Below, one piece after another: positions 1-64,000 of a stretch of DNA of 64,000 nucleotides; the stretch's first letter is position 1; each line of letters begins with the position of its first letter. Source of the stretch: Flavobacteriia bacterium (GTDB taxonomy: Bacteria; Bacteroidota; Bacteroidia; Flavobacteriales_D; Crocinitomicaceae); NCBI GenBank assembly GCA_947450325.1, contig CANFUT010000005.1, positions 62,001 to 126,000 on the forward strand, read 5' to 3'. The translations under genes and the position numbers were made by a program. The notes below the pieces were generated by a model, which saw only the letters and a list, made by a program, of their open reading frames with translations, had not been told where the DNA came from and made no database searches.

Positions 1-2600
1 TCTATGATTTCTTTTACTAAGACTGTATTTTTTCCGATTTGATTAATACTTTCTTCTAATGAACTATAGCCTCCTGCATTTTGCCACACATCATAATGTA
101 ACATCAATAACATAATCTTTTCGTTTTCATTAAAATCTTTTATATTGATTTTAAACTTATTTTTAGCGAGTTTCAAAATAAAATTAAAATAGCTTGTAGA
201 ACTTGATGAAAGCCATTTGTTACTAATCGCAGAAAAAATTTGCTTTTCGTTGATATTATCAAAATCATGAATAACACCTGCTCTTTCACAAAGTCTTGAC
301 CAACTATCTTTCTTATAAATTGACTCTAATTTTATGTTATTTAACTTTATAAAATTTAGAATTGTTAAAGGTAATGAAGTCTGATGTTGATAATTTGTAA
401 TCTTGGTAATCAATTGATTTACATTTAAAGTCGTTGCTCTTTTTATGTTTTCTAAAATTGTTTCTTTTGCTTTTTTATCCAAAACTATTGAACAACCTAG
501 CGGTAAATGTGGGAAATCATCTTCAATTTCTTTAAGAACTGAAGTTGTTGTTTTTCCAATTAATGCTCTAAATTTATTTTCAAAATCATACTCAGGTCTT
601 GAATTACCGACAAAATCTAAAACAGTCAAACAATCTTTACCCTCAGCTAAACGCAATCCGCGACCTAACTGTTGAAGAAAAACAGTTAAACTTTCAGTTG
701 GACGAAGAAATAAAACAGTATCTATTTCAGGAATATCAACACCTTCATTAAAAATGTCTACCACAAATAGATAATTGAACTCTTTTCTTTTGAATTGATT
801 TCTGATTTTTTCCCTATCATTGGAATTTTTAGATGTTAAAAAAGAAGCCTTTAATCCTGCTAAATTAAATTTTTCTGTCATGAAAATAGCATGTTCAACT
901 GTAACACAAAATCCTATTGCACGAACATCGGTAATATCATGTAAATATTTTTCTAGTCCTTTGATAATTTCTCCAACTCGAACATTGTTTTTGGTATACA
1001 AACTTGTTAGTTCACTTGCAACATATTTCCCTTTTTCCCATTTTACAGTCGTCAAATCGACACTGTCAGTTATCCCAAAATATTGAAATGGTGATAATAA
1101 TTTTTGATTTAATGCTTCCGGTAGTCTTATTTCTGCTGCAATTCGATCGCAAAAATCATCTAATATATTTTCTCCATCCATTCTCTCAGGAGTAGCTGTA
1201 AGTCCTAATAATACTTTGGGTTTAAAATAATTTAAAATTGGTCTATAAGTAGATGCTGAAATATGATGAACTTCATCAACTATTATAAAATCATAATATT
1301 CTGGTGAAAGATTACTGTTTTTTAATCTGTTATTTAATGTTTGGACAGAAGCAAAAACATATTCGTTGCTCGTTGGTTCCAATCCATCAACCCATAAATC
1401 ACCAAAGTTATTGTCTTTTAAAACGCCTTGAAAAGTTGCTTTTGCTTGTTGTAAAATTTCTTTTCGATGTGCTACAAAAAGAAGTTTAGATGATTTGTTA
1501 TTTAATTTGAAATTTTTGTAATCAAAAGCAGAGATTACCGTTTTTCCAGTTCCGGTTGCAGCAACTAATAAGTTTTTAAATCTTTTGTGAATTGATCTTT
1601 CAACTTCTAACTTTTCTAATATTGCTTTTTGATATGGAAATGGCGTAATATCAAACATATAAATATTTGGTGTATATTCTTTAGAAAACTTACCATCTTT
1701 TAATGCTTTAACTAATTTTTCAGAATCCGTATTTTTATCAAATGTTTCGAATTCAGAATTCTGCCAATATGCTTCAAATGTTTTTCTGAATTTATCAATT
1801 ATATGACTAACTTCCTTCGTGGTTATTTTTAAATTCCACTCCAAACCATCCGTTAGTGCAGAACGAGAAAAATTAGAAGAACCAATATAGCCAGTATGAA
1901 AACCTGTATTTCTCTCAAATAAATATGCTTTTGCATGAAGTCTTTCGTTTCCAGTGTTATAAGAGATTTTCACTTCTGTATTTTCCAAAGAGGATAAAAG
2001 TTCAACTGCTTTTGCATCGGTTGCCCCAACATAAGTTGTTGTAATTACTCTTAGTTTTCCTCCTCTACTTGTAAACTCTCTTAATTCTTTTTCTAATATT
2101 CTGATTCCTTTCCATTTAATAAATGAAACTAATAAATCTATTTTATCAGATGATAAAATTTCTTTTCTCAACTCACTTTCAAGTGTTGTTCCTGAATTCC
2201 CTCCAGTAAAAAGTTCACTATGAATTAGTCTTGTATAAGGTGTAATTTCTTTAAGATGTAAATCTAAATCAGTGAAATAAGTATCAACTTTGGTAAAAAC
2301 AGCCTTCAATATTTTACCTTCTGTTTCAATTAAATCATCCTTAAATTCCTCCTTTTTTAATTCGTCTTTTAAAAATAGTATTATTTTGTTGGCAATTTCA
2401 ATTTGGTTTTCCAAAATATTATCGCTTTTTATCAAGTTAAAAGCATGTCGAATTGTTTTTCCAATATGTGCAGATAATAATTCCGCTGCTTCTGCTTTAT
2501 CAATGGCAGTTGTTTTTATTTGAAAAGTATTTTTGTCTAATTCACTTAATTTACTGGCAACAAGTTTAGTTACTAATTCCTCATACAATCCTTGATTCAT
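1..2600 (-). CDS. SF2 DEAD/DEAH helicase with N-terminal PLD-type nuclease domain (DUF3427-like C-terminus), partial at left edge
   Basis: The frame stays open from the ATG at 2600-2598 to the left edge, so at least 866 residues are present and the C-terminus is missing. My translation shows a PLD/HKD-nuclease motif near residues 222-240 (HAKAYLFE, then GSSNFS). The SF2 helicase motifs follow in order: Walker A ATGTGKT near residue 353, DEVHH near 441, TATPER near 467 and a motif VI QQLGRGLR near 643. The part beyond about 700 resembles the DUF3427 type of C-terminus. The expected role is ATP-driven nucleic-acid remodelling coupled to cleavage. The start codon overlaps the stop of the upstream Nudix gene as ATGA, so the two are probably translationally coupled. 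Family assignment is firm. A defence or DNA-repair role is inference. Confidence 0.88.
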   Translation of the reverse strand, partial: MNQGLYEELVTKLVASKLSELDKNTFQIKTTAIDKAEAAELLSAHIGKTIRHAFNLIKSDNILENQIEIANKIILFLKDELKKEEFKDDLIETEGKILKAVFTKVDTYFTDLDLHLKEITPYTRLIHSELFTGGNSGTTLESELRKEILSSDKIDLLVSFIKWKGIRILEKELREFTSRGGKLRVITTTYVGATDAKAVELLSSLENTEVKISYNTGNERLHAKAYLFERNTGFHTGYIGSSNFSRSALTDGLEWNLKITTKEVSHIIDKFRKTFEAYWQNSEFETFDKNTDSEKLVKALKDGKFSKEYTPNIYMFDITPFPYQKAILEKLEVERSIHKRFKNLLVAATGTGKTVISAFDYKNFKLNNKSSKLLFVAHRKEILQQAKATFQGVLKDNNFGDLWVDGLEPTSNEYVFASVQTLNNRLKNSNLSPEYYDFIIVDEVHHISASTYRPILNYFKPKVLLGLTATPERMDGENILDDFCDRIAAEIRLPEALNQKLLSPFQYFGITDSVDLTTVKWEKGKYVASELTSLYTKNNVRVGEIIKGLEKYLHDITDVRAIGFCVTVEHAIFMTEKFNLAGLKASFLTSKNSNDREKIRNQFKRKEFNYLFVVDIFNEGVDIPEIDTVLFLRPTESLTVFLQQLGRGLRLAEGKDCLTVLDFVGNSRPEYDFENKFRALIGKTTTSVLKEIEDDFPHLPLGCSIVLDKKAKETILENIKRATTLNVNQLITKITNYQHQTSLPLTILNFIKLNNIKLESIYKKDSWSRLCERAGVIHDFDNINEKQIFSAISNKWLSSSSTSYFNFILKLAKNKFKINIKDFNENEKIMLLMLHYDVWQNAGGYSSLEESINQIGKNTVLVKEII

Positions 2601-2995
2601 AATTTTAATTTTAGTAATTTACTCACAATTGGAAGGTCAGCTTCAGCCCAATCAAGTTGATTTAATTCATTACGTTCCAGCCAAAATGAATTTATGTGTT
2701 CATTTAAATGAAGGTTTCCACCAATGATTTCACATTCAAAAGTGTCCATGATAATTCTAAAATCAGGATAACTGTGGTCAACTTGAATAAGAAAGTTTTT
2801 GATTTTGATTTCAAGGTTTAACTCTTCTTTGATTTCGCGAATTATTGTCTCTTCAATTTTTTCATTTTCTTCTACTTTTCCGCCAGGAAATTCCCATTTT
2901 TTTGAGATGTAGTCGAATTTATTTTCATTCCTCTGAACACAAAGGATTTTTTCATCTTGAATTATTACAGCTGCTGCAACATGTATTGTTTTCAT
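2597..2995 (-). CDS. Nudix hydrolase, MutT/NTP pyrophosphohydrolase-like
   Basis: 132 residues, the usual length for a single-domain MutT-type enzyme. The Nudix box lies around residues 38-60: GGKVEENEK, seven residues, then REIKEEL. The glycine normally near the end of the box is asparagine (EELNLE). Such enzymes hydrolyse nucleoside triphosphates or related diphosphates to sanitise nucleotide pools or destroy signalling nucleotides, and the substrate cannot be read from sequence. It is followed with a 4-base ATGA overlap by the helicase-nuclease gene, so the pair probably forms one operon. A TATTTTTC box at 3007-3000 ends 4 bases before the ATG, which suggests an almost leaderless mRNA. Confidence 0.9.
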   Translation of the reverse strand: MKTIHVAAAVIIQDEKILCVQRNENKFDYISKKWEFPGGKVEENEKIEETIIREIKEELNLEIKIKNFLIQVDHSYPDFRIIMDTFECEIIGGNLHLNEHINSFWLERNELNQLDWAEADLPIVSKLLKLKL

Positions 2996-3153
2996 AGTGG
3001 AAAAATAAGAGAATTTTTTGACATTTCGTTAAACATTTAGAATTAAAATAGTTGAATTTCCAACAACAAAAAAAAGTCCAAAACCCACAAGTTTCAGACT
3101 CCAATTCATTCAATTTCATCCCACTAAATTCCAACTAACTAACAAATCCTTTC

Positions 3154-3498
3154 TCAAGTCTGGAAAATATAAATCCAAATCGTCCTTGCATTTCGAAAAT
3201 TGAAAAAACTGAGCAAAATCAAAACGGTGATCATAATACTCAAGATCCAGTAAACAGAATTAATAATGGGGTTGATGATGATAAACAAGGTAAGTAATTC
3301 TGCAACGGCCAACCCGTAACTCACGTACAATGAACCGATAAAATATCCAGGTTCTTTTTCAAATCTGTAACCGCAATTGGTGCAATGCGAATGCATTTTG
3401 GGCTCTTTCAATAGAAATAGATTTCCCTTGCTTTCAAATATTTTCCCGATTTTACATTTGGGACATTTTCCATGAACGATTCCTTGAAAATTGGTCAT
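3154..3498 (-). CDS. DUF983 family small zinc-ribbon membrane protein
   Basis: 114 residues. The N-terminus carries a zinc-ribbon: CPKC at about residues 13-16 and CTNC at about 39-42. The conserved stretch EKEPGYFIGSLYVSYG follows, and then two hydrophobic segments (about 63-78 and 82-97) that look membrane spanning. This is the DUF983 pattern, a family of unknown function common in Bacteroidota and Alphaproteobacteria. A TAACTTTG -7 box at 3527-3520 lies about 20 bases upstream of the start. The gene is monocistronic, diverging from the AraC-type regulator. Confidence 0.85.
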   Translation of the reverse strand: MTNFQGIVHGKCPKCKIGKIFESKGNLFLLKEPKMHSHCTNCGYRFEKEPGYFIGSLYVSYGLAVAELLTLFIIINPIINSVYWILSIMITVLILLSFFNFRNARTIWIYIFQT

Positions 3499-3519
3499 AA
3501 CTGCGATTATTTTATGTCA

Positions 3520-3527
3520 CAAAGTTA
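3520..3527 (-). promoter_or_regulatory. -7 element (TAACTTTG) for the DUF983 gene
   Basis: The minus-strand octamer fits the Bacteroidota TAnnTTTG consensus and lies 21 bases before the ATG at 3498. No clear TTTG box is visible at the -33 position. Confidence 0.5.
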
Positions 3528-3605
3528 AGATATTGAGCATGTTTACGGTGTGAAGAAAAAACGCCAATATTAGGATTAAAAGGACATTTTGATTAGTTTT
3601 ACTTC

Positions 3606-4487
3606 ATGAAAAATACAGCCATTTTGGATATCAAACAATTTGATAAATTTGAAAATCAATATGATTTTTATACCAGTATTTTTTCGGAACACCTTGTGAA
3701 TCATCATACTTCGATTTCAGTTCCGCACAAGCATAATTTTTATTTGGTTGTACTTTTTACACAAGGAACTGGCTTTCATGAAATTGATTTTGAGAGATTT
3801 GACGTTCAGTGTGGAAGCGTTTTTTTGCTCAACCCGGGTCAAACGCATTATTGGGAGTTGTCTAGCGACATTGAAGGGTTTATTTTCTTTCACACGGAAA
3901 GTTTTTACAATTTCAATTTTGCACAAAATACACTTTCAATTTATCCATTCTTTTACTCAACCCAAAATTCACCTTACCTTTTGTTGACAGAAGCGTTGAC
4001 GCACAATATTTCAATGCGCTTTCAAGAAATTTTGTTGGAATATGAATCTGAAAAACTATATAAATCACGGAAAATCATCAGCTTAATCGATTTACTTTAC
4101 ATCGACCTGTCAAGGATTTACTTGGAGCAAAACACAGGCGTGGTTTACAAAACGAATCTGTATTTTGAGAAATTAAAACAGTTGGAATCGTTGATCGATT
4201 TGAATTTCAAAGGCGATAAATCTCCCGCACAATATGCAAGCTGGATGAATATGACTGCCAAACATCTGAATAGAATCGTGCAGCATTCGGTCGGGAAAAC
4301 AACTTCCACCATGATTATGGAGCGCGTGCTCCTCGAAGCCAAACGATTGTTGTCCAATTCAAATAAAAACATCAACGAAATCGCCGAAGAGCTGGGATTT
4401 GAAGAACAGGCCTATTTTTCAAGAACTTTCAAAAAAATCACAGGCGAAACGCCTTCAGAATTTAAATCGAGGTACAGTTTGAAATAG
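3606..4487 (+). CDS. AraC family transcriptional regulator
   Basis: 293 residues. The N-terminal 160 or so residues look like the cupin-type sensing domain: a histidine-rich strand (VPHKHNFY near residue 40) and HEIDFERF, followed by LNPGQTHYWEL. The last 100 residues hold the two helix-turn-helix units of AraC/XylS proteins; the second includes INEIAEELGFEEQAYFSRTF and the typical ending GETPSEFKSRY. The ligand is unknown and no neighbouring gene is an obvious target. It diverges from DUF983 and converges on accA. A TAGTTTTA box at 3594-3601 sits 4 bases before the ATG. Confidence 0.92.
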   Translation: MKNTAILDIKQFDKFENQYDFYTSIFSEHLVNHHTSISVPHKHNFYLVVLFTQGTGFHEIDFERFDVQCGSVFLLNPGQTHYWELSSDIEGFIFFHTESFYNFNFAQNTLSIYPFFYSTQNSPYLLLTEALTHNISMRFQEILLEYESEKLYKSRKIISLIDLLYIDLSRIYLEQNTGVVYKTNLYFEKLKQLESLIDLNFKGDKSPAQYASWMNMTAKHLNRIVQHSVGKTTSTMIMERVLLEAKRLLSNSNKNINEIAEELGFEEQAYFSRTFKKITGETPSEFKSRYSLK

Positions 4488-4496
4488 GAGGTAAAA

Positions 4497-4600
4497 AAAA
4501 ATTATTGTTAGATTATTAGATATTTAGATTATTAGAAAGTCTTCCTATCTAATAGTAGTCCAATAATCCAACAATCCAACAATCCAATAATCCAAAATAA
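4497..4600. repeat. Degenerate palindromic AT-rich repeat between convergent genes
   Basis: The left part is built of TTAGATTATTAGA-like units. The right part is built of CCAATAATCCAACAATCC-like units, roughly their reverse complement, so the transcript could fold into a long imperfect hairpin. It fills the space between the convergent araC-type gene and accA and could end transcription in both directions. A related element lies at 6664-6779. Confidence 0.7.
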
Positions 4601-5554
4601 CTACTCCCAAACCCCCATCGCGCAAAACTTATCTATTCGATCGTTGATGCGTTTTTCTGGAGCGATTGCTTTCAGTTCTTTTAAGTAATTTTTGATGTTT
4701 TCTTTGACAATTCCAAACATTTCTTCCTGACTTCTGTGCGCACCGTTCAATGGTTCGATGATTACTTCGTCAACTAATTTGTTGTTTTTCATGTCTGTAG
4801 AAGTCAATTTCAATGCTTCAGCAGCTGTTTCTTTGAATTCCCAGCTTCTCCAAAGGATGGAGGAGCAAGATTCAGGAGAAATTACGGAATACCAAGTGTT
4901 TTCTAACATGACAACTTTGTCACCAACACCAATTCCCAATGCACCACCAGATGCACCTTCACCGATAATAATACAAATTACAGGCACTTTCAAACGCATC
5001 ATTTCGTAGATATTGCGCGCAATTGCTTCGCCTTGTCCACGTTCTTCAGCTTCCAAGCCTGGAAATGCTCCCGGAGTGTCGATGAAAGTAACGATTGGTT
5101 TACCGAATTTCTCAGCCAATTTCATCAATCTCAACGCTTTTCTGTATCCTTCAGGATTCGGCATACCGAAATTTCTGTATTGACGCATTTTGGTATTGAT
5201 ACCTTTTTGTTGTCCGATAAACATGACAGTTTCTCCATCCAACAAACCAAAACCACCAATCATGGCTTTGTCGTCTTTTACATTTCTATCGCCGTGAAGT
5301 TCTTGAAAAGTATTGTTTGAAATTGCATTGATATATGCCAAAGAATAAGGACGATCTGGGTGACGAGACATTTGTACACGTTGCCAAGGAGTCAATCCTG
5401 CAAAAATTTCTTTGGTTTTTTCTGCTAATTTTTGTTCTAAAGCATGAACTTTATCTGCCATATCGACATCTGTTGAATCTCCAATTTCTTTGGTTTGAGC
5501 GATTTGCTCTTCCAATGCCTTCAACGGTTCTTCAAAATCTAAATAAGTTGACAT
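4601..5554 (-). CDS. accA: Acetyl-CoA carboxylase carboxyltransferase subunit alpha
   Basis: With the ATG at 5554 ([11 protein letters not shown]) the protein has 317 residues, matching the usual ~319. An upstream in-frame start at 5626 would add an AT-rich, non-conserved leader that includes the promoter region, so it is rejected. Diagnostic segments are the N-terminal helix pair, [48 protein letters not shown] in conserved order, DTPGAFPG and the oxyanion-hole region [12 protein letters not shown]. With AccD it transfers carboxyl from carboxybiotin to acetyl-CoA, giving malonyl-CoA for fatty-acid synthesis. Bacterial AccA often carries no zinc finger, as here. It is monocistronic. Confidence 0.98.
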
Positions 5555-5708
5555 ATAAATTCTATTTGGGTGGCGAAAGTTACGAAAATACTTCATTTGA
5601 AATGCAAAAAATGGAGATAAATTCATTCAAATTCGCTATTCATGAAAGGAATTATTCAAATGTTTGTGAATCATTGTGTTAGATAAAATTATTTTTCCTC
5701 CCCCTTGG

Positions 5709-5726
5709 TCCCCCTCCGAAGGGGGA
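5709..5726. repeat. GC-rich short hairpin in the accA-ispE intergenic region
   Basis: TCCCCCT (5709-5715), loop CCGA, AGGGGGA (5720-5726). It is preceded by a related C-rich tract, CCTCCCCCTTGG, from about 5697. A GC-rich dyad in otherwise very AT-rich spacer is typical of dispersed palindromic elements, but only one copy is in this window. Confidence 0.6.
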
Positions 5727-5851
5727 AGTGTTCAATATCAATTGTTTGTAAATCGATTTCGACTATTTTTAAGATGAGATTTAGAGCTTAAATTTTCTTT
5801 TCAATTTACTTAAAATCAAAACGAAATGATAATTCTCCTTATCTTTAAACC

Positions 5852-6661
5852 ATGATTTTATTTCCTCCTTGTAAGATAAATTTAGGATTACACATTCTCA
5901 ACAAAAGGGCAGATGGTTTCCACAATTTGGATACTTTGATGTATCAATTGCCATTTACGGATGTGCTGGAAATCGTTCCCTCTGAGGCTTTTGTTTTTCA
6001 ATCGACAGGTTTGGAAATTCCTGGGGATGAGAATAATAATCTGTGCATCAAAGCTTTTGAGTTGATTCGTTCGCAATATGAGATTCAGAATGTGACGATT
6101 CATTTGCACAAAATCATCCCAATGGGAGGTGGTTTGGGCGGAGGTTCTTCTAACGCTTCTGCCGTTTTGAAAGGATTGAATTCGCTTTTCAATTTGAATT
6201 TACCAACGGAAATATTACAAAATTTAGCTGCACAATTAGGTAGTGATTGTCCTTTGTTTATTAAAGAAAATCCACAAATTGCCCAAGGAAGAGGGGAGAT
6301 TTTGTCTGATTTTGAATTGGATTTATCGGCTTATTACTTAAAATTAGTAAACGTTGGCATTCATGTCAGCACCAAAGAGGCGTTTTCCAAAGTACAGTTC
6401 TACGACCATTTTCAATCAGTCGTTGACATCGTTTCACATCCAGTTGAACGTTGGAAAAATTTACTCAAAAATGATTTCGAAAATTCAATATTTGAATACC
6501 ATCCTAGTTTGATTGAAGTGAAGCAAAAACTTTACGACGAAGGTGCAATCTACGCTTCTATGTCCGGCAGTGGTTCCACGATGTATGCGATTTATGAGAT
6601 TGAGCCTAGTTTGACTTTTCACCAAGATTCTGGGGTTTTTGAGAAAATAGTGAAGCTTTAA
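5852..6661 (+). CDS. ispE: 4-diphosphocytidyl-2-C-methyl-D-erythritol kinase
   Basis: 269 residues, slightly shorter than the common ~285. GHMP-kinase signatures are present: FPPCKINLGLHI with the substrate lysine at the N-terminus, the ATP-binding loop PMGGGLGGGSSNASAVL near residues 90-106, LGSDCPLF, and the C-terminal ASMSGSGSTMYAIY. It phosphorylates CDP-ME at the 2-hydroxyl in the MEP pathway to isoprenoids, including the undecaprenyl carrier used by the wall and polysaccharide genes further on. A TATCTTTA box at 5840-5847 ends 4 bases before the ATG. It diverges from accA. Confidence 0.97.
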   Translation: MILFPPCKINLGLHILNKRADGFHNLDTLMYQLPFTDVLEIVPSEAFVFQSTGLEIPGDENNNLCIKAFELIRSQYEIQNVTIHLHKIIPMGGGLGGGSSNASAVLKGLNSLFNLNLPTEILQNLAAQLGSDCPLFIKENPQIAQGRGEILSDFELDLSAYYLKLVNVGIHVSTKEAFSKVQFYDHFQSVVDIVSHPVERWKNLLKNDFENSIFEYHPSLIEVKQKLYDEGAIYASMSGSGSTMYAIYEIEPSLTFHQDSGVFEKIVKL

Positions 6662-6663
6662 GT

Positions 6664-6779
6664 TTGGATTGTTAGATTGTTAGACATTTAGATTGTTGGA
6701 TTGATAGAATGTGTAACTATCGATTGTTTTAATGACCGATCATCTGTCGAAATATCCAATAATCCAACCATCCAATAAT
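6664..6779. repeat. Degenerate palindromic AT-rich repeat (second copy type)
   Basis: TTGGATTGTTAGATTGTTAGAC-like units at the left end face CCAATAATCCAACCATCCAATAATC-like units at the right end. It resembles the element at 4497-4600 and again separates two convergent genes (ispE and the FG-GAP protein). A terminator role is likely but inferred. Confidence 0.68.
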
Positions 6780-9059
6780 CTACTTCTGAATAACCAATTT
6801 CCTATATTCAATTCTCTCAGAATCATTAATCTGTATTTTTACAAAATAAACGCCATTTCCTGTTTCTAAATCGAAATTTACTTTGCCTTGATTGACATTT
6901 AATTCTTGACTTTCAAATACTTTTCGTCCATTTGCATCTAAAACAATCAAATCAATCGTTGAAATATTTTCATCTTGAAAAAGCAAAGTAAATGCATCTT
7001 TCCCTGGATTTGGATATAAGATAATTTCATTCGCTGCAGTCAATTCTTCTATCCCTGAAATACTATTTGGATTATGCTCAAAATGCATCAATCCTCCTAA
7101 ATCACCGCCCACAAATAGATTCAATTTACCATCTTGATCAATGTCGTTGACATAAAAAGAACTGTAACTTTCGACGTGAATTCCTCTAAACTCATCAGAA
7201 ACCAAATTGAAGGTTTCGCCTGAATTCAGGTGATTGTCTATACCATTATAATAATGACATTTTCCGTCAATGCCACCTAAAAAAAGATTTGTCGTATCGT
7301 TGTATCTGAAAAAATGTGGCGCAGCATATCCTTCTGGCGTTGTGGGCGAAATATCGATGCCTCCTAAAGTGTCATTGATTAAACTAAACGAAGGATTTGT
7401 CGCATTTCCTATGTTTTTATAATACATCAATTCACCTGTTTTTTTGCCTAAAATCAAATCCAACAAACCGTCGTTATCTAGATCAAACAATTGAGGAAAG
7501 CAATAAGAACTAGTCGTAATCACATTTCCCAAATTATCCGCGTAATTTTGGACTGGCGAAGCAAATTGTGCTGCAGCGCCGGAAGCAGCAATGTTTTGGT
7601 AGTAAACAACGGTTCCATTTTCCAATCCTAAGAATAAGTCCTTGTCTCCATCTTGGTCGATATCACCAAATGTCGGCACAGTTCGCAATCCATAAGATTG
7701 TGCGGTAAGATTTAGATAATTGTTTTCTACAAAATTGAAGAATGGGGCAGAGGAAGTTCCTGTATTTCTGTAATGACTCAAAGCACTTTCTTTCAACAAA
7801 GGATCTTTGTATCGGTAAAAATTAGCGACCAATAAATCTTCTTTTCCGTCGCCATTTTGGTCAAAAAATACAGGAATTGAACCAACACCGGTTTCAATCA
7901 TATCTTCCTGTAGGAAACTTTTGGATTTAAAAATAAAATTAGGTAATTCATTTGTTCCTAGATTCTTGTAATATAAAATTCCTTTTTCATTTTGAGAAGC
8001 ACCTTTGGCATTGGCGCCTACAATCAGGTCTTTGACTTGGTCATGGTCAACATCGACATAAAAACTTGCAGGAAAAAGCGTCAATGAAGCAGGAGTGGTG
8101 TTGCTTGGAAAATTTACATCTTGCGAAACCATTGCTGAATTGGTGTTGGGCGCTGTTCCTCCGTTAACCACTAAGATTAAATTATCATGGGAAACATCAC
8201 CAATTACCAAATCATAAACTCCTGAATGATCTATGTCAATGGCTAAAATTGTGGAACCTGCGTGTCTTTTTACTTTTTTCTCAAATTGTTTGTCAAACGG
8301 ATTTTCGTTTCCGCTCGTTTTTTGAGGGTCTGGAACATTTGGAGCGCTGCAAGGAGAAGTCGGGTCGTTTAATAACAATGAATTGTTGTTTGGATCTTCT
8401 GAAAATTTCCCCCAACATTCATTTTTCAAGACAAAAACCAATGAATCATTATGACCATACAATTCCATGCTTTGATTTTGATGATATTCAATTCTTTGGC
8501 CTGAAATACTGAAAGTTAAAATGTCAATGTCGGAATCAAAATCTACATCAACATAGGCAGGAATGTCGCTTGAGCTCACATATAAATTTGAAAAATTTCC
8601 AATGTAATCTGAATACAATAGATTGGAGGTTAGCGACCATTGTAAACCATCAGAGGCATTTCCAATGTTGCGATATACTTTCACTCCGCCAATTCCATAG
8701 GTGAATAAATCGTTTTTTCCATCACCGTCGTAGTCCAACAAAGCTGCTCTGTTTTTGGTGTCAGACGGAAAATAAGTATAAGCATTTTGGACAAATTTAT
8801 ATTGCGGCGTTCCATTGACTGAAACAGTTTCAAAAAGTCTGATGTTGTCTTTACTGCGGTCGAAAATGAATAAATCCATGTCGCCATCAAAATCGAAATC
8901 AATGTCAGAAAATTGTACATAATTCAATCCCCCAGCCCATGGAAAAAGCAGTGTGTCATTGCCGATTTTCACTTGTATCGAATCATTGTAATCAAATTTG
9001 AATTGACTAAAAATACTTGTTTGAAGTAGAATGAAAATTCCGAAAAGGAGAAAACGCAT
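6780..9059 (-). CDS. Secreted FG-GAP/VCBS repeat protein with type IX (type A) sorting domain
   Basis: 759 residues. The N-terminal signal peptide (MRFLLFGIFILLQTSIFSQ) is followed by many FG-GAP/VCBS-type repeats marked by calcium-binding-like DxDxDGxxD motifs, such as DFDFDGDMDLF, DYDGDGKNDLF, DQNGDGKEDLL and DIDQDGDKDLF; these usually build a beta-propeller. The last ~75 residues form a T9SS type A sorting domain: ILYPNPGKDAFTL, VLDANGRKVFE, GVYFVKI and a lysine-rich end. The protein should be exported by Sec, moved by the type IX system and anchored to or released from the cell surface. The ligand is unknown. It is monocistronic and flanked by convergent ispE and a divergent SGNH gene. 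Confidence 0.92.
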   Translation of the reverse strand: MRFLLFGIFILLQTSIFSQFKFDYNDSIQVKIGNDTLLFPWAGGLNYVQFSDIDFDFDGDMDLFIFDRSKDNIRLFETVSVNGTPQYKFVQNAYTYFPSDTKNRAALLDYDGDGKNDLFTYGIGGVKVYRNIGNASDGLQWSLTSNLLYSDYIGNFSNLYVSSSDIPAYVDVDFDSDIDILTFSISGQRIEYHQNQSMELYGHNDSLVFVLKNECWGKFSEDPNNNSLLLNDPTSPCSAPNVPDPQKTSGNENPFDKQFEKKVKRHAGSTILAIDIDHSGVYDLVIGDVSHDNLILVVNGGTAPNTNSAMVSQDVNFPSNTTPASLTLFPASFYVDVDHDQVKDLIVGANAKGASQNEKGILYYKNLGTNELPNFIFKSKSFLQEDMIETGVGSIPVFFDQNGDGKEDLLVANFYRYKDPLLKESALSHYRNTGTSSAPFFNFVENNYLNLTAQSYGLRTVPTFGDIDQDGDKDLFLGLENGTVVYYQNIAASGAAAQFASPVQNYADNLGNVITTSSYCFPQLFDLDNDGLLDLILGKKTGELMYYKNIGNATNPSFSLINDTLGGIDISPTTPEGYAAPHFFRYNDTTNLFLGGIDGKCHYYNGIDNHLNSGETFNLVSDEFRGIHVESYSSFYVNDIDQDGKLNLFVGGDLGGLMHFEHNPNSISGIEELTAANEIILYPNPGKDAFTLLFQDENISTIDLIVLDANGRKVFESQELNVNQGKVNFDLETGNGVYFVKIQINDSERIEYRKLVIQK

Positions 9060-9148
9060 ATTATTGGCTGTTAATTTTGTTAGAGAGACGTAAATTAGCC
9101 ACTCAAAGTTTACCAGTTCGAAATTAAGGAATTTATGATAAAAACCAC

Positions 9149-9156
9149 TATTTTTG
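9149..9156 (+). promoter_or_regulatory. -7 element (TATTTTTG) for the SGNH hydrolase gene
   Basis: It matches TAnnTTTG exactly and lies 21 bases before the ATG at 9178. Confidence 0.5.
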
Positions 9157-9177
9157 CCTTAAAATCAGTCGTAAATT

Positions 9178-10170
9178 ATGTTGAAGTTTTTGTTTAGTTT
9201 TTCGTTTATCTTGTTCATTAGTTTTTCTTGGGCACAGAACGAAACGAGTGTCCTTTTTATTGGTAATAGTTTCACTTTTATGAATAATATGCCTTTTATG
9301 TTCAGAGATATCGCTGAATCTCAAGGCAAAAAAGTTTTTGTAGATACAGTCGTCGAAGGTGGAAAGGATTTTGATTATCATGCGCACAGAGAGGAAACTT
9401 ACAAAGCAATTAATTCAAGAAAATGGGATTATGTAATTATTCAAGGACATAGCAATGAATTGGCTCAACCTGAATCGATTGTGAACAAAAAAAGTTTGCC
9501 ATTCGCCAAGCAAATTGTCGACAGTATTCAAGCAAATAGTTCTTGTACGCAAGTAGTTTTGTATATGACTTGGGGCTACAAAAATGGAAATCCAAAATGG
9601 AGCGCTGTGGCCAATTATGATTCTATGCAAACGCGAATTACGAATCAATATATGCGTTTTGCTGATTTGTTGAATGCACGAATTGCGCCAATCGGTGAAG
9701 TTTGGAAAACCATTCGAAAAAATTATCCGGGTATCAATTTGTATCATCCAGATAATATTCATCCAAGTTTTGAAGGTTCCTATTTGATTTCGAGTACGTT
9801 TTATGCTGCAATTTTTGGTGAATCGCCTATTCAGAATAAAGCAATCGTGGCTCTTTCACCAGATGTTCGTCAGATTATTGAATCCAATATTGCTCAAGTG
9901 GTCTTGAATAATTTGAATCAGTGGAGATTTGTTCAAAAATCAACACAATTGAAATCTGGTTATGATTTGGTAATCAATGGGAAAGAGTTGAAAGTTTACA
10001 ATACTGCTCAAAATTCCTCATGGGTTGAATGGAATTTTGGTGATGGACAAATTTCGAGTGATGAGAATCCTATCCATTTATATGAAGCACCGGGTACTTA
10101 TAAATTTATACAGAGGGTAAATATGCATTGCAAATCACTTGATTTGATTAGAACTGTCGAAATCAAATAA
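9178..10170 (+). CDS. Secreted SGNH/GDSL-type hydrolase with C-terminal PKD domain
   Basis: 330 residues. A signal peptide (MLKFLFSFSFILFISFSWAQ) is followed by an SGNH-like fold. The catalytic-serine block is FIGNSFTFMNN near residues 28-38, VIIQGHSNE carries the block III glycine/asparagine region, and DNIHPSFEGSYL near 195 gives the Asp/His pair. The last ~80 residues form a PKD-like module (WVEWNFGDGQISSDENP, APGTYKF). The enzyme probably de-esterifies a carbohydrate or other ester outside the cytoplasm; the substrate is unknown. No obvious type IX sorting domain follows the PKD module, so its export route beyond the periplasm is unclear. Confidence 0.85.
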   Translation: MLKFLFSFSFILFISFSWAQNETSVLFIGNSFTFMNNMPFMFRDIAESQGKKVFVDTVVEGGKDFDYHAHREETYKAINSRKWDYVIIQGHSNELAQPESIVNKKSLPFAKQIVDSIQANSSCTQVVLYMTWGYKNGNPKWSAVANYDSMQTRITNQYMRFADLLNARIAPIGEVWKTIRKNYPGINLYHPDNIHPSFEGSYLISSTFYAAIFGESPIQNKAIVALSPDVRQIIESNIAQVVLNNLNQWRFVQKSTQLKSGYDLVINGKELKVYNTAQNSSWVEWNFGDGQISSDENPIHLYEAPGTYKFIQRVNMHCKSLDLIRTVEIK

Positions 10171-10205
10171 ACCTGATTTATAAATTAGGTATTAGTTGTT
10201 TTTTT
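10171..10205 (+). terminator. Possible terminator after the SGNH gene
   Basis: ACCTGATTT and AAATTAGGT form a 9-base stem with one G-T pair and a very short loop. A run of seven T starts about 8 bases later. It begins immediately after the stop codon. Confidence 0.45.
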
Positions 10206-10271
10206 ATTGAAAAACTTAGAATTTCAAGAAAAAAACTTAATTTCAACCTCAATTTTTAAATTAACTTAACT

Positions 10272-12503
10272 ATGAATTTGATAAAAGTCAGATTTTTAAT
10301 CGTTTGTTATGTTTTTTTAGCATTTTTTACAGTTTCCAATACTGTTAATGCACAGCAGAACTTTAACGATTATAAAACCTTAGCCTCAGTTGGAACCATT
10401 CCAAATGATTTTACACAAATGACCTACGAAAAGATCAAAGTAGATCTAAAAAATGATCGAACTACACTTAAAGGTCAAAATGAAAAGATTTTCTTAGAGG
10501 GAATCCATTATTCAATTGATGAACTGTTGCATTCAGGTGTCGTTATTTATGGCGATGAGATTACAATGTATTTGAATTCAATAGCACAAAAATTATTGAA
10601 AGATGATGCTACTTTGCAAAAAGAGTTAAGATTTTACACTTTGAAATCGAATGTAACAAATGCATTTTCAACTGATCAAGGGATTGTATTTGTGACAACC
10701 GGATTAATATCACAATTAACAAGTGAAGCGCAATTGGCTTTTGTTTTGGCGCATGAGATTTTGCACTACACAGAAAAACATGTGGTTGAAACATTTGATT
10801 GGAAGAATAAAACAAATAGAGGAGATAGAACAATTGAAAGATTGAGTCAATATTCCAAAGAAAAAGAGTTGGATGCTGATAGATTAGGTTTGAAAATGTA
10901 TCAAGCAGCAGGATATTCTAAAGATGAGATTTTACCAACTTTTGATGTCTTGATGTTCTCCTATTTACCGTTTGATGAGTTAGAGATACCAAAAACATAT
11001 TTCAATACAGATTATATGTTTGTGCCTGAAACAATGTTTTCAAAAGAAAAATATCCAATCAAAGCCGTGGAAGATGACGATGATTCAAAAAGTTCCCATC
11101 CAAACATCAAAAAAAGAAAAGAGTCTGTTGAAAAAGAAATGGGTCTTTTAAGCAATTGGGGAAAAACTACTTCATTTTTAGGAGATGAAAAATTCAAATA
11201 CATAAGAAAAATTGCCCGTTTCGAGAGTATTCGTAACGATGTAATAGATGCTAATTATGCTGATGCGGTTTATTCAATTTTTTTGTTAGAAAAAGAATAT
11301 CCAAATTCTATTTATTTACATCGTATGAAAGCGAAAGCTTGGCTGGGAATGGCTCAAATGAAAGAAGCGAACAAGTTAACTTCAAGTTTGCAAAAAGTTT
11401 CAGATTACGAAGGTGAAGTTGCTGAATTACATTTTTTCTTAAGAAAATTGGATAAAATTGCTTTGATAACTTTGGCTTTAAGACAAGTTGAAGACATTAG
11501 AAAAAAGCAGCCAACAGACAAAGAAATTCAGTTGATTTGGGAGCGTATGGTGAAGACCACAACCATCACAGAGAAATTTGATTTAAAAGCTTTTTCAAGT
11601 TTTAAGTTTGCTGAGGCAAAATTGGAATATGAAAAAATTAAAGCTGATACGATAAGTAAAGTTGAAAAGACGACTGAAAATTTGAGTAAGTACGAAAAAA
11701 TCAAAAAGAAAAAGAATACCGACGACCCAGAAAACTTTGACAATGATAAATTCTATTTATACGGAATTTCTGACATTATCAAATCTGAAGAGTTTATTGC
11801 TACCTATGTTAGATTCCAAAAGGAAAACGACGCTTTGAGAGAGCAAGAAGCCAAAGAAGATTTGATGAGCCGAGCTGAAAAGAAAAAAATGAACCAGAAG
11901 GAGGAAGAAAATCAAATTCGAGTAGATGCAAATGATTTAATTTTTGTCGAGCCAATTGTTTACAGATACAAACATGGACGAATTGACAAAATTAAATCTG
12001 AAAAATTAGGAGAAGATTTTGTAAATATTATTGAAAAAACGGCAACAGATTTAGACATGAATGTTACTACAATCAGTAGTTCAAATTTGAAAAAATTAGG
12101 TACACCTGGATTTAATGAAAGAGCGGTTTTGTTGTCTTATTTGCAACAAATAACAAATGAAGAACAAATTGATGTTTTTCCAGTTGACTACAGCTTGTTA
12201 AGTGATATTCAAACAAATTATGGGACTTCTAAAGTGATGTTTTCCATTTTAGAGCATTCATATCAACCTAAATTTTCAGCAGTGTTGTTTTCTTCAATTT
12301 TATTTTTCCCTGCTGCATTTGTTGTTTTTCCCTTGGAAATTCTAATGGGAAATGAAACTGATTTAAATGTTATTATTATGGATATTGATGAAGGGGGAAT
12401 AGCTGGGGGACAATTTTATCATTATAAAGAGCCGTTGAGTAATTTGTCGATAGGTGCACATTTGTATGACGTATTAACACAAGTAAAATCAAAACCACTT
12501 TAA
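10272..12503 (+). CDS. Exported M48-family metalloprotease
   Basis: 743 residues with a signal peptide ending near NTVNAQQ. The zinc-protease motif HEILHYTEKH is at about residues 161-170, and the third ligand lies in KEKELDADRLGLKMY near 200, as in M48 (Oma1/BepA-like) peptidases. The remaining ~500 residues are long, charged and helix-rich, with a hydrophobic stretch near residues 670-700 (FSSILFFPAAFVVFPLEIL). This size far exceeds minimal M48 enzymes and resembles BepA-type proteases with extra C-terminal modules, though I cannot confirm TPR repeats. The likely role is envelope protein quality control. The next gene starts 3 bases downstream, so the two form an operon. Confidence 0.87.
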   Translation: MNLIKVRFLIVCYVFLAFFTVSNTVNAQQNFNDYKTLASVGTIPNDFTQMTYEKIKVDLKNDRTTLKGQNEKIFLEGIHYSIDELLHSGVVIYGDEITMYLNSIAQKLLKDDATLQKELRFYTLKSNVTNAFSTDQGIVFVTTGLISQLTSEAQLAFVLAHEILHYTEKHVVETFDWKNKTNRGDRTIERLSQYSKEKELDADRLGLKMYQAAGYSKDEILPTFDVLMFSYLPFDELEIPKTYFNTDYMFVPETMFSKEKYPIKAVEDDDDSKSSHPNIKKRKESVEKEMGLLSNWGKTTSFLGDEKFKYIRKIARFESIRNDVIDANYADAVYSIFLLEKEYPNSIYLHRMKAKAWLGMAQMKEANKLTSSLQKVSDYEGEVAELHFFLRKLDKIALITLALRQVEDIRKKQPTDKEIQLIWERMVKTTTITEKFDLKAFSSFKFAEAKLEYEKIKADTISKVEKTTENLSKYEKIKKKKNTDDPENFDNDKFYLYGISDIIKSEEFIATYVRFQKENDALREQEAKEDLMSRAEKKKMNQKEEENQIRVDANDLIFVEPIVYRYKHGRIDKIKSEKLGEDFVNIIEKTATDLDMNVTTISSSNLKKLGTPGFNERAVLLSYLQQITNEEQIDVFPVDYSLLSDIQTNYGTSKVMFSILEHSYQPKFSAVLFSSILFFPAAFVVFPLEILMGNETDLNVIIMDIDEGGIAGGQFYHYKEPLSNLSIGAHLYDVLTQVKSKPL

Positions 12504-12506
12504 ATC

Positions 12507-13292
12507 ATGAGAAAAATAATAACAGTGCTTTTATTTCTTGTTTTTGTTAATCAAATTCAAGCACAAAACCCGGGGTATTTTGGTAGTAAAAATATAGTTG
12601 ATTTTACTGCAAACGGACAATTTAATTTTTTTAATAATTTTGAAAAAGATTTTTATAGATATGAAAACACTAAACTTGTTAAAACTAAAGATAACTTTGA
12701 TTGGGGGTTTAGGGTAAATTATTCTAGAGTTTTGAAACGCAACCTAGCATTCGGCGTTGAATGTGGGTATGATTATTATACAATTCAACCATATGAGATC
12801 TATAATTATGATAACAATTTCAAAGCGAATTTTGAAAATTGGGATGTAAAGGCTTTAAATATAATGCCGAAATTAGAGTTCTCTAATCGAGGTGGACTCT
12901 TACCTATGGGGATTTCTCATCAAGTTGGACTAGGTGTTAGGTTGGTGAAAGTTGTAGACCGGGAGTATCATTATGTGTTAAATGATTATGGAAATAACAT
13001 TTCTTCTTTCAGTAATGCAATCGTAATGCCTGATTCATTTAGATATAAAGGCGTAGCTAAAGGTTTGGTCGTCATGTATGCATTGAACATGAGGACACCT
13101 ATTTCCAAAAGACTATTTTTAAATTATGGATTAAGATATACGTTAAATTTTATGAGTAGACAATTGGATGATACTCAAGGGAATAATTCTCAAAGTTTAT
13201 CTATGACTCAAAGTGAATATCAAAATTTGGTCAGACAAAGAAAACAATTTTCTTTAGTACAAGCTAGTATCGGTTTATCTTTCGCGTTCTAA
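12507..13292 (+). CDS. Putative outer-membrane beta-barrel protein
   Basis: 261 residues. A signal peptide (cleavage likely after IQAQ) is followed by alternating hydrophobic/polar strands rich in Tyr, Phe and Asn, for example FGVECGYDYYTIQ and LFLNYGLRYTLNFM. It ends with the phenylalanine-terminated strand SIGLSFAF, the usual BAM-recognition ending of outer-membrane proteins. No family is recognised. It lies 3 bases after the M48 protease gene and probably shares its transcript, so it could be a client or partner of that protease. Confidence 0.75.
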   Translation: MRKIITVLLFLVFVNQIQAQNPGYFGSKNIVDFTANGQFNFFNNFEKDFYRYENTKLVKTKDNFDWGFRVNYSRVLKRNLAFGVECGYDYYTIQPYEIYNYDNNFKANFENWDVKALNIMPKLEFSNRGGLLPMGISHQVGLGVRLVKVVDREYHYVLNDYGNNISSFSNAIVMPDSFRYKGVAKGLVVMYALNMRTPISKRLFLNYGLRYTLNFMSRQLDDTQGNNSQSLSMTQSEYQNLVRQRKQFSLVQASIGLSFAF

Positions 13293-13299
13293 TACGCTG

Positions 13300-13355
13300 A
13301 AAAGACATAAAAAAACGCACTGAAAATAAATTCAGTGCGTTTTTTTATGTCTTTT
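13300..13355. terminator. Strong bidirectional hairpin terminator
   Basis: Arms 13300-13324 and 13331-13355 are perfectly complementary over 25 bases (core AAACGCACTGAA / TTCAGTGCGTTT) with an AATAAA loop. Poly-A on the left and poly-T on the right give a U-tract in either direction. It separates the outer-membrane protein gene from the convergent dnaJ. Confidence 0.9.
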
Positions 13356-13368
13356 TGTTTCAGATTAA

Positions 13369-14487
13369 TTAATGAAACATATCTTTTACACGTTGGAAAA
13401 ATCCTTTTTCACTTCCATCAGGATTTGGTTTGAAATTTTCACTACCTCTCAATTTTTCCAAGATTTCTCTCTCTTCTTTGGAAACTTTTGTTGGCGTCCA
13501 AATATTGATATGAACAAATAAATCACCCGTTCCATAACCTTGGATACTTGGTAATCCTTTTCCTTTCAAGCGAAGCATTTTACCACTTTGTGTTCCTGCT
13601 TCGATTTTGATTTTCGCTTTACCAGAAACTGTTGGAACTTCGATACTTTCTCCCAAAACAGCATCAACAAAGTTTACAAAAGCTTCGTAATGTAAATTAT
13701 CTCCATCACGTCTCAGTTCAGGATGGTTTATTTCTTCAATGACAACAATCAAGTCACCAGCAACACCGTTGAATGGCCCAGCGTTACCTTTTCCAGTAAC
13801 ACTCAATTGCATTCCTTCCTCAACTCCTGCTGGAATTTCAATTTCGATCACTTCTTCTTGACGTTTCAATCCATTTCCATCTGCGTCAGAAGGTTTTTTG
13901 TCAATCATTTTTCCTGCTCCTTGACAAGTTGGACATACAGATTGCGTTTGCATTGCACCTAAAAAGGTTTGCGCAACTCGGGTTATTCGTCCTGAACCGT
14001 TACAAGTTTGACAATTTTTGAAAGTGACACCTTCAGCATTGACTAATTTATTGACTTTGATTTTCTTTTTGACACCTTCAGCAATTTCTTCCAAGGTCAA
14101 CTTCATTTTGACACGAAGGTTCGTTCCTCTTACAGCTCTGCTTCCGCCACCTCGACTTCCGCCAAAACTTCCACCGCCGAATGCGCTACCGAAAACATCT
14201 CCAAACTGGCTAAAAATGTCTTCCATATTCATTCCGCCGCCTCCAAAACCGCCGTTTCCGCCCATTCCAGCGTGACCATATTGATCATAACGACTGCGTT
14301 TATTTGAATCGCTTAAAACCTCGTAAGCTTCAGCTGCTTCTTTGAATTTATCTTCAGCAGATTTGTCATCCGGATTTTTGTCTGGGTGATATTGAAGTGC
14401 TAATTTTCTATAAGCCTTTTTTATTTCAGAATCATTGGCGTTTTTACTTACGCCTAACACTTCATAATAATCTCTTTTTTGACTCAT
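13369..14487 (-). CDS. dnaJ: Chaperone DnaJ (Hsp40) with reduced zinc domain
   Basis: 372 residues. The J domain is at 1-70 (HPD motif in [17 protein letters not shown]). A Gly/Phe-rich linker follows ([14 protein letters not shown] and more), then a cysteine-rich region, and the two C-terminal beta domains from about 210. Canonical DnaJ has four CxxCxGxG repeats. Here only two are present, CQTCNGSG and CPTCQGAG, corresponding to repeats 2 and 3; repeats 1 and 4 are replaced by [12 protein letters not shown] and [13 protein letters not shown]. One zinc site should therefore remain. It works with DnaK and GrpE in protein folding and is downstream of grpE. Confidence 0.97.
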
Positions 14488-14519
14488 TCTTATTATTTTG
14501 TCATTTTATTTTTGTCTTA

Positions 14520-14678
14520 TCTGCGATAGCTTTTAGGAATTAGGCACTAGCATTTAGAAAATTATCGCTACAATACTTAAATTTAAGACCAAAGACCACA
14601 CTTAAAGTCTCAGGTCTAATATCTATTGTCTATTTTCTTAAGTCTTTAGTCTAATGTCTCAAGCCTAATGTCTACCAA
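14520..14678. repeat. Low-complexity repeat in the grpE-dnaJ spacer
   Basis: Degenerate units resembling AAGTCTTTAGTCTAATGTCT recur through 14598-14678. The left half holds complementary units such as AAGACCAAAGACC, and a GCGATAG...TTATCGC dyad lies near 14522-14570. The spacer is about 190 bases and holds no plausible gene. Confidence 0.55.
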
Positions 14679-15215
14679 CTATTGTCCAACAACAACTTTC
14701 GCGTATCGAACAACTTTATCGTTTAGGAAATAACCTTTTTCGACATCATCAACCACTTTACCAATCAAATCTTTACTTGGCGCAGGAACATTGGCAATGG
14801 CTTCATGCAATTCGCTGTCAAAAACTTTTCCTTTGGCATTCATAGGTGTTAAACCTTTGTTTTCCAAAATTGTTTTTAATTTATTGTAAATTAAATGGAA
14901 ACCTTCTTTTACAACTGCGATATCTTCCGATGTTTCGTTGTTAGAAATTGCGCGCTCAAAATCATCAATCACTGGAATCAAATCTTTTAATACGCCAGCA
15001 CTTGCTGAACCAATTAAATCAATTTTCTCTTTGTTGGTTCTTTTACGGTAGTTGTCAAATTCAGAATATAATCTTAAAAATTTGTCATTCAACTCCGCAT
15101 ATTTTTCTTCTGCAGTTGGTTCAACTTTTACATCACTATTTTCTGCTGAATTAGTTGTCGTTTCAGTTGTTGCTTCCTGATTTAACTCTTCGTTGATTTC
15201 GTTTTCTTCTGACAT
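14679..15215 (-). CDS. grpE: Nucleotide exchange factor GrpE
   Basis: With the ATG at 15215 (MSEENEINEEL) the protein has 178 residues. An upstream alternative at 15317 would run through the promoter and is rejected. A Glu/Thr-rich disordered N-terminus is followed by the long GrpE coiled coil (EEKYAELNDKFLRLYSEFDNYRKRTNKEK) and the C-terminal beta domain (GKVFDSELHEAIANVP, DVEKGYFLNDKVVRYAKVVVGQ). It releases ADP from DnaK. dnaJ lies downstream in the same direction, separated by a 190-base repetitive spacer. Confidence 0.97.
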   Translation of the reverse strand: MSEENEINEELNQEATTETTTNSAENSDVKVEPTAEEKYAELNDKFLRLYSEFDNYRKRTNKEKIDLIGSASAGVLKDLIPVIDDFERAISNNETSEDIAVVKEGFHLIYNKLKTILENKGLTPMNAKGKVFDSELHEAIANVPAPSKDLIGKVVDDVEKGYFLNDKVVRYAKVVVGQ

Positions 15216-15246
15216 AATCTTTTTATTCTTATTTGATTTCCTTAAG

Positions 15247-15315
15247 CAAAGATATTGCCAATAAGGGGATTTAGACAGCCTGTCAGTAAAATGTGACATC
15301 GACTGAAAATATGAC
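15247..15315 (-). promoter_or_regulatory. grpE promoter with repeated TGTCA half-sites
   Basis: A TATCTTTG -7 box lies at 15254-15247 on the minus strand, 31 bases before the ATG. Just upstream, between about 15272 and 15315, four TGTCA/TGACA-like half-sites occur, including TGTCA-N8-TGACA and GACAG-N-CTGTC dyads. A stress-response operator is possible. The binding protein is unknown. Confidence 0.55.
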
Positions 15316-15343
15316 ATAAAAAGGGGAGATTAAAATGGAGATT

Positions 15344-15838
15344 TTATTTGAGCAATTTTTCAATTTCAACGTGTAAACCAATGCCACGAAGTTTATCTCC
15401 TTGAGCTACAATTTTTCCTTTTCCATCGATTAGAAAACCATTTGGAATGGTATTTACAGCATAAATTTTAGCAAAAGTTCCTTCTTTGTCAATAACATGA
15501 TTTGACCAAGTCATTTTATCAGCTTCGATGGCTTTTTTCCAAGCATCTTCTTGTTTATCAAGAGAAACACTGAAAATTTCAAATCCTTTGCCTTCCTTGA
15601 ATTTCTTTTTGTGGTATTTTCCAAACGCTTCTACCAAATTTGGACTTTCTTTTCTACATGGTCCACACCAACTAGCCCAAAAATCGATCAAAACCACTTT
15701 TCCTCTCAGACTTGAAAGTTTGATTTTTTTGCCATTTTGATTCACCAATTCAATTTCAGGCGCATCAGATCCAACAGTTGGAGTCGCCGTTTTTACTGGA
15801 TGAAAAGCAAGCAATAAACTAAAGATAAATGAAATCAT
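15344..15838 (-). CDS. TlpA/ResA-like thioredoxin-fold protein
   Basis: 164 residues. A short N-terminal hydrophobic segment (MISFIFSLLLAF) suggests export or anchoring. The thioredoxin fold follows, with active site FWASWCGPCRKE near residues 53-64 and the cis-proline region TIPNGFLID near 137. Such AhpC/TSA-Redoxin-type proteins reduce disulfides of envelope proteins, for example in cytochrome c assembly. The start overlaps the stop of murA by 4 bases, so it belongs to the murA operon. Confidence 0.9.
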   Translation of the reverse strand: MISFIFSLLLAFHPVKTATPTVGSDAPEIELVNQNGKKIKLSSLRGKVVLIDFWASWCGPCRKESPNLVEAFGKYHKKKFKEGKGFEIFSVSLDKQEDAWKKAIEADKMTWSNHVIDKEGTFAKIYAVNTIPNGFLIDGKGKIVAQGDKLRGIGLHVEIEKLLK

Positions 15839-17142
15839 CCGATACGTCTAATGTCAGCTCCCAAATTATTCAAACGAATGTCAATGTCTTGATATCCTCT
15901 GTCAATTTGCTCGATGTTGTGAATTGTACTTTTTCCTTTCGCAGAAAGTGCTGCAATTAGCAAAGAAACTCCCGCACGGATATCTGGTGAAGTCATTGAA
16001 ATTCCTTTCAATGTATGTTCATTGTTCATTCCAATTACCGTCGCCCTATGTGGATCACAAAGGATGATTTGTGCACCCATATCAATCAATTTATCTACGA
16101 AAAACAAACGTGATTCGAACATTTTTTGGTGAATCAAAACACTTCCTTTCGCTTGGGTTGCAACAACCAAAATGATAGAAAGCAAATCAGGAGTAAATCC
16201 AGGCCAAGGTGCATCAGCTATCGTTAAAATTGAACCATCAATGAAAGTTTCAATTTCATAAGAATCTTGTGCAGGAATGAAAATATCATCACCACGTCTT
16301 TCTAATTTGATTCCTAATTTTCTGAAAACCTGAGGAATAATTCCTAAATTGTCATAACTGACATCTTTGATGGTAATTTCCGATTTAGTCATTGCTGCCA
16401 AACCGATGAAACTTCCAATTTCAATCATGTCAGGTAAAATTCTGTGAAAACAGCCATCTAGACTTGTAACACCTTCAATTTGAAGCATATTAGAACCAAT
16501 TCCAGAGATTTTAGCTCCCATTGAATTGAGCATTTTACAAAGTTGTTGCAAATAAGGTTCACAAGCAGCATTGTAAATGGTTGTTTTACCTTCTGCCAAT
16601 ACTGCTGACATTAAGACATTTGCAGTTCCTGTCACCGACGCCTCGTCTAGATGAATGTAATTTCCAGTTAATTTTTTCGCTTCAATAGAGTAGAAGTGTT
16701 CTCCTGCATCATAATTAAAGTTTGCTCCCAACATGGCGAAACCTTCAAAATGGGTATCCAATCTTCTACGACCAATTTTGTCTCCTCCAGGTTTAGGGAT
16801 ATATCCTTTTCCAAAACGAGCTAATAAGGGACCAACTATCATAATTGAACCACGCAATGAACCAGCTCTTTTTTTGAAATCTTCAGTTTCTAAATAGTCT
16901 AAATCAATGTCTTTTGCTTGAAATATAAAAGTTCCTTTTTCTACTTTTTCAATTTTTACGCCCATTACTTGGAGCAATTGAATTAATTTGTTGACATCTA
17001 TGATATCAGGCAAATTAGAAATTGTAACTTTTTCAGGTGTTAATAAAACTGCGCAAAGGATTTGTAGAGCTTCATTTTTTGCACCTTGTGGAGTTAATTC
17101 TCCTTTTAAAGGTTTTCCTCCGTGAATTTCAAACGATGCCAT
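15835..17142 (-). CDS. murA: UDP-N-acetylglucosamine 1-carboxyvinyltransferase
   Basis: 435 residues, a full-length EPT-family enzyme. The substrate-binding KNEALQILCAVLL (Lys-Asn pair) is at about 21-33. The flexible loop reads KPGGDKIGRRRLDTHF near residues 114-129. The residue normally occupied by the catalytic cysteine (Cys115 of E. coli, in GGCAIG) is aspartate. The enzyme transfers enolpyruvate from PEP to UDP-GlcNAc, the first committed step of peptidoglycan synthesis. The aspartate form is active in other bacteria and resists fosfomycin. It overlaps the thioredoxin gene and follows DUF4290 by 3 bases. Confidence 0.97.
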   Translation of the reverse strand: MASFEIHGGKPLKGELTPQGAKNEALQILCAVLLTPEKVTISNLPDIIDVNKLIQLLQVMGVKIEKVEKGTFIFQAKDIDLDYLETEDFKKRAGSLRGSIMIVGPLLARFGKGYIPKPGGDKIGRRRLDTHFEGFAMLGANFNYDAGEHFYSIEAKKLTGNYIHLDEASVTGTANVLMSAVLAEGKTTIYNAACEPYLQQLCKMLNSMGAKISGIGSNMLQIEGVTSLDGCFHRILPDMIEIGSFIGLAAMTKSEITIKDVSYDNLGIIPQVFRKLGIKLERRGDDIFIPAQDSYEIETFIDGSILTIADAPWPGFTPDLLSIILVVATQAKGSVLIHQKMFESRLFFVDKLIDMGAQIILCDPHRATVIGMNNEHTLKGISMTSPDIRAGVSLLIAALSAKGKSTIHNIEQIDRGYQDIDIRLNNLGADIRRIG

Positions 17143-17145
17143 CGA

Positions 17146-17805
17146 TTAATATTTTTTCTTAAATTTCTTTTTCTGTTGATTCCCTTGATTGCTATTCCCG
17201 TTATTAGATCCGGGAGTAACTTTATTTCTTTTGTTTGGTGTTATACCAAAAGACTTTAATATTTGATTGGTTTGCATCAAATTATCAGGATTTTCAAGTA
17301 CTAATTTACCACCTGATAATTCAGACAATTGTTGCGCAATCACATTGTTTTCAACTGCATCATTGTTGTATGCCAAAAACTGTTTTTTCATGAAATTAGC
17401 CATGGTGTTTTTGAGGTATCTTTGGGTATCCTCATCATTCTCATTGACTGTTTCTTTCAATATTTTCTCAGTATATTTTCCGTAATGCCCAAAACGAATT
17501 TTGCTTTTTGGATATTCCATTAACTCAGGTTTCTCATTTAAAACCTCAGGACTAGGCATCGGATACGGAGAGTCAACATCCAATTTGAAATCTGACATCA
17601 CGAAAAGGTGTGTCCAAAGTTTATGGCGGAAATCATCAACATCTCTTAAATGCGGATTCAATTGTCCCATAACTTCAATGATTGCACGAGCTGCTTTATT
17701 ACGTTCTTCACGATCTATCAAATCCATTGCATAAGCAATCATATTCTGAACATTTCTTCCATATTCAGGCAGAATCATGTGTGGACGTTGCGTATTATAT
17801 TCCAT
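17146..17805 (-). CDS. DUF4290 family protein
   Basis: 219 residues from the ATG at 17805 (MEYNTQRPHMILPEYGRN); an earlier TTG at 17820 adds only five residues. The N-terminal 175 residues match the Bacteroidota-restricted DUF4290 pattern (MIAYAMDLIDREERNKAARAI, LNPHLRDVDDFRHKLWTHL). The tail is Asn/Gln/Lys-rich and basic (KKKFKKKY), suggesting contact with nucleic acid or membranes. Function is unknown. It is 3 bases upstream of murA, and this linkage hints at an envelope or growth role. A TAATTTTG box lies at 17832-17825. Confidence 0.88.
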   Translation of the reverse strand: MEYNTQRPHMILPEYGRNVQNMIAYAMDLIDREERNKAARAIIEVMGQLNPHLRDVDDFRHKLWTHLFVMSDFKLDVDSPYPMPSPEVLNEKPELMEYPKSKIRFGHYGKYTEKILKETVNENDEDTQRYLKNTMANFMKKQFLAYNNDAVENNVIAQQLSELSGGKLVLENPDNLMQTNQILKSFGITPNKRNKVTPGSNNGNSNQGNQQKKKFKKKY

Positions 17806-17872
17806 TTTATTCAAAAACAAGTGTCAAAATTAAGAAATAAATCGAATTATTTATTTCATTTAATTGGGTTAT

Positions 17873-18238
17873 TTATTTAGTCTTTGGAGTTGTTTCAGCT
17901 GTTTTTTGCTTCACAAATTTCACTTTTACTAACACATGATGATATTTTGGAAATTTATCACCTGGTTCAAAAGTAAGACTTTTCAAAAGATTTTTCGCTG
18001 CTATATTTGCCGGAGTTGATTTTACTGTACTTTTTTCAGCGATAAATCTCTCACTATTAACCTTGCCAAGATTGTCAACTGAAATTTCATAAACGACATA
18101 ACCTTCATAAATCGAGTTTATTGTAAAATTAGATGTTGAGGTCATTTTTCTTTGGTCATCAATAATCTCACCTGATAAAAGTTGACTTTGAGCAGAATGC
18201 AACAAAAGGCAAATAATGGCTGATAATAAAAATTTCAT
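17873..18238 (-). CDS. Small exported protein with TonB C-terminal-like domain
   Basis: 121 residues. A signal peptide (cleavage near AQSQ) is followed by a segment resembling the TonB C-terminal fold: GYVVYEISVDNLGKVNSERF, a helix with AAKNLLKSL, and FEPGDKFPKYHHVLVKVKFV. There is no transmembrane anchor or proline-rich linker, so it is not a complete TonB. The tail is Lys/Thr-rich. The function is unknown. It is separated from its neighbours by promoter-like spacers. Confidence 0.68.
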   Translation of the reverse strand: MKFLLSAIICLLLHSAQSQLLSGEIIDDQRKMTSTSNFTINSIYEGYVVYEISVDNLGKVNSERFIAEKSTVKSTPANIAAKNLLKSLTFEPGDKFPKYHHVLVKVKFVKQKTAETTPKTK

Positions 18239-18283
18239 GTAAATTTATTTGGTCGTGAAGATACGAATATTGATTGGGATTTG

Positions 18284-18322
18284 AGCAAAAAAATGGACAC
18301 CTTTTGATAAAGTGTCCATTTG
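18284..18322 (-). terminator. Rho-independent terminator of the SprB-repeat protein gene
   Basis: AAATGGACAC (18291-18300) pairs with GTGTCCATTT (18312-18321). On the minus strand the stem is followed by a run of T. It lies 21 bases past the stop codon at 18343. Confidence 0.85.
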
Positions 18323-18342
18323 AAAATACTATTTATCTTCTA

Positions 18343-21036
18343 CTATCTTATAATTGTAATCGAACCTTGAAAGTTTTTCTTATTATCAGAGTTTAAATCC
18401 TTTACACTCGCTTTCCAAGTGTAAGTTCCATCTTGAAGAATTTTTCCGTCATATGTTCCATCCCAATATACTGAAGGGTCGTGTGATTCCCAGATTATCT
18501 CTCCCCATCTATTGAAAATGAATAAATCAAAGTTATAAATATCGATTCCATCTACATAGAATTTCCAATTTTGATTGTGCTCATCTCCGTCTGGAGTAAA
18601 TACATTTGGGGCGTAAAAAATAATGTCTGTATTTACTTGTAAAATATTTACTATTGTATCTATACATCCACCATCAGTTGTTACAACCAATCTGATTGGA
18701 TATTCACCAGTAAAACCTTCTGGAAAAGAAAAACTTGGATATTGATCAAAACTAGTTGATGGATTTGCATCCGCAGCATACCATTCCCAACTTACAACAC
18801 CAGTGCTTGAATTATCCTGCATTTGAATTGTCGTTTCATAAATCGATGTTGGATTTGAAGACATTGTAAATGATGCAGTAGGATTATCAACAACTTCTAC
18901 AATATTTGTAAATGTTTTTGTGTAAGTACAACCATAGATAGATTTAATGACAATATCAACCGAATAGATTCCTGGATTTGAATAGCTAATTGCAACTGGA
19001 TTACTTCCGTTAACTATTGTATCTTTTAAGTTTCCAAAGATAAATTCTGTAGTGGCAATTTCAGAGCCATTATTCGAATTGTTCGTAAAGATAAATGACC
19101 CTGGAACACAATCTACTGGTTTATCTGGTACAATCGATGGGATAATATCGGTTGGAAAACTTATTGTAACAAATGCTTGCGCTGAAGGAGAACCACAATC
19201 TTCTGTCAAAGTAACTGAATAAACGGTTCCAGAATAATTTGGATCGACAGTAATAGTTTGTCCTACGCCAATTACAATTCCATTTGCTGACCAAGTAAAA
19301 GTATAAGGAGAACTACCGCCACTTCCTGTAGCAGTTAAATCAATCGTAGATTCAGAACAAATTGTTGCATCAGGAGTAATAAAACTAACAGCCAATGGCG
19401 CTGGTTCTGTTAATGCACCAATTTGAGTAATCACACATCCTAAAGCGTCGGTAATAGTTAAAGTTTGTGTTCCTGCCGCTAAATCGTTCGCAATATTTGC
19501 AGTTGAACTTGAATTGTCCCAACTGTAAGAATATGGCATCGTTCCTTGAGATACAGTTACTTCAATCATCCCGTCATTGCCACTATTGCAAGTTACATTT
19601 GATTGATTAGCGATTGAGGCAATCATTCCTGGTATTTCAGTAATTATAACTTCAGCAGTGTCAATACATCCTGAACCTGTGCTTACTTCGCAGTGATAAG
19701 TTCCTGCTGATAATCCAGTTGCAGTTGCCATGGTTTGTCCACCTGCATCATACCAATTGTAAGTAACTGTTGGTGAAGTTGGATTCATAGTTGCAGTAGC
19801 AGTTCCATCACTTCCGCCTGGACAAGAAACCAATGTGCCTGTTGCAGTAGCGATTGAAATTGAATTTGGGACGTTTACATTAACAGTGGTTGAACAACCA
19901 TTTGCGTCCGTAACCAAACAAGAATATGGTCCTGTAACTAAATTTGTTGCCATTGGTGTTGTTTGACCGCTTGGCGTCCAACTGAAAGTGAAAGGTTGAG
20001 TTCCGTTACCCGTAATTACATTTGCACTTCCTACACCCGCAGAACAATAATCTGTTAAAGCCGTTGCATTCGCACTTACTGAAGTTCTTGTAATCCAAGT
20101 TGTATCAGATATCGCACCAAGTCCAGCTCCACAGGCTGACGCCGTGATAAAATATCCGGTAGTTCCAGGTGGAATAAGTGTTACATTTAATACACCGTTA
20201 TTATATGGAAAAGTAGCACCTAGTGTATTACCCCATTGCTGACTTCCATTAATTCCATTCACTTGAACGTATGGAATTTGTGTTTCAACATAAGTTGCTG
20301 TATTTGTTGGACTAGCTGGCGTGAATAATCTACTGTCTTGATTTGCTGTCCAAACAGAATTGTTTCTTCCAGGTGTAATTACTGCTGCATTTCCAGCTGA
20401 ATTTTGAATTCCTTGAATTGCTAAACCACCATTAAAAGCTCCACAAGTTGCTTTATTTCCAATGTGCATTTCAATTGTATTTGATGTCTCGTTTAGGATG
20501 ACAGCAAAATAATTACAAACAGTCGTACAACTGTAGAAATACACGTTTTGATAAAGAACAACAAATTTTCTATTAGGAGCGGTTCCTATTGTTTGATATT
20601 GAATAGTTCCACTATTTAAGCTTGGAAGCATATCTTGGTATGCCAACATAATCGAATTTAATGCAGAAGTTAATGATGTAGTTGGTAAAGTACCCGCTCC
20701 AGTTAAGGAATATGCACAATATCCATTTGCATTACTGGTATTAAAACTGATTAATCCGTTTGAACCAATCACACAGTTATTATAAGTGTTTCCATAAAAA
20801 CTAAAAGGAAAACCAACAGGTACAGTATTACTCCAAACATCATCAGAAAGTGCAAGGACTGTTGGAGAAGGTAAATTAATTCCTTGTGTATTTTGTGAAC
20901 CTGAACCAGGATTACAATTTGTAATAGTTACAGTTTGACCTTGGCAGACTGTAACGTCATTACCCAAGCAAACTTGAACCTGAGCTAAAGATGTCAAACT
21001 AATTAAAAATGCAATTGAAAGTAATATGATTTTCAT
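18343..21036 (-). CDS. Large secreted SprB-repeat protein with type IX (type B) C-terminal domain
   Basis: 897 residues from the ATG at 21036 (MKIILLSIAFLISLTSLAQ signal peptide); an earlier in-frame start at 21069 would place charged residues before the signal and is less likely. The N-terminal ~300 residues resemble the beta-rich lectin-like module of such proteins. Several SprB-type repeats follow (for example TGNGTQPFTFSWTPSGQTT, VSQGTMPYSYSWDNSSST), then PKD-like modules. The end is the gliding-motility-associated CHU_C domain: FYAPNVFTPDGDEHNQNW, FNRWGEIIWES, WDGTYDGKILQDGTYTW. It should be a T9SS-exported surface adhesin. Confidence 0.93.
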   Translation of the reverse strand: MKIILLSIAFLISLTSLAQVQVCLGNDVTVCQGQTVTITNCNPGSGSQNTQGINLPSPTVLALSDDVWSNTVPVGFPFSFYGNTYNNCVIGSNGLISFNTSNANGYCAYSLTGAGTLPTTSLTSALNSIMLAYQDMLPSLNSGTIQYQTIGTAPNRKFVVLYQNVYFYSCTTVCNYFAVILNETSNTIEMHIGNKATCGAFNGGLAIQGIQNSAGNAAVITPGRNNSVWTANQDSRLFTPASPTNTATYVETQIPYVQVNGINGSQQWGNTLGATFPYNNGVLNVTLIPPGTTGYFITASACGAGLGAISDTTWITRTSVSANATALTDYCSAGVGSANVITGNGTQPFTFSWTPSGQTTPMATNLVTGPYSCLVTDANGCSTTVNVNVPNSISIATATGTLVSCPGGSDGTATATMNPTSPTVTYNWYDAGGQTMATATGLSAGTYHCEVSTGSGCIDTAEVIITEIPGMIASIANQSNVTCNSGNDGMIEVTVSQGTMPYSYSWDNSSSTANIANDLAAGTQTLTITDALGCVITQIGALTEPAPLAVSFITPDATICSESTIDLTATGSGGSSPYTFTWSANGIVIGVGQTITVDPNYSGTVYSVTLTEDCGSPSAQAFVTISFPTDIIPSIVPDKPVDCVPGSFIFTNNSNNGSEIATTEFIFGNLKDTIVNGSNPVAISYSNPGIYSVDIVIKSIYGCTYTKTFTNIVEVVDNPTASFTMSSNPTSIYETTIQMQDNSSTGVVSWEWYAADANPSTSFDQYPSFSFPEGFTGEYPIRLVVTTDGGCIDTIVNILQVNTDIIFYAPNVFTPDGDEHNQNWKFYVDGIDIYNFDLFIFNRWGEIIWESHDPSVYWDGTYDGKILQDGTYTWKASVKDLNSDNKKNFQGSITIIR

Positions 21037-21367
21037 CGTTGTTTTTTGTTTTGTAAATTTTAGACGCATTTAAAGTTGTTTGGTTGTCATATCAACTGAT
21101 AGCTTTCAAAAATATTGTGAATAAACAGGAAAATTAGCAATTTAATATGTTGGTTTTATAGTGTTTAAATTGTTAATATTTAATAATTTGACCTTAGCAA
21201 TTAAGTAAATTTTCACAAAAATAGGCATAAACTATTGATTTTAAGATGTACTTTAAAAAATCATTCTTGGATTCTCATTCTTTAAATAGTTAATAAATTA
21301 TATCCGAATAAAAGTTTAACATATTAAAATTATATACATTTGTCCCGATATCTTTAAAAGAAATTAA
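21037..21367. promoter_or_regulatory. Divergent promoter region, adhesin and gdhA
   Basis: This is a 331-base AT-rich spacer without a gene. On the minus strand TATTTTTG at 21114-21107 is a -7 candidate for the SprB-repeat gene. On the plus strand TACATTTG at 21335-21342 is the -7 candidate for gdhA, leaving a leader of about 20 bases. No other structure stands out. Confidence 0.55.
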
Positions 21368-22723
<1,356 letters not shown>

Positions 22724-22740
22724 TCCAAATATCTTATTCA

Positions 22741-22778
22741 AAAAAAATCCCGATTCTTCAGTGAGTCGGGATTTTTTG
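22741..22778. terminator. Bidirectional terminator between gdhA and DUF6526
   Basis: AAAAATCCCGATTC and GAGTCGGGATTTTT form a stem with one T-G pair around TTCAGT. A-rich and T-rich flanks would serve both converging genes. Confidence 0.88.
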
Positions 22779-22789
22779 TTTGAAATAAT

Positions 22790-23227
22790 TTAAAGTCTCC
22801 AATTATCAGCTTGCCAATTTTGGATAGATTGTTTAATGACTTTCGAGGTAAGATTTTCACTCAAAGTTTTATTCACTAAATCTTTTAATTCATTGTCAGA
22901 AGCGAAACGCAAAGCAAAAATTTGACTGTTTGTCAATTTCGATTCCAATAATTCAAATCGTTCTCCGGTAACAACAAAATATCGATAACGCATTTCAATT
23001 CTAATAATGCGATCCTGATTTTTTAATCCATAATGTTGGCGCACCATAAACGCTAGAAATACAATCATAATCATGATAGCAGTTAATGTCCACCAAATTT
23101 CTTTCAATGCTGGATTTTTGTTTCCTTGGTAAAAGCAAAACACGCCTAAAGCTAATGTAAGCGGGTAGAATACTAAGTGATGAGGAACATAGTACCGAGA
23201 ATGATTGTTGTAATTTTGATTTTCCAT
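22790..23227 (-). CDS. DUF6526 family membrane protein
   Basis: 145 residues. Two transmembrane segments lie at about 15-32 and 45-62, separated by QGNKNPALKEIW. A cytoplasmic-looking domain follows (IEMRYRYFVVTGERFE, ending KQSIQNWQADNWRL). This matches the Bacteroidota DUF6526 family, whose function is unknown. It is monocistronic, convergent with gdhA and divergent from the Rrf2 regulator. Confidence 0.82.
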   Translation of the reverse strand: MENQNYNNHSRYYVPHHLVFYPLTLALGVFCFYQGNKNPALKEIWWTLTAIMIMIVFLAFMVRQHYGLKNQDRIIRIEMRYRYFVVTGERFELLESKLTNSQIFALRFASDNELKDLVNKTLSENLTSKVIKQSIQNWQADNWRL

Positions 23228-23288
23228 AAGTTTATTAAAATTGTTATCTGAACAATGTTACGACTATTTAGTTCAATTTTTACAAAAG

Positions 23289-23320
23289 TTTGTCATTTCT
23301 TTTCGGAATAGCTACCTTTG
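23289..23320 (+). promoter_or_regulatory. Promoter of the Rrf2 regulator gene
   Basis: TTTG (23289-23292), a 20-base spacer and TACCTTTG (23313-23320) match the Bacteroidota -33/-7 consensus. The ATG at 23327 is 6 bases further, so the leader is at most a few bases. Confidence 0.7.
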
Positions 23321-23326
23321 AATATC

Positions 23327-23737
23327 ATGATGTCAAAAAAATGTAAATATGCAATTAAAGCATTAATCTGTTTAAGTGAAAACTATCAACAAGGGAATAT
23401 GTTTACTGCGGATATTGCAAAAAAAGGAAATATTCCTAAAAAGTTTTTAGAACAAATCTTATTAGACCTAAAACACGCTGGTTTTGTTGGAAGTCACCAG
23501 GGTTATAGAGGTGGCTATTACTTGATCAGAGCACCAAAAGAAATTAATTTGGCTGAAGTTTACCGCGTTTTTGATGGAGCAATTGCACTTGTTCCTTGCG
23601 TTTCTGTCAATTATTACGAAAAATGTGAAGATTGTACAGATGAGATTTCTTGTACTATTAAACGTGAATTTTCCAAGATTAAGGAGCAAAGTAGGTTGAT
23701 TATGAAAGAAATCAATTTTAAAACATTCTTAGAATAG
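23327..23737 (+). CDS. Rrf2 family transcriptional regulator
   Basis: 136 residues from the first ATG (MMSKKCKYAIKAL); the adjacent ATG at 23330 is equally possible. The winged helix-turn-helix of Rrf2 proteins is clear: NIPKKFLEQILLDLKHAGFVGSHQGYRGGYYL near 40-70. The effector region holds four cysteines (PCVSVNYYEKCEDCTDEISC near 93-112), similar in place to the Fe-S ligands of IscR/NsrR, so a cluster-binding or thiol sensor is possible. Rrf2 members include CymR (cysteine/sulfur), IscR and NsrR. Its position before the TonB receptor and ABC operon, and their shared operator, suggest it controls them. Confidence 0.92.
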   Translation: MMSKKCKYAIKALICLSENYQQGNMFTADIAKKGNIPKKFLEQILLDLKHAGFVGSHQGYRGGYYLIRAPKEINLAEVYRVFDGAIALVPCVSVNYYEKCEDCTDEISCTIKREFSKIKEQSRLIMKEINFKTFLE

Positions 23738-23891
23738 CAGTTTTCTTTGAAGTCTTAGTCAAATACTTCTTTCAATTTAGTATCTTATTTACCAAATTAT
23801 TTTAAGCTTAAAAATATATTGGTTAAAGTATTTTTTCCGTTTCTTAATTTTTTCAAAACATTGTAGATTAGTCTCCTATAAAAAATAGATT

Positions 23892-23925
23892 AATTTTAAT
23901 TACAAATTTGTTTGTAATTAAAATT
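23892..23925. promoter_or_regulatory. Perfect 15-base inverted repeat over the -33 region of the TonB receptor promoter
   Basis: AATTTTAATTACAAA (23892-23906), spacer TTTG, TTTGTAATTAAAATT (23911-23925). The arms are exact reverse complements and the right arm includes the likely -33 TTTG. A second regulator or a strong cruciform site is possible. Confidence 0.7.
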
Positions 23926-23939
23926 ATGTTCTATATTTG
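23911..23939 (+). promoter_or_regulatory. Promoter of the TonB-dependent receptor gene
   Basis: TTTG (23911-23914), 17 bases, TATATTTG (23932-23939). Both boxes match the consensus. The expected start of transcription, about 5 bases later, falls at the edge of the operator palindrome at 23945-23975. Confidence 0.75.
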
Positions 23940-23944
23940 CAAAG

Positions 23945-23975
23945 TATTAACTCTATAAAGTTTATAGAGTTAATA
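23945..23975. promoter_or_regulatory. Operator-like 31-base palindrome at the start of the TonB receptor transcript
   Basis: TATTAACTCTATAAA, centre G, TTTATAGAGTTAATA: 15-base arms without mismatch. The core ATTAACTCTAT-N7-ATAGAGTTAAT recurs upstream of the porin operon at 27164-27192 at the same distance from a -7 box. Placement over the start site suggests repression. Rrf2 is the obvious candidate binder, by proximity. Confidence 0.8.
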
Positions 23976-24055
23976 AAATAAGTATTGTTAATCAACTGTT
24001 GAACAGCATTGAAAATTGAAATGAAAATAAATTTATAATCAGAAAACAAGAAAAA

Positions 24056-26938
24056 ATGAAATCAAAACTATTACTTTTAACATTGTCACTTTTAGCTGGA
24101 AATTTTATATTTGCTCAAGACGCTTTTTTCCAATTTTCCGGAATATTGCGAGACGAGCGATCGCAGGATCCGATCGAAAGTGCAACAATTAGCATTCGTG
24201 ATAGAAATGAGGTTACTAAAACTGATCTTAATGGAAATTTCGTGCTTAAAACAATTAACAAATTCCCCTTTACACTTGTAGTCTCCAAACAAGGTTATAA
24301 CTCCACAGAATTTGTTGTAGAAAATGAAAAATCAATTGTAAGCATACAACTAGAGCGCCAAGTTTTATTAAACGAAATCGTTGTTTCTGCTTCACGTGTT
24401 TCAGAGAGCCAATTGAAGTCTCCTGTAGCGATTGATAAGTTAGATCTTCAGACAATTAGGGAAACGTCATCTTCTAACTATTATGATGCATTGGAAAATG
24501 TGAAAGGAGTGCAATTGACTACTTCAAGTCTTAGTTTAAAGGTACCCAACACAAGAGGTTTTAATAGTCCTAACAATTTCCGATTTATGCAACTTGTGGA
24601 CGGTGTTGATCTTCAAGCCCCCACGTTAGGCGTATCAATCGGTAGTACGATTGGACCTTCAGAATTGGATATTAAAAGTATTGAAATCATTCCTGGTTCA
24701 TCTTCCGCTTTATATGGAATTAACTCTTTAAATGGATTAGCAAATCTTCAAACAAAGGATCCGTATTTAACAGAGGGAGTGAGTGTGTATCAGCGAACAG
24801 CCATCAATCACGTAGATAATAAAGATCACGGCTTAAGTTTTATGAGTGAAACAGCTTTTCGTCTTGCTGATGTGGTAGATTCTGCTAGAAGATTTGCATA
24901 TAAAATTGATGGATCATATTTTCAGGGAGTTGATTGGGTTTCTTCTAGTTCTACTGATCAAAATCCATATAACCTAAAGTCAAGCAACCCGTCGTATCCA
25001 CAGTTTAATTCTGCAGAAAGTAACCCTGCATATGATGCTTGGAATAAATATGGGGATGAACGAAATAATACAGTTACTGATACTCTTTTTGTTGGTTCAC
25101 AAAAACAAATTTATAATGTTAGACGAACTGGTTATTGGGAAAAAGACTTGGTTGATCCAGTTGTGAAAACTGCTAAATTCGGGGGTAACTTGAATTATAA
25201 ATTTAACGACAAGTCTAAAATAAGTTATACTTATCGAATAGGAAATATGGATGGTGTTTTTCAAAGAGGAAATAAAATACAACTCAAAAATGCTCAAATT
25301 CAAAGCCATGCAGTAGAATACAAAAACTCAAAGTTAACAGCGAAGCTTTATGTTAACAGTGAAACAACAGGTAGTTCATATAATCTTAAACCGTTGAGCG
25401 ACAACTTAGATCTCACTTTTAAGAATAATAAAAAATGGGCAAAAGACTACCAAACAGCTTTGAACGACGCATATAATGCAAATGGCGGCGATTTAGTAGC
25501 TGCTCATCAAGCCGCACGTGAAGTTGCTGATGCAGGCAGACCTGCACCTGGTACACCAGAATTTGATGCATTAAAACAAACAATCATTGGAATTAATAAT
25601 TGGGATCATCCTTCAATTTATCCATATGTCAGCGCTCAAGATTCAACAAATACAACTGGTGGAGCTGCGCTTTGGCAAAAGAGTAGAATGTATCATGGCG
25701 AAGCTCAATACGATTTAAGTTCTTTAACGAAAAATGTTGTAAATATATTGGTAGGGGCTGATGCACGTGTTTACTCTGTTACTCCTGACGGGAATAATTT
25801 TGTTGATTTTTCAAAACCGATTGCTGAAAGAAATACTACTGGAGGAAACAACGTCTTGTATTCAAAATTTGGCGGTTTCGTTCAAACTAGTAAAGAATTT
25901 TTTGATAGCAAATTGAAAGTAGTCGGCTCGTTGCGCTATGATAAAAATTTAGATTTTGAGGGAAAATGGAATCCACGTTTGGCTATCGTTTATTCATCAA
26001 ATCAAAATAATGCAATTCGATTTTCTGCTCAAAATGGTTATAGATTTCCTGCACTTTTTGAAGCTCTTTCATATGTTAATAATGGTGGAGTTCGAAGAGT
26101 TGGAGGACTTGAAAAAATCAATGATGGATTGGGATACCTCGAAAATAGCTATACTCAAAGTTCTATAGATGCATTTCAAGCTGCAGTCAATGCAGAGATT
26201 AAAGCAGGTTCAACTAAAGATCAAGCTATCTCAAATCAAAGAGGTTTACTTCAAATCTCAAACCTTCAAAAAATGCAACCGGAGCAAATTAAAGCCCTTG
26301 ATTTGGGTTATAAATCTGTTTTATTCAATAACAAATTAATAATTGATGCAGATGTGTATTTTAACGAATACAAAAACTTCTTAGGTCAAGTTGAAGTTGC
26401 TGTTCCAACAACTGATGTTGTTGGAACTTTGGCCTCAGCTTATGACGCAAATGATAAGTCAAAACAAGTGAGATACCGTGTGTATACAAATGCAACTAAC
26501 ACTTACTATGCATATGGAACAGCTATTAAAATCGCGTATAACTTCTTTAAGAAATTCTCGGTTTCTGGAAATTTCAACTTTAATGATTTCAAAGCAAAAG
26601 AAGCGACAGATATTTTCACAACTGGATTTAACACTCCTAAGTATTCTGCTAATATCCAATTTGGTAACAGAGAAATCTTAAAAAACGTTGGTTTCAATGT
26701 TGTGTGGAAATGGCAAGATGCCTATGAATGGCAAAGTCCATTGGCAAATGGGAATGTTCCTGCTTTTCAAACATTTGATGCACAAGTTACTTACAAATTA
26801 GAAAAGGCAAAAACAACGGTTAAAGTCGGTGGAACAAACATCTTTAATAATCGATACATTCAATACGCGGCTGGACCAACAATTGGTGGGATTTACTATG
26901 TAAGTTTAACATTTGATGCACCTTTTAAAAACAAATAA
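24056..26938 (+). CDS. TonB-dependent receptor with CarboxypepD-like N-terminal domain
   Basis: 960 residues. A signal peptide (ending IFAQD) leads into a CarboxypepD-regulatory-like domain (SGILRDERSQDPIESATISI, LNGNFVLKT) to about residue 95. The plug follows (NEIVVSASRVSESQLKSPVAID, TRGFNSPNNFRFMQLVDGVD, GSSSALYGINSLNGLANLQTKDP), then a 22-strand-type barrel ending VSLTFDAPFKNK. It should import a ligand through the outer membrane using TonB energy. No SusD partner is present, so polysaccharide uptake is less likely. It has its own promoter with an operator palindrome shared with the downstream porin-ABC operon. Confidence 0.93.
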   Translation: MKSKLLLLTLSLLAGNFIFAQDAFFQFSGILRDERSQDPIESATISIRDRNEVTKTDLNGNFVLKTINKFPFTLVVSKQGYNSTEFVVENEKSIVSIQLERQVLLNEIVVSASRVSESQLKSPVAIDKLDLQTIRETSSSNYYDALENVKGVQLTTSSLSLKVPNTRGFNSPNNFRFMQLVDGVDLQAPTLGVSIGSTIGPSELDIKSIEIIPGSSSALYGINSLNGLANLQTKDPYLTEGVSVYQRTAINHVDNKDHGLSFMSETAFRLADVVDSARRFAYKIDGSYFQGVDWVSSSSTDQNPYNLKSSNPSYPQFNSAESNPAYDAWNKYGDERNNTVTDTLFVGSQKQIYNVRRTGYWEKDLVDPVVKTAKFGGNLNYKFNDKSKISYTYRIGNMDGVFQRGNKIQLKNAQIQSHAVEYKNSKLTAKLYVNSETTGSSYNLKPLSDNLDLTFKNNKKWAKDYQTALNDAYNANGGDLVAAHQAAREVADAGRPAPGTPEFDALKQTIIGINNWDHPSIYPYVSAQDSTNTTGGAALWQKSRMYHGEAQYDLSSLTKNVVNILVGADARVYSVTPDGNNFVDFSKPIAERNTTGGNNVLYSKFGGFVQTSKEFFDSKLKVVGSLRYDKNLDFEGKWNPRLAIVYSSNQNNAIRFSAQNGYRFPALFEALSYVNNGGVRRVGGLEKINDGLGYLENSYTQSSIDAFQAAVNAEIKAGSTKDQAISNQRGLLQISNLQKMQPEQIKALDLGYKSVLFNNKLIIDADVYFNEYKNFLGQVEVAVPTTDVVGTLASAYDANDKSKQVRYRVYTNATNTYYAYGTAIKIAYNFFKKFSVSGNFNFNDFKAKEATDIFTTGFNTPKYSANIQFGNREILKNVGFNVVWKWQDAYEWQSPLANGNVPAFQTFDAQVTYKLEKAKTTVKVGGTNIFNNRYIQYAAGPTIGGIYYVSLTFDAPFKNK

Positions 26939-27149
26939 ATTGACGGAATTTTAATTGGAAATACTTTGATAAAGCAAAAAAAATAGCTTATTATACTATT
27001 TTTATTTTGTGTTAATGTAAGAATGAAAACCTAAAGAATTGCTACAAGTAATATCTTAAGGTGGGGGATAAAATGTAAACATTTGATTAGGAAATTGTTA
27101 AAATAAAATTTATTTAAGTAGTAAATACTTAAGTAAGCAAAATTAATTT

Positions 27150-27157
27150 TAAATTTG
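27150..27157 (+). promoter_or_regulatory. -7 element (TAAATTTG) of the porin-ABC operon
   Basis: It matches TAnnTTTG. No TTTG is found 17-21 bases upstream, where a CTTAAG dyad lies instead, so an activator may be needed. It stands 6 bases before the operator at 27164, the same spacing as at the TonB receptor promoter. Confidence 0.65.
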
Positions 27158-27163
27158 TGCACT

Positions 27164-27192
27164 ATTAATTCTATGAAATAAATAGAGTTAAT
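27164..27192. promoter_or_regulatory. Second copy of the operator-like palindrome
   Basis: ATTAATTCTAT, 7-base spacer, ATAGAGTTAAT. The arms differ from perfect symmetry at one position, and the right arm is identical to that at 23964-23974. The following bases (GAAAATAGTATTATTAAT against AAAATAAGTATTGTTAAT) are also similar. Confidence 0.78.
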
Positions 27193-27223
27193 GAAAATAG
27201 TATTATTAATAGATTGCATAAAT

Positions 27224-28528
27224 ATGATAAAAAAAATTACTTTTTTTGCTTTTTTATCTTTCAACTTTTTAGTTAATGCTCAAAAAGACACATTGAAAAT
27301 TGCTAAAGACACGGCTAAAATCTTTACCATTTCTGCTGAGTTTAGGCCGAGAGTTGAGTATAGAAATGGGTATCGTGAGTTAAACTCTGATACCTCTGAC
27401 GCTGCTTTTTTTGTTGAACAACGAAGTAGAATTTATTTAGACTATAAAGCGCCTCGTTTTGCATGGCACACTTCGATTCAAGACATCAGAATTTGGGGAG
27501 AACAGGATCCTAGATCAACAGGCGCCACTTTGCAAATATTTGAAACTTACGTCGAACCTTCATTAACAAAAAGAATCAGTGCAAGAATTGGACGTCAAAA
27601 AATTATGTTTGACAATCAGCGTCTTTTTGCACAAAACGATTGGAGACAAAATGGTGGAACACACGATGCTGTGCGATTCATTTTTAAAGGTAAAAAATTG
27701 GAAGCAGATTTGATAGGCGCATTCAATCAAGGTCATGGAGCGCAAGATAAATATTCAAATATTGATTATAATCCAGGTTTTTCTAATTATAAAACACTCT
27801 TTGTAAATTTTTTAAAATACAAATTCAATGATGCTTTTATGCTTACTTTAATAAATGCAAATGATGGATTTCAAGATGCGACAGTTTCTGAAAAAATCAA
27901 CAACAGATTTACGAGTGGAGGTAGAATAGAGTACACAAAAAAGAGTTTGTACCTTACTTTGGCAGGTTACTACCAATATGGAAAAACAACCGCTGGAAAG
28001 AAATTAGATGCTTTTTATTTTCAGCCGGAAGCTAAATTAAAATTGAAAAAGTATTTCACTTTTAGATTAGGGGCAGAAATTTTCAGCGGCGATGACGCGA
28101 AAAAACCAAGTTCAACCTCCAGGTCTTTTGATGCTTTGTATGGTGTAAACCACAGATTTTTAGGAACAATGGATTTGTTTACTAGATTCCCTAAAGATTT
28201 TAACAATGCTGGAATCGTGAATCCTTACTTTTTTACAGTGATTGATATAAATAAAAAAATCTCATTTAAAGTTGAACAGCATTTGTTTTTTAGTCAAAAT
28301 AATTTCTTGGTTAACAATGAAGTAATCAATAAATATTTGGGCTACGAAAATGATTTATTATTGATTTACAAACCAAATGCAATTACAGAATTACAATTGG
28401 GTTATTCTTTTGCATGTCTTACGAAATCAATGGAGTATATAAAAAAAGCGGGTAATAGCAATTTGTGGCAAGATTGGGCTTATTTAATGGTGACTTTTAC
28501 GCCTCAATTCTTGAAAATTCAAAAATAA
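27224..28528 (+). CDS. Outer-membrane porin, alginate-export-like family
   Basis: 434 residues from the ATG at 27224 (MIKKITFFAFLSFNFLVNAQ signal peptide). An earlier ATG at 27191 lies inside the operator and would precede the signal peptide with extra residues, so it is rejected. The body has repeated amphipathic strands and the pattern seen in alginate-export-like barrels (FRPRVEYRNGYRELNSDTSDAAFFVEQRSRI, ARIGRQKIMFDNQRLFAQNDW). In this context it probably conducts the small anion handled by the ABC transporter encoded 21 bases downstream. A role in alginate export is not supported by neighbours. Confidence 0.82.
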   Translation: MIKKITFFAFLSFNFLVNAQKDTLKIAKDTAKIFTISAEFRPRVEYRNGYRELNSDTSDAAFFVEQRSRIYLDYKAPRFAWHTSIQDIRIWGEQDPRSTGATLQIFETYVEPSLTKRISARIGRQKIMFDNQRLFAQNDWRQNGGTHDAVRFIFKGKKLEADLIGAFNQGHGAQDKYSNIDYNPGFSNYKTLFVNFLKYKFNDAFMLTLINANDGFQDATVSEKINNRFTSGGRIEYTKKSLYLTLAGYYQYGKTTAGKKLDAFYFQPEAKLKLKKYFTFRLGAEIFSGDDAKKPSSTSRSFDALYGVNHRFLGTMDLFTRFPKDFNNAGIVNPYFFTVIDINKKISFKVEQHLFFSQNNFLVNNEVINKYLGYENDLLLIYKPNAITELQLGYSFACLTKSMEYIKKAGNSNLWQDWAYLMVTFTPQFLKIQK

Positions 28529-28549
28529 ACTAATCAAAAATTAATAATT

Positions 28550-29515
28550 ATGAAACAATTTTTTTCGATCAAAAAAGCAGGTTTTGTTGTTCTTACAACT
28601 GCCTTGGTGTTATCTAGTTCTTGTGGTTCTGATGAGAAATCAAGCGGTGATGAAGCTAAAAAAGTAGAGGGTACAATTACTATTTCAGGTGCATTTGCGC
28701 TTTATCCGTTGGCCAATGTTTGGGCAGAAGAGTTTAGAAAACAGTATCCTGATGTAAAATTTAATATTTCAGGTGGTGGAGCAGGAAAAGGAATGGCAGA
28801 TTTATTAGGTGGAGCTGCTGATTTGGCAATGTATTCTAAAGATATTAGTGATATAGAAAAAAGTCAAGGAGCATATGGCTTTGCGGTAACCAAAGATGCT
28901 GTTATTCCGACAATTAATTCTCAAAACCCTGTCTTAAATCAGATAAAATCAGAGGGAATGACTAAAGACGAATTGACAAAATTATTCCTAGGAAACGGAG
29001 CAAAAGTTTGGAAAAAATCATCTACTAAAGTAAATGTTTATACAAGATCTGATGCTTCAGGTGCTGCTGAAGTTTGGGCGAAATATCTTGGTGGTTCTGC
29101 ACAAGAAGAATTGAAAGGAATTGCGGTATTTGGTGACCCTGGAGTTGCTGATGCAGTTAGAAAAGACAAAAATAGTATCGGATACAACAACGTTATTTTT
29201 GTTTATGATGTAAAAACCGGTCAAAAATATCCAGGGATGGATGTAGCTCCGATTGATATTAATGGTAATGGAACAATTGACCAAGATGAAAATTTCTATA
29301 ATTCATTGAAAGATATCACAACTGCAATTGCAAACGGAAAGTATCCATCACCTCCTGCTAGAGATTTATTTTTGGTTACGAAAGGAAAGCCAAAAAATTA
29401 CGCTGTTAAAGTGTTTTTAAATTGGGTACTTACTGAAGGTCAAAAACATGTTGTTCCGAACGGATATATTTTGTTGGAAAAACAAAAAATCATTGATCAA
29501 ATAAATAGACTATAA
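28550..29515 (+). CDS. PstS-like periplasmic oxyanion-binding lipoprotein
   Basis: 321 residues. A lipoprotein signal ends at SSSCGS (Cys25). The mature part is the PBP-like II fold of phosphate/sulfate binders: ISGAFALYPLANVWAEEF, ISGGGAGKGMADLLGGAADLAMYSK near 75-100, and TRSDASGAAEVWAKYLGG near 168-185. A DINGNGTIDQDEN segment near 250 looks like an EF-hand-type calcium loop. It should deliver a tetrahedral anion to the permeases encoded next (2-base gap). The substrate, phosphate, sulfate or a relative, cannot be fixed from sequence. Confidence 0.88.
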   Translation: MKQFFSIKKAGFVVLTTALVLSSSCGSDEKSSGDEAKKVEGTITISGAFALYPLANVWAEEFRKQYPDVKFNISGGGAGKGMADLLGGAADLAMYSKDISDIEKSQGAYGFAVTKDAVIPTINSQNPVLNQIKSEGMTKDELTKLFLGNGAKVWKKSSTKVNVYTRSDASGAAEVWAKYLGGSAQEELKGIAVFGDPGVADAVRKDKNSIGYNNVIFVYDVKTGQKYPGMDVAPIDINGNGTIDQDENFYNSLKDITTAIANGKYPSPPARDLFLVTKGKPKNYAVKVFLNWVLTEGQKHVVPNGYILLEKQKIIDQINRL

Positions 29516-29517
29516 GA

Positions 29518-30411
29518 ATGAATTTTTCATTAAGGTATTACATTGAAAAATTAAGAAAAAGTTGGATGATAATCTCTTTGGTTATCATCCTTTCTCTTCC
29601 TTTTTTGATAGGAATTTCATTGCTTTTCAAATCTTGGCCATTATTGGTTTCAACGCCAATTTCTGAAATTATTTTTAGTTCAAACTGGATGCCGACCAAA
29701 GGAAACTTTGGTCTTTGGCCGTTTATATTCAGTTCAATCGTTGTTTCTCTTCTTGGATTGTTGATTATGATTCCATTCACTTTGGCTTCAGCAATTTATA
29801 TCACTCAGTTTGCTCCTAATTGGATATCAAAAGTATTGAGAACAGTTATTGATATTCTCGCAGGAATTCCTTCTGTGATTTTTGGTTTATGGGGAATTAT
29901 AGTAATTGTACCAATGGTGTCAGAATGGGCAACTTCTGCAAATTCCGCAAACGCAAGTGGTTATTCTATTTTAGCAGCTGGAATTGTTGTGGCGGTGACA
30001 ACATTGCCTTTTGTTCTCAATATGTTGATAGAATTGTTTGAATCTGTTCCAAGAGAACTCAAAGAATCAACATTAGCGATGGGAGCAAGTCATTGGCAAA
30101 CGATCAAAGATGTTATTCTGAAAAAAATTAGACCGGGAATTATTGCGGCGTTTACTTTAGGATTAAGCAAAGCATTTGGAGAAACAATCGCTGTTTTGAT
30201 GGTTGTTGGAAATGTTGTACAAATTCCAGACTCTATTTTTGCAGCAGGATATCCATTACCAGCTTTACTCGCAAATAATTATGGTGAAATGATGTCGATA
30301 CCAAAATATGACTCAGCCTTGATGCTTTCTGCACTGATGTTATTGATCATTGTGATTCTATTCAATTATTTTGCTCACAAGGTTATTCGCTTTTACCAAT
30401 CTAAAATGTGA
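29518..30411 (+). CDS. PstC-like ABC transporter permease
   Basis: 297 residues with about six transmembrane segments; the first starts near residue 16 (MIISLVIILSLPFLIG). The binding-protein-dependent transport fold is clear: LAGIPSVIFGLWG near 116-128 and the cytoplasmic EAA-type loop ELKESTLAMGASHWQTIKDVILKKIRPGI near 180-208, followed by LGLSKAFGETIAVLMVVG. This is the PstC pattern. It lies 2 bases after the binding-protein gene and next to the PstA-like gene. Confidence 0.92.
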   Translation: MNFSLRYYIEKLRKSWMIISLVIILSLPFLIGISLLFKSWPLLVSTPISEIIFSSNWMPTKGNFGLWPFIFSSIVVSLLGLLIMIPFTLASAIYITQFAPNWISKVLRTVIDILAGIPSVIFGLWGIIVIVPMVSEWATSANSANASGYSILAAGIVVAVTTLPFVLNMLIELFESVPRELKESTLAMGASHWQTIKDVILKKIRPGIIAAFTLGLSKAFGETIAVLMVVGNVVQIPDSIFAAGYPLPALLANNYGEMMSIPKYDSALMLSALMLLIIVILFNYFAHKVIRFYQSKM

Positions 30412-30413
30412 TT

Positions 30414-31268
30414 ATGAATTCTAGAAAGTATTTAGTCGAGAAAATTGTTAAAATAATATTGCTCATTTTTACAATTTTCATTGTTTTTGTTTTGCTTTCC
30501 ATTTTTTACGGAATCTTTAAAAAAGGATTATCGGCTTTGAATTGGGAAATTATCAGTCAAGTGCCAAAAGGTGGTTACTATTTCGGAAAAGAAGGAGGAA
30601 TACTCAATGCAATTGTTGGTTCATTGTATTTAGCGATAGGTGCGTCACTTATTGCACTCGTTATTAGTATTCCTGCTGCTTTTTTTATTCATACTTATTT
30701 GTTTTCTTATCCAAAATGGCAGAAAAGAGTTAGACTTTGGTTAGATGTTTTGTGGGGAATTCCACCAATCGTTTATGGCGCTTTTGCATTTAATTTTATG
30801 CTTTTCATGGGTTGGCCTTCATCTTTATTGGCTGCAATGATTACAGTTGCATTACTAATAAGTCCTGTAATGATTCGATCAATGGATGAGTCTCTTCAAC
30901 ACAACTCCAAAGGACTTTTTGAATCAGCACTTTCACTTGGTTTTTTTAAAGGTGAAATTGGATTTAAATTCCTTTTCAAACAATCATTACCAGGAATAAC
31001 AACTGCGTTTTTATTGGCACTTGGTAAAGGATTAGGAGATACTGCATCGGTTTTGTTTACCGCCGGTTTCACTGACTACATTCCAGAAAGTATTACCGAA
31101 CCAGCTGCAACGTTGCCGTTGGCGATTTTCTTTCAGTTAAGTTCACCTATTCCAGAAGTTAAAGAACGCGCTTACGCAGCTGCAATCGTGTTGACAATAA
31201 TAATATTGGTAATTAGCATCTTGTCACGAGTGTTAAGTAAGAGATTTTCAAAAAATAGAATAAAATGA
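30414..31268 (+). CDS. PstA-like ABC transporter permease
   Basis: 284 residues from the ATG at 30414; a GTG at 30408 would overlap the previous stop by 4 bases and cannot be excluded. Six membrane segments are likely. PstA signatures are LNWEIISQVPKGGYYFGKEGGILNAIVGSLYL, LWGIPPIVYGAFAF near 118-131 and the EAA loop FESALSLGFFKGEIGFKFLFKQSLPGI. The glycine-rich stretch LGKGLGDTASVLFTAG matches the PstA ending. It pairs with the PstC-like protein and overlaps the ATPase gene by 4 bases (ATGA). Confidence 0.9.
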   Translation: MNSRKYLVEKIVKIILLIFTIFIVFVLLSIFYGIFKKGLSALNWEIISQVPKGGYYFGKEGGILNAIVGSLYLAIGASLIALVISIPAAFFIHTYLFSYPKWQKRVRLWLDVLWGIPPIVYGAFAFNFMLFMGWPSSLLAAMITVALLISPVMIRSMDESLQHNSKGLFESALSLGFFKGEIGFKFLFKQSLPGITTAFLLALGKGLGDTASVLFTAGFTDYIPESITEPAATLPLAIFFQLSSPIPEVKERAYAAAIVLTIIILVISILSRVLSKRFSKNRIK

Positions 31269-32083
31269 GTTTAGAAAACAATACAAGCTTAATCGATGAA
31301 GAAATCATCAGAAAAGATGAATCTAAAGGCTTACACAATTTGATTTACGTGAAAGATTTAAGTCTTTGGCATGGAAAACAACAAACGTTGAAAAATGTTG
31401 AATTGAATATTCGTGACAAAGGAATTACCGTGTTACTTGGTCCTTCAGGATGCGGAAAAACAACCCTTTTAAAGACATTCAATCGTTTAACAGATTTGGA
31501 TCCAGATATCAAAACAACTGGTTCGATATTTTTTGAGGATAAAGATATTTTGACAAAAAACATTGACGTTTATGCTTTAAGGCAAAAAATGGGATTGTTG
31601 TCACAAAGACCACATCCACTTCCTGGAACCATTTCAGACAATATTAGATATGCTTTGAAATTGAAAGGGATTAAATCAAAGGTAGAACAAGACGATCGAA
31701 TTGAATACTACATCAAAAAAGTAGCACTTTGGGATGAAGTAAAAGATAGATTGAAATATTCAGCAAACAGCCTTTCGATTGGGCAGCAACAACGTTTGTG
31801 TTTGGCTCGTGGATTAGCCATTGAACCAAGGGTTATTTTAGCTGACGAACCAACTTCCGCTTTAGATCCAATTTCAAGTCGAAAAATTGAGGAACAATTT
31901 CAAGAGTTGAGCAAAGAATTTGCAATTGTTTTGGTAACGCATATTTTGCGACAAGCTAAGAGATTGGCTGATTATACTGCATTTATGTATTATGGTGAAG
32001 TGGTTGAAAAAGGCAAACCGTCGGATTTGTTTGAAAACCCAAAGACAGAGATATTCAAAGACTATCTTCAAGTAGGACATTAA
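31265..32083 (+). CDS. PstB-like ABC transporter ATP-binding protein
   Basis: 272 residues. Walker A GPSGCGKTT is near 59-67, the Q-loop region QKMGLLSQRPHPLPG near 106-120, Walker B VILADEPTSALDP near 196-208 and the H-loop VTHILRQAKRLADYTAFMYYGEVVE follow. The ABC signature reads LSIGQQQR rather than the usual LSGGQQQR. The order NRLTDL plus the Q-loop closely follow PstB. It powers the transporter made with the two permeases. No phoU gene or PhoR/PhoB pair is nearby, which argues against ordinary Pho regulation. Confidence 0.92.
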   Translation: MSLENNTSLIDEEIIRKDESKGLHNLIYVKDLSLWHGKQQTLKNVELNIRDKGITVLLGPSGCGKTTLLKTFNRLTDLDPDIKTTGSIFFEDKDILTKNIDVYALRQKMGLLSQRPHPLPGTISDNIRYALKLKGIKSKVEQDDRIEYYIKKVALWDEVKDRLKYSANSLSIGQQQRLCLARGLAIEPRVILADEPTSALDPISSRKIEEQFQELSKEFAIVLVTHILRQAKRLADYTAFMYYGEVVEKGKPSDLFENPKTEIFKDYLQVGH

Positions 32084-32092
32084 AATAGGTTT

Positions 32093-33478
32093 ATGAAAAG
32101 AATCGGAATTATTGGTGCTGGATTTTCAGGGATTATGACAGCGGTTAATTTGATTAATAAGTCAGATAGTAGCACTGAAATATTCATTTTTGAAAAGGAA
32201 AATCCAATTGCAAAAGGAATCGCTTATTCGCCGTATTCCAAAAAACAATTATTAAATGTGCCTTCTGCAAAGATGAGCGCTTTCAAAGATCTTCCGGATC
32301 ATTTCTTTAGTTGGACCAAATCCTTGGATCAATATAAAGATGTAGATGACTCAATTCTTGCGGGTGCATTTTTACCGAGATACTTGTATGGGCAATATTT
32401 GGAATTTGTTTGGAATGAAGCTTTAGCAACCGCAAAATCAAAGTCAATTCAAGTGAAAATATTGAGATCGAACATCATTGATATGGTTAAGAAAGATTCT
32501 GAAATTGAATTGATTAGCGATAATGGTGAGGTTTTTGTCGTGGATTATTGCGTACTTGCAACTGGAAATCTAGTACCAAGAAATCAATCCATTGAAAATA
32601 TGGATTTTTACGAAAGCGAAAACTATTTTCAAAATCCATGGAAAATTGAGTCAGTTGAAAATTTGAATAAAAATGAAAATGTGTTGATTATTGGAAATGG
32701 TCTCACGATGGTGGATACCGTTTTAGCGTTACAAGAGCGAAATTTTAAAGGAATGATATATTCAATTTCTCCCAATGGTTACCACATTCTTTCTCACAGA
32801 CATGCGCCAATCAAATATAACAAATTAGTTGAAGAATTACCAGAAGAAATTGATTTAAAAACAATCAGAAATTTAATTGTAAAACACGTTCGTTCAGTTA
32901 GAAAACTCGGAGTATCAGCTGAACCAGTAATCGATTCATTGAGACCATTTAGTCAAAATATTTGGAAGAATTTTTCGATAAATGACAAGCGAGAGTTTTT
33001 AAGAAAATATAGACATGCGTGGGGTGTAGCACGACACAGGATTCCAATTCATATGAATGATTTTCTACTTAAACTGATGTTTTCCATTAAATTGAAGGTT
33101 TTTGCAGGGGCAATTAAATCTTTGAAGGAAGACAACGGTATTATTGAAGTCTCTTTTTTAGAGAAAAACAGTAAAACCATGGAAAAGATCTTTGTTAGTA
33201 GGGTCATTAATTGCACAGGGCCAGAATCGAATATTAAACTTTCAGATAGTCAATTACTCAAAAATTGTTTGGAAAAAGGAATCATTACACAAGATGAATT
33301 TTACTTAGGATTTAATGCAGACCCTAAAAATTACGAGCTAGTTGGTAAAAATGGGGAAGTTCAACGTAATATTTTTACGTTAGGTACCAATTTGAAAGGA
33401 ATTTTTTGGGAAAGTACTGCAGTGAATGAATTAAGAAGTCAAGCAGAGAATCTGGCAAATTATATTTCTCAGAATTGA
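32093..33478 (+). CDS. FAD/NAD(P)-binding protein (FAD_NAD_binding-type)
   Basis: 461 residues. An N-terminal dinucleotide fold (IGIIGAGFSGIMTAVNLI near 4-21) is followed by the family segment GIAYSPYSKKQLLNVPSAKMSAF near 43-65 and CVLATGNLVPRN. A second Rossmann motif occurs near 199 (VLIIGNGLTMVDTVLAL). A conserved histidine-rich stretch (YHILSHRHAPIKYN) is seen near 226. This matches the FAD/NAD(P)-binding proteins of unknown reaction (YdhS-like). It lies 9 bases after the ATPase gene, so it is probably the last gene of the transport operon and may use the imported compound. Confidence 0.82.
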   Translation: MKRIGIIGAGFSGIMTAVNLINKSDSSTEIFIFEKENPIAKGIAYSPYSKKQLLNVPSAKMSAFKDLPDHFFSWTKSLDQYKDVDDSILAGAFLPRYLYGQYLEFVWNEALATAKSKSIQVKILRSNIIDMVKKDSEIELISDNGEVFVVDYCVLATGNLVPRNQSIENMDFYESENYFQNPWKIESVENLNKNENVLIIGNGLTMVDTVLALQERNFKGMIYSISPNGYHILSHRHAPIKYNKLVEELPEEIDLKTIRNLIVKHVRSVRKLGVSAEPVIDSLRPFSQNIWKNFSINDKREFLRKYRHAWGVARHRIPIHMNDFLLKLMFSIKLKVFAGAIKSLKEDNGIIEVSFLEKNSKTMEKIFVSRVINCTGPESNIKLSDSQLLKNCLEKGIITQDEFYLGFNADPKNYELVGKNGEVQRNIFTLGTNLKGIFWESTAVNELRSQAENLANYISQN

Positions 33479-33520
33479 TTTTATATCTGATCAATAGAAT
33501 TTAATCTTAAAGACTTTCCT

Positions 33521-33528
33521 TATTTTTG
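33521..33528 (+). promoter_or_regulatory. -7 element (TATTTTTG) of recG
   Basis: Exact TAnnTTTG, ending 6 bases before the ATG at 33535. A TTTA at 33500-33503, 17 bases upstream, may serve as a weak -33 box. Confidence 0.55.
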
Positions 33529-33534
33529 TGTGGA

Positions 33535-35631
33535 ATGTCTGAATTTTTAAATACGCCCATTGAATTCTTAAAAGGAGTTGGTCCGCAAAGGGCGGAATTG
33601 CTTCAAAAGGAATTGAAAATTTTCAATTTTGGAGATTTATTGGAGTATTTTCCTTTTCGGTATGTCGATCGTTCTTATTATAATCAGGTTGGCGATTTAC
33701 ACACCTTGGACGGTTTCGCGCAATTACGAGGTTTTATTACTAAAATCGATGAAGTCACTACTGGTCGTCAAAAAAGATTAATTGCCAAATTTCAAGATCG
33801 AAGTGGACAAATAGATTTGGTTTGGTTTCAAGGAATCAAATGGATAAAACCACTTTTAAGACCTGGTGTTGAATATCAAGTATACGGAAAAGCCAAAATC
33901 TTCGGAAATTCTTTCAATATTCCGCACCCTGAGATAGTTGAATTAGACAAAACAGATCCTTCGAAAGGATTGAAGGCCGTATACAGAAGTACAGAAAAAT
34001 TAAACGCTAAAGGACTTCATTCCAAAGGAATTGAAAAATTGACAAGTACGTTGGTTCCGATGTTGAGAAATCACATCTTGGAGATTTTTCCGCCAGAGTT
34101 GATTCAAGAATTGCAATTACTTCCTAGAGAAACAGCAATTAAACAAATTCACTGTCCTCAAAATGAAGAATTAGCGCAAAGAGCTAGCTTCAGATTGAAG
34201 TTTGAAGAGTTGTTTTTGCTTCAAATTGAACTTTTGTTGCGTAAGCAAATTGCGATGCAAAAAAATAAAGGCTTTGTATTTGAGGAAGTTGGACAGGTTT
34301 TTCTAGATTTTTACGAGAATCATTTACCATTCCAATTGACAAACGCTCAAAAAAGAGTAATCAAGGAAATTAGAAATGATTTTCGCCACGGAAACCACAT
34401 GAACAGGCTTTTGCAAGGGGACGTTGGAAGTGGTAAAACATTGGTTGCTTTACTGACAATGCTCATTGCAGTCGGAAATGGTTTTCAAGCGGCGATGATG
34501 GCTCCCACAGAGATTTTGGCGCAACAACATTTCGATTCAATAAGTGAACTACTTGCACCGATTGGAATTCGTGTAGAGAAATTGACTGGTTCAGTAAAAA
34601 AATCTAAGCGAAAAGGCATACATGAAACGCTACTAAATGGAGAAATCAAAATTTTAATTGGTACCCATGCTCTGTTGGAGGATGTCGTTGAATTTCAAAA
34701 TTTGGGTTTGGTTGTCATTGATGAACAACATCGATTTGGTGTCGCACAAAGGGCAAGATTGTGGGCGAAAAATCACATCCCGCCGCATATTTTGGTAATG
34801 ACTGCAACTCCAATTCCTAGGACGCTAGCAATGACTATATATGGTGATTTAGATGTTTCCGTGATCGACGAACTACCACCAGGAAGAAAAGCGATTACAA
34901 CTGAACATAGATTTGAAAATGACCGTTCGGTAGTTTTTGGATTTATCAGAAGAGAAATTGAAAAGGGAAGACAAGTTTATGTCGTTTTTCCGCTTATAAA
35001 AGAATCTGAAACCCTGGATTACCACAATTTGATGGAAGGTTTTGAATCTATTTCTAGGGTTTTTCCGTTACCAACGTATCAGATTAGTATAGTTCATGGA
35101 CAGATGAAACCTGAAGTGAAAGATTTCGAGATGAAGCGTTTTGTTGAAGGTCAAACTCAAATCATGGTAGCAACAACTGTAATTGAAGTTGGAGTAAATG
35201 TCCCAAACGCATCGATTATGATCATTGAAAGCGCAGAACGATTCGGATTATCACAATTGCATCAATTGCGCGGTAGAGTGGGGCGAGGAGCCGAAAAATC
35301 ATATTGCATATTGATGACTGGAAACAAACTATCAAAAGAAAGCAAAAAGCGTTTGTCAACCATGGTTAGGACGCAAGACGGATTTGAAATCGCTGAAGTT
35401 GACATGGAACTCCGTGGTCCTGGAGACATTATGGGAACACAACAAAGTGGAATATTAGATTTGAAAATTGCCGACTTGACCAAAGATGGACCATTGGTTG
35501 CTTTGGCTAGAGAAAAGGCGCGAGGAATATTAATGAAAGATGCTGGGTTAAATTTGAAAGAACATTTTGGTATTCGTTCCAAGATTATGAAGATCCTATC
35601 TGACAAGCCAAATTGGAGTAAGATTTCATGA
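33535..35631 (+). CDS. recG: ATP-dependent DNA helicase RecG
   Basis: 698 residues from the ATG at 33535 (MSEFLNTPIEFLKGVGPQRA); a TTG at 33526 lies inside the -7 box. It has the N-terminal wedge/OB domain (RGFITKIDE, KFQDRSGQIDLVWFQG) and helicase motifs LLQGDVGSGKTLVAL, MAPTEILAQQHF, DEQHRFGVAQRA, MTATPIPRTLAM, ATTVIEVGVNVPNA and QLRGRVGRG. The C-terminal TRG segment follows (DGFEIAEVDMELRGPGDIMGTQQSG). It remodels stalled replication forks and Holliday junctions. It is monocistronic and converges on the polysaccharide locus. Confidence 0.98.
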   Translation: MSEFLNTPIEFLKGVGPQRAELLQKELKIFNFGDLLEYFPFRYVDRSYYNQVGDLHTLDGFAQLRGFITKIDEVTTGRQKRLIAKFQDRSGQIDLVWFQGIKWIKPLLRPGVEYQVYGKAKIFGNSFNIPHPEIVELDKTDPSKGLKAVYRSTEKLNAKGLHSKGIEKLTSTLVPMLRNHILEIFPPELIQELQLLPRETAIKQIHCPQNEELAQRASFRLKFEELFLLQIELLLRKQIAMQKNKGFVFEEVGQVFLDFYENHLPFQLTNAQKRVIKEIRNDFRHGNHMNRLLQGDVGSGKTLVALLTMLIAVGNGFQAAMMAPTEILAQQHFDSISELLAPIGIRVEKLTGSVKKSKRKGIHETLLNGEIKILIGTHALLEDVVEFQNLGLVVIDEQHRFGVAQRARLWAKNHIPPHILVMTATPIPRTLAMTIYGDLDVSVIDELPPGRKAITTEHRFENDRSVVFGFIRREIEKGRQVYVVFPLIKESETLDYHNLMEGFESISRVFPLPTYQISIVHGQMKPEVKDFEMKRFVEGQTQIMVATTVIEVGVNVPNASIMIIESAERFGLSQLHQLRGRVGRGAEKSYCILMTGNKLSKESKKRLSTMVRTQDGFEIAEVDMELRGPGDIMGTQQSGILDLKIADLTKDGPLVALAREKARGILMKDAGLNLKEHFGIRSKIMKILSDKPNWSKIS

Positions 35632-35659
35632 AAAAAGCTGTCCAAAATTGAACAGCTTT
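35631..35659 (-). terminator. Terminator at the end of the polysaccharide locus
   Basis: AAAGCTGT (35634-35641) and ACAGCTTT (35652-35659) form an 8-base stem. On the minus strand the stem is followed by six T. It lies just past the wzc stop and may also end recG transcripts. Confidence 0.75.
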
Positions 35660-35681
35660 AAATTTTGAACAGTGATATTAT

Positions 35682-38066
35682 TTAACCAAAAATTTTTTTG
35701 TACCAAGGCTTTTTGGACTTTTCTGCTCCATAACCATAGCCATAACCGTATCCATAACCGTAACCGTATCCATAACCATAACTTCTCTTTTGACTCGAAC
35801 CGTTAACCAAAACGGCCATGTTAGGTAATTTATTTTCTTTGTAAAGTGTTTCAGGAATATTTAGTAGTCTTTTATCCAAATAATCTGCTCGCGACACATA
35901 AATTATAACGTCAGCGTAAGGTGTGATCAGTAAAGTATCTGTAACTGGACCAACAGGAGCAGTATCTACAATTACATAATCATACATTTCTTTAACATTT
36001 TCAAACATTTCTTTGATTCGATTATTCATTAACAGTTCTGAGGGATTTGGAGGAATATCACCAGACACTAATAAATCAAAAATAATATCATCAGGTTTTT
36101 CAATAATTACATCTTTTAAAGAAATGTCGCTATCTGTGATGTAATTTGACACTCCTCTAGATTTATTAAGACCAGTATATTCTAATATTTTTGGTGCTCT
36201 TAAATCTAAACCAATTAAAAGTACTTTTTTACCAGAAAGAGCAATAATTGATGCTAAATTAATTGAAATAAAAGATTTTCCTTCCTTTGCAATTGTGGAA
36301 GTAATAAATATTACATTTCCTTGTTGATTTTTGTTTTTGAGCATAAAATCAATATTCGTACGTAACAGTCTAAATGATTCAGAAACGTGATTATTTTCAC
36401 CATGACTAACAACTATTTTATCTTTGGTTTCTGATATGGGTATGTCTCCAATGAAAGGTAAGTTTAACGCTAAGATGTCATTTTTTCCGTGTATCTTAGT
36501 GTCAAGTAATCTTTTGAGATAGATAAATATAAACGGAAAAAGAATACCTAACAAAAATGAAATAGCATAAATTATCTTTTTATTCGGAGAAACAACTACA
36601 TTATCGGTAAATGCTTCATCAATTATTTTGGTATTAGAAACAGTAACTGCAAGACTAATTGCGGTTTCTTCTCTTTTTTGAAGGAGATATAAATATAATG
36701 ATTCTTTGATTTGTTGCTGTCTCTGAATTTCTCTAAATTCTCTTTCAAATTTAGGTACAGAAGTAATTTTGGAGTTAATCTCATTTTCTAATCTAAGTAG
36801 TTCTCTATTTTTGATTTTTAAAGATTCCTTAAGATTTAAAAGACTTTCTTTTAGACTTTTATGAATTCCTAGAATTTGAACTGTTAAATTTTGAATAATA
36901 GGATGTTTTTCTGAAGAATTTTTGATTAATCTATTTTTTTCTAATACTAATTTATTGTATGATTCAATCATCTTTTCAATAGAAACATCATATAGCCCTA
37001 AATTTGAAGGTACTAATTCATTTGATTCAACATGATTAATCAAATAGTCATAAACAAATTCAACCAAACGAATCTGAGTTTCGTTTTGTAAAATTAAAGT
37101 ATGATTATCACTTCCTGTTTTGAGGAATATTTCTGCCTCTGATGCCATATCGACAAGACTATGGTCCGCCTTGTAATTCTCTACATTTTGCTCAACATCA
37201 GATAGCTCTGTGGTGATGTACTTTATTCTTTCATTGATGAATTCTGCTGTGTTTTTTGAAATTTGATTCTTATCACTTACAGCATCTCGACTATGTTGTT
37301 CAATTAAGTTGTTTATTATTCTTTTTGATTTCAGCCTATCAAAATCTAGCAAAGATATAGTGATTACATTTGCATCTTTATTTACAGCCTCTACTTTTAT
37401 TTCTTTCTTGAAATAAGATACGACATCGTCAATAGGTTTAATTTTAATAATATATTTTTTGTAAATTAAAAATTTACTATCAACAGTATTTGGAGTAATA
37501 ATAAAATCGCCAATTGGATGTTTTATAACTTTCCCAAAGCTAAATATTCCACTAAAATTTGTTTCTTCTTCTTTCAATTCAAATTTTTGATTTGAGAGCA
37601 TTGTGATGAAGAAGGTGGATTCTTTATCATAAATTACAGAGTCACCTTTAATAAAATTAATTCTAATTGGAGTATTAGTAAAAATTCCAAAAGGAATAAT
37701 TGCATTATTGTCGTGGTAAGTGATGTTTAGATTTAATTCTTTTACCACATTTAAAATCAAAGTCCTCGATGAGAATATTTCAATTTCGTTTTCAATATTA
37801 CTTTGTCCACCTAAAATGCCTAAATCAGCAAAAGCAGACAACTCAGAAATTGGTGCGTTTTTGTCTTCATCTTTTATGAGTACTGCAGCTTTTACTTCGT
37901 ATTTCGGTAAAGTATATTTTAAATAGAGATAGCCAAGTGTAATTGAAATAAAGATTGTAAGCACAAACCATCTCCAATTCGACAAATAAATAGATAATTG
38001 TTCTTTAATTTTTAAATTACTTCCTTGAGTTTCGTCAAGAAAAGAATTATGTTGACTTTGATTCAT
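35682..38066 (-). CDS. wzc: Wzc-like polysaccharide co-polymerase and BY-type tyrosine autokinase
   Basis: 794 residues. The Wzz/PCP domain has transmembrane helices at about 30-50 and 500-520 (ISFLLGILFPFIFIYLKRLL) enclosing a coiled-coil periplasmic region (280-470). The cytoplasmic BY-kinase domain follows: Walker A-like TSTIAKEGKSFISINLA near 590, a Walker A' LLIGLDLRAPKI in which the first aspartate is glycine, and Walker B YDYVIVDTAPVG near 715. The C-terminus holds nine consecutive Tyr-Gly pairs before AEKSKKPWYKKIFG, forming the autophosphorylation cluster. It regulates polymer length and export with Wza and Wzy. It starts 2 bases after wza. Confidence 0.95.
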   Translation of the reverse strand: MNQSQHNSFLDETQGSNLKIKEQLSIYLSNWRWFVLTIFISITLGYLYLKYTLPKYEVKAAVLIKDEDKNAPISELSAFADLGILGGQSNIENEIEIFSSRTLILNVVKELNLNITYHDNNAIIPFGIFTNTPIRINFIKGDSVIYDKESTFFITMLSNQKFELKEEETNFSGIFSFGKVIKHPIGDFIITPNTVDSKFLIYKKYIIKIKPIDDVVSYFKKEIKVEAVNKDANVITISLLDFDRLKSKRIINNLIEQHSRDAVSDKNQISKNTAEFINERIKYITTELSDVEQNVENYKADHSLVDMASEAEIFLKTGSDNHTLILQNETQIRLVEFVYDYLINHVESNELVPSNLGLYDVSIEKMIESYNKLVLEKNRLIKNSSEKHPIIQNLTVQILGIHKSLKESLLNLKESLKIKNRELLRLENEINSKITSVPKFEREFREIQRQQQIKESLYLYLLQKREETAISLAVTVSNTKIIDEAFTDNVVVSPNKKIIYAISFLLGILFPFIFIYLKRLLDTKIHGKNDILALNLPFIGDIPISETKDKIVVSHGENNHVSESFRLLRTNIDFMLKNKNQQGNVIFITSTIAKEGKSFISINLASIIALSGKKVLLIGLDLRAPKILEYTGLNKSRGVSNYITDSDISLKDVIIEKPDDIIFDLLVSGDIPPNPSELLMNNRIKEMFENVKEMYDYVIVDTAPVGPVTDTLLITPYADVIIYVSRADYLDKRLLNIPETLYKENKLPNMAVLVNGSSQKRSYGYGYGYGYGYGYGYGYGAEKSKKPWYKKIFG
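35727..35780 (-). repeat. (Tyr-Gly)9 coding repeat in wzc
   Basis: 54 bases with a 6-base period encode nine Tyr-Gly pairs near the Wzc C-terminus. Codons vary (TAT/TAC, GGT/GGA/GGC), but the short period could allow length changes in steps of two residues. Confidence 0.85.
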
Positions 38067-38068
38067 TC

Positions 38069-38851
38069 TTATTTAGTAATAACATTAATTGTAGTAATCA
38101 CAAGAGAAGCTACAGAAATAAAAATACCTGCTGTTGAACTAACAATAGAGGTATTTCTCTTGGCCCTATTTGGCTCAACGTAAACGATATCATTCTGATT
38201 CAAATAGTATACAGGAGAAGCAAAAATATCGTTTTTAGTCAAATCAATTCTGAACTCTTTTTTGATATTGTTTTCCTCTCTTATGACAAGAATATTATTT
38301 CTAACTCCAGTAATATTTAAATCTCCGGCCAATCCAAGTCCCTCAAGAAGTGTTAATCTTTCATTTGGAATATTATAGGTTCCTGGGACTTTAACATCTC
38401 CTAAAATTGTTACTTTGAAATTTTGTATTCTTAATGTGACAATTGCATCGATAATATATTCTCGAAGTCTTGTTTGTATTAATTGAGTGGCATCGCTCCT
38501 TGAAAGACCGCCGATCTTCACTTCTCCAATTAGAGGGAAATTAATATTTCCGTTAAAATCAATTAAATATCCACCTTTTGCTGAAATTCCGTTGACGTAT
38601 CCAGGCAATTGATTACCAGCGGACATATCTTCTTTCATGAATGGCTTCAAAGATTCTACATCAGCTGAATTGACGTCAATATATATTAAATCGTCCGTTT
38701 TGAAAACAAGATTATAGCTCGTATTTAGGATTAGTTGGTTAGTCATGGTTGAATCTTTACTAGAATCTGCTTCTTGAAAATAAACTATATTCTTTTTTAC
38801 ATTGCAAGAAATAAAGGATAAAATAAATAACAGTAGAAATACGTATCTCAT
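38069..38851 (-). CDS. wza: Wza-like outer-membrane polysaccharide export lipoprotein
   Basis: 260 residues. The lipoprotein signal ends at FISC (Cys16). The polysaccharide export domain (YNLVFKTDDLIYIDV, GYLIDFNGNINFPLIGEVKIGGLSR) is followed by one or two SLBB modules (VTILGDVKVPGTYNIPNERLTLLEGLGLAGDL) and a C-terminal hydrophobic helix (TAGIFISVASLVITTINVI). It forms the outer-membrane export channel and pairs with Wzc, 2 bases downstream. A TAAATTTG box at 38881-38874 suggests wza-wzc can also be transcribed separately. Confidence 0.95.
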   Translation of the reverse strand: MRYVFLLLFILSFISCNVKKNIVYFQEADSSKDSTMTNQLILNTSYNLVFKTDDLIYIDVNSADVESLKPFMKEDMSAGNQLPGYVNGISAKGGYLIDFNGNINFPLIGEVKIGGLSRSDATQLIQTRLREYIIDAIVTLRIQNFKVTILGDVKVPGTYNIPNERLTLLEGLGLAGDLNITGVRNNILVIREENNIKKEFRIDLTKNDIFASPVYYLNQNDIVYVEPNRAKRNTSIVSSTAGIFISVASLVITTINVITK

Positions 38852-38873
38852 GAAAATTATATTTTTTTTGGTG

Positions 38874-38881
38874 CAAATTTA
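38874..38881 (-). promoter_or_regulatory. -7 element (TAAATTTG) upstream of wza
   Basis: Exact TAnnTTTG, 22 bases before the wza start. No TTTG is seen at the usual upstream distance, so strength is uncertain. Confidence 0.5.
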
Positions 38882-38918
38882 AACTAATTTTCTTAGTGCC
38901 TTGGCCTTTAGTCAAAAA

Positions 38919-40043
38919 TTAGAAAAAATTGCTGAGTTTATTGTTTAATCTGCTTTTAATTTTTGATTTTACTTTGGTTGCATTTATGTTTTTATTGATA
39001 AAAAAGAAAAAATAAACCAACAGTATAATTGCAAATAAACTTGAGATGAAAAGTACTATTTGATTAAAATATATGGAAAGATAGAAAAATGAAAGGATAA
39101 AAAGTAGATTAAAAACACCTAAAAACATACTTGCTTTAATGTGTGATAAATGTAAAAAATCAATCAGAAGGTGATGAATGTGATTTCGATCTGGTGAAAA
39201 TGGGCCTCGTTTGTTCATAATGCGAATTGTAAAAACCCTTGCTGTATCAAAAAGAGGAACGATTAAAATTGAGAGAATAATGTATGGGTAATTGTCTGGT
39301 TTAAATGGAAGTAGTAATATTTTTTCATCTGCCAAAGCCAAAAATCTGATAACTAGAACTCCCATTATGAATCCAATTATCAAGGAACCTGTATCTCCCA
39401 TGAAAATCTTTTTAGAGTGAGACACATTAAAACGTAAAAAAGCTGTTAAAGATCCAATCATTATTAAACAAATTCCAAACAATAAAAAAAGTTCCGTGGT
39501 GTAAAAAATAATTCCAAAAGAAGTAAAAACAACCGTACCAACCGTTGCGGCAAGTCCATCGATTCCATCAATTAAATTAAATGAATTGATAATTACAACA
39601 ATAATAAATACACTCAAAACAATAGAAACCGTTTTATTAATTTCATACAACCCAAAAAAACCGTGAAGATTTTCAATTTCAAAACTTGGATGAAGCACAA
39701 GAAATGTAGCTGCCAATATTTCTGCACCTAATTTAGTTACCGGGGATATAACAACCAAATCGTCTTTTAAACCGATAATGAATAAAATAGTTAATCCTGG
39801 AATCAGTGATGATATGGTGTTGTAGGTATCAAAAGGCTCGAGAAAATAAAATGATAAGATGAGAACTATGAAAAATGCTATACCACCTAAACTTGGAGTT
39901 GCTGTAGAATGTGAACTTCGATCGTTGGGTTTATCCATCAATTTCTTAAAGGATACAACGCTAATAATCTTAGGATACAACAAATAGCTGACCAAAAACG
40001 AGGAAATTAATACAATTATCATCTCAAATATTGATGGCTTCAT
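38919..40043 (-). CDS. WecA/MraY-family undecaprenyl-phosphate sugar-1-phosphate transferase
   Basis: 374 residues and about ten transmembrane segments. Family motifs are present: DKPNDRSSHSTATPSLGGIAF near 36-56, NSFNLIDGIDGLAATVG near 152-168 with the catalytic aspartates, FMGDTGSLIIGF near 213-224, and the HIHH motif in DRNHIHHLLIDFLHL near 284-298. It should load the first sugar phosphate, usually a HexNAc, on the lipid carrier, so it is the initiating enzyme of the locus. The last ~35 residues are highly basic. It lies between the deacetylase and wza. Confidence 0.93.
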   Translation of the reverse strand: MKPSIFEMIIVLISSFLVSYLLYPKIISVVSFKKLMDKPNDRSSHSTATPSLGGIAFFIVLILSFYFLEPFDTYNTISSLIPGLTILFIIGLKDDLVVISPVTKLGAEILAATFLVLHPSFEIENLHGFFGLYEINKTVSIVLSVFIIVVIINSFNLIDGIDGLAATVGTVVFTSFGIIFYTTELFLLFGICLIMIGSLTAFLRFNVSHSKKIFMGDTGSLIIGFIMGVLVIRFLALADEKILLLPFKPDNYPYIILSILIVPLFDTARVFTIRIMNKRGPFSPDRNHIHHLLIDFLHLSHIKASMFLGVFNLLFILSFFYLSIYFNQIVLFISSLFAIILLVYFFFFINKNINATKVKSKIKSRLNNKLSNFF

Positions 40044-40097
40044 TTATTTATGATATCAATTTTGATGTAAATTTATTTAAAATTTCCTTACGTTGTG

Positions 40098-40949
40098 TTA
40101 ATTCATCTTTAAAATTCTAGTATTTATCCAATCAATTCTCTCGTTCGCAGAATTTAAGTCTATAAATTCGAAGTCGTTCAACCAATTTGTTAGTTTAGCC
40201 TCAGTATGCTTTAGACCATAATATGACTTAAATTTTCTAAACATTGACAGTCCAGGAACCATTGGTTGTTTAGCATCAAAATCACGTGGATGGAAATATG
40301 TCATCACGTAATCAGATTTTTTAGTGAAATTTTTAATCACTCCATATGGAAAAAGTCTAAAATAACCACCACCCGAAAACACGATTTCTTTCCCCATGAA
40401 GGAATGAAGATTGATAGGCATTTCTTTGATTTTCATACCGTCACATTCAATCCAGACAGGTTCAGATTTTCCGTAGTCATGAAATCCGCCGTGTGAACGT
40501 TCTGTTGGGAACAAAGAACAATCTATTTCAATTCCATGTTTAATTAAAGCTTCAATTGCCCATGGAGTTTCGTTGGTGATTGAAAATCCGGGTGCCCTAA
40601 AATATCTGATTTTTTGACCAGAAACTGATTCAAGAGTATCTATCGATTTTATTAAATCGATTTCAAATTCTAGCGGTGATTGCTCGTATACCAGTTGATG
40701 ATAGTGTGTGTGCGAGCCAATTTCAAATCCTGAATCTACAATTTTTCTGATAATTTCTGGATATTTTTCAGCAATCCAACCGACACAAAAAAAAGTTGCT
40801 TTTTGATTATTCGCTTTCAAAATGTTAAAAATAATCTCCATATTTTGATGAATCCTACTTTCAAATTTTGACCACTCGGAAACTCCTTTTGTTTCAGGAT
40901 TATCTAAGATATGAAACCAATCTTCAATGTCAAAAGTCAAAATATTCAT
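40098..40949 (-). CDS. Polysaccharide deacetylase (NodB-type) with DUF3473-like C-terminus
   Basis: 283 residues. The ATG at 40949 overlaps the upstream sulfotransferase stop as ATGA; a TTG two codons earlier is less likely. The NodB domain shows TFDIEDWFH near 6-14 with the metal/base aspartates, SHTHYHQL near 78-85 with metal histidines, and RAPGFSI near 118-124. The C-terminal part (PINLHSFMGKEIVFSGGGYFRLFPYG, TYFHPRDFD) matches the DUF3473 extension known from exopolysaccharide/exosortase-linked deacetylases. It probably N-deacetylates a HexNAc residue of the polymer or lipid-linked intermediate. Confidence 0.9.
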   Translation of the reverse strand: MNILTFDIEDWFHILDNPETKGVSEWSKFESRIHQNMEIIFNILKANNQKATFFCVGWIAEKYPEIIRKIVDSGFEIGSHTHYHQLVYEQSPLEFEIDLIKSIDTLESVSGQKIRYFRAPGFSITNETPWAIEALIKHGIEIDCSLFPTERSHGGFHDYGKSEPVWIECDGMKIKEMPINLHSFMGKEIVFSGGGYFRLFPYGVIKNFTKKSDYVMTYFHPRDFDAKQPMVPGLSMFRKFKSYYGLKHTEAKLTNWLNDFEFIDLNSANERIDWINTRILKMN

Positions 40950-41836
40950 TTCCAATTTTTTAAGTTTGTATCAGTTATTTTTTCTAGTTCTGAAATATCA
41001 TGATTAAAGTACGCTTGAAGTTTGTTGCGTGTTTGAGGGTCAATTTGATCTTTGGCAAACATTTTTGAAGCTATCTTTTCCAAATATTTTCGAGGAATTG
41101 TTTTGAGAGCAAATTCTCTTAATCCGTATATTATTTTATTATTTCTATTTGTTAGGGCACCAATGAGTGCATTTTTTGGCTTTCCAGAATGGCTATATCT
41201 CGTTTCTGCATCAATTCCTTGAAATTGATCTACTTCCAAAAATTCAAAAATGGATTCTAAAACTTTTTTTGGATTCTCATCTAGCTGATCAGAAAACACA
41301 ACTTTTACTTGACTGAAATTTGCTAAAAATGCCTTTAATCCATCAGAATATAATCCTCCGGCTTTATATGCCCACATCCAATCCCAATTTTGAGAAATTC
41401 TTTTTTCCTCTTCATCTATTGCTTGGTCAAAGGATAAATCCTCTCTACCGTCTCGGACCAGATTATTGTAAGCTGAATAGGATCTTTCAATCGGATTCCT
41501 GAAACAAAGGATGATTTTTACATCTCCTAGCTTTTCTTTTATCGCTTGAATGGTATTTTCGTGGTAATAAAAGTAGTCAGAACTTGCTTCACCGATCGCT
41601 TTGAAATTTTCTAATGAATTAAATAATTCGAAATATTTGGACTCATCTGTTACCAATTTTGCGTCTACTGTATTGTCTCCCGGACCTTTGTGTGGAAGAC
41701 TTAAATTAATGCTGCTAAAATACTTTGGCTCCTTAATTTTTGGAAAACCGATTTGTGGATGTTGCTTTAAATAATGATACAAAGAGGTTGTACCACATCG
41801 TGCAACTCCAGCAATGATGAAATTGGGTTTATTCAT
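40946..41836 (-). CDS. Sulfotransferase (PAPS-dependent), first of three
   Basis: 296 residues. The 5'-phosphosulfate-binding loop is near residues 9-22 (AGVARCGTTSLYHYL), followed by KEPKYFSS. The 3'-phosphate-binding segment is ILCFRNPIERSYSAYNNLV near 107-125. This is the Sulfotransfer_1/heparan-type pattern. It should move sulfate from PAPS to a sugar hydroxyl or amine of the polysaccharide. It overlaps the deacetylase gene by 4 bases and shares one base with the GH5-like gene stop, so all are co-transcribed. Linkage with the deacetylase raises N-sulfation as an untested possibility. Confidence 0.92.
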   Translation of the reverse strand: MNKPNFIIAGVARCGTTSLYHYLKQHPQIGFPKIKEPKYFSSINLSLPHKGPGDNTVDAKLVTDESKYFELFNSLENFKAIGEASSDYFYYHENTIQAIKEKLGDVKIILCFRNPIERSYSAYNNLVRDGREDLSFDQAIDEEEKRISQNWDWMWAYKAGGLYSDGLKAFLANFSQVKVVFSDQLDENPKKVLESIFEFLEVDQFQGIDAETRYSHSGKPKNALIGALTNRNNKIIYGLREFALKTIPRKYLEKIASKMFAKDQIDPQTRNKLQAYFNHDISELEKITDTNLKNWK

Positions 41837-42975
41837 TAATTTTTTTGTTTATTTATACCCCAGTTTTTTTCAAGTATCAATAGAGAATTAGATTTTTGAT
41901 CTTTTTTTTCAGTTAGATTTTCAGCCTCACGTTCTCCCTTACTTTCAAATTCAAAGTTGTAATTCCAACCTTTCCATCCGTTGAAAGAAAAATATGCCCA
42001 TGAAAATTTCTTTTTTTCTAAGATTTCAATTACATCCTTTAGATACTGATCTTTTCCATCTGCCCAACGAACAGCACTAAATTCTCCTGCAAAAACATAT
42101 TTTACATTATTTTTACTTGACCAATTATAGACTTTGTTTATCTCTTTTTCTATTTCACTTTTATCCCAATATCTCTTTTCAATTTGACCGGGATAGGAGT
42201 ATTCACCTTCTTTTTTTGTTCCTTGATGAGTATATCGATGAGGTTGATAGAAATGGAAATTGTAAATAATTTTGGGATCCTTAAAAGGCTTTCCCATTTT
42301 TATATAACCCTTTGGATCAGCCCAAGGTCCGGGAGTGTAAAGCAAATACTTGGTAGATATAGTTCGGAATTTCGCTAGAATTTTTTTATAATGCTGATCC
42401 CATGTAGCAGGCTTTAAAGCATTATTATTGTCTGAAATAACCGGTTCAGAGAAAAACTCAAACGCAACCACACCTTTGATAGTATCAAAAGTTCTCGTGA
42501 TTTTTTCAATATCTAAAATAGATTGATTTAATGCTTTTGGATTTTCCCAAAATGCTTTTGTATGATTTTCATTTTTTTCATCTGAATCAAGAGGAAAATC
42601 TGAATGACTTATCAATACAGAAATGTTATTTTTAGAACAAAATGAAATTACCTTCATACTCCATTCGACGTTGTTTTTCCAACTTTCTTCTTTAGAAACT
42701 TTATTCATTTCTTGGTAATTTCTAAAAGAAATTCTGAGTCGTATTAAATTAACGCCTTGATTCGCTAATTCAGCAATTGAGTTTTCTGTTACTCTTTCTC
42801 GGTCATTGTGGGTAACGATAGTAATTCCTCGCCAAGGCCAACCTAAATCATCATTTGACTGAATTTTAAGTGAGTTTTTTTCGTTTGTCACAATTTTCTT
42901 CTCCTTGTTTTTGACCGCACAAAATGTCAAACTGAAAATAGCAAGAATTGACATTTTTAAGTAAATGTACTTCAT
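41836..42975 (-). CDS. GH5-like glycoside hydrolase lipoprotein
   Basis: 379 residues. The signal ends in a lipobox-like LTFC (Cys19), so the mature protein is membrane anchored. The TIM-barrel pattern of clan GH-A is visible: GVNLIRLRISFRNYQEM near 69-85, VAFEFFSEPVI near 172-182 with the probable acid/base Glu, NFHFYQPHRY near 238, and the probable nucleophile in FAGEFSAVRW near 303-312. It may trim or cut the nascent or exported polysaccharide, as hydrolases in exopolysaccharide loci often do. Exact substrate and family subgroup are not certain. Confidence 0.8.
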   Translation of the reverse strand: MKYIYLKMSILAIFSLTFCAVKNKEKKIVTNEKNSLKIQSNDDLGWPWRGITIVTHNDRERVTENSIAELANQGVNLIRLRISFRNYQEMNKVSKEESWKNNVEWSMKVISFCSKNNISVLISHSDFPLDSDEKNENHTKAFWENPKALNQSILDIEKITRTFDTIKGVVAFEFFSEPVISDNNNALKPATWDQHYKKILAKFRTISTKYLLYTPGPWADPKGYIKMGKPFKDPKIIYNFHFYQPHRYTHQGTKKEGEYSYPGQIEKRYWDKSEIEKEINKVYNWSSKNNVKYVFAGEFSAVRWADGKDQYLKDVIEILEKKKFSWAYFSFNGWKGWNYNFEFESKGEREAENLTEKKDQKSNSLLILEKNWGINKQKN

Positions 42976-42985
42976 CGAAATTGAG

Positions 42986-44104
42986 TTAATTCTTCATCAC
43001 TTTTTGTGAAAAAGTCAAGTATTTTTTTGCAATATTCTCCCAAGAATAGTAGTTAATTGCACGCAAATATACACCTTCCTTAAAAGCATTTATTACAGAA
43101 TTATTTTTTTCTTCTTCAGCAAAAATGAATGTGTCATTTGCTTGGTTTGTATTTTTGAAATATTTCCCATTTTCTTGAACCACTTCTCTATTGAAAATAT
43201 TGTCGTGGCAGACGCAAAGATTTTTAGAACCCATGGCTTCTAATAGCGACGGATTGGTTCCACCTACAGAATGTCCATGAAAATACGTCAAGGACGCAGC
43301 TCTTAAAATCATTAGTTTTTCACGTTCATATATACCACCTAAAAAATGAATATTTTCATTTTTATATTTGATCAGTTCTTGCGAGTGTTTAGTATTTGTA
43401 TTTCCAACTATCACCAAAGGATGTTTCTTTTCAGATTTCAGGTATCCTTCAATTATCATTTGAACATTGTTTTCAGGTTCCAATCTAGAAACAACCAAGT
43501 GGTATTTATTCGGTTCATAGTTTAATCCGTATGATTCAAGATCAGCTTTCGTTATTTCTTTTTGAGAGAAAGTGTTTAGATACGTACCATATTCAATGAT
43601 CGTTAAGTTCTTTTTGCGTTTGAAAGATTTTTGATAGTATTCAGCGATTCCGATGGAGTCACAAACTAAATGTGGAGACAACCAACTTGCAACCAAATAT
43701 TGTGTGAAGAAAATAAACTTTTTCCACCAAACATATTTGTCTCTTTTAAATCCTAAACCGTCAGGATTTACAGCAATTATTGAATTTTTCTTGCTGTAAA
43801 ATGGAATTAAGAGTGATCCTCCAACTCCACACATTATGATTACATCAGCTCCATTATTTTGAGCAATTTGAATGCTTTGTTTGTAGAATTTGAGCGGGTT
43901 CCCTGGTTTTGATATGTTTGACTTAAATATTTCAATTCCTTTATAGTGAGATTCGTTATAGTCTAAACTTTTATCGCCGATTACAATTGTCTCGATTCCC
44001 ATTTCTACTAATCGCATACAAACTTCCTCAGCAAAAGTTTCGAATCCACCATAATTTGCAGGTATTCCGCGTGTTCCAATAATTGCAATCTTAGGCTGTT
44101 TCAT
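42986..44104 (-). CDS. DUF1972/GT4 glycosyltransferase
   Basis: 372 residues. The N-terminus has the DUF1972 signature (IAIIGTRGIPANYGGFETFAEEV near 5-28). The C-terminal GT-B half shows VVSRLEPENNVQMIIEGYL and, near 295-315, HGHSVGGTNPSLLEAMGSKNLCVCHD. Family members often transfer rhamnose, which would fit the rfbACD genes in the locus; that assignment is inference. Its start overlaps the preceding GT4 gene by 14 bases. Confidence 0.9.
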   Translation of the reverse strand: MKQPKIAIIGTRGIPANYGGFETFAEEVCMRLVEMGIETIVIGDKSLDYNESHYKGIEIFKSNISKPGNPLKFYKQSIQIAQNNGADVIIMCGVGGSLLIPFYSKKNSIIAVNPDGLGFKRDKYVWWKKFIFFTQYLVASWLSPHLVCDSIGIAEYYQKSFKRKKNLTIIEYGTYLNTFSQKEITKADLESYGLNYEPNKYHLVVSRLEPENNVQMIIEGYLKSEKKHPLVIVGNTNTKHSQELIKYKNENIHFLGGIYEREKLMILRAASLTYFHGHSVGGTNPSLLEAMGSKNLCVCHDNIFNREVVQENGKYFKNTNQANDTFIFAEEEKNNSVINAFKEGVYLRAINYYSWENIAKKYLTFSQKVMKN

Positions 44105-45206
44105 AAAGTTCTTTCGTTAATTTAGCGATATTATTCCAATCGAATTTTGTCTTTAGTAATAACTGCGCGTTATTTTCAATTCGAGCGATATCACTTTTGT
44201 TTTGACAAATTTCAAGAATTTTTTTCGATAATGAGTGTACATTTTTATTTTCGAAGATGTATCCTGTTTCATTGTCAACTACAATTTCCTTAAATGCATC
44301 TAAATCTGAACACAAACATACACGACCATAGCTCATTGAAAGTAACAAAACACCACTTTGGTATATCTTTTTATACGGTAAAACTATTACATCACTTTTT
44401 TGAAAATAAGAATGAATTTCTTCATTTGGAATGTAACTAAAATTTGTTTTAACTGCCTTGTCTATTTCCAATTCAGTAATCAAATTTGAAAAAAATTCAG
44501 CACTTGTTCCCCAAGGTTTCCCTGCGATTGTCAACCTGATGTTGTCGTTTGCTTTGTATGCTTTTGCAAAAGCGTTGAGTAGAATTTCTAAGCCTTTTAC
44601 TTCTTTAATTTGACCAAAAAATAAGAGGTTCAATGTATCTGATGGATCATTTGTTTTTACTTTTTCAACGAAAGGAACGTAGTTTCCATGTGGAATAATT
44701 GCCACCTTTTCTTTTGAAATTCCTTTTTTAATAATTTCATCAAAAGAAAACTGATTGTGAACGATTAATTTTTGGGAAAGTGAAAAAGCACGTTTTTGCA
44801 GTGATGAACTTTCTTTTCCTCTAAATGAATCAATGTCATGCAAAGTAACAATTCTTTTCAGACGAAAATACTTTGCCATTTGAAGGACTAATATATTTTG
44901 CATTTTTAAGTGGAAGAATTGAAAATGAACAATTTCAATCTTGTTTTTTTTACAATATTGAAATGATTTTCGATAACCATTTAAAAGAAAAAGCAATTTA
45001 AAAATTTTATTTTTAGACCAAATATCCCCAAACGAATAAACAGTATTAACACCCTTTGCAATTATTTCATCCGTCTGATTACAAGTGAAATAAAAAACTT
45101 CACAGTTGTTTGATGCCAGTCCGATGGAAAGCCCATAATCGTAAAAATCCATTCCACCTTTGCCGCCAACAGGATCAATTATTGCAATTTGTTTTTTTCT
45201 TTCCAA
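44091..45206 (-). CDS. GT4 family glycosyltransferase
   Basis: 371 residues with a GT-B layout. The N-terminal half binds the acceptor (IAIIDPVGGKGGMDFYDYGLSIGLA). The C-terminal half shows LNLLFFGQIKEVKGLEILLNAF near 190-212, and the donor-binding area PYKKIYQSGVLLLSMSYGRVCLCSD near 278-302, with VDNETGYIFE. The usual EX7E motif is weak. The sugar it adds is unknown. It overlaps the DUF1972 gene by 14 bases and starts 10 bases after the second sulfotransferase gene. Confidence 0.9.
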   Translation of the reverse strand: MERKKQIAIIDPVGGKGGMDFYDYGLSIGLASNNCEVFYFTCNQTDEIIAKGVNTVYSFGDIWSKNKIFKLLFLLNGYRKSFQYCKKNKIEIVHFQFFHLKMQNILVLQMAKYFRLKRIVTLHDIDSFRGKESSSLQKRAFSLSQKLIVHNQFSFDEIIKKGISKEKVAIIPHGNYVPFVEKVKTNDPSDTLNLLFFGQIKEVKGLEILLNAFAKAYKANDNIRLTIAGKPWGTSAEFFSNLITELEIDKAVKTNFSYIPNEEIHSYFQKSDVIVLPYKKIYQSGVLLLSMSYGRVCLCSDLDAFKEIVVDNETGYIFENKNVHSLSKKILEICQNKSDIARIENNAQLLLKTKFDWNNIAKLTKELYETA

Positions 45207-45216
45207 TTCTTTTATT

Positions 45217-46149
45217 TTAGTCTAACTTTTCTAACCAGTCAGGAAGATTGTTATATTGCTTACTCAAAAGGAGTTTCTTTAAATTTCGTAAATCTTCTCT
45301 GTATAAATCATTTAATTTCTGCATTTCATTTTCGAAAATATTTTGGTTATCAGACTTTTTGGTATTTACCATTGCATACAATCTAACGATTTTACTTTTG
45401 AACTTATCATTTTTTCTCCAAAATTTTTCAAACTTGCGATTGACATATTTTGAAAATTTTCTGAGTGTTTCGTTTTTGTGTTTTTTTGACTGATTTACAA
45501 TACGAAAGTCAATTTTATCCAATTCATTGGCATCTAAATTGAGCCATTGTAGAATCTTTTCACATACATTTCGAGGATTTTTTTCTATGTCATCAAAAAA
45601 GATTATTTTGATGTTGCTAGAGTCCACACAAGAATACCACTGTGATAAATACTTATAATACATTCCGTCATCTACACCATTTAAAACATATTCAATCTTT
45701 TCATTTTCGTTTTTTTGTTCAATAGTAGTGCAAATATTTATGTAATCCTTAAGCGACGTCTCTTTATTGATGAACTGATTTGGATAGTCGTTGATTAGCC
45801 CATTATTTAGCATTTTATAGAATGAAATCAAACGATCTGTGGGTTCTCGAAGAATAAAAATATACTTTACGTCTCTGTTTAGGTAATTATTTATTCCTTT
45901 TGCAATCGACTCACCACCATATAAATAGCCGGGGCTTGCTTCAAGTTTAATTCCTTCATTATTTGTGTCAAAATAATTTAAATAATGTTCCTGACTCTTA
46001 ATGTTTTGCTTGTAACGAATTGGTACAAAGAAACCTGTTTCTTTAATTTTTGAACCATTAAAAAAACTCAATTGGTTTAAATAAGTAAATAGTGATGAAG
46101 TACCTGATTTATAAGTGCCTGCGATAATTAAAAAGTTGTTGTTTTCCAT
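45217..46149 (-). CDS. Sulfotransferase (PAPS-dependent), second of three
   Basis: 310 residues. The PAPS loop is near residues 8-24 (IAGTYKSGTSSLFTYLN), then KIKETGFF. The 3'-phosphate-binding segment is IFILREPTDRLISFYKML near 96-113. LEASPGYLYGG between them is typical of carbohydrate sulfotransferases. It lies 4 bases after the third sulfotransferase gene. The C-terminus is rich in basic and aromatic residues (KFEKFWRKNDKFKSK), possibly for contact with an anionic polymer. Confidence 0.92.
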   Translation of the reverse strand: MENNNFLIIAGTYKSGTSSLFTYLNQLSFFNGSKIKETGFFVPIRYKQNIKSQEHYLNYFDTNNEGIKLEASPGYLYGGESIAKGINNYLNRDVKYIFILREPTDRLISFYKMLNNGLINDYPNQFINKETSLKDYINICTTIEQKNENEKIEYVLNGVDDGMYYKYLSQWYSCVDSSNIKIIFFDDIEKNPRNVCEKILQWLNLDANELDKIDFRIVNQSKKHKNETLRKFSKYVNRKFEKFWRKNDKFKSKIVRLYAMVNTKKSDNQNIFENEMQKLNDLYREDLRNLKKLLLSKQYNNLPDWLEKLD

Positions 46150-46153
46150 AAAA

Positions 46154-46891
46154 TTAATCCCAATAATTTGTTGGAGTATATTTATTTGCTAATTTTTCGT
46201 CGTACTTTAAACGCTTAATTAGTTGAAGTTTAACTTGAATCTTAAAAATTGTTCGAGAAAATAAATTTGGTTTAAAACTGCTATTAAAAAAAGTACTATT
46301 GTAATAATAAAAGTTACCAAAGTATTTATCTTTTAATTTCTGACTTAGACTGATCTCTGGTGCAACTTTTTTAGTTATATTAAATTTCTGTAAATCTCTC
46401 ACTATTTCTAAACCTAAATTACTAAAAACTTTTTTAAAATCTGCGTTGAGATTTTCAAAGTAAATGACATCGGTAATAAATTTGGAATTATACGACAAAT
46501 CATTATTATATTTTTTTAAGCCGAACATTAATTTGAGAAATTGTTCAAATGTAATTTGGTCAAAATGTACTTTTTTGAATATCTCGTAACGTTTCTGTGT
46601 CAACCAGCCCCCATTACTTACAAGATTTTTCGGGTCTGTATAAATATTCTGATGGTTGGTTTTCATTTTATTATACAATGAAAATGTCATTTCAATTGGG
46701 TCACGAACAACTGCAACAATCCTGAAGTTTTTTAAATCGACTTCATTACTTTTTTGAAGAAAGGGAATTGATGTGTGTTTTGAGAATAATGTTTCTGCGC
46801 CGTATTGTTCAATTAATTCCTTTGATATAGCGGATGAACCACTGAAGTATAAACCTAAGAAGATGTATTTTTTATTGTAATCTACTATCAT
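46154..46891 (-). CDS. Sulfotransferase-like protein, third of three (divergent)
   Basis: 245 residues. A P-loop-like segment near residues 10-22 (IFLGLYFSGSSAI) has lost the common GT(T/S) core, reading GSS instead. The 3'-phosphate-binding segment is clear: RIVAVVRDPIEMTFSLYNKM near 57-76. It resembles the Sulfotransfer_2/family-2-type carbohydrate sulfotransferases. Its start overlaps the polymerase gene by 20 bases. Activity is likely but less sure than for the other two. Confidence 0.78.
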   Translation of the reverse strand: MIVDYNKKYIFLGLYFSGSSAISKELIEQYGAETLFSKHTSIPFLQKSNEVDLKNFRIVAVVRDPIEMTFSLYNKMKTNHQNIYTDPKNLVSNGGWLTQKRYEIFKKVHFDQITFEQFLKLMFGLKKYNNDLSYNSKFITDVIYFENLNADFKKVFSNLGLEIVRDLQKFNITKKVAPEISLSQKLKDKYFGNFYYYNSTFFNSSFKPNLFSRTIFKIQVKLQLIKRLKYDEKLANKYTPTNYWD

Positions 46892-48086
46892 TGTTTTTAA
46901 GATTATTAAAGTTTAATATGTTTATCAATAAAAAGCAAAGCAAAATTTGAGAAGGATTATAAATGATGTAACCGTCTTTAAAAGTATAGATTAAAATAAA
47001 AAAAGCGAAAATAAAGAAGGTATTTTGTAGGACATTAAGTAATTTGTTTTTGAGTGTAATAATTCGTAAGAAAATGTAAATAAAAATTAATATTCCGATA
47101 ATTCCAAACGAATATAGCACTCCATAAACACCGATATCAACTGGATAAAAATAAACATTTCCTATGAGTTCTTCTTGTTTAGAACTTCGAATTAGGCCAT
47201 TTCCACTAATTGGATGATCGAAAAATCCTTCAAGTCCAATTTTTATTTCGTTTAACCTGACAAAGATCGATGCATCTTCTATTTTTCCCTTTCCCTCATC
47301 ATCCAATACCAATGTAAGTTGGCTAAACTTTTCCGAAAGTCTACTCTTTTCAGTATTGTTTCCCAGAATAATGTAAACTAAGACTAAAAATAATGGAAGA
47401 AGCGCCAAAAATTTTAAAGTAGATTTCTTTTTTCTGTATATAATTAACGAAAAAACAAGGGTTAAAGATAAAAAAATCATGTCACCTCTTTGAATATCAT
47501 ATAATTGGGTAGAAATAAAAATTAATGAAAATTTTAACAGATTGATTAATTTTGACGAACTAAAATATAATACGATATAATAGAATTGAACTAAAAAAAG
47601 GATATCCTTTGAATATTTATTTGCTGTTACTATAAGCTCTTTACCAGATAATGGAGAAATAAATGTAAATGAATATCCAGTCAAACTGGCGACTGACAAG
47701 ATTATCGTGTAAATCCAGCAAATTCTTACTAGGCTCTTAAAAACAAAATTTATTTGAATCTTATTTGAAGCAACCCAATAGTATATAGTTATTACAGAAA
47801 AACTCTTAAAAATATGCTGACTTGCAATTATTCCAGAAAAAATATCTTGATGTAAATTGAAGTAAGAAGAAATAATTGACGAAGAAATTAGAATTAAAGT
47901 AACTGTAAATGATAATCTAATATTTTTGTCTAGATATAATTTTTTAGAAAAAAACAAAAATACGCCATAAATTGAGAATAATTGAAGAAATAAATCACTA
48001 AAAATAGAAACTGGCGTTAAATAAAAGATGTTGAATATACTTAGAAAACAAATTACAGATAAAATATTTTTAGTTGTACTTTTCAT
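46872..48086 (-). CDS. Wzy-like polysaccharide polymerase / O-antigen ligase-type membrane protein
   Basis: 404 residues and about eleven hydrophobic segments. A large extracytoplasmic loop at about 245-305 contains the motif expected in Wzy/WaaL proteins (IKIGLEGFFDHPISGNGLIRSS). Local sequence identity is low, as usual for polymerases; the call rests on topology, loop motif and position beside the flippase. It would join repeat units at the periplasmic face. It overlaps the wzx stop/start by 4 bases. Confidence 0.82.
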   Translation of the reverse strand: MKSTTKNILSVICFLSIFNIFYLTPVSIFSDLFLQLFSIYGVFLFFSKKLYLDKNIRLSFTVTLILISSSIISSYFNLHQDIFSGIIASQHIFKSFSVITIYYWVASNKIQINFVFKSLVRICWIYTIILSVASLTGYSFTFISPLSGKELIVTANKYSKDILFLVQFYYIVLYFSSSKLINLLKFSLIFISTQLYDIQRGDMIFLSLTLVFSLIIYRKKKSTLKFLALLPLFLVLVYIILGNNTEKSRLSEKFSQLTLVLDDEGKGKIEDASIFVRLNEIKIGLEGFFDHPISGNGLIRSSKQEELIGNVYFYPVDIGVYGVLYSFGIIGILIFIYIFLRIITLKNKLLNVLQNTFFIFAFFILIYTFKDGYIIYNPSQILLCFLLINILNFNNLKNNDSRLQ

Positions 48087-49408
48087 ATTTTTTTTATAAA
48101 CGGGATGTGAAAAGTTTGTATTCTATATTTTTTGTATATCACTATTGCTGAAGTAATATTCAGAATAGAATAGCTTATTAATATAGAAATAGCAGCTCCA
48201 AAAATTGAGAAATATTTTATTAAAATAAGGCAACTAATTACATGAAAAATGAATGTAATTAGCAAAATATTTCTATAAGTTTTTTGATTTCCTGTCATAT
48301 TTAGAATAACACCAACTGAACCGCAACTTACATTTATGAATTGTGCTAAAACAAGCAACGCTAGTTCAATTTTGATATCTGTATACTCTTTGCCAAAAAA
48401 GCACAAAATTTGGTGAGCGAAGGAAATAATAATAATACTAGTTGAGAGCCCTACATAGAATAAAATTTTTGATGTTTGGTTTACGATTTTATTCAATTCA
48501 AAATGCTTATCTGCCCAAAAAAGTTCGGAGAACTTTGGAGCTGTCATTGTATTAATAACAAAAAGGATAATCGTAATTAATTGCGAAATTTTAAAAATTA
48601 CACTATATTTTCCTGCAAATTCTTCGGAGAAAAAATAACCGATACAAAATATCGGTAACGCGACAAGAAGTGAGGAAGCAATATTGCTCCACATAATGGG
48701 TATTGATGTGCTAAGAAGTTCTCTTTTTGTAAATTGAACTACTTCAACTTTTATTTTTCTTAAATTTTTCCAAATAGTAATTGAAGAAATTATGGAATTA
48801 AAAAGAATTGCAATGGCTAAAATATAAACTATCAATTCAATATCATAATTTCGAGCGAAGACAGATAAGCCAATTATTAGAAAAAGAGGAATAGTAATAC
48901 TTCTTAAAAATTCAGAAATTGCTACCTTTTTGAGTCCTCTTATGAATTCAACGCTTATTTGATTTATAGTATAAAGAGGAACAACAAAAAGTAAAGCCTT
49001 TAATGAAAATAAAAATTCTTTATCTATGTGAATAATATTTGCAAAAAAGTTTGAACTCAAGTATAAAATAACGCATACAAATATAGAAATTGGCGCGATC
49101 AAACTGATATAATTTTTATACAGTTTTCTCAATTTTACTTTCTCTATATCTGTGTTGAATTGTCCTACATATCTGAGAACAGAAATATTTATCCCAAGTG
49201 CTAAATTTATACCAACTACTACTAGTGATTGATAGAGCAGATTATAAAATCCTACCCCCTTAGATCCATAATACTTTGAAATTACGACGATAAGTAAATA
49301 ACTTAAAGCCATGCCACTCATTTTAAGTATGAAACTTAAAGAAGACCCTTTCAAAACTTCCTTCAAATGAACATCGCCATTTAATTTCTTCCTCAACTTC
49401 TTAATCAT
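48083..49408 (-). CDS. Wzx-like polysaccharide flippase (MATE/MOP superfamily)
   Basis: 441 residues with about 12-14 transmembrane helices. The N-terminal pattern (LKEVLKGSSLSFILKMSGMALSYLLIVVISKYYGSKGVGFYNLLY) and the second half (LLSTSIPIMWSNIASSLLVALPIF) match oligosaccharide flippases. It moves the lipid-linked repeat unit across the inner membrane. It overlaps rfbD by 8 bases upstream and the polymerase gene by 4 bases downstream. Confidence 0.92.
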   Translation of the reverse strand: MIKKLRKKLNGDVHLKEVLKGSSLSFILKMSGMALSYLLIVVISKYYGSKGVGFYNLLYQSLVVVGINLALGINISVLRYVGQFNTDIEKVKLRKLYKNYISLIAPISIFVCVILYLSSNFFANIIHIDKEFLFSLKALLFVVPLYTINQISVEFIRGLKKVAISEFLRSITIPLFLIIGLSVFARNYDIELIVYILAIAILFNSIISSITIWKNLRKIKVEVVQFTKRELLSTSIPIMWSNIASSLLVALPIFCIGYFFSEEFAGKYSVIFKISQLITIILFVINTMTAPKFSELFWADKHFELNKIVNQTSKILFYVGLSTSIIIISFAHQILCFFGKEYTDIKIELALLVLAQFINVSCGSVGVILNMTGNQKTYRNILLITFIFHVISCLILIKYFSIFGAAISILISYSILNITSAIVIYKKYRIQTFHIPFIKKI

Positions 49409-50270
49409 TCCTGGAATTTTCTATCAACATTTTTTGCAATGATTCCTTCCAATTAGGAACTTCCAAATTGAAATCAGTACGGATTTTCTTTTTATTTAAG
49501 ACTGAAAAGTGAGGTCGTTTTGCTTTGGTAGGATATTCGTAAGTTTCGATAGGGGAGACCTTACATTTCAATTTTGCTAAAGACATTATCTCATGCGCAA
49601 AGTCGTACCAACTTGTCACACCTTCATTCGAATAGTGATAAATTGTACAACCGGGTTTCCAATTGTCGATTTGATTGGCAATTGTCAAACATGCGTTAGC
49701 CAAATCGTTCGCGTATGTTGGCGTTCCAATTTGATCTATAACGACGTTTAAACTTTCTCTTTCAGAGCCAAGTTTCATCATCGTTTTTACAAAGTTGTTT
49801 CCAAAGGTTGAATAAACCCACGAAGTTCTGATGATAATGCTATGCGCTCGACTGTTTATTAATTCGATTTCTCCTTTTCGCTTTGTTTCACCGTAAACTC
49901 CTGTTGGGTTTGTAATGTCGCTTTCGATATAGGTCGTATTTTTAGAACCGTCAAAAACATAATCAGTTGAAATATGGATGATTTTGATGTTCTTTTCAGC
50001 GCAATATTCGGCTAAAAAATGAACTCCTTCAACATTGACCATTTCAGCCATTTCAGAGTCGTCTTCTGCTTTATCTACAGCTGTGTATGCAGCACAATTG
50101 ATAATTAAATCGAATTGGTAATTACTCAAAAATGAACTCATCGATTCTTTACTAGAAAGATTGAATTCGCTAGATCCAGTAAAATAAAAATGGTGCTGAG
50201 GATAACTGGTAACCAACGAATTGATTTCAGATCCTAATTGACCATTTTTTCCTGTTACTAATATTTTCAT
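49401..50270 (-). CDS. rfbD: dTDP-4-dehydrorhamnose reductase
   Basis: 289 residues, usual length. It has the extended SDR fold with ILVTGKNGQLGSEI near 3-16, INCAAYTAVDKAEDD near 58-72, and the Tyr-Lys pair in STDYVFDGS and PTGVYGETKRKGE near 128-140. It reduces dTDP-4-keto-rhamnose to dTDP-L-rhamnose with NADPH. rfbC precedes it by 1 base, and wzx overlaps its end. Confidence 0.96.
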   Translation of the reverse strand: MKILVTGKNGQLGSEINSLVTSYPQHHFYFTGSSEFNLSSKESMSSFLSNYQFDLIINCAAYTAVDKAEDDSEMAEMVNVEGVHFLAEYCAEKNIKIIHISTDYVFDGSKNTTYIESDITNPTGVYGETKRKGEIELINSRAHSIIIRTSWVYSTFGNNFVKTMMKLGSERESLNVVIDQIGTPTYANDLANACLTIANQIDNWKPGCTIYHYSNEGVTSWYDFAHEIMSLAKLKCKVSPIETYEYPTKAKRPHFSVLNKKKIRTDFNLEVPNWKESLQKMLIENSRND

Positions 50271-50271
50271 T

Positions 50272-50820
50272 TTAAAATGGACTACTAAAGTCTTTAAATG
50301 AACTTAAATTTTTGTCTTTTTCAGAAAGTTGAACCAATTCAATATCGATATTCCAATCAATGTTCAATGTTTCATCATTCCACAGAATGCCAGAATCATG
50401 CGTCGGAGCATATAGATTGTCGACTTTATAACTGAAAATAGCAGTTTCACTTAAAACAACAAATCCATGCGCAAATCCTCTTGGAACAAAAAATTGCTTT
50501 TTATTTTCGCCTGACAACAAAATCGAATAGTGTTGGCCATATGTTTTTGAATCTTTTCTCAAATCTACAGCAACATCCAACACTTCACCTTCTATTACCC
50601 TAACCAATTTTGCTTGCTGATAGGGTGGAAGCTGAAAATGTAATCCTCTTAAAACTCCTTTCGAGGATTTTGATTCATTGTCTTGAATGAATTCAGTTTC
50701 TGTTACATTTGAATTAAATGTATTTTTTTGGAATGTTTCCATGAAATATCCGCGAGCATCGCCAAAAATCTTTGGTTCGATGATAACCAAACCGTCAATA
50801 TTTGTTTCTGTTATATTCAT
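50272..50820 (-). CDS. rfbC: dTDP-4-dehydrorhamnose 3,5-epimerase
   Basis: 182 residues, the common length. Cupin-type RmlC features are [14 protein letters not shown] near 20-33, [43 protein letters not shown] in conserved order (active His in RGLHFQ), and [15 protein letters not shown] near 112-126. It overlaps rfbA by 4 bases. No rfbB (dTDP-glucose 4,6-dehydratase) occurs in the window, so that step must be encoded elsewhere. Confidence 0.97.
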
Positions 50821-51692
50821 TTTGAAACTTTTTTAATTAAATATTGACCGTAACCAGTTTTAGCAAGCGGTTTTGCAAGGTTCAAAACTTTTTCTTTTGA
50901 AATAAATCCTTGATCAAATGCAATTTCTTCCAAGCAAGCCACTTTCAAACCTTGACGTTTTTCAATTGTTTGAATAAAACTACTTGCTTCAATTAACGAA
51001 TCATGTGTTCCTGTATCTAACCATGCGTATCCTCGTCCCATCAACTCAACCTTTAAATTTTCTTTTGAGAGAAATACTTCATTTACAGTCGTAATTTCAA
51101 GTTCTCCACGTTCAGAAGGTTTGATTGATTTTGCGATTTCAATCACTTCATTTGGATAAAAATACAAACCTACAACAGCGTAATTTGATTTGGGAGAAAG
51201 CGGTTTTTCCTCTATAGAAACTACTTTACCAGTATTATCAAATTCAGCAACTCCATATCTTTCCGGATCATTTACATAATATCCAAATACAGTCGCAGTT
51301 CCTTTGTCGATTACATTTGATTTAGCTGACTTTAAAAGCTCTGTAAGTCCATGTCCATAGAAAATATTATCTCCTAATACAAGACAAACATCATCTGAAC
51401 CAATAAATTCTTCACCTAGTATAAACGCTTGTGCCAATCCATCTGGACTTGGTTGTACTTTGTAGCTAAACTTTACTCCAAAATCACTTCCATCACCCAA
51501 TAATTTTTCAAAATTTGGAAGATCTTGTGGCGTTGAAATAATAAGTATTTCTCTAATTCCAGCCAACATCAAAACTGATATTGGATAATAGATCATTGGT
51601 TTATCATATATCGGAAGTAACTGTTTGGAAACTCCTTTTGTAATAGGAAACAGGCGAGTACCTGAACCACCAGCTAAAACAATACCTTTCAT
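50817..51692 (-). CDS. rfbA: Glucose-1-phosphate thymidylyltransferase
   Basis: 291 residues from the ATG at 51692 ([18 protein letters not shown]), which forms an ATGA overlap with the cysQ stop; an in-frame start at 51707 lies within cysQ and adds five residues. Motifs: [30 protein letters not shown] in conserved order, [11 protein letters not shown] near 108-118 with the metal Asp, and [19 protein letters not shown]. It makes dTDP-glucose, the first step to dTDP-rhamnose. Transcriptional linkage with the sulfate-activation genes is direct. Confidence 0.97.
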
Positions 51693-52483
51693 CTTACTAA
51701 GAACCAATTATTTAATAAATTTTCTCTATTGTAAAGCATTTGCTTTTGAGTTGACCAATCAATCACTTCAAAACCTGCATGCATGCAAATAGCTTGTCCA
51801 GCCGCTGTATCCCATTCCATTGTAGGAGCAAAACGTGGATAACAATCCGCTTTTCCTTCTGCCACCATGCAAAGTTTTAATGAACTTCCTCTGGAAATCA
51901 ATTCAACCTTTCCGTGGGTTTTTTCCAGTTCTTTAACATAGTCTTCTGTTTCGACAGACATGTGAGATTTACTGGCAACTACTGTGAAAGCTTCCTTTTT
52001 TGTTTCAATCGGAAGTTTTACAGCATTTGTTTGTAAATACGGGAAATCATCTGAATGAGAGCTTGTAATTACTTTGAATGCACCACCTTCTTTTGTTGAG
52101 AAAAACAATTCATTTAAAACAGGAGTATAGATGACACCTAAAACTGGAATTTGATTTTCAATCAAAGCAATATTAACTGTGAAGTCTCCATTTCTTTTGA
52201 TAAATTCTTTTGTTCCGTCTATTGGGTCAACTATCCAAAGTTGTTTCCAATCCTTTCTATCTTCGTATGGAATATTTTTCCCTTCTTCAGATAAAATTGG
52301 GATATTTGTTGTAAGTAAATGACTTTCAATAATATTATGAGAAGCAATGTCAGCTTTTGTTAGTGGGGAATTATCACTTTTGAAATCTACACCAAAATCT
52401 TCGGTTTCGTAGATTTCCATAATTTTTTCACCAGCTTCAAGCGCAGCAACTATCGCAATTTTTAGAAAATTTAAATCTGACAT
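51689..52483 (-). CDS. cysQ: 3'(2'),5'-bisphosphate nucleotidase CysQ
   Basis: 264 residues. Inositol-monophosphatase-fold signatures are [20 protein letters not shown] near 36-55, [12 protein letters not shown] (metal Glu), [26 protein letters not shown] near 84-109 with the DPIDGT motif, and [14 protein letters not shown] near 221-234. It turns the sulfotransferase product PAP into AMP and phosphate, relieving product inhibition. Its place between cysN and rfbA fits an operon devoted to sulfating a polysaccharide. Confidence 0.96.
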
Positions 52484-52507
52484 TTTTTCAAATAATTTGT
52501 TTATTTA

Positions 52508-53764
52508 TCAGATTACCATTCCTGCGGCAACTGTTTCATTGGTTGCATCATCAACTAAAATGATACTTCCAGTCATGCGATTATCTCTATATTCGTCTAT
52601 CATTAACGGCTTTGTAGTTCTAATTTTAACTCTACAAATGTCATTCATATTGATAGATTTATCTTCGTTATTTCTTTCTATGGCGTTGATATCCATTTTG
52701 TAAACAATCTCTTTGATAATTGCTTTTTGATCGTTACTTGTATGCTTGATTGAATATTTTGCTCCTGGACGCGCAGAATTGTTGTTTAACCAACAAAGCA
52801 TCACATCGAATTCTTGAGAACACGTTGGTTGATTATTGGTTCTTACGATCATATCACCTCTACTAATATCAATGTCATTTTCAAGTGTGATCGAAACAGA
52901 CATTGGTGCAAATGCCTCTTGGTAAGTATTTTCGAAACAATCAATAGTTTTTATTTTTGACGTAAATCCTGAAGGAAGAACGGTAATATCGTCACCAACT
53001 CTTAAAATACCACTTTCCAATCTACCAGCATAACCTCTGTAATCTCTGTGTTCTTCCGATTGCGGGCGAATGACAGTTTGAACAGGGAAGCGTGCATCTA
53101 CCTTATTGATGTCGCTGCTAATGTGCAATGTTTCTAAAGTATGCAACATTGGCGCACCACTGAACCAAGGCATATTTTCAGAACGATTAACAACGTTGTC
53201 TCCATCCAATGCACTGATTGGAATAAAATGAACGTCTTTAATCATTAATTTTGAAGAGATTACTTCAAACTCTTCAACGATTTCATTGAATCTTTTTTCA
53301 CTGTATTCCACTAAATCCATTTTGTTTACGCAAACAATAATGTGTGGAATTTGAAGTAAAGATGCAATAAAAGAGTGACGTTTTGTTTGCTCAATAACAC
53401 CATTTCTAGCATCTATTAAGATGATAGCTGCATTTGCCGTAGATGCTCCAGTAACCATGTTTCTGGTATATTGGATATGTCCTGGGGTATCAGCAATGAT
53501 AAATTTACGTTTTGGCGTAGTAAAATATCTGTATGCAACATCAATCGTAATACCTTGCTCACGTTCGTCTCTCAAACCATCTGTAAAAAGAGCTAAATCT
53601 ACACCTTCGTGCCCTTTTCTTTTAGAAGTATTTTCAATTGACGAAAGTTGATCTTCAAAAATTGATTTTGAATCGTAAAGAAGTCTTCCAATGAGTGTAC
53701 TTTTTCCATCATCTACGCTTCCCGCTGTTGTAAAACGTAATAATTGACTGTTATGTAATTCCAT
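52508..53764 (-). CDS. cysN: Sulfate adenylyltransferase subunit 1 (GTPase)
   Basis: 418 residues, without the APS-kinase domain fused in some CysN(C) proteins. Translation-factor GTPase motifs are AGSVDDGKSTLIGRLLYD near 15-32, DTPGHIQYTRNM near 94-105 and VNKMDLV near 149-155. The two beta-barrel domains follow (FPVQTVIRPQSEEHRDYRGYAG). GTP hydrolysis drives CysD-catalysed synthesis of APS from ATP and sulfate. It follows cysD by 28 bases. Confidence 0.97.
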   Translation of the reverse strand: MELHNSQLLRFTTAGSVDDGKSTLIGRLLYDSKSIFEDQLSSIENTSKRKGHEGVDLALFTDGLRDEREQGITIDVAYRYFTTPKRKFIIADTPGHIQYTRNMVTGASTANAAIILIDARNGVIEQTKRHSFIASLLQIPHIIVCVNKMDLVEYSEKRFNEIVEEFEVISSKLMIKDVHFIPISALDGDNVVNRSENMPWFSGAPMLHTLETLHISSDINKVDARFPVQTVIRPQSEEHRDYRGYAGRLESGILRVGDDITVLPSGFTSKIKTIDCFENTYQEAFAPMSVSITLENDIDISRGDMIVRTNNQPTCSQEFDVMLCWLNNNSARPGAKYSIKHTSNDQKAIIKEIVYKMDINAIERNNEDKSINMNDICRVKIRTTKPLMIDEYRDNRMTGSIILVDDATNETVAAGMVI

Positions 53765-53792
53765 AATTTTTTTATTTCAATGATGTGATTAA

Positions 53793-54698
53793 TTAAAAAT
53801 ATCCTTCGCGTTTTCTGTCTTCCATAGCGCTTTCAGATCTTTTATCATCAGATCTATTTCCTCGTTCAGTTAATCGCATCGTACTAACTTCATCTACAAT
53901 TTTTTCTAATGTATCGGCTTCAGATTCAATACCTCCTGTAATTGTAATATCACCTAAAGTTCTAAATCTGATTCTTTTCGTAGAGACAACTTCATTTGCA
54001 TCTAGTTTGATGTGTTCTGAAAGTGGAATCCAAGCATCATCTCTCCAAATTACTTCTCTCTCGTGAGCAAAGTAAAGAGAAGGTATAGCTAATTGTTCAC
54101 GGTTGATGTAATTCCAAACATCCATTTCTGTCCAGTTTGAAATAGGGAATGCTCTAAAGTGTTCACCTTTGAATTGTTTTCCATTAAACAAATTCCACAA
54201 TTCAGGTCTTTGATTTTTTGGATCCCATTGACCAAATTCATCTCTATGTGAGAAAAAACGTTCTTTTGCTCTTGCTTTTTCTTCGTCTCTTCGACCTCCA
54301 CCAATCGCACAATCTATTTTGTATTTTTCAACTGTATCCAGCAAAGTAGTAATTTGCAATACATTTCTGGAGGCATTTTTACCTTTTTCCTCAGCAACTC
54401 TTCCGTCATCTATAGAATCTTGAACAGATCCGACTAATAATTGAACACCTAATGAATTTACCAATTTGTCTCTAAATTCTATTGTTTCAGGAAAGTTATG
54501 TCCTGTGTCAACATGTAACAAAGCGAACGGCATTTTCGCAGGGTAAAAAGCTTTTTGAGCTAAATATGTGACTACAATTGAATCTTTTCCTCCTGAAAAT
54601 AAAATTACAGGATTTTCAAATTGCGCTGCAACTTCTCTTAAAACGAAGATTGCTTCTGACTCTAATTCGTCGAGATAATTCAAATAGTATTTATTCAT
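53793..54698 (-). CDS. cysD: Sulfate adenylyltransferase subunit 2
   Basis: 301 residues from the ATG at 54698 (MNKYYLNYLDELESEAIFVLREVAAQF in conserved order), matching the usual ~302. A longer frame start at 54749 lies inside cysC and is rejected. The PP-loop is FSGGKDSIVVTYLA near 32-45. Other motifs are HVDTGHNFPETIEFRD, GGRRDEEKARAKERFFS and the end KREGYF. It forms APS with CysN. It overlaps cysC by 8 bases. A TATCTTTG box at 54710-54703 ends only 4 bases before the ATG, so an internal promoter may allow separate cysDN expression. Confidence 0.97.
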   Translation of the reverse strand: MNKYYLNYLDELESEAIFVLREVAAQFENPVILFSGGKDSIVVTYLAQKAFYPAKMPFALLHVDTGHNFPETIEFRDKLVNSLGVQLLVGSVQDSIDDGRVAEEKGKNASRNVLQITTLLDTVEKYKIDCAIGGGRRDEEKARAKERFFSHRDEFGQWDPKNQRPELWNLFNGKQFKGEHFRAFPISNWTEMDVWNYINREQLAIPSLYFAHEREVIWRDDAWIPLSEHIKLDANEVVSTKRIRFRTLGDITITGGIESEADTLEKIVDEVSTMRLTERGNRSDDKRSESAMEDRKREGYF

Positions 54699-55311
54699 GG
54701 TGCAAAGATATTTTATTTTTAAGATATTCGGTAATAATTTCAACCGCATTTTCGACAGAAGTATTTTCTGTATTTATTTCTAAACTAGGATTTTCAGGTG
54801 CTTCATATGGCGAACTTATCCCAGTAAAGTTTGGAATTTCACCTTTTCTCGCTTTCGCATACAGTCCTTTCACATCTCTGCGTTCACACTCTTCTAATGA
54901 GGTATTTACGAAAATTTCTATGAAATTGTCGGAACCAACAATTGTTTCAATTAATTTCCGATCCGATTGTAATGGCGAAACAAATGCTGCAAGTGTAACC
55001 AAACCTGCATCTACCATCAGTTTAGACACTTCGCCAATTCGTCTTAGGTTTTCATTTCGGTCTTCTGGCGAAAATCCTAAGTCGCTATTCAAACCCAATC
55101 GCATATTGTCGCCATCAAGGGTGTAAGTCTGCAAATTTTGTGAATGAAGATGTTGTTCTAATTTACTTGCAATTGTAGATTTTCCTGAACCGGACAAACC
55201 TGTAAACAAAATCATCAAGGATGAATGATTGTTTTTTTTATTCCTATCAATCTTACTAATCGAATAATTTTGATTGTAAACATTGTTAGGATTATCATTT
55301 TCGATTTTCAT
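54691..55311 (-). CDS. cysC: Adenylylsulfate (APS) kinase
   Basis: 206 residues. Walker A FTGLSGSGKSTIASKLE is near 36-52, TLDGDNMRLGLNSDLGFSPEDRNENLRRIGEV near 63-95, FVSPLQSDRK and the lid FVNTSLEECERRDVKGLYAKARKGEI near 134-160. It phosphorylates APS to PAPS, the donor for the three sulfotransferases in the same locus. It is stand-alone rather than fused to CysN. It lies 15 bases after the DUF2061 gene and overlaps cysD. Confidence 0.97.
   Translation of the reverse strand: MKIENDNPNNVYNQNYSISKIDRNKKNNHSSLMILFTGLSGSGKSTIASKLEQHLHSQNLQTYTLDGDNMRLGLNSDLGFSPEDRNENLRRIGEVSKLMVDAGLVTLAAFVSPLQSDRKLIETIVGSDNFIEIFVNTSLEECERRDVKGLYAKARKGEIPNFTGISSPYEAPENPSLEINTENTSVENAVEIITEYLKNKISLHHE
54703..54710 (-). 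promoter_or_regulatory. -7 element (TATCTTTG) immediately before cysD
   Basis: Exact TAnnTTTG inside the end of cysC, 4 bases before the cysD ATG. It predicts a leaderless cysDN-cysQ transcript. No TTTG is visible at the -33 position. Confidence 0.45.
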
Positions 55312-55326
55312 TTTGAAATCAATTTA

Positions 55327-55755
55327 TTATTCTTTTTGATCAGTAGAATCAATAATTAGTCCGTAATTACTTCTATACCAAATCCTTTCATGGAGATAAT
55401 ATAGTCCCATTTTTGTCACTAATTCTAGCCCACCAATTTTCAGCCCGGTCATTGGATTGCCGGATACAATCCATCCCATCATCATTGTATCTATTGTACC
55501 TACAATTCTCCAGGAAACCGTTTTAATCGCGTGTCTTAATTTACTTGAAACTGATTTTAAAATATTTGTTTTATACCACAATCTTTCATGAAGATAATAT
55601 AATAGCAACTTTGAGAAAACCTCAGCTCCCCCAATAGCAGCGCCAATTTTCAAGTCTCCAGAAACTAACCAGGATAACAGAATTGTATCCATGGTCCCTA
55701 CTGCTCTCCACGTGAAAGTCTTAGCAATATGTCTCTTTCTAGAAAATTGTTTCAT
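55327..55755 (-). CDS. Tandem DUF2061 membrane protein
   Basis: 142 residues formed by two similar halves. The first is RHIAKTFTWRAVGTMDTILLSWLVSGDLKIGAAIGGAEVFSKLLLYYLHERLWY-like (residues 8-61). The second, HAIKTVSWRIVGTIDTMMMGWIVSGN with YYLHERIWYRSN, spans 75-130. Each half is a DUF2061 module with one or two hydrophobic helices. The function is unknown, but it is often found beside cysC/cysD/cysN, as here, so a part in sulfate handling, perhaps transport, is plausible. Confidence 0.88.
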   Translation of the reverse strand: MKQFSRKRHIAKTFTWRAVGTMDTILLSWLVSGDLKIGAAIGGAEVFSKLLLYYLHERLWYKTNILKSVSSKLRHAIKTVSWRIVGTIDTMMMGWIVSGNPMTGLKIGGLELVTKMGLYYLHERIWYRSNYGLIIDSTDQKE

Positions 55756-55778
55756 CAGTAAAGTATGTTTTTTGAATT

Positions 55779-56135
55779 TTATTTTCTTGAGTAGTCATCC
55801 TCGATTCTGACGATATCGTCTTCTCCAAAATAATCACCCGTTTGAACTTCAATAAAAATCAATAGTTCTGTTCCCATATTTGCAACTCTGTGTTTTGCAC
55901 TTAGGGGGATAATTGCCGTTTCACCGACTGTAAAAACTTTATCTACGCCATCTAAAGTTACTGTCGCTTCACCTTGGACTATTGTCCATGCTTCTGCTCT
56001 TTTGAAATGGTATTGATAGCTTAATCTTTGATTTGGTTCAACTTCAATTCTTTTAACCTTGTAATTTGGCTCGTCATGAAGAACAAAATATCTTCCCCAA
56101 GGTCTGTTATCAGACTCAATAAATTGGAAACTCAT
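55779..56135 (-). CDS. Mannose-6-phosphate isomerase type II-like cupin
   Basis: 118 residues, a single cupin like the C-terminal domain of bifunctional ManC/AlgA (NRPWGRYFVLHDEPNYKVKRIEVEPNQRLSYQYHFKRAEAWTIVQG in conserved order, with the metal histidines; then TAIIPLSAKHRVAN). The nucleotidyltransferase half of ManC is absent. It may isomerise a sugar phosphate or act on a nucleotide sugar. No manC or gmd is present in the window. It lies 23 bases before DUF2061 and 21 bases after the dehydrogenase gene. Confidence 0.85.
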   Translation of the reverse strand: MSFQFIESDNRPWGRYFVLHDEPNYKVKRIEVEPNQRLSYQYHFKRAEAWTIVQGEATVTLDGVDKVFTVGETAIIPLSAKHRVANMGTELLIFIEVQTGDYFGEDDIVRIEDDYSRK

Positions 56136-56156
56136 TGTATTTTTATTTAAGATTGA

Positions 56157-57437
56157 TTATAAAACTCCGTCCACGTGGATGTTAAGTATTCCTTTCACAT
56201 CATAAATGACATTTATTTCTTTAACTAAATTTTCAAAATTGAGATTCAAAAATTCGTTATGAGAAACTCCTAATACAACTGCATCAAATTTTTGATTTGG
56301 AATGTCCGTAGTTGTGTCTAATCCATATTCATGCTTAACTTCATCAGGATTTGCCCAAGGATCATATGTTTTTACAGTAATTCCGTATGAAGTAAGTGCA
56401 TTGATCACGTCAACAATTTTAGTATTTCTAACGTCCGGACAATTTTCTTTGAATGTAATTCCTAACATTAAAAGTTCAGAACCCAAAATAGAAATTCCTT
56501 TTTTGATCATCAATTTAACGACTTGAGAAGCTACATATTCTCCCATTCCGTCATTCATTCTTCGTCCGGCCAAGATAATTTCCGGATTATACCCTTTTTC
56601 TTGTGCTTTTTGTGCTAGATAATAAGGATCAACGCCAATACAATGTCCTCCAACTAGTCCTGGTTTAAAAGGAAGGAAATTCCATTTTGTTCCAGCTGCA
56701 GCTAAAACATCATGAGTATTGATATCTAATAAATTGAAAATTTTTGCTAATTCATTAACAAAAGCAATATTGATGTCTCTTTGAGAGTTTTCAATCACTT
56801 TTGCTGCTTCAGCTACTCTAATAGTAGGAGCAAGGTGGGTTCCAGCGATGATTACACTTTTATAAAGTGCATCCACTTTTTGCCCAATTTCAGGTGTTGA
56901 ACCTGAAGTAACTTTTAAAATTTTCTCTACAGTATGTTCTTTATCACCGGGATTGATTCTTTCTGGAGAATATCCTGCGAAGAAATCAACATTGAATTTT
57001 AATCCACTTACTTTTTCCAAAACGGGAACACATTCTTCTTCCGTTACACCTGGGTAAACAGTTGATTCATAGATAACAATATCTCCCTTTTTTAGAACTT
57101 TTCCAACTGTTTCACTTGCTCTATACAAAGGAGTTAAATCTGGTTTGTTGTGTTTGTCAACTGGTGTCGGAACGGTTACGATAAAATAATTTGAATCCTT
57201 GATATCATCCAAATTAGAACTGCAAAAAAGACCTTTGTCCATTTTTGGAGTTCCTGTTAAAACAGCTTTTAAAATATCGTCTTCAACTTCTAATGTTGCG
57301 TCGTGTCCTGAATTTAACTCAGCAATTCTTCCTTGATTTATGTCGAAACCAATTACTGGATATTTTGTAGCTAAAAGCCTTGCTAATGGCAATCCAACAT
57401 AACCCAGTCCTACAATTGCAATCTTATCATTCATCAT
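56157..57437 (-). CDS. UDP-N-acetylhexosamine (WbpO/TviB-type) dehydrogenase
   Basis: 426 residues. The N-terminal Rossmann motif IAIVGLGYVGLPLARLLA is near 6-23. The family segments are VTVPTPVDKHNKPDL near 89-103, YESTVYPGVTEEEC near 122-135, the catalytic cysteine in PFKPGLVGGHCIGVDPYYLAQKA near 255-277, and TFKENCPDVRNTK near 325-337. It oxidises C6 of a UDP-HexNAc to the uronic acid, giving an anionic sugar. With the epimerase at 59084-60085 it probably supplies UDP-GalNAcA or a relative. It begins 1 base after pgi. Confidence 0.93.
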   Translation of the reverse strand: MMNDKIAIVGLGYVGLPLARLLATKYPVIGFDINQGRIAELNSGHDATLEVEDDILKAVLTGTPKMDKGLFCSSNLDDIKDSNYFIVTVPTPVDKHNKPDLTPLYRASETVGKVLKKGDIVIYESTVYPGVTEEECVPVLEKVSGLKFNVDFFAGYSPERINPGDKEHTVEKILKVTSGSTPEIGQKVDALYKSVIIAGTHLAPTIRVAEAAKVIENSQRDINIAFVNELAKIFNLLDINTHDVLAAAGTKWNFLPFKPGLVGGHCIGVDPYYLAQKAQEKGYNPEIILAGRRMNDGMGEYVASQVVKLMIKKGISILGSELLMLGITFKENCPDVRNTKIVDVINALTSYGITVKTYDPWANPDEVKHEYGLDTTTDIPNQKFDAVVLGVSHNEFLNLNFENLVKEINVIYDVKGILNIHVDGVL

Positions 57438-57438
57438 C

Positions 57439-59094
57439 TTAAATCGTATTTTGTTTAAAGTAATTTATTAATCCATTTGTTGATGAACTAAAGTTTTTCG
57501 TTTCATCAACATTATTTAATTCGGGTAAAATAGAAGTAGATAATTCTTTACCTAATTCAACTCCCCATTGGTCAAAGCTAAAAATATTCCAGATAATTCC
57601 TTGAACAAATATTTTATGTTCGTAAAAAACTGTCAATTTCCCTAAATTAAAAGGGTCAATAATATCAATTAAAAATGAATTAGTTGGTTTATTTCCTTCA
57701 AATATTTTAAAAGGAGCCAATTTTTCGATTTCGTTTTGATTAATTCCTTTTTGAACTAATTCTTCAACTACAACTTCCTTCGTTTTTCCAACCATTAAAG
57801 CTTCACTTTGAGCAAAAAAGTTCGACAAAAGTTTAGTGTGATGATCTCCAATTGGATTATGGCTTTTAAGTGGTGTTATGAAATCACATGGAATCATTGA
57901 TGTGCCTTGGTGAAACATTTGATGAAAACTGTGCTGACCATTCGTACCAGGTTCCCCCCAAATTGGAATACCAGTTGAGTACGACACATGTTGTCCATTT
58001 CGATCGACAGATTTTCCATTGCTTTCCATGAAACCTTGTTGCATGTAGGTTGCAAATTGGTGCAAGTATTGGTCATAACAAAGGATTACTTCGCTTTTTG
58101 CATTCCAAAAATTGATGTACCAAATACTTAAAAGCCCCATGATTACAGGAATATTTGAGTCAAATTTTTCGTTCTTGAAATGAAAATCTGCAGATTCAGA
58201 TCCTTTTAGAAATTGTTCAAAGTGATCATAACCAATTGTAAGAGAAACAGTCAATCCGATGGCTCCGTAGACACTAAATCTTCCACAAACCCAATCCCAC
58301 ATTTCGAAAATGTTATTTTCATTTATACCAAATTCAATTGCTTTCGAAACGTTTGAACTGATTGCAACAAAATGTTTCGCTACAAAATCCGGATTTTCGA
58401 CTTTCGATAAGAACCACTCTCTAGCAGAATTTGCGTTCGTCATCGTTTCTTGGGTGGTAAAAGTTTTTGAAGCAACCACAAACAACGTTTCCTCAGCATT
58501 TAGTTCTTTGAGAACCTCTACCAAATTAGTTCCATCTACATTACTAATAAAGTAGGTGTGGATGTCTTTTTTCCAATATGGTTTTAAAGCTTCGCAGACC
58601 ATGTTAGGGCCCAAGTCACTTCCACCGATGCCAATATTTACAATGTTTTTAATTCGCTTTCCAGTACAACCCAACCATTTTCCATCGTGAACATCGTTTG
58701 AAAAAAGTTTGATTTTGTTCCTTACAGAATTAATTTCTGCTTTTACTTCAGTTCCATCGATTATAAATTTATTATCAGTAAAATCTCGTAAACCTACGTG
58801 AAAAACGGCTCTGTTTTCGGTTTCATTGATTTTCGAACCGTCGAACATAGCATTTATAGCTCCACTTAACTTACATTCTTCAGCAAGCTCTAATAAGAGT
58901 TCAACCGTTTTTTCATTGATGATATTTTTAGAGTAATCAAATAAAAACGATTCTTGCTGAATATGAAATTTGTCAAACCTTGTTAGATCTTTCGAAAATA
59001 AATCTTTCATATAGGTCGAAGACATTTCATCAATTTGATGATTTTCTAAAAGCGACCACGCTTTTGTTGTTGTTGGATTAATTTTAGGAAACAA
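57439..59094 (-). CDS. pgi: Glucose-6-phosphate isomerase
   Basis: 551 residues, full length for the large PGI family. Motifs include NIGIGGSDLGPNMVCEAL near 149-166, VASKTFTTQETMTNA near 205-219, WDWVCGRFSVYGAIGL near 265-280 and GTNGQHSFHQMFHQGTSMIPCDF in conserved order near 376-398. It interconverts glucose-6-P and fructose-6-P, linking sugar catabolism with HexNAc and dTDP-glucose precursors. Its place inside the polysaccharide locus (11-base overlap with the epimerase gene) suggests it ensures precursor supply; it may also be the sole pgi of the cell. Confidence 0.97.
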   Translation of the reverse strand: MFPKINPTTTKAWSLLENHQIDEMSSTYMKDLFSKDLTRFDKFHIQQESFLFDYSKNIINEKTVELLLELAEECKLSGAINAMFDGSKINETENRAVFHVGLRDFTDNKFIIDGTEVKAEINSVRNKIKLFSNDVHDGKWLGCTGKRIKNIVNIGIGGSDLGPNMVCEALKPYWKKDIHTYFISNVDGTNLVEVLKELNAEETLFVVASKTFTTQETMTNANSAREWFLSKVENPDFVAKHFVAISSNVSKAIEFGINENNIFEMWDWVCGRFSVYGAIGLTVSLTIGYDHFEQFLKGSESADFHFKNEKFDSNIPVIMGLLSIWYINFWNAKSEVILCYDQYLHQFATYMQQGFMESNGKSVDRNGQHVSYSTGIPIWGEPGTNGQHSFHQMFHQGTSMIPCDFITPLKSHNPIGDHHTKLLSNFFAQSEALMVGKTKEVVVEELVQKGINQNEIEKLAPFKIFEGNKPTNSFLIDIIDPFNLGKLTVFYEHKIFVQGIIWNIFSFDQWGVELGKELSTSILPELNNVDETKNFSSSTNGLINYFKQNTI

Positions 59095-60085
59095 TTTTAT
59101 CTATTTTTTCATTTAAATTTTCCCAATACCACTGTATTGTTTTGCTAATTCCTTGCTTTAAACTTGTTTTTGGAATATATCCAAGTAACAATTTAGCTTT
59201 GTCAATACTTGCAATAGAATGAGGAATATCACCCATACGACTCGGGCCGATAATGGTTTCAATTGAACTTATTTTAGAATCAAATTGTGAAAGCTCACTT
59301 TTCAAAAGGTTTACCAATTCAAGTAACGTAGTTCTTTCTCCGTAAGCAGTATTAAATACAGTATTGAGCGCTTCAGGATTTTTTGTTTGAATTGCTAACT
59401 CATTCATTGAGATTACATTATCAACGTGTGTGAAATCTCGAGAATACTCTACGTTTCCATTAATCACTGGGCTTTCATGATTGATTAGTTGAATCACAAA
59501 TTTTGGAATCACTGCCGCATATGCACCATTTGGATCTTGTCTTCTTCCAAAAACATTGAAATATCTCAAACCAATTGTTTCCATTTGGTATAATTTGGAG
59601 AAATTTTGTGCGTACAATTCATTGACATATTTTGTTATCGCGTAAGGCGATTGAGGTTTTCCTATTATATCTTCTACTTTAGGAAGAGATTGCGAATCTC
59701 CGTATGTTGAAGAACTTGCAGCATAAATGAATCTTTTTACTTTTTCATCTCTACTTGCCACCAACATGTTTAAGAAACCATTGATGTTGACTTCATTCGT
59801 TGTAATCGGATCATTTATTGATCTAGGAACAGAACCTAAAGCTGCTTCATGCAAAACGTAATCACAGTCTTTGACAGCTTCTCTACATGTTTCTAAATTT
59901 CGAATATCACCTTCTATCAAATTGAAATTTGGAGCATTAATTACTGAATTCAAGTTGTGTATGTGTCCAGTGGCAAAATTATCCAAACATACTACACTAT
60001 ATCCACTATTAACAAAATGCTCACATAGATTTGAACCTATGAATCCTGCTCCACCTGTTATAAGAATTTTAGATTTTTTTTCCAT
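59084..60085 (-). CDS. UDP-N-acetylhexosamine 4-epimerase (WbpP/TviC-type SDR)
   Basis: 333 residues from the ATG at 60085 (MEKKSKILITGGAGFIGSNLCEHFV in conserved order). Extended SDR features are the GGAGFIGSN NAD loop, EGDIRNLETC, HEAALGSVPRSINDPITTNEVN near 88-109, catalytic ASSSTYGDS and SPYAITKYVNELYAQNF (Tyr-x3-Lys) near 151-167, and RYFNVFGRRQDPNGAYAAVIPKF near 178-200. Such enzymes interconvert UDP-GlcNAc and UDP-GalNAc or their uronic acids. It has a well-formed promoter just upstream and overlaps pgi. Confidence 0.92.
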   Translation of the reverse strand: MEKKSKILITGGAGFIGSNLCEHFVNSGYSVVCLDNFATGHIHNLNSVINAPNFNLIEGDIRNLETCREAVKDCDYVLHEAALGSVPRSINDPITTNEVNINGFLNMLVASRDEKVKRFIYAASSSTYGDSQSLPKVEDIIGKPQSPYAITKYVNELYAQNFSKLYQMETIGLRYFNVFGRRQDPNGAYAAVIPKFVIQLINHESPVINGNVEYSRDFTHVDNVISMNELAIQTKNPEALNTVFNTAYGERTTLLELVNLLKSELSQFDSKISSIETIIGPSRMGDIPHSIASIDKAKLLLGYIPKTSLKQGISKTIQWYWENLNEKIDKIVS

Positions 60086-60088
60086 CCC

Positions 60089-60118
60089 CAAATTTAATCA
60101 TTTCTGTTAAATTACAAA
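60089..60118 (-). promoter_or_regulatory. Consensus promoter before the epimerase gene
   Basis: On the minus strand TTTG (60118-60115), 18 bases, TAAATTTG (60096-60089). Both boxes are exact. The epimerase ATG follows 3 bases later, predicting a leaderless main transcript for the locus that begins after the antiterminator gene. Confidence 0.75.
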
Positions 60119-60206
60119 CAATTTAGCACAGCTTCGCCCTTTCACTCACATGATTTTTTTACAATCAAAAGAGTTATAAGCATTTATAAGAATCTTGTTT
60201 TTTAGT

Positions 60207-60728
60207 TTAAATTAAAAAATGACTCTTAATTTCTATTTTTGTTTTTCCAATTTCTAACAAAGCCCCTTTTCCAATACTTTCTACCGTAAGCAAGAGCTTT
60301 CCTTTTCCATTGTGCTGAACTATTTTAGCTTCAAGTCCTTTAAATGGTCCTGAAGAAATAAGTACTTCTTGCCCTATGTATAATTCTAGGTCAACAACTT
60401 GAATATTTGTGTCTAATTTTTCAAACTGTCTGAAAATTTCAATTTGTTTTTCATCCAAAGTAGCGTATTTTCCGCCAAATGAAACAAAACGTACAATGCC
60501 GGTTGTATTTAAGACCTTATATCTATCCTTTTCGTCAAACTGAATAAATAGATAACCAGAAAATAAAGGCGTTTCAACTTCTTTAATGCGATCGCTCCAA
60601 TTCTTTTTTACTTTCTGAGTTGGTAAAAAAACAGAAATACCTTGAAGTGACAATAATTCAAATGACTTTTTCTCAAATCTCGAACGAGTTTGAAGAACAT
60701 ACCACTTTGCATTTGAAATTTCATTCAT
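60207..60728 (-). CDS. UpxY/NusG-like transcription antiterminator
   Basis: 173 residues. The N-terminal NGN domain (AKWYVLQTRSRFEKKSFELL near 7-26, PLFSGYLFIQF near 53-63) and the C-terminal KOW module (GQEVLISSGPFKGLEAKIVQHNGKGKLLLTVE near 117-148) define a specialised NusG paralogue like UpxY, which promotes elongation through a capsule operon. It is the first gene of the polysaccharide locus. It has its own TATTTTTG box at 60740-60733, 4 bases before the ATG. Confidence 0.93.
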   Translation of the reverse strand: MNEISNAKWYVLQTRSRFEKKSFELLSLQGISVFLPTQKVKKNWSDRIKEVETPLFSGYLFIQFDEKDRYKVLNTTGIVRFVSFGGKYATLDEKQIEIFRQFEKLDTNIQVVDLELYIGQEVLISSGPFKGLEAKIVQHNGKGKLLLTVESIGKGALLEIGKTKIEIKSHFLI

Positions 60729-60732
60729 AATG

Positions 60733-60740
60733 CAAAAATA
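60733..60740 (-). promoter_or_regulatory. -7 element (TATTTTTG) of the UpxY-like gene
   Basis: Exact TAnnTTTG ending 4 bases before the ATG. A T-rich run (CGTTTTTTAC) lies at about the -33 position but no TTTG. Confidence 0.5.
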
Positions 60741-60862
60741 GGTTTTATTTAGTAAAAAACGATATCCATGCTTTTAAAAAATAGCCATGAATGGCATTAT
60801 TTGTTCTATAACTATAAAAATAATATCGATTAATGTATTCATGACAAAATTTTCAAATTAAT

Positions 60863-61885
60863 TTAATAATTCAAACTAATATTTAAATTATGCTTTTGGT
60901 TTTGAGAGACATTTTTTATGTCCCAGGTCCACGTTGCCACAAAATCAGATTTTCTAACTGGACATTCCGACAATGAACAAATTTCGCAAGAATAGGGTTG
61001 ACAAGGGTCTGTATGAATAAAAAGCTCTACTTTCGTGCCGAAATGTTCATTTACAATCTCATCTAATTCTTCAATTTCATCATGCGCTGCATCAACGGTA
61101 TAATAATACGGAAGTGTTAGGTGACAATCCATGTGTAAAGTCGAACCATATTTTATTATCCTTAAGTTGTGTAAATCAATCCATTGGTTTTTTCTTTTTG
61201 CTTGAACTAAAGTGACAAATTCATCAATTAAGTGATTGTCTGCTTCGTCCATAATTCCACTGATCGAGTCTTTGATAATCTTGAATCCAGTATAAAAAAT
61301 GATTCCGGCAAAAATTAAGGCTACCAAACTATCGAGCCACAGTATTTTTGTAAATGAAATGACTATCAATCCCAAAATAATTCCCAAAGTGGAGTAGGTA
61401 TCACTTTTAAGATGCTTTCCACTTGCTTCCAAGGCCAATGATTTGTTTGTTTTTCCTTTTTTAACCGCTATCGATCCAACCAAATAATTAATTAAAGCCG
61501 TGGCGGTAATTAGGTAAATACCAATGTCTAATCTTCCCATTGGATGTGGGTGTCTAAAATTGGAAATTGCTTCAAAGACAATCAAAATTCCTGCAACTGC
61601 GATAAGCATTCCCTCAACTGCTGCGGAGATAAATTCCACTTTACCATGTCCGTAGGGATGATTTTCATCTTTAGGGAGAGAGGAAAGATAAAGACTGTAC
61701 AATCCAACGAATGAAGTAATGATATTTACAATACTCTCCAAAGTATCTGTTAGAATTGCCACGGAGTTTGTGAAATACCAAGCAATTACTTTAATGATGA
61801 AAAGTAAAATTCCAACAAAAACAATTATTTTTTGAAATTTTAAGTTCTCCTTAACTTCAGTGTTTACTCCAACAATTTTGCTCAA
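60863..61885 (-). CDS. Cation diffusion facilitator family transporter
   Basis: 340 residues, probably from a TTG at 61885; the frame has a stop just upstream and no ATG before residue 90 or so, so a TTG start is needed for the first helices. Six transmembrane segments are expected. Metal-site features are AILTDTLESIVN near 43-54, HPYGHGKVEF near 76-85, and HLKSDTYSTLG near 157-167. The C-terminal cytoplasmic domain (LHMDCHLTLPYYYTVDAAHDEI) is followed by an unusual cysteine cluster, PCQPYSCEICSLSECPV near 296-312. It should export a divalent metal such as Zn, Mn or Fe. Confidence 0.9.
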   Translation of the reverse strand: MSKIVGVNTEVKENLKFQKIIVFVGILLFIIKVIAWYFTNSVAILTDTLESIVNIITSFVGLYSLYLSSLPKDENHPYGHGKVEFISAAVEGMLIAVAGILIVFEAISNFRHPHPMGRLDIGIYLITATALINYLVGSIAVKKGKTNKSLALEASGKHLKSDTYSTLGIILGLIVISFTKILWLDSLVALIFAGIIFYTGFKIIKDSISGIMDEADNHLIDEFVTLVQAKRKNQWIDLHNLRIIKYGSTLHMDCHLTLPYYYTVDAAHDEIEELDEIVNEHFGTKVELFIHTDPCQPYSCEICSLSECPVRKSDFVATWTWDIKNVSQNQKHNLNISLNY

Positions 61886-61928
61886 TTTGACTATTTTTTA
61901 TCAAGATACGGAATATTCTTTGCTTAAA

Positions 61929-62507
61929 TCAGTTTTCATTCGGGTCGATGGGAAAATTAGTCATGAATTGATATTTCGCACCAAGTTTCGACATAAAATA
62001 TTTCCAAATATCTGGCACATGAAATTCCATAATTTCATTACAATCATCTACATCTGCAACCACCCATGCGTTCTCTTTGATTTCAGACTCTAATTGTCCT
62101 TTTGACCAACCTGAATAACCTAGAAAGAACCTGATTTGATTTTCTTGAATGTGATTTTCTTCAATTTTTGAATACAATTGATCAAAATCTCCTCCAACAA
62201 AAATTCCATGACTGATTTCTAGACTTTCATTTAATTCATTACCAAGGGTATGAATAAAAAACATACTTTCAGTTTCTACCGGTCCGCCAGTGCTGATTTT
62301 TGTGGTGATTTCAGGAAATTGTTCATTCAAATCATTGAGATTAATTTCTACCAGATTATTCAGTACAAAACCAAAACTTCCTTCTTGATTGTGCTCACAT
62401 AAGTAAACGACAGATCGTTCAAAATAGTCATCTCCTAGGAATGGGTCAGAAATCAAAATCCTGCCTTTTTGAGGTGGAATTTTATTTTTGAATGTAATAT
62501 CAATCAT
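61929..62507 (-). CDS. YqgE/AlgH family protein
   Basis: 192 residues, the family length. Conserved parts are KGRILISDPFLGDDYFERSVVYLCEHNQEGSFGFVLNN in conserved order near 14-51, ISTGGPVETESMFFIHTL near 70-87, RFFLGYSGWSKGQLESEI near 125-142 and the end NAWVVADVD. The function remains poorly defined; AlgH was linked to alginate regulation in Pseudomonas. It lies 16 bases after the M16 peptidase gene. Confidence 0.94.
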   Translation of the reverse strand: MIDITFKNKIPPQKGRILISDPFLGDDYFERSVVYLCEHNQEGSFGFVLNNLVEINLNDLNEQFPEITTKISTGGPVETESMFFIHTLGNELNESLEISHGIFVGGDFDQLYSKIEENHIQENQIRFFLGYSGWSKGQLESEIKENAWVVADVDDCNEIMEFHVPDIWKYFMSKLGAKYQFMTNFPIDPNEN

Positions 62508-62523
62508 TGACTATCAATTGCAA

Positions 62524-64000
62524 TTAATTTCTTACAACTTGATTCGGTTTTAACTCAATAAATTGACCGTATTTCTTCAGTGTTTTTAAGTCAAATTTCT
62601 TTTTGTTACCTACCACAACTAATTGAATGTTTTTTCCAGCGACGTGATTTTTATAAAATTCGTTGATTTGTTCGAAAGTCAAATCCGTATAGTAAGGCAA
62701 TAAATTCAAATTTGGATCTTTTGTGAAGCCCATTCTTTCCCAATCATCTACTTTTGAAATCAAGGTTCTAAATCCTGGTTTACTTGTTTTTGCTTCTGAA
62801 ATCAAGGCTGCACGAATCGCTGCTTCCCTCTCTTTTTTAAGAGGCATATTAGTTATCAAATCAAACATCACATCAGCAGCTTCTGGTGTTTTGTCACCTT
62901 GACACCCCACATAGCCGTAAAATAAATTCTTCACTCCCGGTTTTTCTGCGATTTGATATTTTGCTGACGTTGAATATGCCAATGATCTAAACTCTCTGAT
63001 TTCTTGGAAAACCAATGACGACATATCTCCACCGAAATACAAATTAAACGCTTCTGCTTCGCCAAGCATACTTGATTCCATTGGTAAACCTTCTACTAAA
63101 AACAAAACTTGAGATTGAACCGCTTTTTTGTCATTCACGAAGTACACTTTTTTAGAATCGAATCCTTTCATTTCGTATTTGATTTTCGCCAATGCAGGTT
63201 TGCTCACTTTTTCAAATTGGATTTTATCGACGATGATTTTTTGAACTTCATTGTGCGGTTTTGTTCCCACATAGTTGATTTTTATTCCATAATTTTGAGC
63301 GTCTTTAAAAGCGTTAATCAATTTTTCAGGCGTCAGTTTTTTGATTTCTGCTGAACTCAATTCAGTTAAGAAAGTTGATTTATTTCCATAAAGTGCAAAT
63401 TGTTGCGTCGCTGACATCAAATTCATCAAATCTTTGTTGCTTAATTTTCTATTTGATTCAGTTTCATCAGCAACGGATAAGATTGCTTCTTTGTTTGGAT
63501 TATAATTTTTTAAGAAATCATTCACCAAAGTAATTGTTGGTTCAATTTTGTCATCGATTCCTTCAATATCTAAAATCAGTTCATTTTCAGTCGCTCTGAA
63601 ATTCATCGAAGCTCCTAATTGAAAAAGTTTGTTTTTAAATGAAGTAACATCAGATTCTTTGGTTCCGATTTTATTCAAATAAGCTGGAAGGTAATTCAAT
63701 AAAGAATCATGCTGAATTCCAGCGCCCCAAGATATTTGTAGGTTGAATATTTGATTGAATGGATTTTTAACAGATCTAAAAATCATATTTTCTCCCAACG
63801 TTGATCTTGTAATGTCTTTGTCAAAGTCAACAAAATTAGGCTTGATCCATGGAGTTTCTGTTTCTCTCCATGTTTTGGTAAAACTAGAGACTTTTCCGTC
63901 TGGTGGAATTACTGCTTCAAATTTTGGTTTGGAGAGTTTGTCTTTTTTCGCAGTTCCCATTCCTGAGTACAATGCCAAATAATTTTCGCCATAATATTTG
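62524..64000 (-). CDS. M16 family peptidase, C-terminal part, cut by right edge
   Basis: At least 492 residues are present and the frame continues through the right edge (KYYGENYLALYSGMGTAKKDKL in frame), so the true start is outside the window. The visible sequence holds a linker and the inactive-half fold of pitrilysin-type enzymes: ISWGAGIQHDSLLNYLPAYL, LFQLGASMNFRATENELILDIEGIDD, and the end ITNMPLKKEREAAIRAALISEA, YYTDLTFEQINEFYKNHVAGKNIQLVVVGNKKKFDL. The zinc motif HxxEH would be in the missing N-terminal half. It is likely an exported zinc peptidase. Confidence 0.88.
   Translation of the reverse strand, partial: KYYGENYLALYSGMGTAKKDKLSKPKFEAVIPPDGKVSSFTKTWRETETPWIKPNFVDFDKDITRSTLGENMIFRSVKNPFNQIFNLQISWGAGIQHDSLLNYLPAYLNKIGTKESDVTSFKNKLFQLGASMNFRATENELILDIEGIDDKIEPTITLVNDFLKNYNPNKEAILSVADETESNRKLSNKDLMNLMSATQQFALYGNKSTFLTELSSAEIKKLTPEKLINAFKDAQNYGIKINYVGTKPHNEVQKIIVDKIQFEKVSKPALAKIKYEMKGFDSKKVYFVNDKKAVQSQVLFLVEGLPMESSMLGEAEAFNLYFGGDMSSLVFQEIREFRSLAYSTSAKYQIAEKPGVKNLFYGYVGCQGDKTPEAADVMFDLITNMPLKKEREAAIRAALISEAKTSKPGFRTLISKVDDWERMGFTKDPNLNLLPYYTDLTFEQINEFYKNHVAGKNIQLVVVGNKKKFDLKTLKKYGQFIELKPNQVVRN

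Follow-up and report, generated by a model that had tools for sequence, protein, structure and literature searches.

The locus is a run of 25 genes on the minus strand, reading from 60728 to 35682 of the 64,000-nucleotide stretch of DNA analysed here (the window), in which 10 of the 24 junctions overlap, the widest gap measures 115 bp and no gene carries an inner stop (Table 1). It looks like one polysaccharide operon, of which the original prediction had covered too small a part (40946–55755). The near-continuous and partly overlapping order described there for cysC, cysD, cysN, cysQ and their neighbours was found; these four genes score above their NCBIfam cut-offs and lie between the sugar-nucleotide genes and wzx/wzy. 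The Wzx/Wzy set is complete, with PF00953, PF01943, PF04932, PF02706/PF13807 and PF02563 all above cut-off. The families of rfbACD (rmlACD in Table 1), wzx, the wzy-like gene and the sulfotransferases were confirmed as well, with two of the three sulfotransferases above the cut-off and the third below it. The presumed uronic acid genes are closest to TviB and TviC (UDP-GlcNAc dehydrogenase and UDP-GlcNAcA 4-epimerase), but score below the cut-offs of these models. A gene for rmlB lies outside the locus, on another contig (C1:158822–159808). For cysD, the start is an inner ATG matching the 301-aa form in the sister genome G015 (the longer ORF starts at 54749), and rmlA is likewise given from an inner ATG (longer ORF from 51707).

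Table 1. Genes of the operon in order of transcription, with the family or model evidence for each.
Feature	Coordinates	Strand	Evidence
UpxY/RfaH-type transcription antiterminator, first operon gene	60207..60728	-	NF033644 127.5 bits, cut-off 100
tviC-like UDP-sugar 4-epimerase	59084..60091	-	best NCBIfam model TviC 352 bits, below cut-off 760
pgi, glucose-6-phosphate isomerase	57439..59094	-	NF001211 766 bits, cut-off 492
tviB-like nucleotide-sugar dehydrogenase (amino-uronic acid supply)	56157..57437	-	TviB 534 bits, cut-off 592; TIGR03026 above cut-off
cupin, mannose-6-P isomerase C-terminal domain type	55779..56135	-	PF01050 116.5 bits
DUF2061 protein, two tandem domains	55327..55755	-	PF09834 142 bits, two stretches; model; genomic context
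cysC, APS kinase	54691..55311	-	TIGR00455 239 bits, cut-off 139; PRK03846 above cut-off
cysD, ATP sulfurylase small subunit	53793..54698	-	TIGR02039 417 bits, cut-off 397
cysN, ATP sulfurylase GTPase subunit, without fused CysC	52508..53764	-	TIGR02034 565 bits, cut-off 336
cysQ, PAP phosphatase	51689..52483	-	TIGR01331 270 bits, cut-off 229
rmlA	50817..51692	-	TIGR01207 above cut-off
rmlC	50272..50820	-	TIGR01221 above cut-off
rmlD	49401..50270	-	TIGR01214 above cut-off
wzx flippase	48083..49408	-	PF01943 50.7 bits
wzy-like polymerase	46872..48086	-	PF04932 (Wzy_C) 37.4 bits, cut-off 32
ST3, divergent sulfotransferase (weak)	46154..46891	-	PF00685 19.5 bits, below cut-off 22
ST2, sulfotransferase	45217..46149	-	PF00685 54 bits, above cut-off
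GT4 glycosyltransferase	44091..45206	-	PF00534
DUF1972/GT4 glycosyltransferase, rhamnosyltransferase-like	42986..44104	-	PF09314; NF046071 198 bits, below cut-off
GH5 glycoside hydrolase, lipoprotein-like N-terminus (signal judged by eye)	41836..42975	-	PF00150 81 bits
ST1, sulfotransferase, heparan-sulfate NST/3-OST structural group	40946..41836	-	PF00685 49 bits, above cut-off; profile and model
CE4-type polysaccharide deacetylase with DUF3473	40098..40955	-	PF01522, PF11959; TIGR03006 234 bits, cut-off 276
WecA-type polyprenyl-phosphate sugar-1-phosphate transferase (initiating enzyme)	38919..40043	-	PF00953 119.7 bits; TIGR02380 141 bits, below cut-off
wza-like export protein	38069..38851	-	PF02563, SLBB_2
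wzc-like chain-length determinant / tyrosine autokinase	35682..38066	-	PF02706, PF13807, PF13614; TIGR01007 above cut-off

Judging from the gene families, CysDN would form APS and CysC PAPS, with CysQ hydrolysing the leftover PAP. The repeat unit would be begun on undecaprenyl phosphate by the WecA-like enzyme and extended by the glycosyltransferases, with rhamnose and an N-acetylated amino-uronic acid probably among the sugars; cytosolic sulfotransferases would then sulfate the unit on its lipid carrier, ahead of flipping by Wzx, and Wzy, Wzc and Wza would polymerise and export the product. Less certain steps are the part of DUF2061, either as sulfate entry route or as membrane partner of the PAPS enzymes, and the successive action of deacetylase and ST1, which could yield an N-sulfated amino sugar. 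The mechanism of the original prediction (PAPS from CysDN and CysC used by sulfotransferases on a Wzx/Wzy polymer, CysQ removing PAP) fits the evidence, and the product is very probably a sulfated polysaccharide, exo- or capsular, that is made and exported via Wzx/Wzy and supplied by the operon's own sulfate-activation line.

CysDN and CysC are also used in sulfate assimilation, and the cys genes could represent the route to cysteine with the polysaccharide locus merely as a neighbour, the more so as many family members hold two adjacent PF01507 genes, as cysH beside cysD would give. Across the whole genome, however, a draft of 42 contigs and 99.98% completeness on which the gene absences rest, PF01507 has two matches, the operon CysD, which is the sole CysD, and a TilS-type protein, with no APS/PAPS reductase (CysH) among them, and the PF01077 search gave no sulfite reductase. 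The lack of reductive sulfur genes noted earlier for the window thereby extends genome-wide for both families, and the second cysDN/cysH set that had been suggested as a check was not found as regards cysD, cysH and sulfite reductase. The genome-wide searches for sulfur and sulfotransferase genes comprised PF01507, PF01077 and Sulfotransfer_1. Since the Sulfotransfer_1 matches, too, all lie in the operon, PAPS is most likely made for sulfation. In two genomes with two kinds of CysD each (G038 and G052), the cysC-adjacent copy is 83% identical to the operon CysD, against 56% for the cysH-adjacent one, marking the operon CysD as the sulfation-type copy. Furthermore, cysQ and rmlA overlap inside one gene run, and cysC follows sulfotransferase occurrence across the family: 33 of the 35 genomes with Sulfotransfer_1 also match APS kinase, compared with 48 among all 120 (E <= 0.001, including some weak matches; Fisher p 1e-15, relatedness ignored). 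An assimilatory role of CysDNC is therefore highly improbable. The locus would represent a case where PAPS synthesis serves only a cell-surface polymer, and deletion of cysC should consequently strip surface sulfate without starving the cell.

Two further congeneric species (G015 and G050) carry the operon at the corresponding site, with supply genes 75–99% and export genes 77–85% identical to those described here, but only 25 and 46% identity for wzx and 48 and 46% for wzy. Most sulfotransferases differ as well, and each sister locus holds at least two that are confirmed by Pfam. Because the two ends, supply and export, are conserved and the middle differs, the prediction is a coat in which sulfate is always present but its arrangement varies; the three-species comparison suggests fixed sulfation with an exchangeable wzx/wzy/sulfotransferase set, like serotype switching. 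Not every member of the genus has the trait, since another of its genomes (G035, 99% complete) gave no match to DUF2061, sulfotransferase or APS kinase. This structure of kept ends and variable middle goes beyond the original prediction, as do DUF2061 and the deacetylase–sulfotransferase pair.

Sulfotransfer_1 matches three places in the genome, all in the operon, the one below cut-off being ST3. ST3 is a weak candidate, to which its relatives lend some support: four of six alignment members match Sulfotransfer_2 and three of six Sulfotransfer_1. Its own profile, however, found no sulfotransferase in the PDB. For ST1, the profile matches 1nst (E 3e-13) and also 3-OSTs, indicating a sulfotransferase domain of the heparan-sulfate type, and the model reaches Z 22.6–24.4 against NST and 3-OST enzymes but 12.7–16.6 against the other listed sulfotransferase types. 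To our knowledge, the substrates of sulfotransferases cannot be read from sequence. One could envisage genuine PAPS synthesis with sulfotransferases acting on a lipid or small molecule, like BT_0416 in Bacteroides, and merely sharing the operon. There, the available text of one report gives a steroid sulfotransferase beside putative PAPS genes as proven active (PMC9417993), and the best PDB matches of ST2 by sequence are cytosolic SULT enzymes. We nevertheless consider this quite unlikely: the three genes lie in the midst of wzx, wzy and the glycosyltransferase genes and vary between species in step with wzx and wzy (two of the three in G015, all of them in G050), and the structural neighbours of ST1 are NST and 3-OST, which act on glycans. 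A polysaccharide acceptor remains the preferred reading.

The genes for the deacetylase, which has no obvious signal peptide as judged by eye, and ST1 adjoin and overlap, and the pair may add N-sulfate to the polymer. Together they could correspond to animal NDST split over two proteins, in which an amine is freed on HexNAc (or GlcNAcA/GalNAcA) and then sulfated. In animal NDST1 (PDB 1nst, 8ccy) both activities reside in one polypeptide, whereas two separate genes are present here, with a deacetylase of CE4 type; the ST1 model matches the NDST1 sulfotransferase domain with Z 24.1–24.4. DUF3473 exceeds its cut-off in 4 of 120 family genomes (seven match at E <= 0.001). The four top ST1 matches, the operon's included, in a sample of 349 genomes of the order (47–100% identity, E <= 1.7e-89; next 40%) also come from these four genomes, all of which fall within the 35 with Sulfotransfer_1 (chance 0.006, relatedness ignored), a small sample of four genomes in three genera; in G050, deacetylase and ST1 are absent together. 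Against the NDST counterpart, 3-OST scores like NST (24.3 vs. 24.4), which makes O-sulfation by ST1 equally possible. Moreover, none of 29 other deacetylase loci of the phylum has a sulfotransferase in its 1.5-kb flanks (blastp with the sulfotransferases of this analysis as references, so that distant ones would escape), and the five closest, read over 4.7–20 kb, contain neither sulfotransferase nor cysC. In G018, two genes separate the pair, one of them an ATP-grasp ligase, which would allow acylation of the amine instead, and heparosan-specific deacetylases are said, in the accessible part of one report, to cluster nearer a CE18 enzyme than CE4 (PMC13353177). We therefore hold the NDST counterpart to be tentative and rather unlikely, though N-sulfated sugar of bacterial origin could come from this pair.

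No permease of a known family was found among the 25 operon genes by family searches, and its slot is filled by the DUF2061 protein, with four long predicted helices. Sulfate-activation genes adjoin DUF2061 in 43 of 46 places in the family and in 29 of the 30 loci retrieved from the phylum. Of the 14 family places where it neighbours cysC or is fused with it, 9 have two domains and 5 a single one; beside cysH-cysD, it has one domain. DUF2061 (PF09834) might be an unrecognised small sulfate-entry protein of the membrane with two or four helices, which feeds ATP sulfurylase and APS kinase in place of SLC13 in Bacteroidota and some Campylobacterota, for assimilation (one domain) as well as sulfation; we regard this as possible but somewhat doubtful. 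An even chance is given to DUF2061 anchoring the APS/PAPS enzymes to the membrane or assisting their assembly, with sulfate taken up elsewhere in the genome. Such a tether fits the repeated fusions with cysC (e.g., L123 and L126; ten loci flagged) and the length of 76–142 aa, small for a transporter; Pfam yields DUF2061 alone, and Foldseek gave no fold match in the PDB (best E 1.7). In addition, 50 of 80 cysC loci in one set and 25 of 58 in another hold neither DUF2061 nor SLC13, implying that sulfate uptake from another site is common. Speaking for entry rather than anchoring, DUF2061 and an SLC13 permease never share a locus in these two sets, and in 7 of 21 Bacteroidota-titled loci SLC13 lies directly upstream of cysC, i.e., in the slot of DUF2061 here. 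This uncharacterised membrane family is a candidate for a component still missing from the picture of how bacteria take up or activate sulfate.

Dedicated sulfate activation in a polysaccharide locus, taken as uncommon in the original prediction, is not new in general: accessible portions of two reports describe it for Vibrio sp. KMM 8419 (PMC11641403) and Cobetia marina (PMC11766843), and five genomes of another family of the same order hold cysC, cysD, cysN, wzx and several sulfotransferases per locus (L177, L178, L179, L181, L183). That it is undescribed in the present lineage is compatible with the available text of the open-access literature searched, where no such report was found. The following comparisons likewise draw on parts of the published texts. 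In Cobetia marina KMM 1449, whose capsule is sulfated, cysN/C, cysD and cysQ lie with a sulfate permease in the capsule cluster, and cys genes, sulfotransferases and dTDP-rhamnose genes share one cluster as they do here; it differs in its Kps ABC-transporter export instead of Wzx/Wzy, its bifunctional CysN and CysC, and the permease of its cys operon where DUF2061 stands here (PMC11766843). Vibrio sp. KMM 8419 also combines cysC, cysN and cysD with sulfotransferases, an arrangement termed a hallmark; its polymer contains sulfated rhamnose and the differences from a compared strain are largely confined to one region, whereas export is of the ABC capsule type and the cys genes are second copies, unlike the single CysD here (PMC11641403). 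Cluster VI of Campylobacter jejuni HS:19, an organism stated to be without CysG, CysH and CysJ, unites cysD, cysN, cysC, a putative sulfotransferase and a putative sulfate transporter, but is small, lies downstream of the capsule genes and has a hypothesised function (PMC8743553). Within the same phylum, BT_0411-BT_0416 of Bacteroides thetaiotaomicron place putative PAPS genes beside a sulfotransferase; the product is cholesterol sulfate, and BT_0412 is envisioned as sulfate importer (PMC9417993). In B. acidifaciens (L041), an SLC13-type protein lies upstream of cysC. The synechan (xss) cluster of Synechocystis shares bacterial-type polysaccharide genes with sulfotransferases, but has cyanobacterial regulators and, in the text available, no PAPS genes named inside the cluster (PMC13125312). 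The principle of PAPS genes in a sulfated-polymer cluster is hence already in print for Cobetia and Vibrio, and the present locus differs by DUF2061 in the importer's place.

The genome carrying the window apparently activates sulfate yet does not reduce it. The original prediction had found no reductive sulfur genes in the window, and this absence extended to the whole assembly (3.44 Mb, 42 contigs, reported 99.98% complete), where a single CysD and neither CysH nor sulfite reductase were detected. Across the genome, the CysH/CysD family PF01507 matched the CysD of the window and, weakly, one further protein, which was ruled out as CysH as it represents a TilS-type protein (PF01171 with 186 bits, TilS_C). 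The sulfite reductase family gave zero matches in a search that was positive in 11 of 14 control genomes. Without a detected CysH or sulfite reductase in its genome, an assimilatory role of the window's cysDNC was rejected. Within the Sulfotransfer_1 family, three matches were found genome-wide, all inside the operon and one below the cut-off, and sulfation is consequently the sole use of PAPS apparently visible in this genome. Two family members (G038 and G052) possess two kinds of CysD each, the cysC-adjacent one 83% and the cysH-adjacent one 56% identical to the window protein; only the cysC-adjacent kind is present in the window's own genome. Among 120 family genomes, an APS kinase match occurred in 33 of the 35 genomes positive for Sulfotransfer_1, compared with 48 of the 120 overall.

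The operon is flanked by recG and a cation efflux gene, and its supply part reads upxY, tviC-like, pgi, tviB-like, cupin, DUF2061, cysC, cysD, cysN, cysQ, rmlA, rmlC and rmlD. It continues with wzx, a wzy-like gene, ST3, ST2, two GT4 glycosyltransferases, GH5 and ST1, and closes with the DUF3473 polysaccharide deacetylase and wecA-, wza- and wzc-like genes. UpxY-type antiterminators, one of which is encoded by the first gene, are known companions of long polysaccharide operons. Promoter and terminator scans gave values close to the shuffled expectation. The 25 genes are probably transcribed as a single operon; the composition of the polymer and a timing of sulfation to the cytosol we infer from gene content. 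The GH5 hydrolase, featuring a lipoprotein-like N-terminus, may serve polymer trimming or release; it is 90% conserved in the sister genome G015, and none was seen in the locus of the second sister, G050. Outside the operon, an Alginate_exp-type porin gene directly precedes a phosphate transport operon of the pstS-pstC-pstA-pstB type.

Features of the window and of further loci
Feature	Sequence	Coordinates	Remark
Polysaccharide operon	window	60728 -> 35682	minus strand; 25 genes, 10 overlaps, largest gap 115 bp
DUF2061 gene	window	55327-55755	precedes cysC
ST3	window	46154-46891	sulfotransferase, weak
ST2	window	45217-46149	sulfotransferase
GH5 hydrolase	window	41836-42975	
ST1	window	40946-41836	sulfotransferase
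DUF3473 deacetylase	window	40098-40955	adjoins ST1
Porin and pst-like operon	window	27191-32083	
DUF2061-CysC fusion	L123	13566-14627	
DUF2061-CysC fusion	L126	11574-12608	
Possible sulfation locus	L120 (G062:C90)	14318-19411	two low-scoring sulfotransferase matches

Both sister genomes, which belong to the same genus, carry the same operon at the same genomic site (loci L006 of G050 and L007 of G015). The proteins from UpxY to RmlD are 88-99% identical to those of the window in G050 and 75-99% in G015, and those of the export end (WecA, Wza and Wzc) 77-85% in the two genomes. Wzx reaches 25% (G050) and 46% (G015), Wzy 48% and 46%, respectively. ST1 is retained in G015 (92%), and the other sulfotransferases of both sisters are different proteins with best matches of 26-34%. 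At the sequence level, this pattern resembles a serotype exchange between fixed ends in which sulfation would be retained. The G+C content was of no help in dating the variable middle: compared with 33.7% for the supply part, the middle is low at 29.4%, but so is the conserved export end (29.8%).

Elsewhere in the genus, G035 gave no match to APS kinase, sulfotransferase or DUF2061. In a fourth same-genus genome (G062, 73% complete), the locus with the two sulfotransferase matches also encodes a highly diverged CysC-like protein (26%) at the contig end, near a sugar-epimerase-like ORF, and is possibly a different sulfation locus. Five genomes of another family of the order (L177, L178, L179, L181 and L183) combine cysC/D/N and wzx with roughly three to six sulfotransferase-like genes, a number of them in alternating orientations around wzx, which suggests heavily or variably sulfated polymers. 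Loci with their own sulfate activation, wzx and sulfotransferases are thus recurrent, and the expectation that such an arrangement would be uncommon was not borne out. Our sulfotransferase profile matched at least 16 of 80 cysC loci, a value that gives no frequency because the profile is insensitive (one gene found in L006, where blastp points to two).

Regarding the type of sulfation, the ST1 model (mean pLDDT 89, alignment of nine) was closest to the bacterial sulfotransferase 3rnl (Z 34.0) among solved structures, followed by NDST1 and 3-OSTs (Z 22.6-24.4), and the other sulfotransferase types listed scored 12.7-16.6. A search of the PDB with the ST3 profile found no sulfotransferase. The deacetylase exceeds its family cut-off in only four of the 120 family genomes, the same four from which the best four ST1 matches among 349 sampled genomes of the order come; G050 lacks both genes. 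This co-occurrence, together with the modelled likeness of ST1 to NDST1 and 3-OSTs, makes it possible that N-deacetylation and N-sulfation follow each other in two steps, as in heparan sulfate, although we consider this rather unlikely: NST and 3-OST are indistinguishable for ST1, similar deacetylases elsewhere in the phylum sit in loci in which no sulfotransferase was found, and in G018 two genes, one of them of the ATP-grasp type, separate deacetylase and sulfotransferase. A phylum-wide pairing was rejected, as only one of 30 fetched loci (1.5 kb flanks), the window's own, showed a sulfotransferase; none was seen in the surrounding DNA examined for L250-L254. As far as the evidence goes, such pairing is restricted to the window's family.

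The DUF2061 gene encodes two DUF2061 domains with four predicted long helices (mean pLDDT 82), and Foldseek returned no match to the model at E <= 0.001. Its family is closely linked to sulfate activation: of 46 DUF2061 places in the 120 family genomes, at least 14 have cysC at a distance of up to 1 kb and at least 29 others a PF01507 gene (cysH or cysD) at up to 3 kb, both counts being minima since PF01507 and APS kinase matches were only partly included. Neither neighbour was found at three places, two of which start no more than 75 bases from the first base of the contig. The two-domain form occurs beside cysC only (9/9), and the other five cysC-linked places are one-domain. DUF2061 was matched in 42 of the 395 genomes sampled across the phylum; cysC, cysH, cysD or cysN was found within the 1.5 kb flanks in 29 of 30 loci (L220-L249, own included), CysH being called by blastp against three ORFs between DUF2061 and cysD (at least 21% identity). 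Besides those in L123 and L126, DUF2061 fusions to the APS kinase CysC were found in ten loci from Sulfurovum and further organisms. Each of these (L015, L027, L028, L031, L033, L035, L038, L050, L069 and L078) has a pair of APS kinase genes, of which one is joined in frame to a DUF2061 domain. DUF2061 is mentioned in four papers of the literature searched; in two of these it is listed in tables on iron-related regulation, and among the papers listed for its combination with cysH and sulfate none names it.

A set of 80 cysC loci drawn from many phyla included 20 with DUF2061 within 5 kb, ten with an SLC13-type gene, none with both and 50 with neither (p 0.059); the SLC13 profile was built from seven sequences, drawn from seven of its ten positive loci. 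In the 21 Bacteroidota loci, assigned by record titles and picked after the pattern was visible, the numbers were ten, seven, zero and four (p 0.004), and the SLC13 gene lies directly upstream of cysC in all seven, the slot of DUF2061 in the window. Tentatively, DUF2061 could be a sulfate-entry protein. A simple replacement of SLC13 is, however, disfavored by a second set of 58 cysC loci, which overlaps with the first and often has flanks of only 1.5 kb: 33 had DUF2061, none SLC13 and 25 neither, including the nearest relative locus outside the genus (L121 of G002). The main rival to sulfate entry, a role as membrane anchor, has about even chances.

A sulfate importer, either known or supposed, is part of the published PAPS clusters of Cobetia, Campylobacter jejuni and Bacteroides. 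For C. jejuni HS:19, the accessible text argues likewise from missing CysG, CysH and CysJ (PMC8743553), and that on Bacteroides describes a PAPS-sulfotransferase cluster for cholesterol within the window's phylum (PMC9417993). Titles and abstract beginnings of the papers found for Flavobacteria or Bacteroidota and sulfated polysaccharide clusters contained no such report, in line with the suggestion that the arrangement is undescribed in this lineage. Given these precedents, including Cobetia/Vibrio, this kind of cluster is already known elsewhere, and the locus of the window is a variant of it offering two testable leads.
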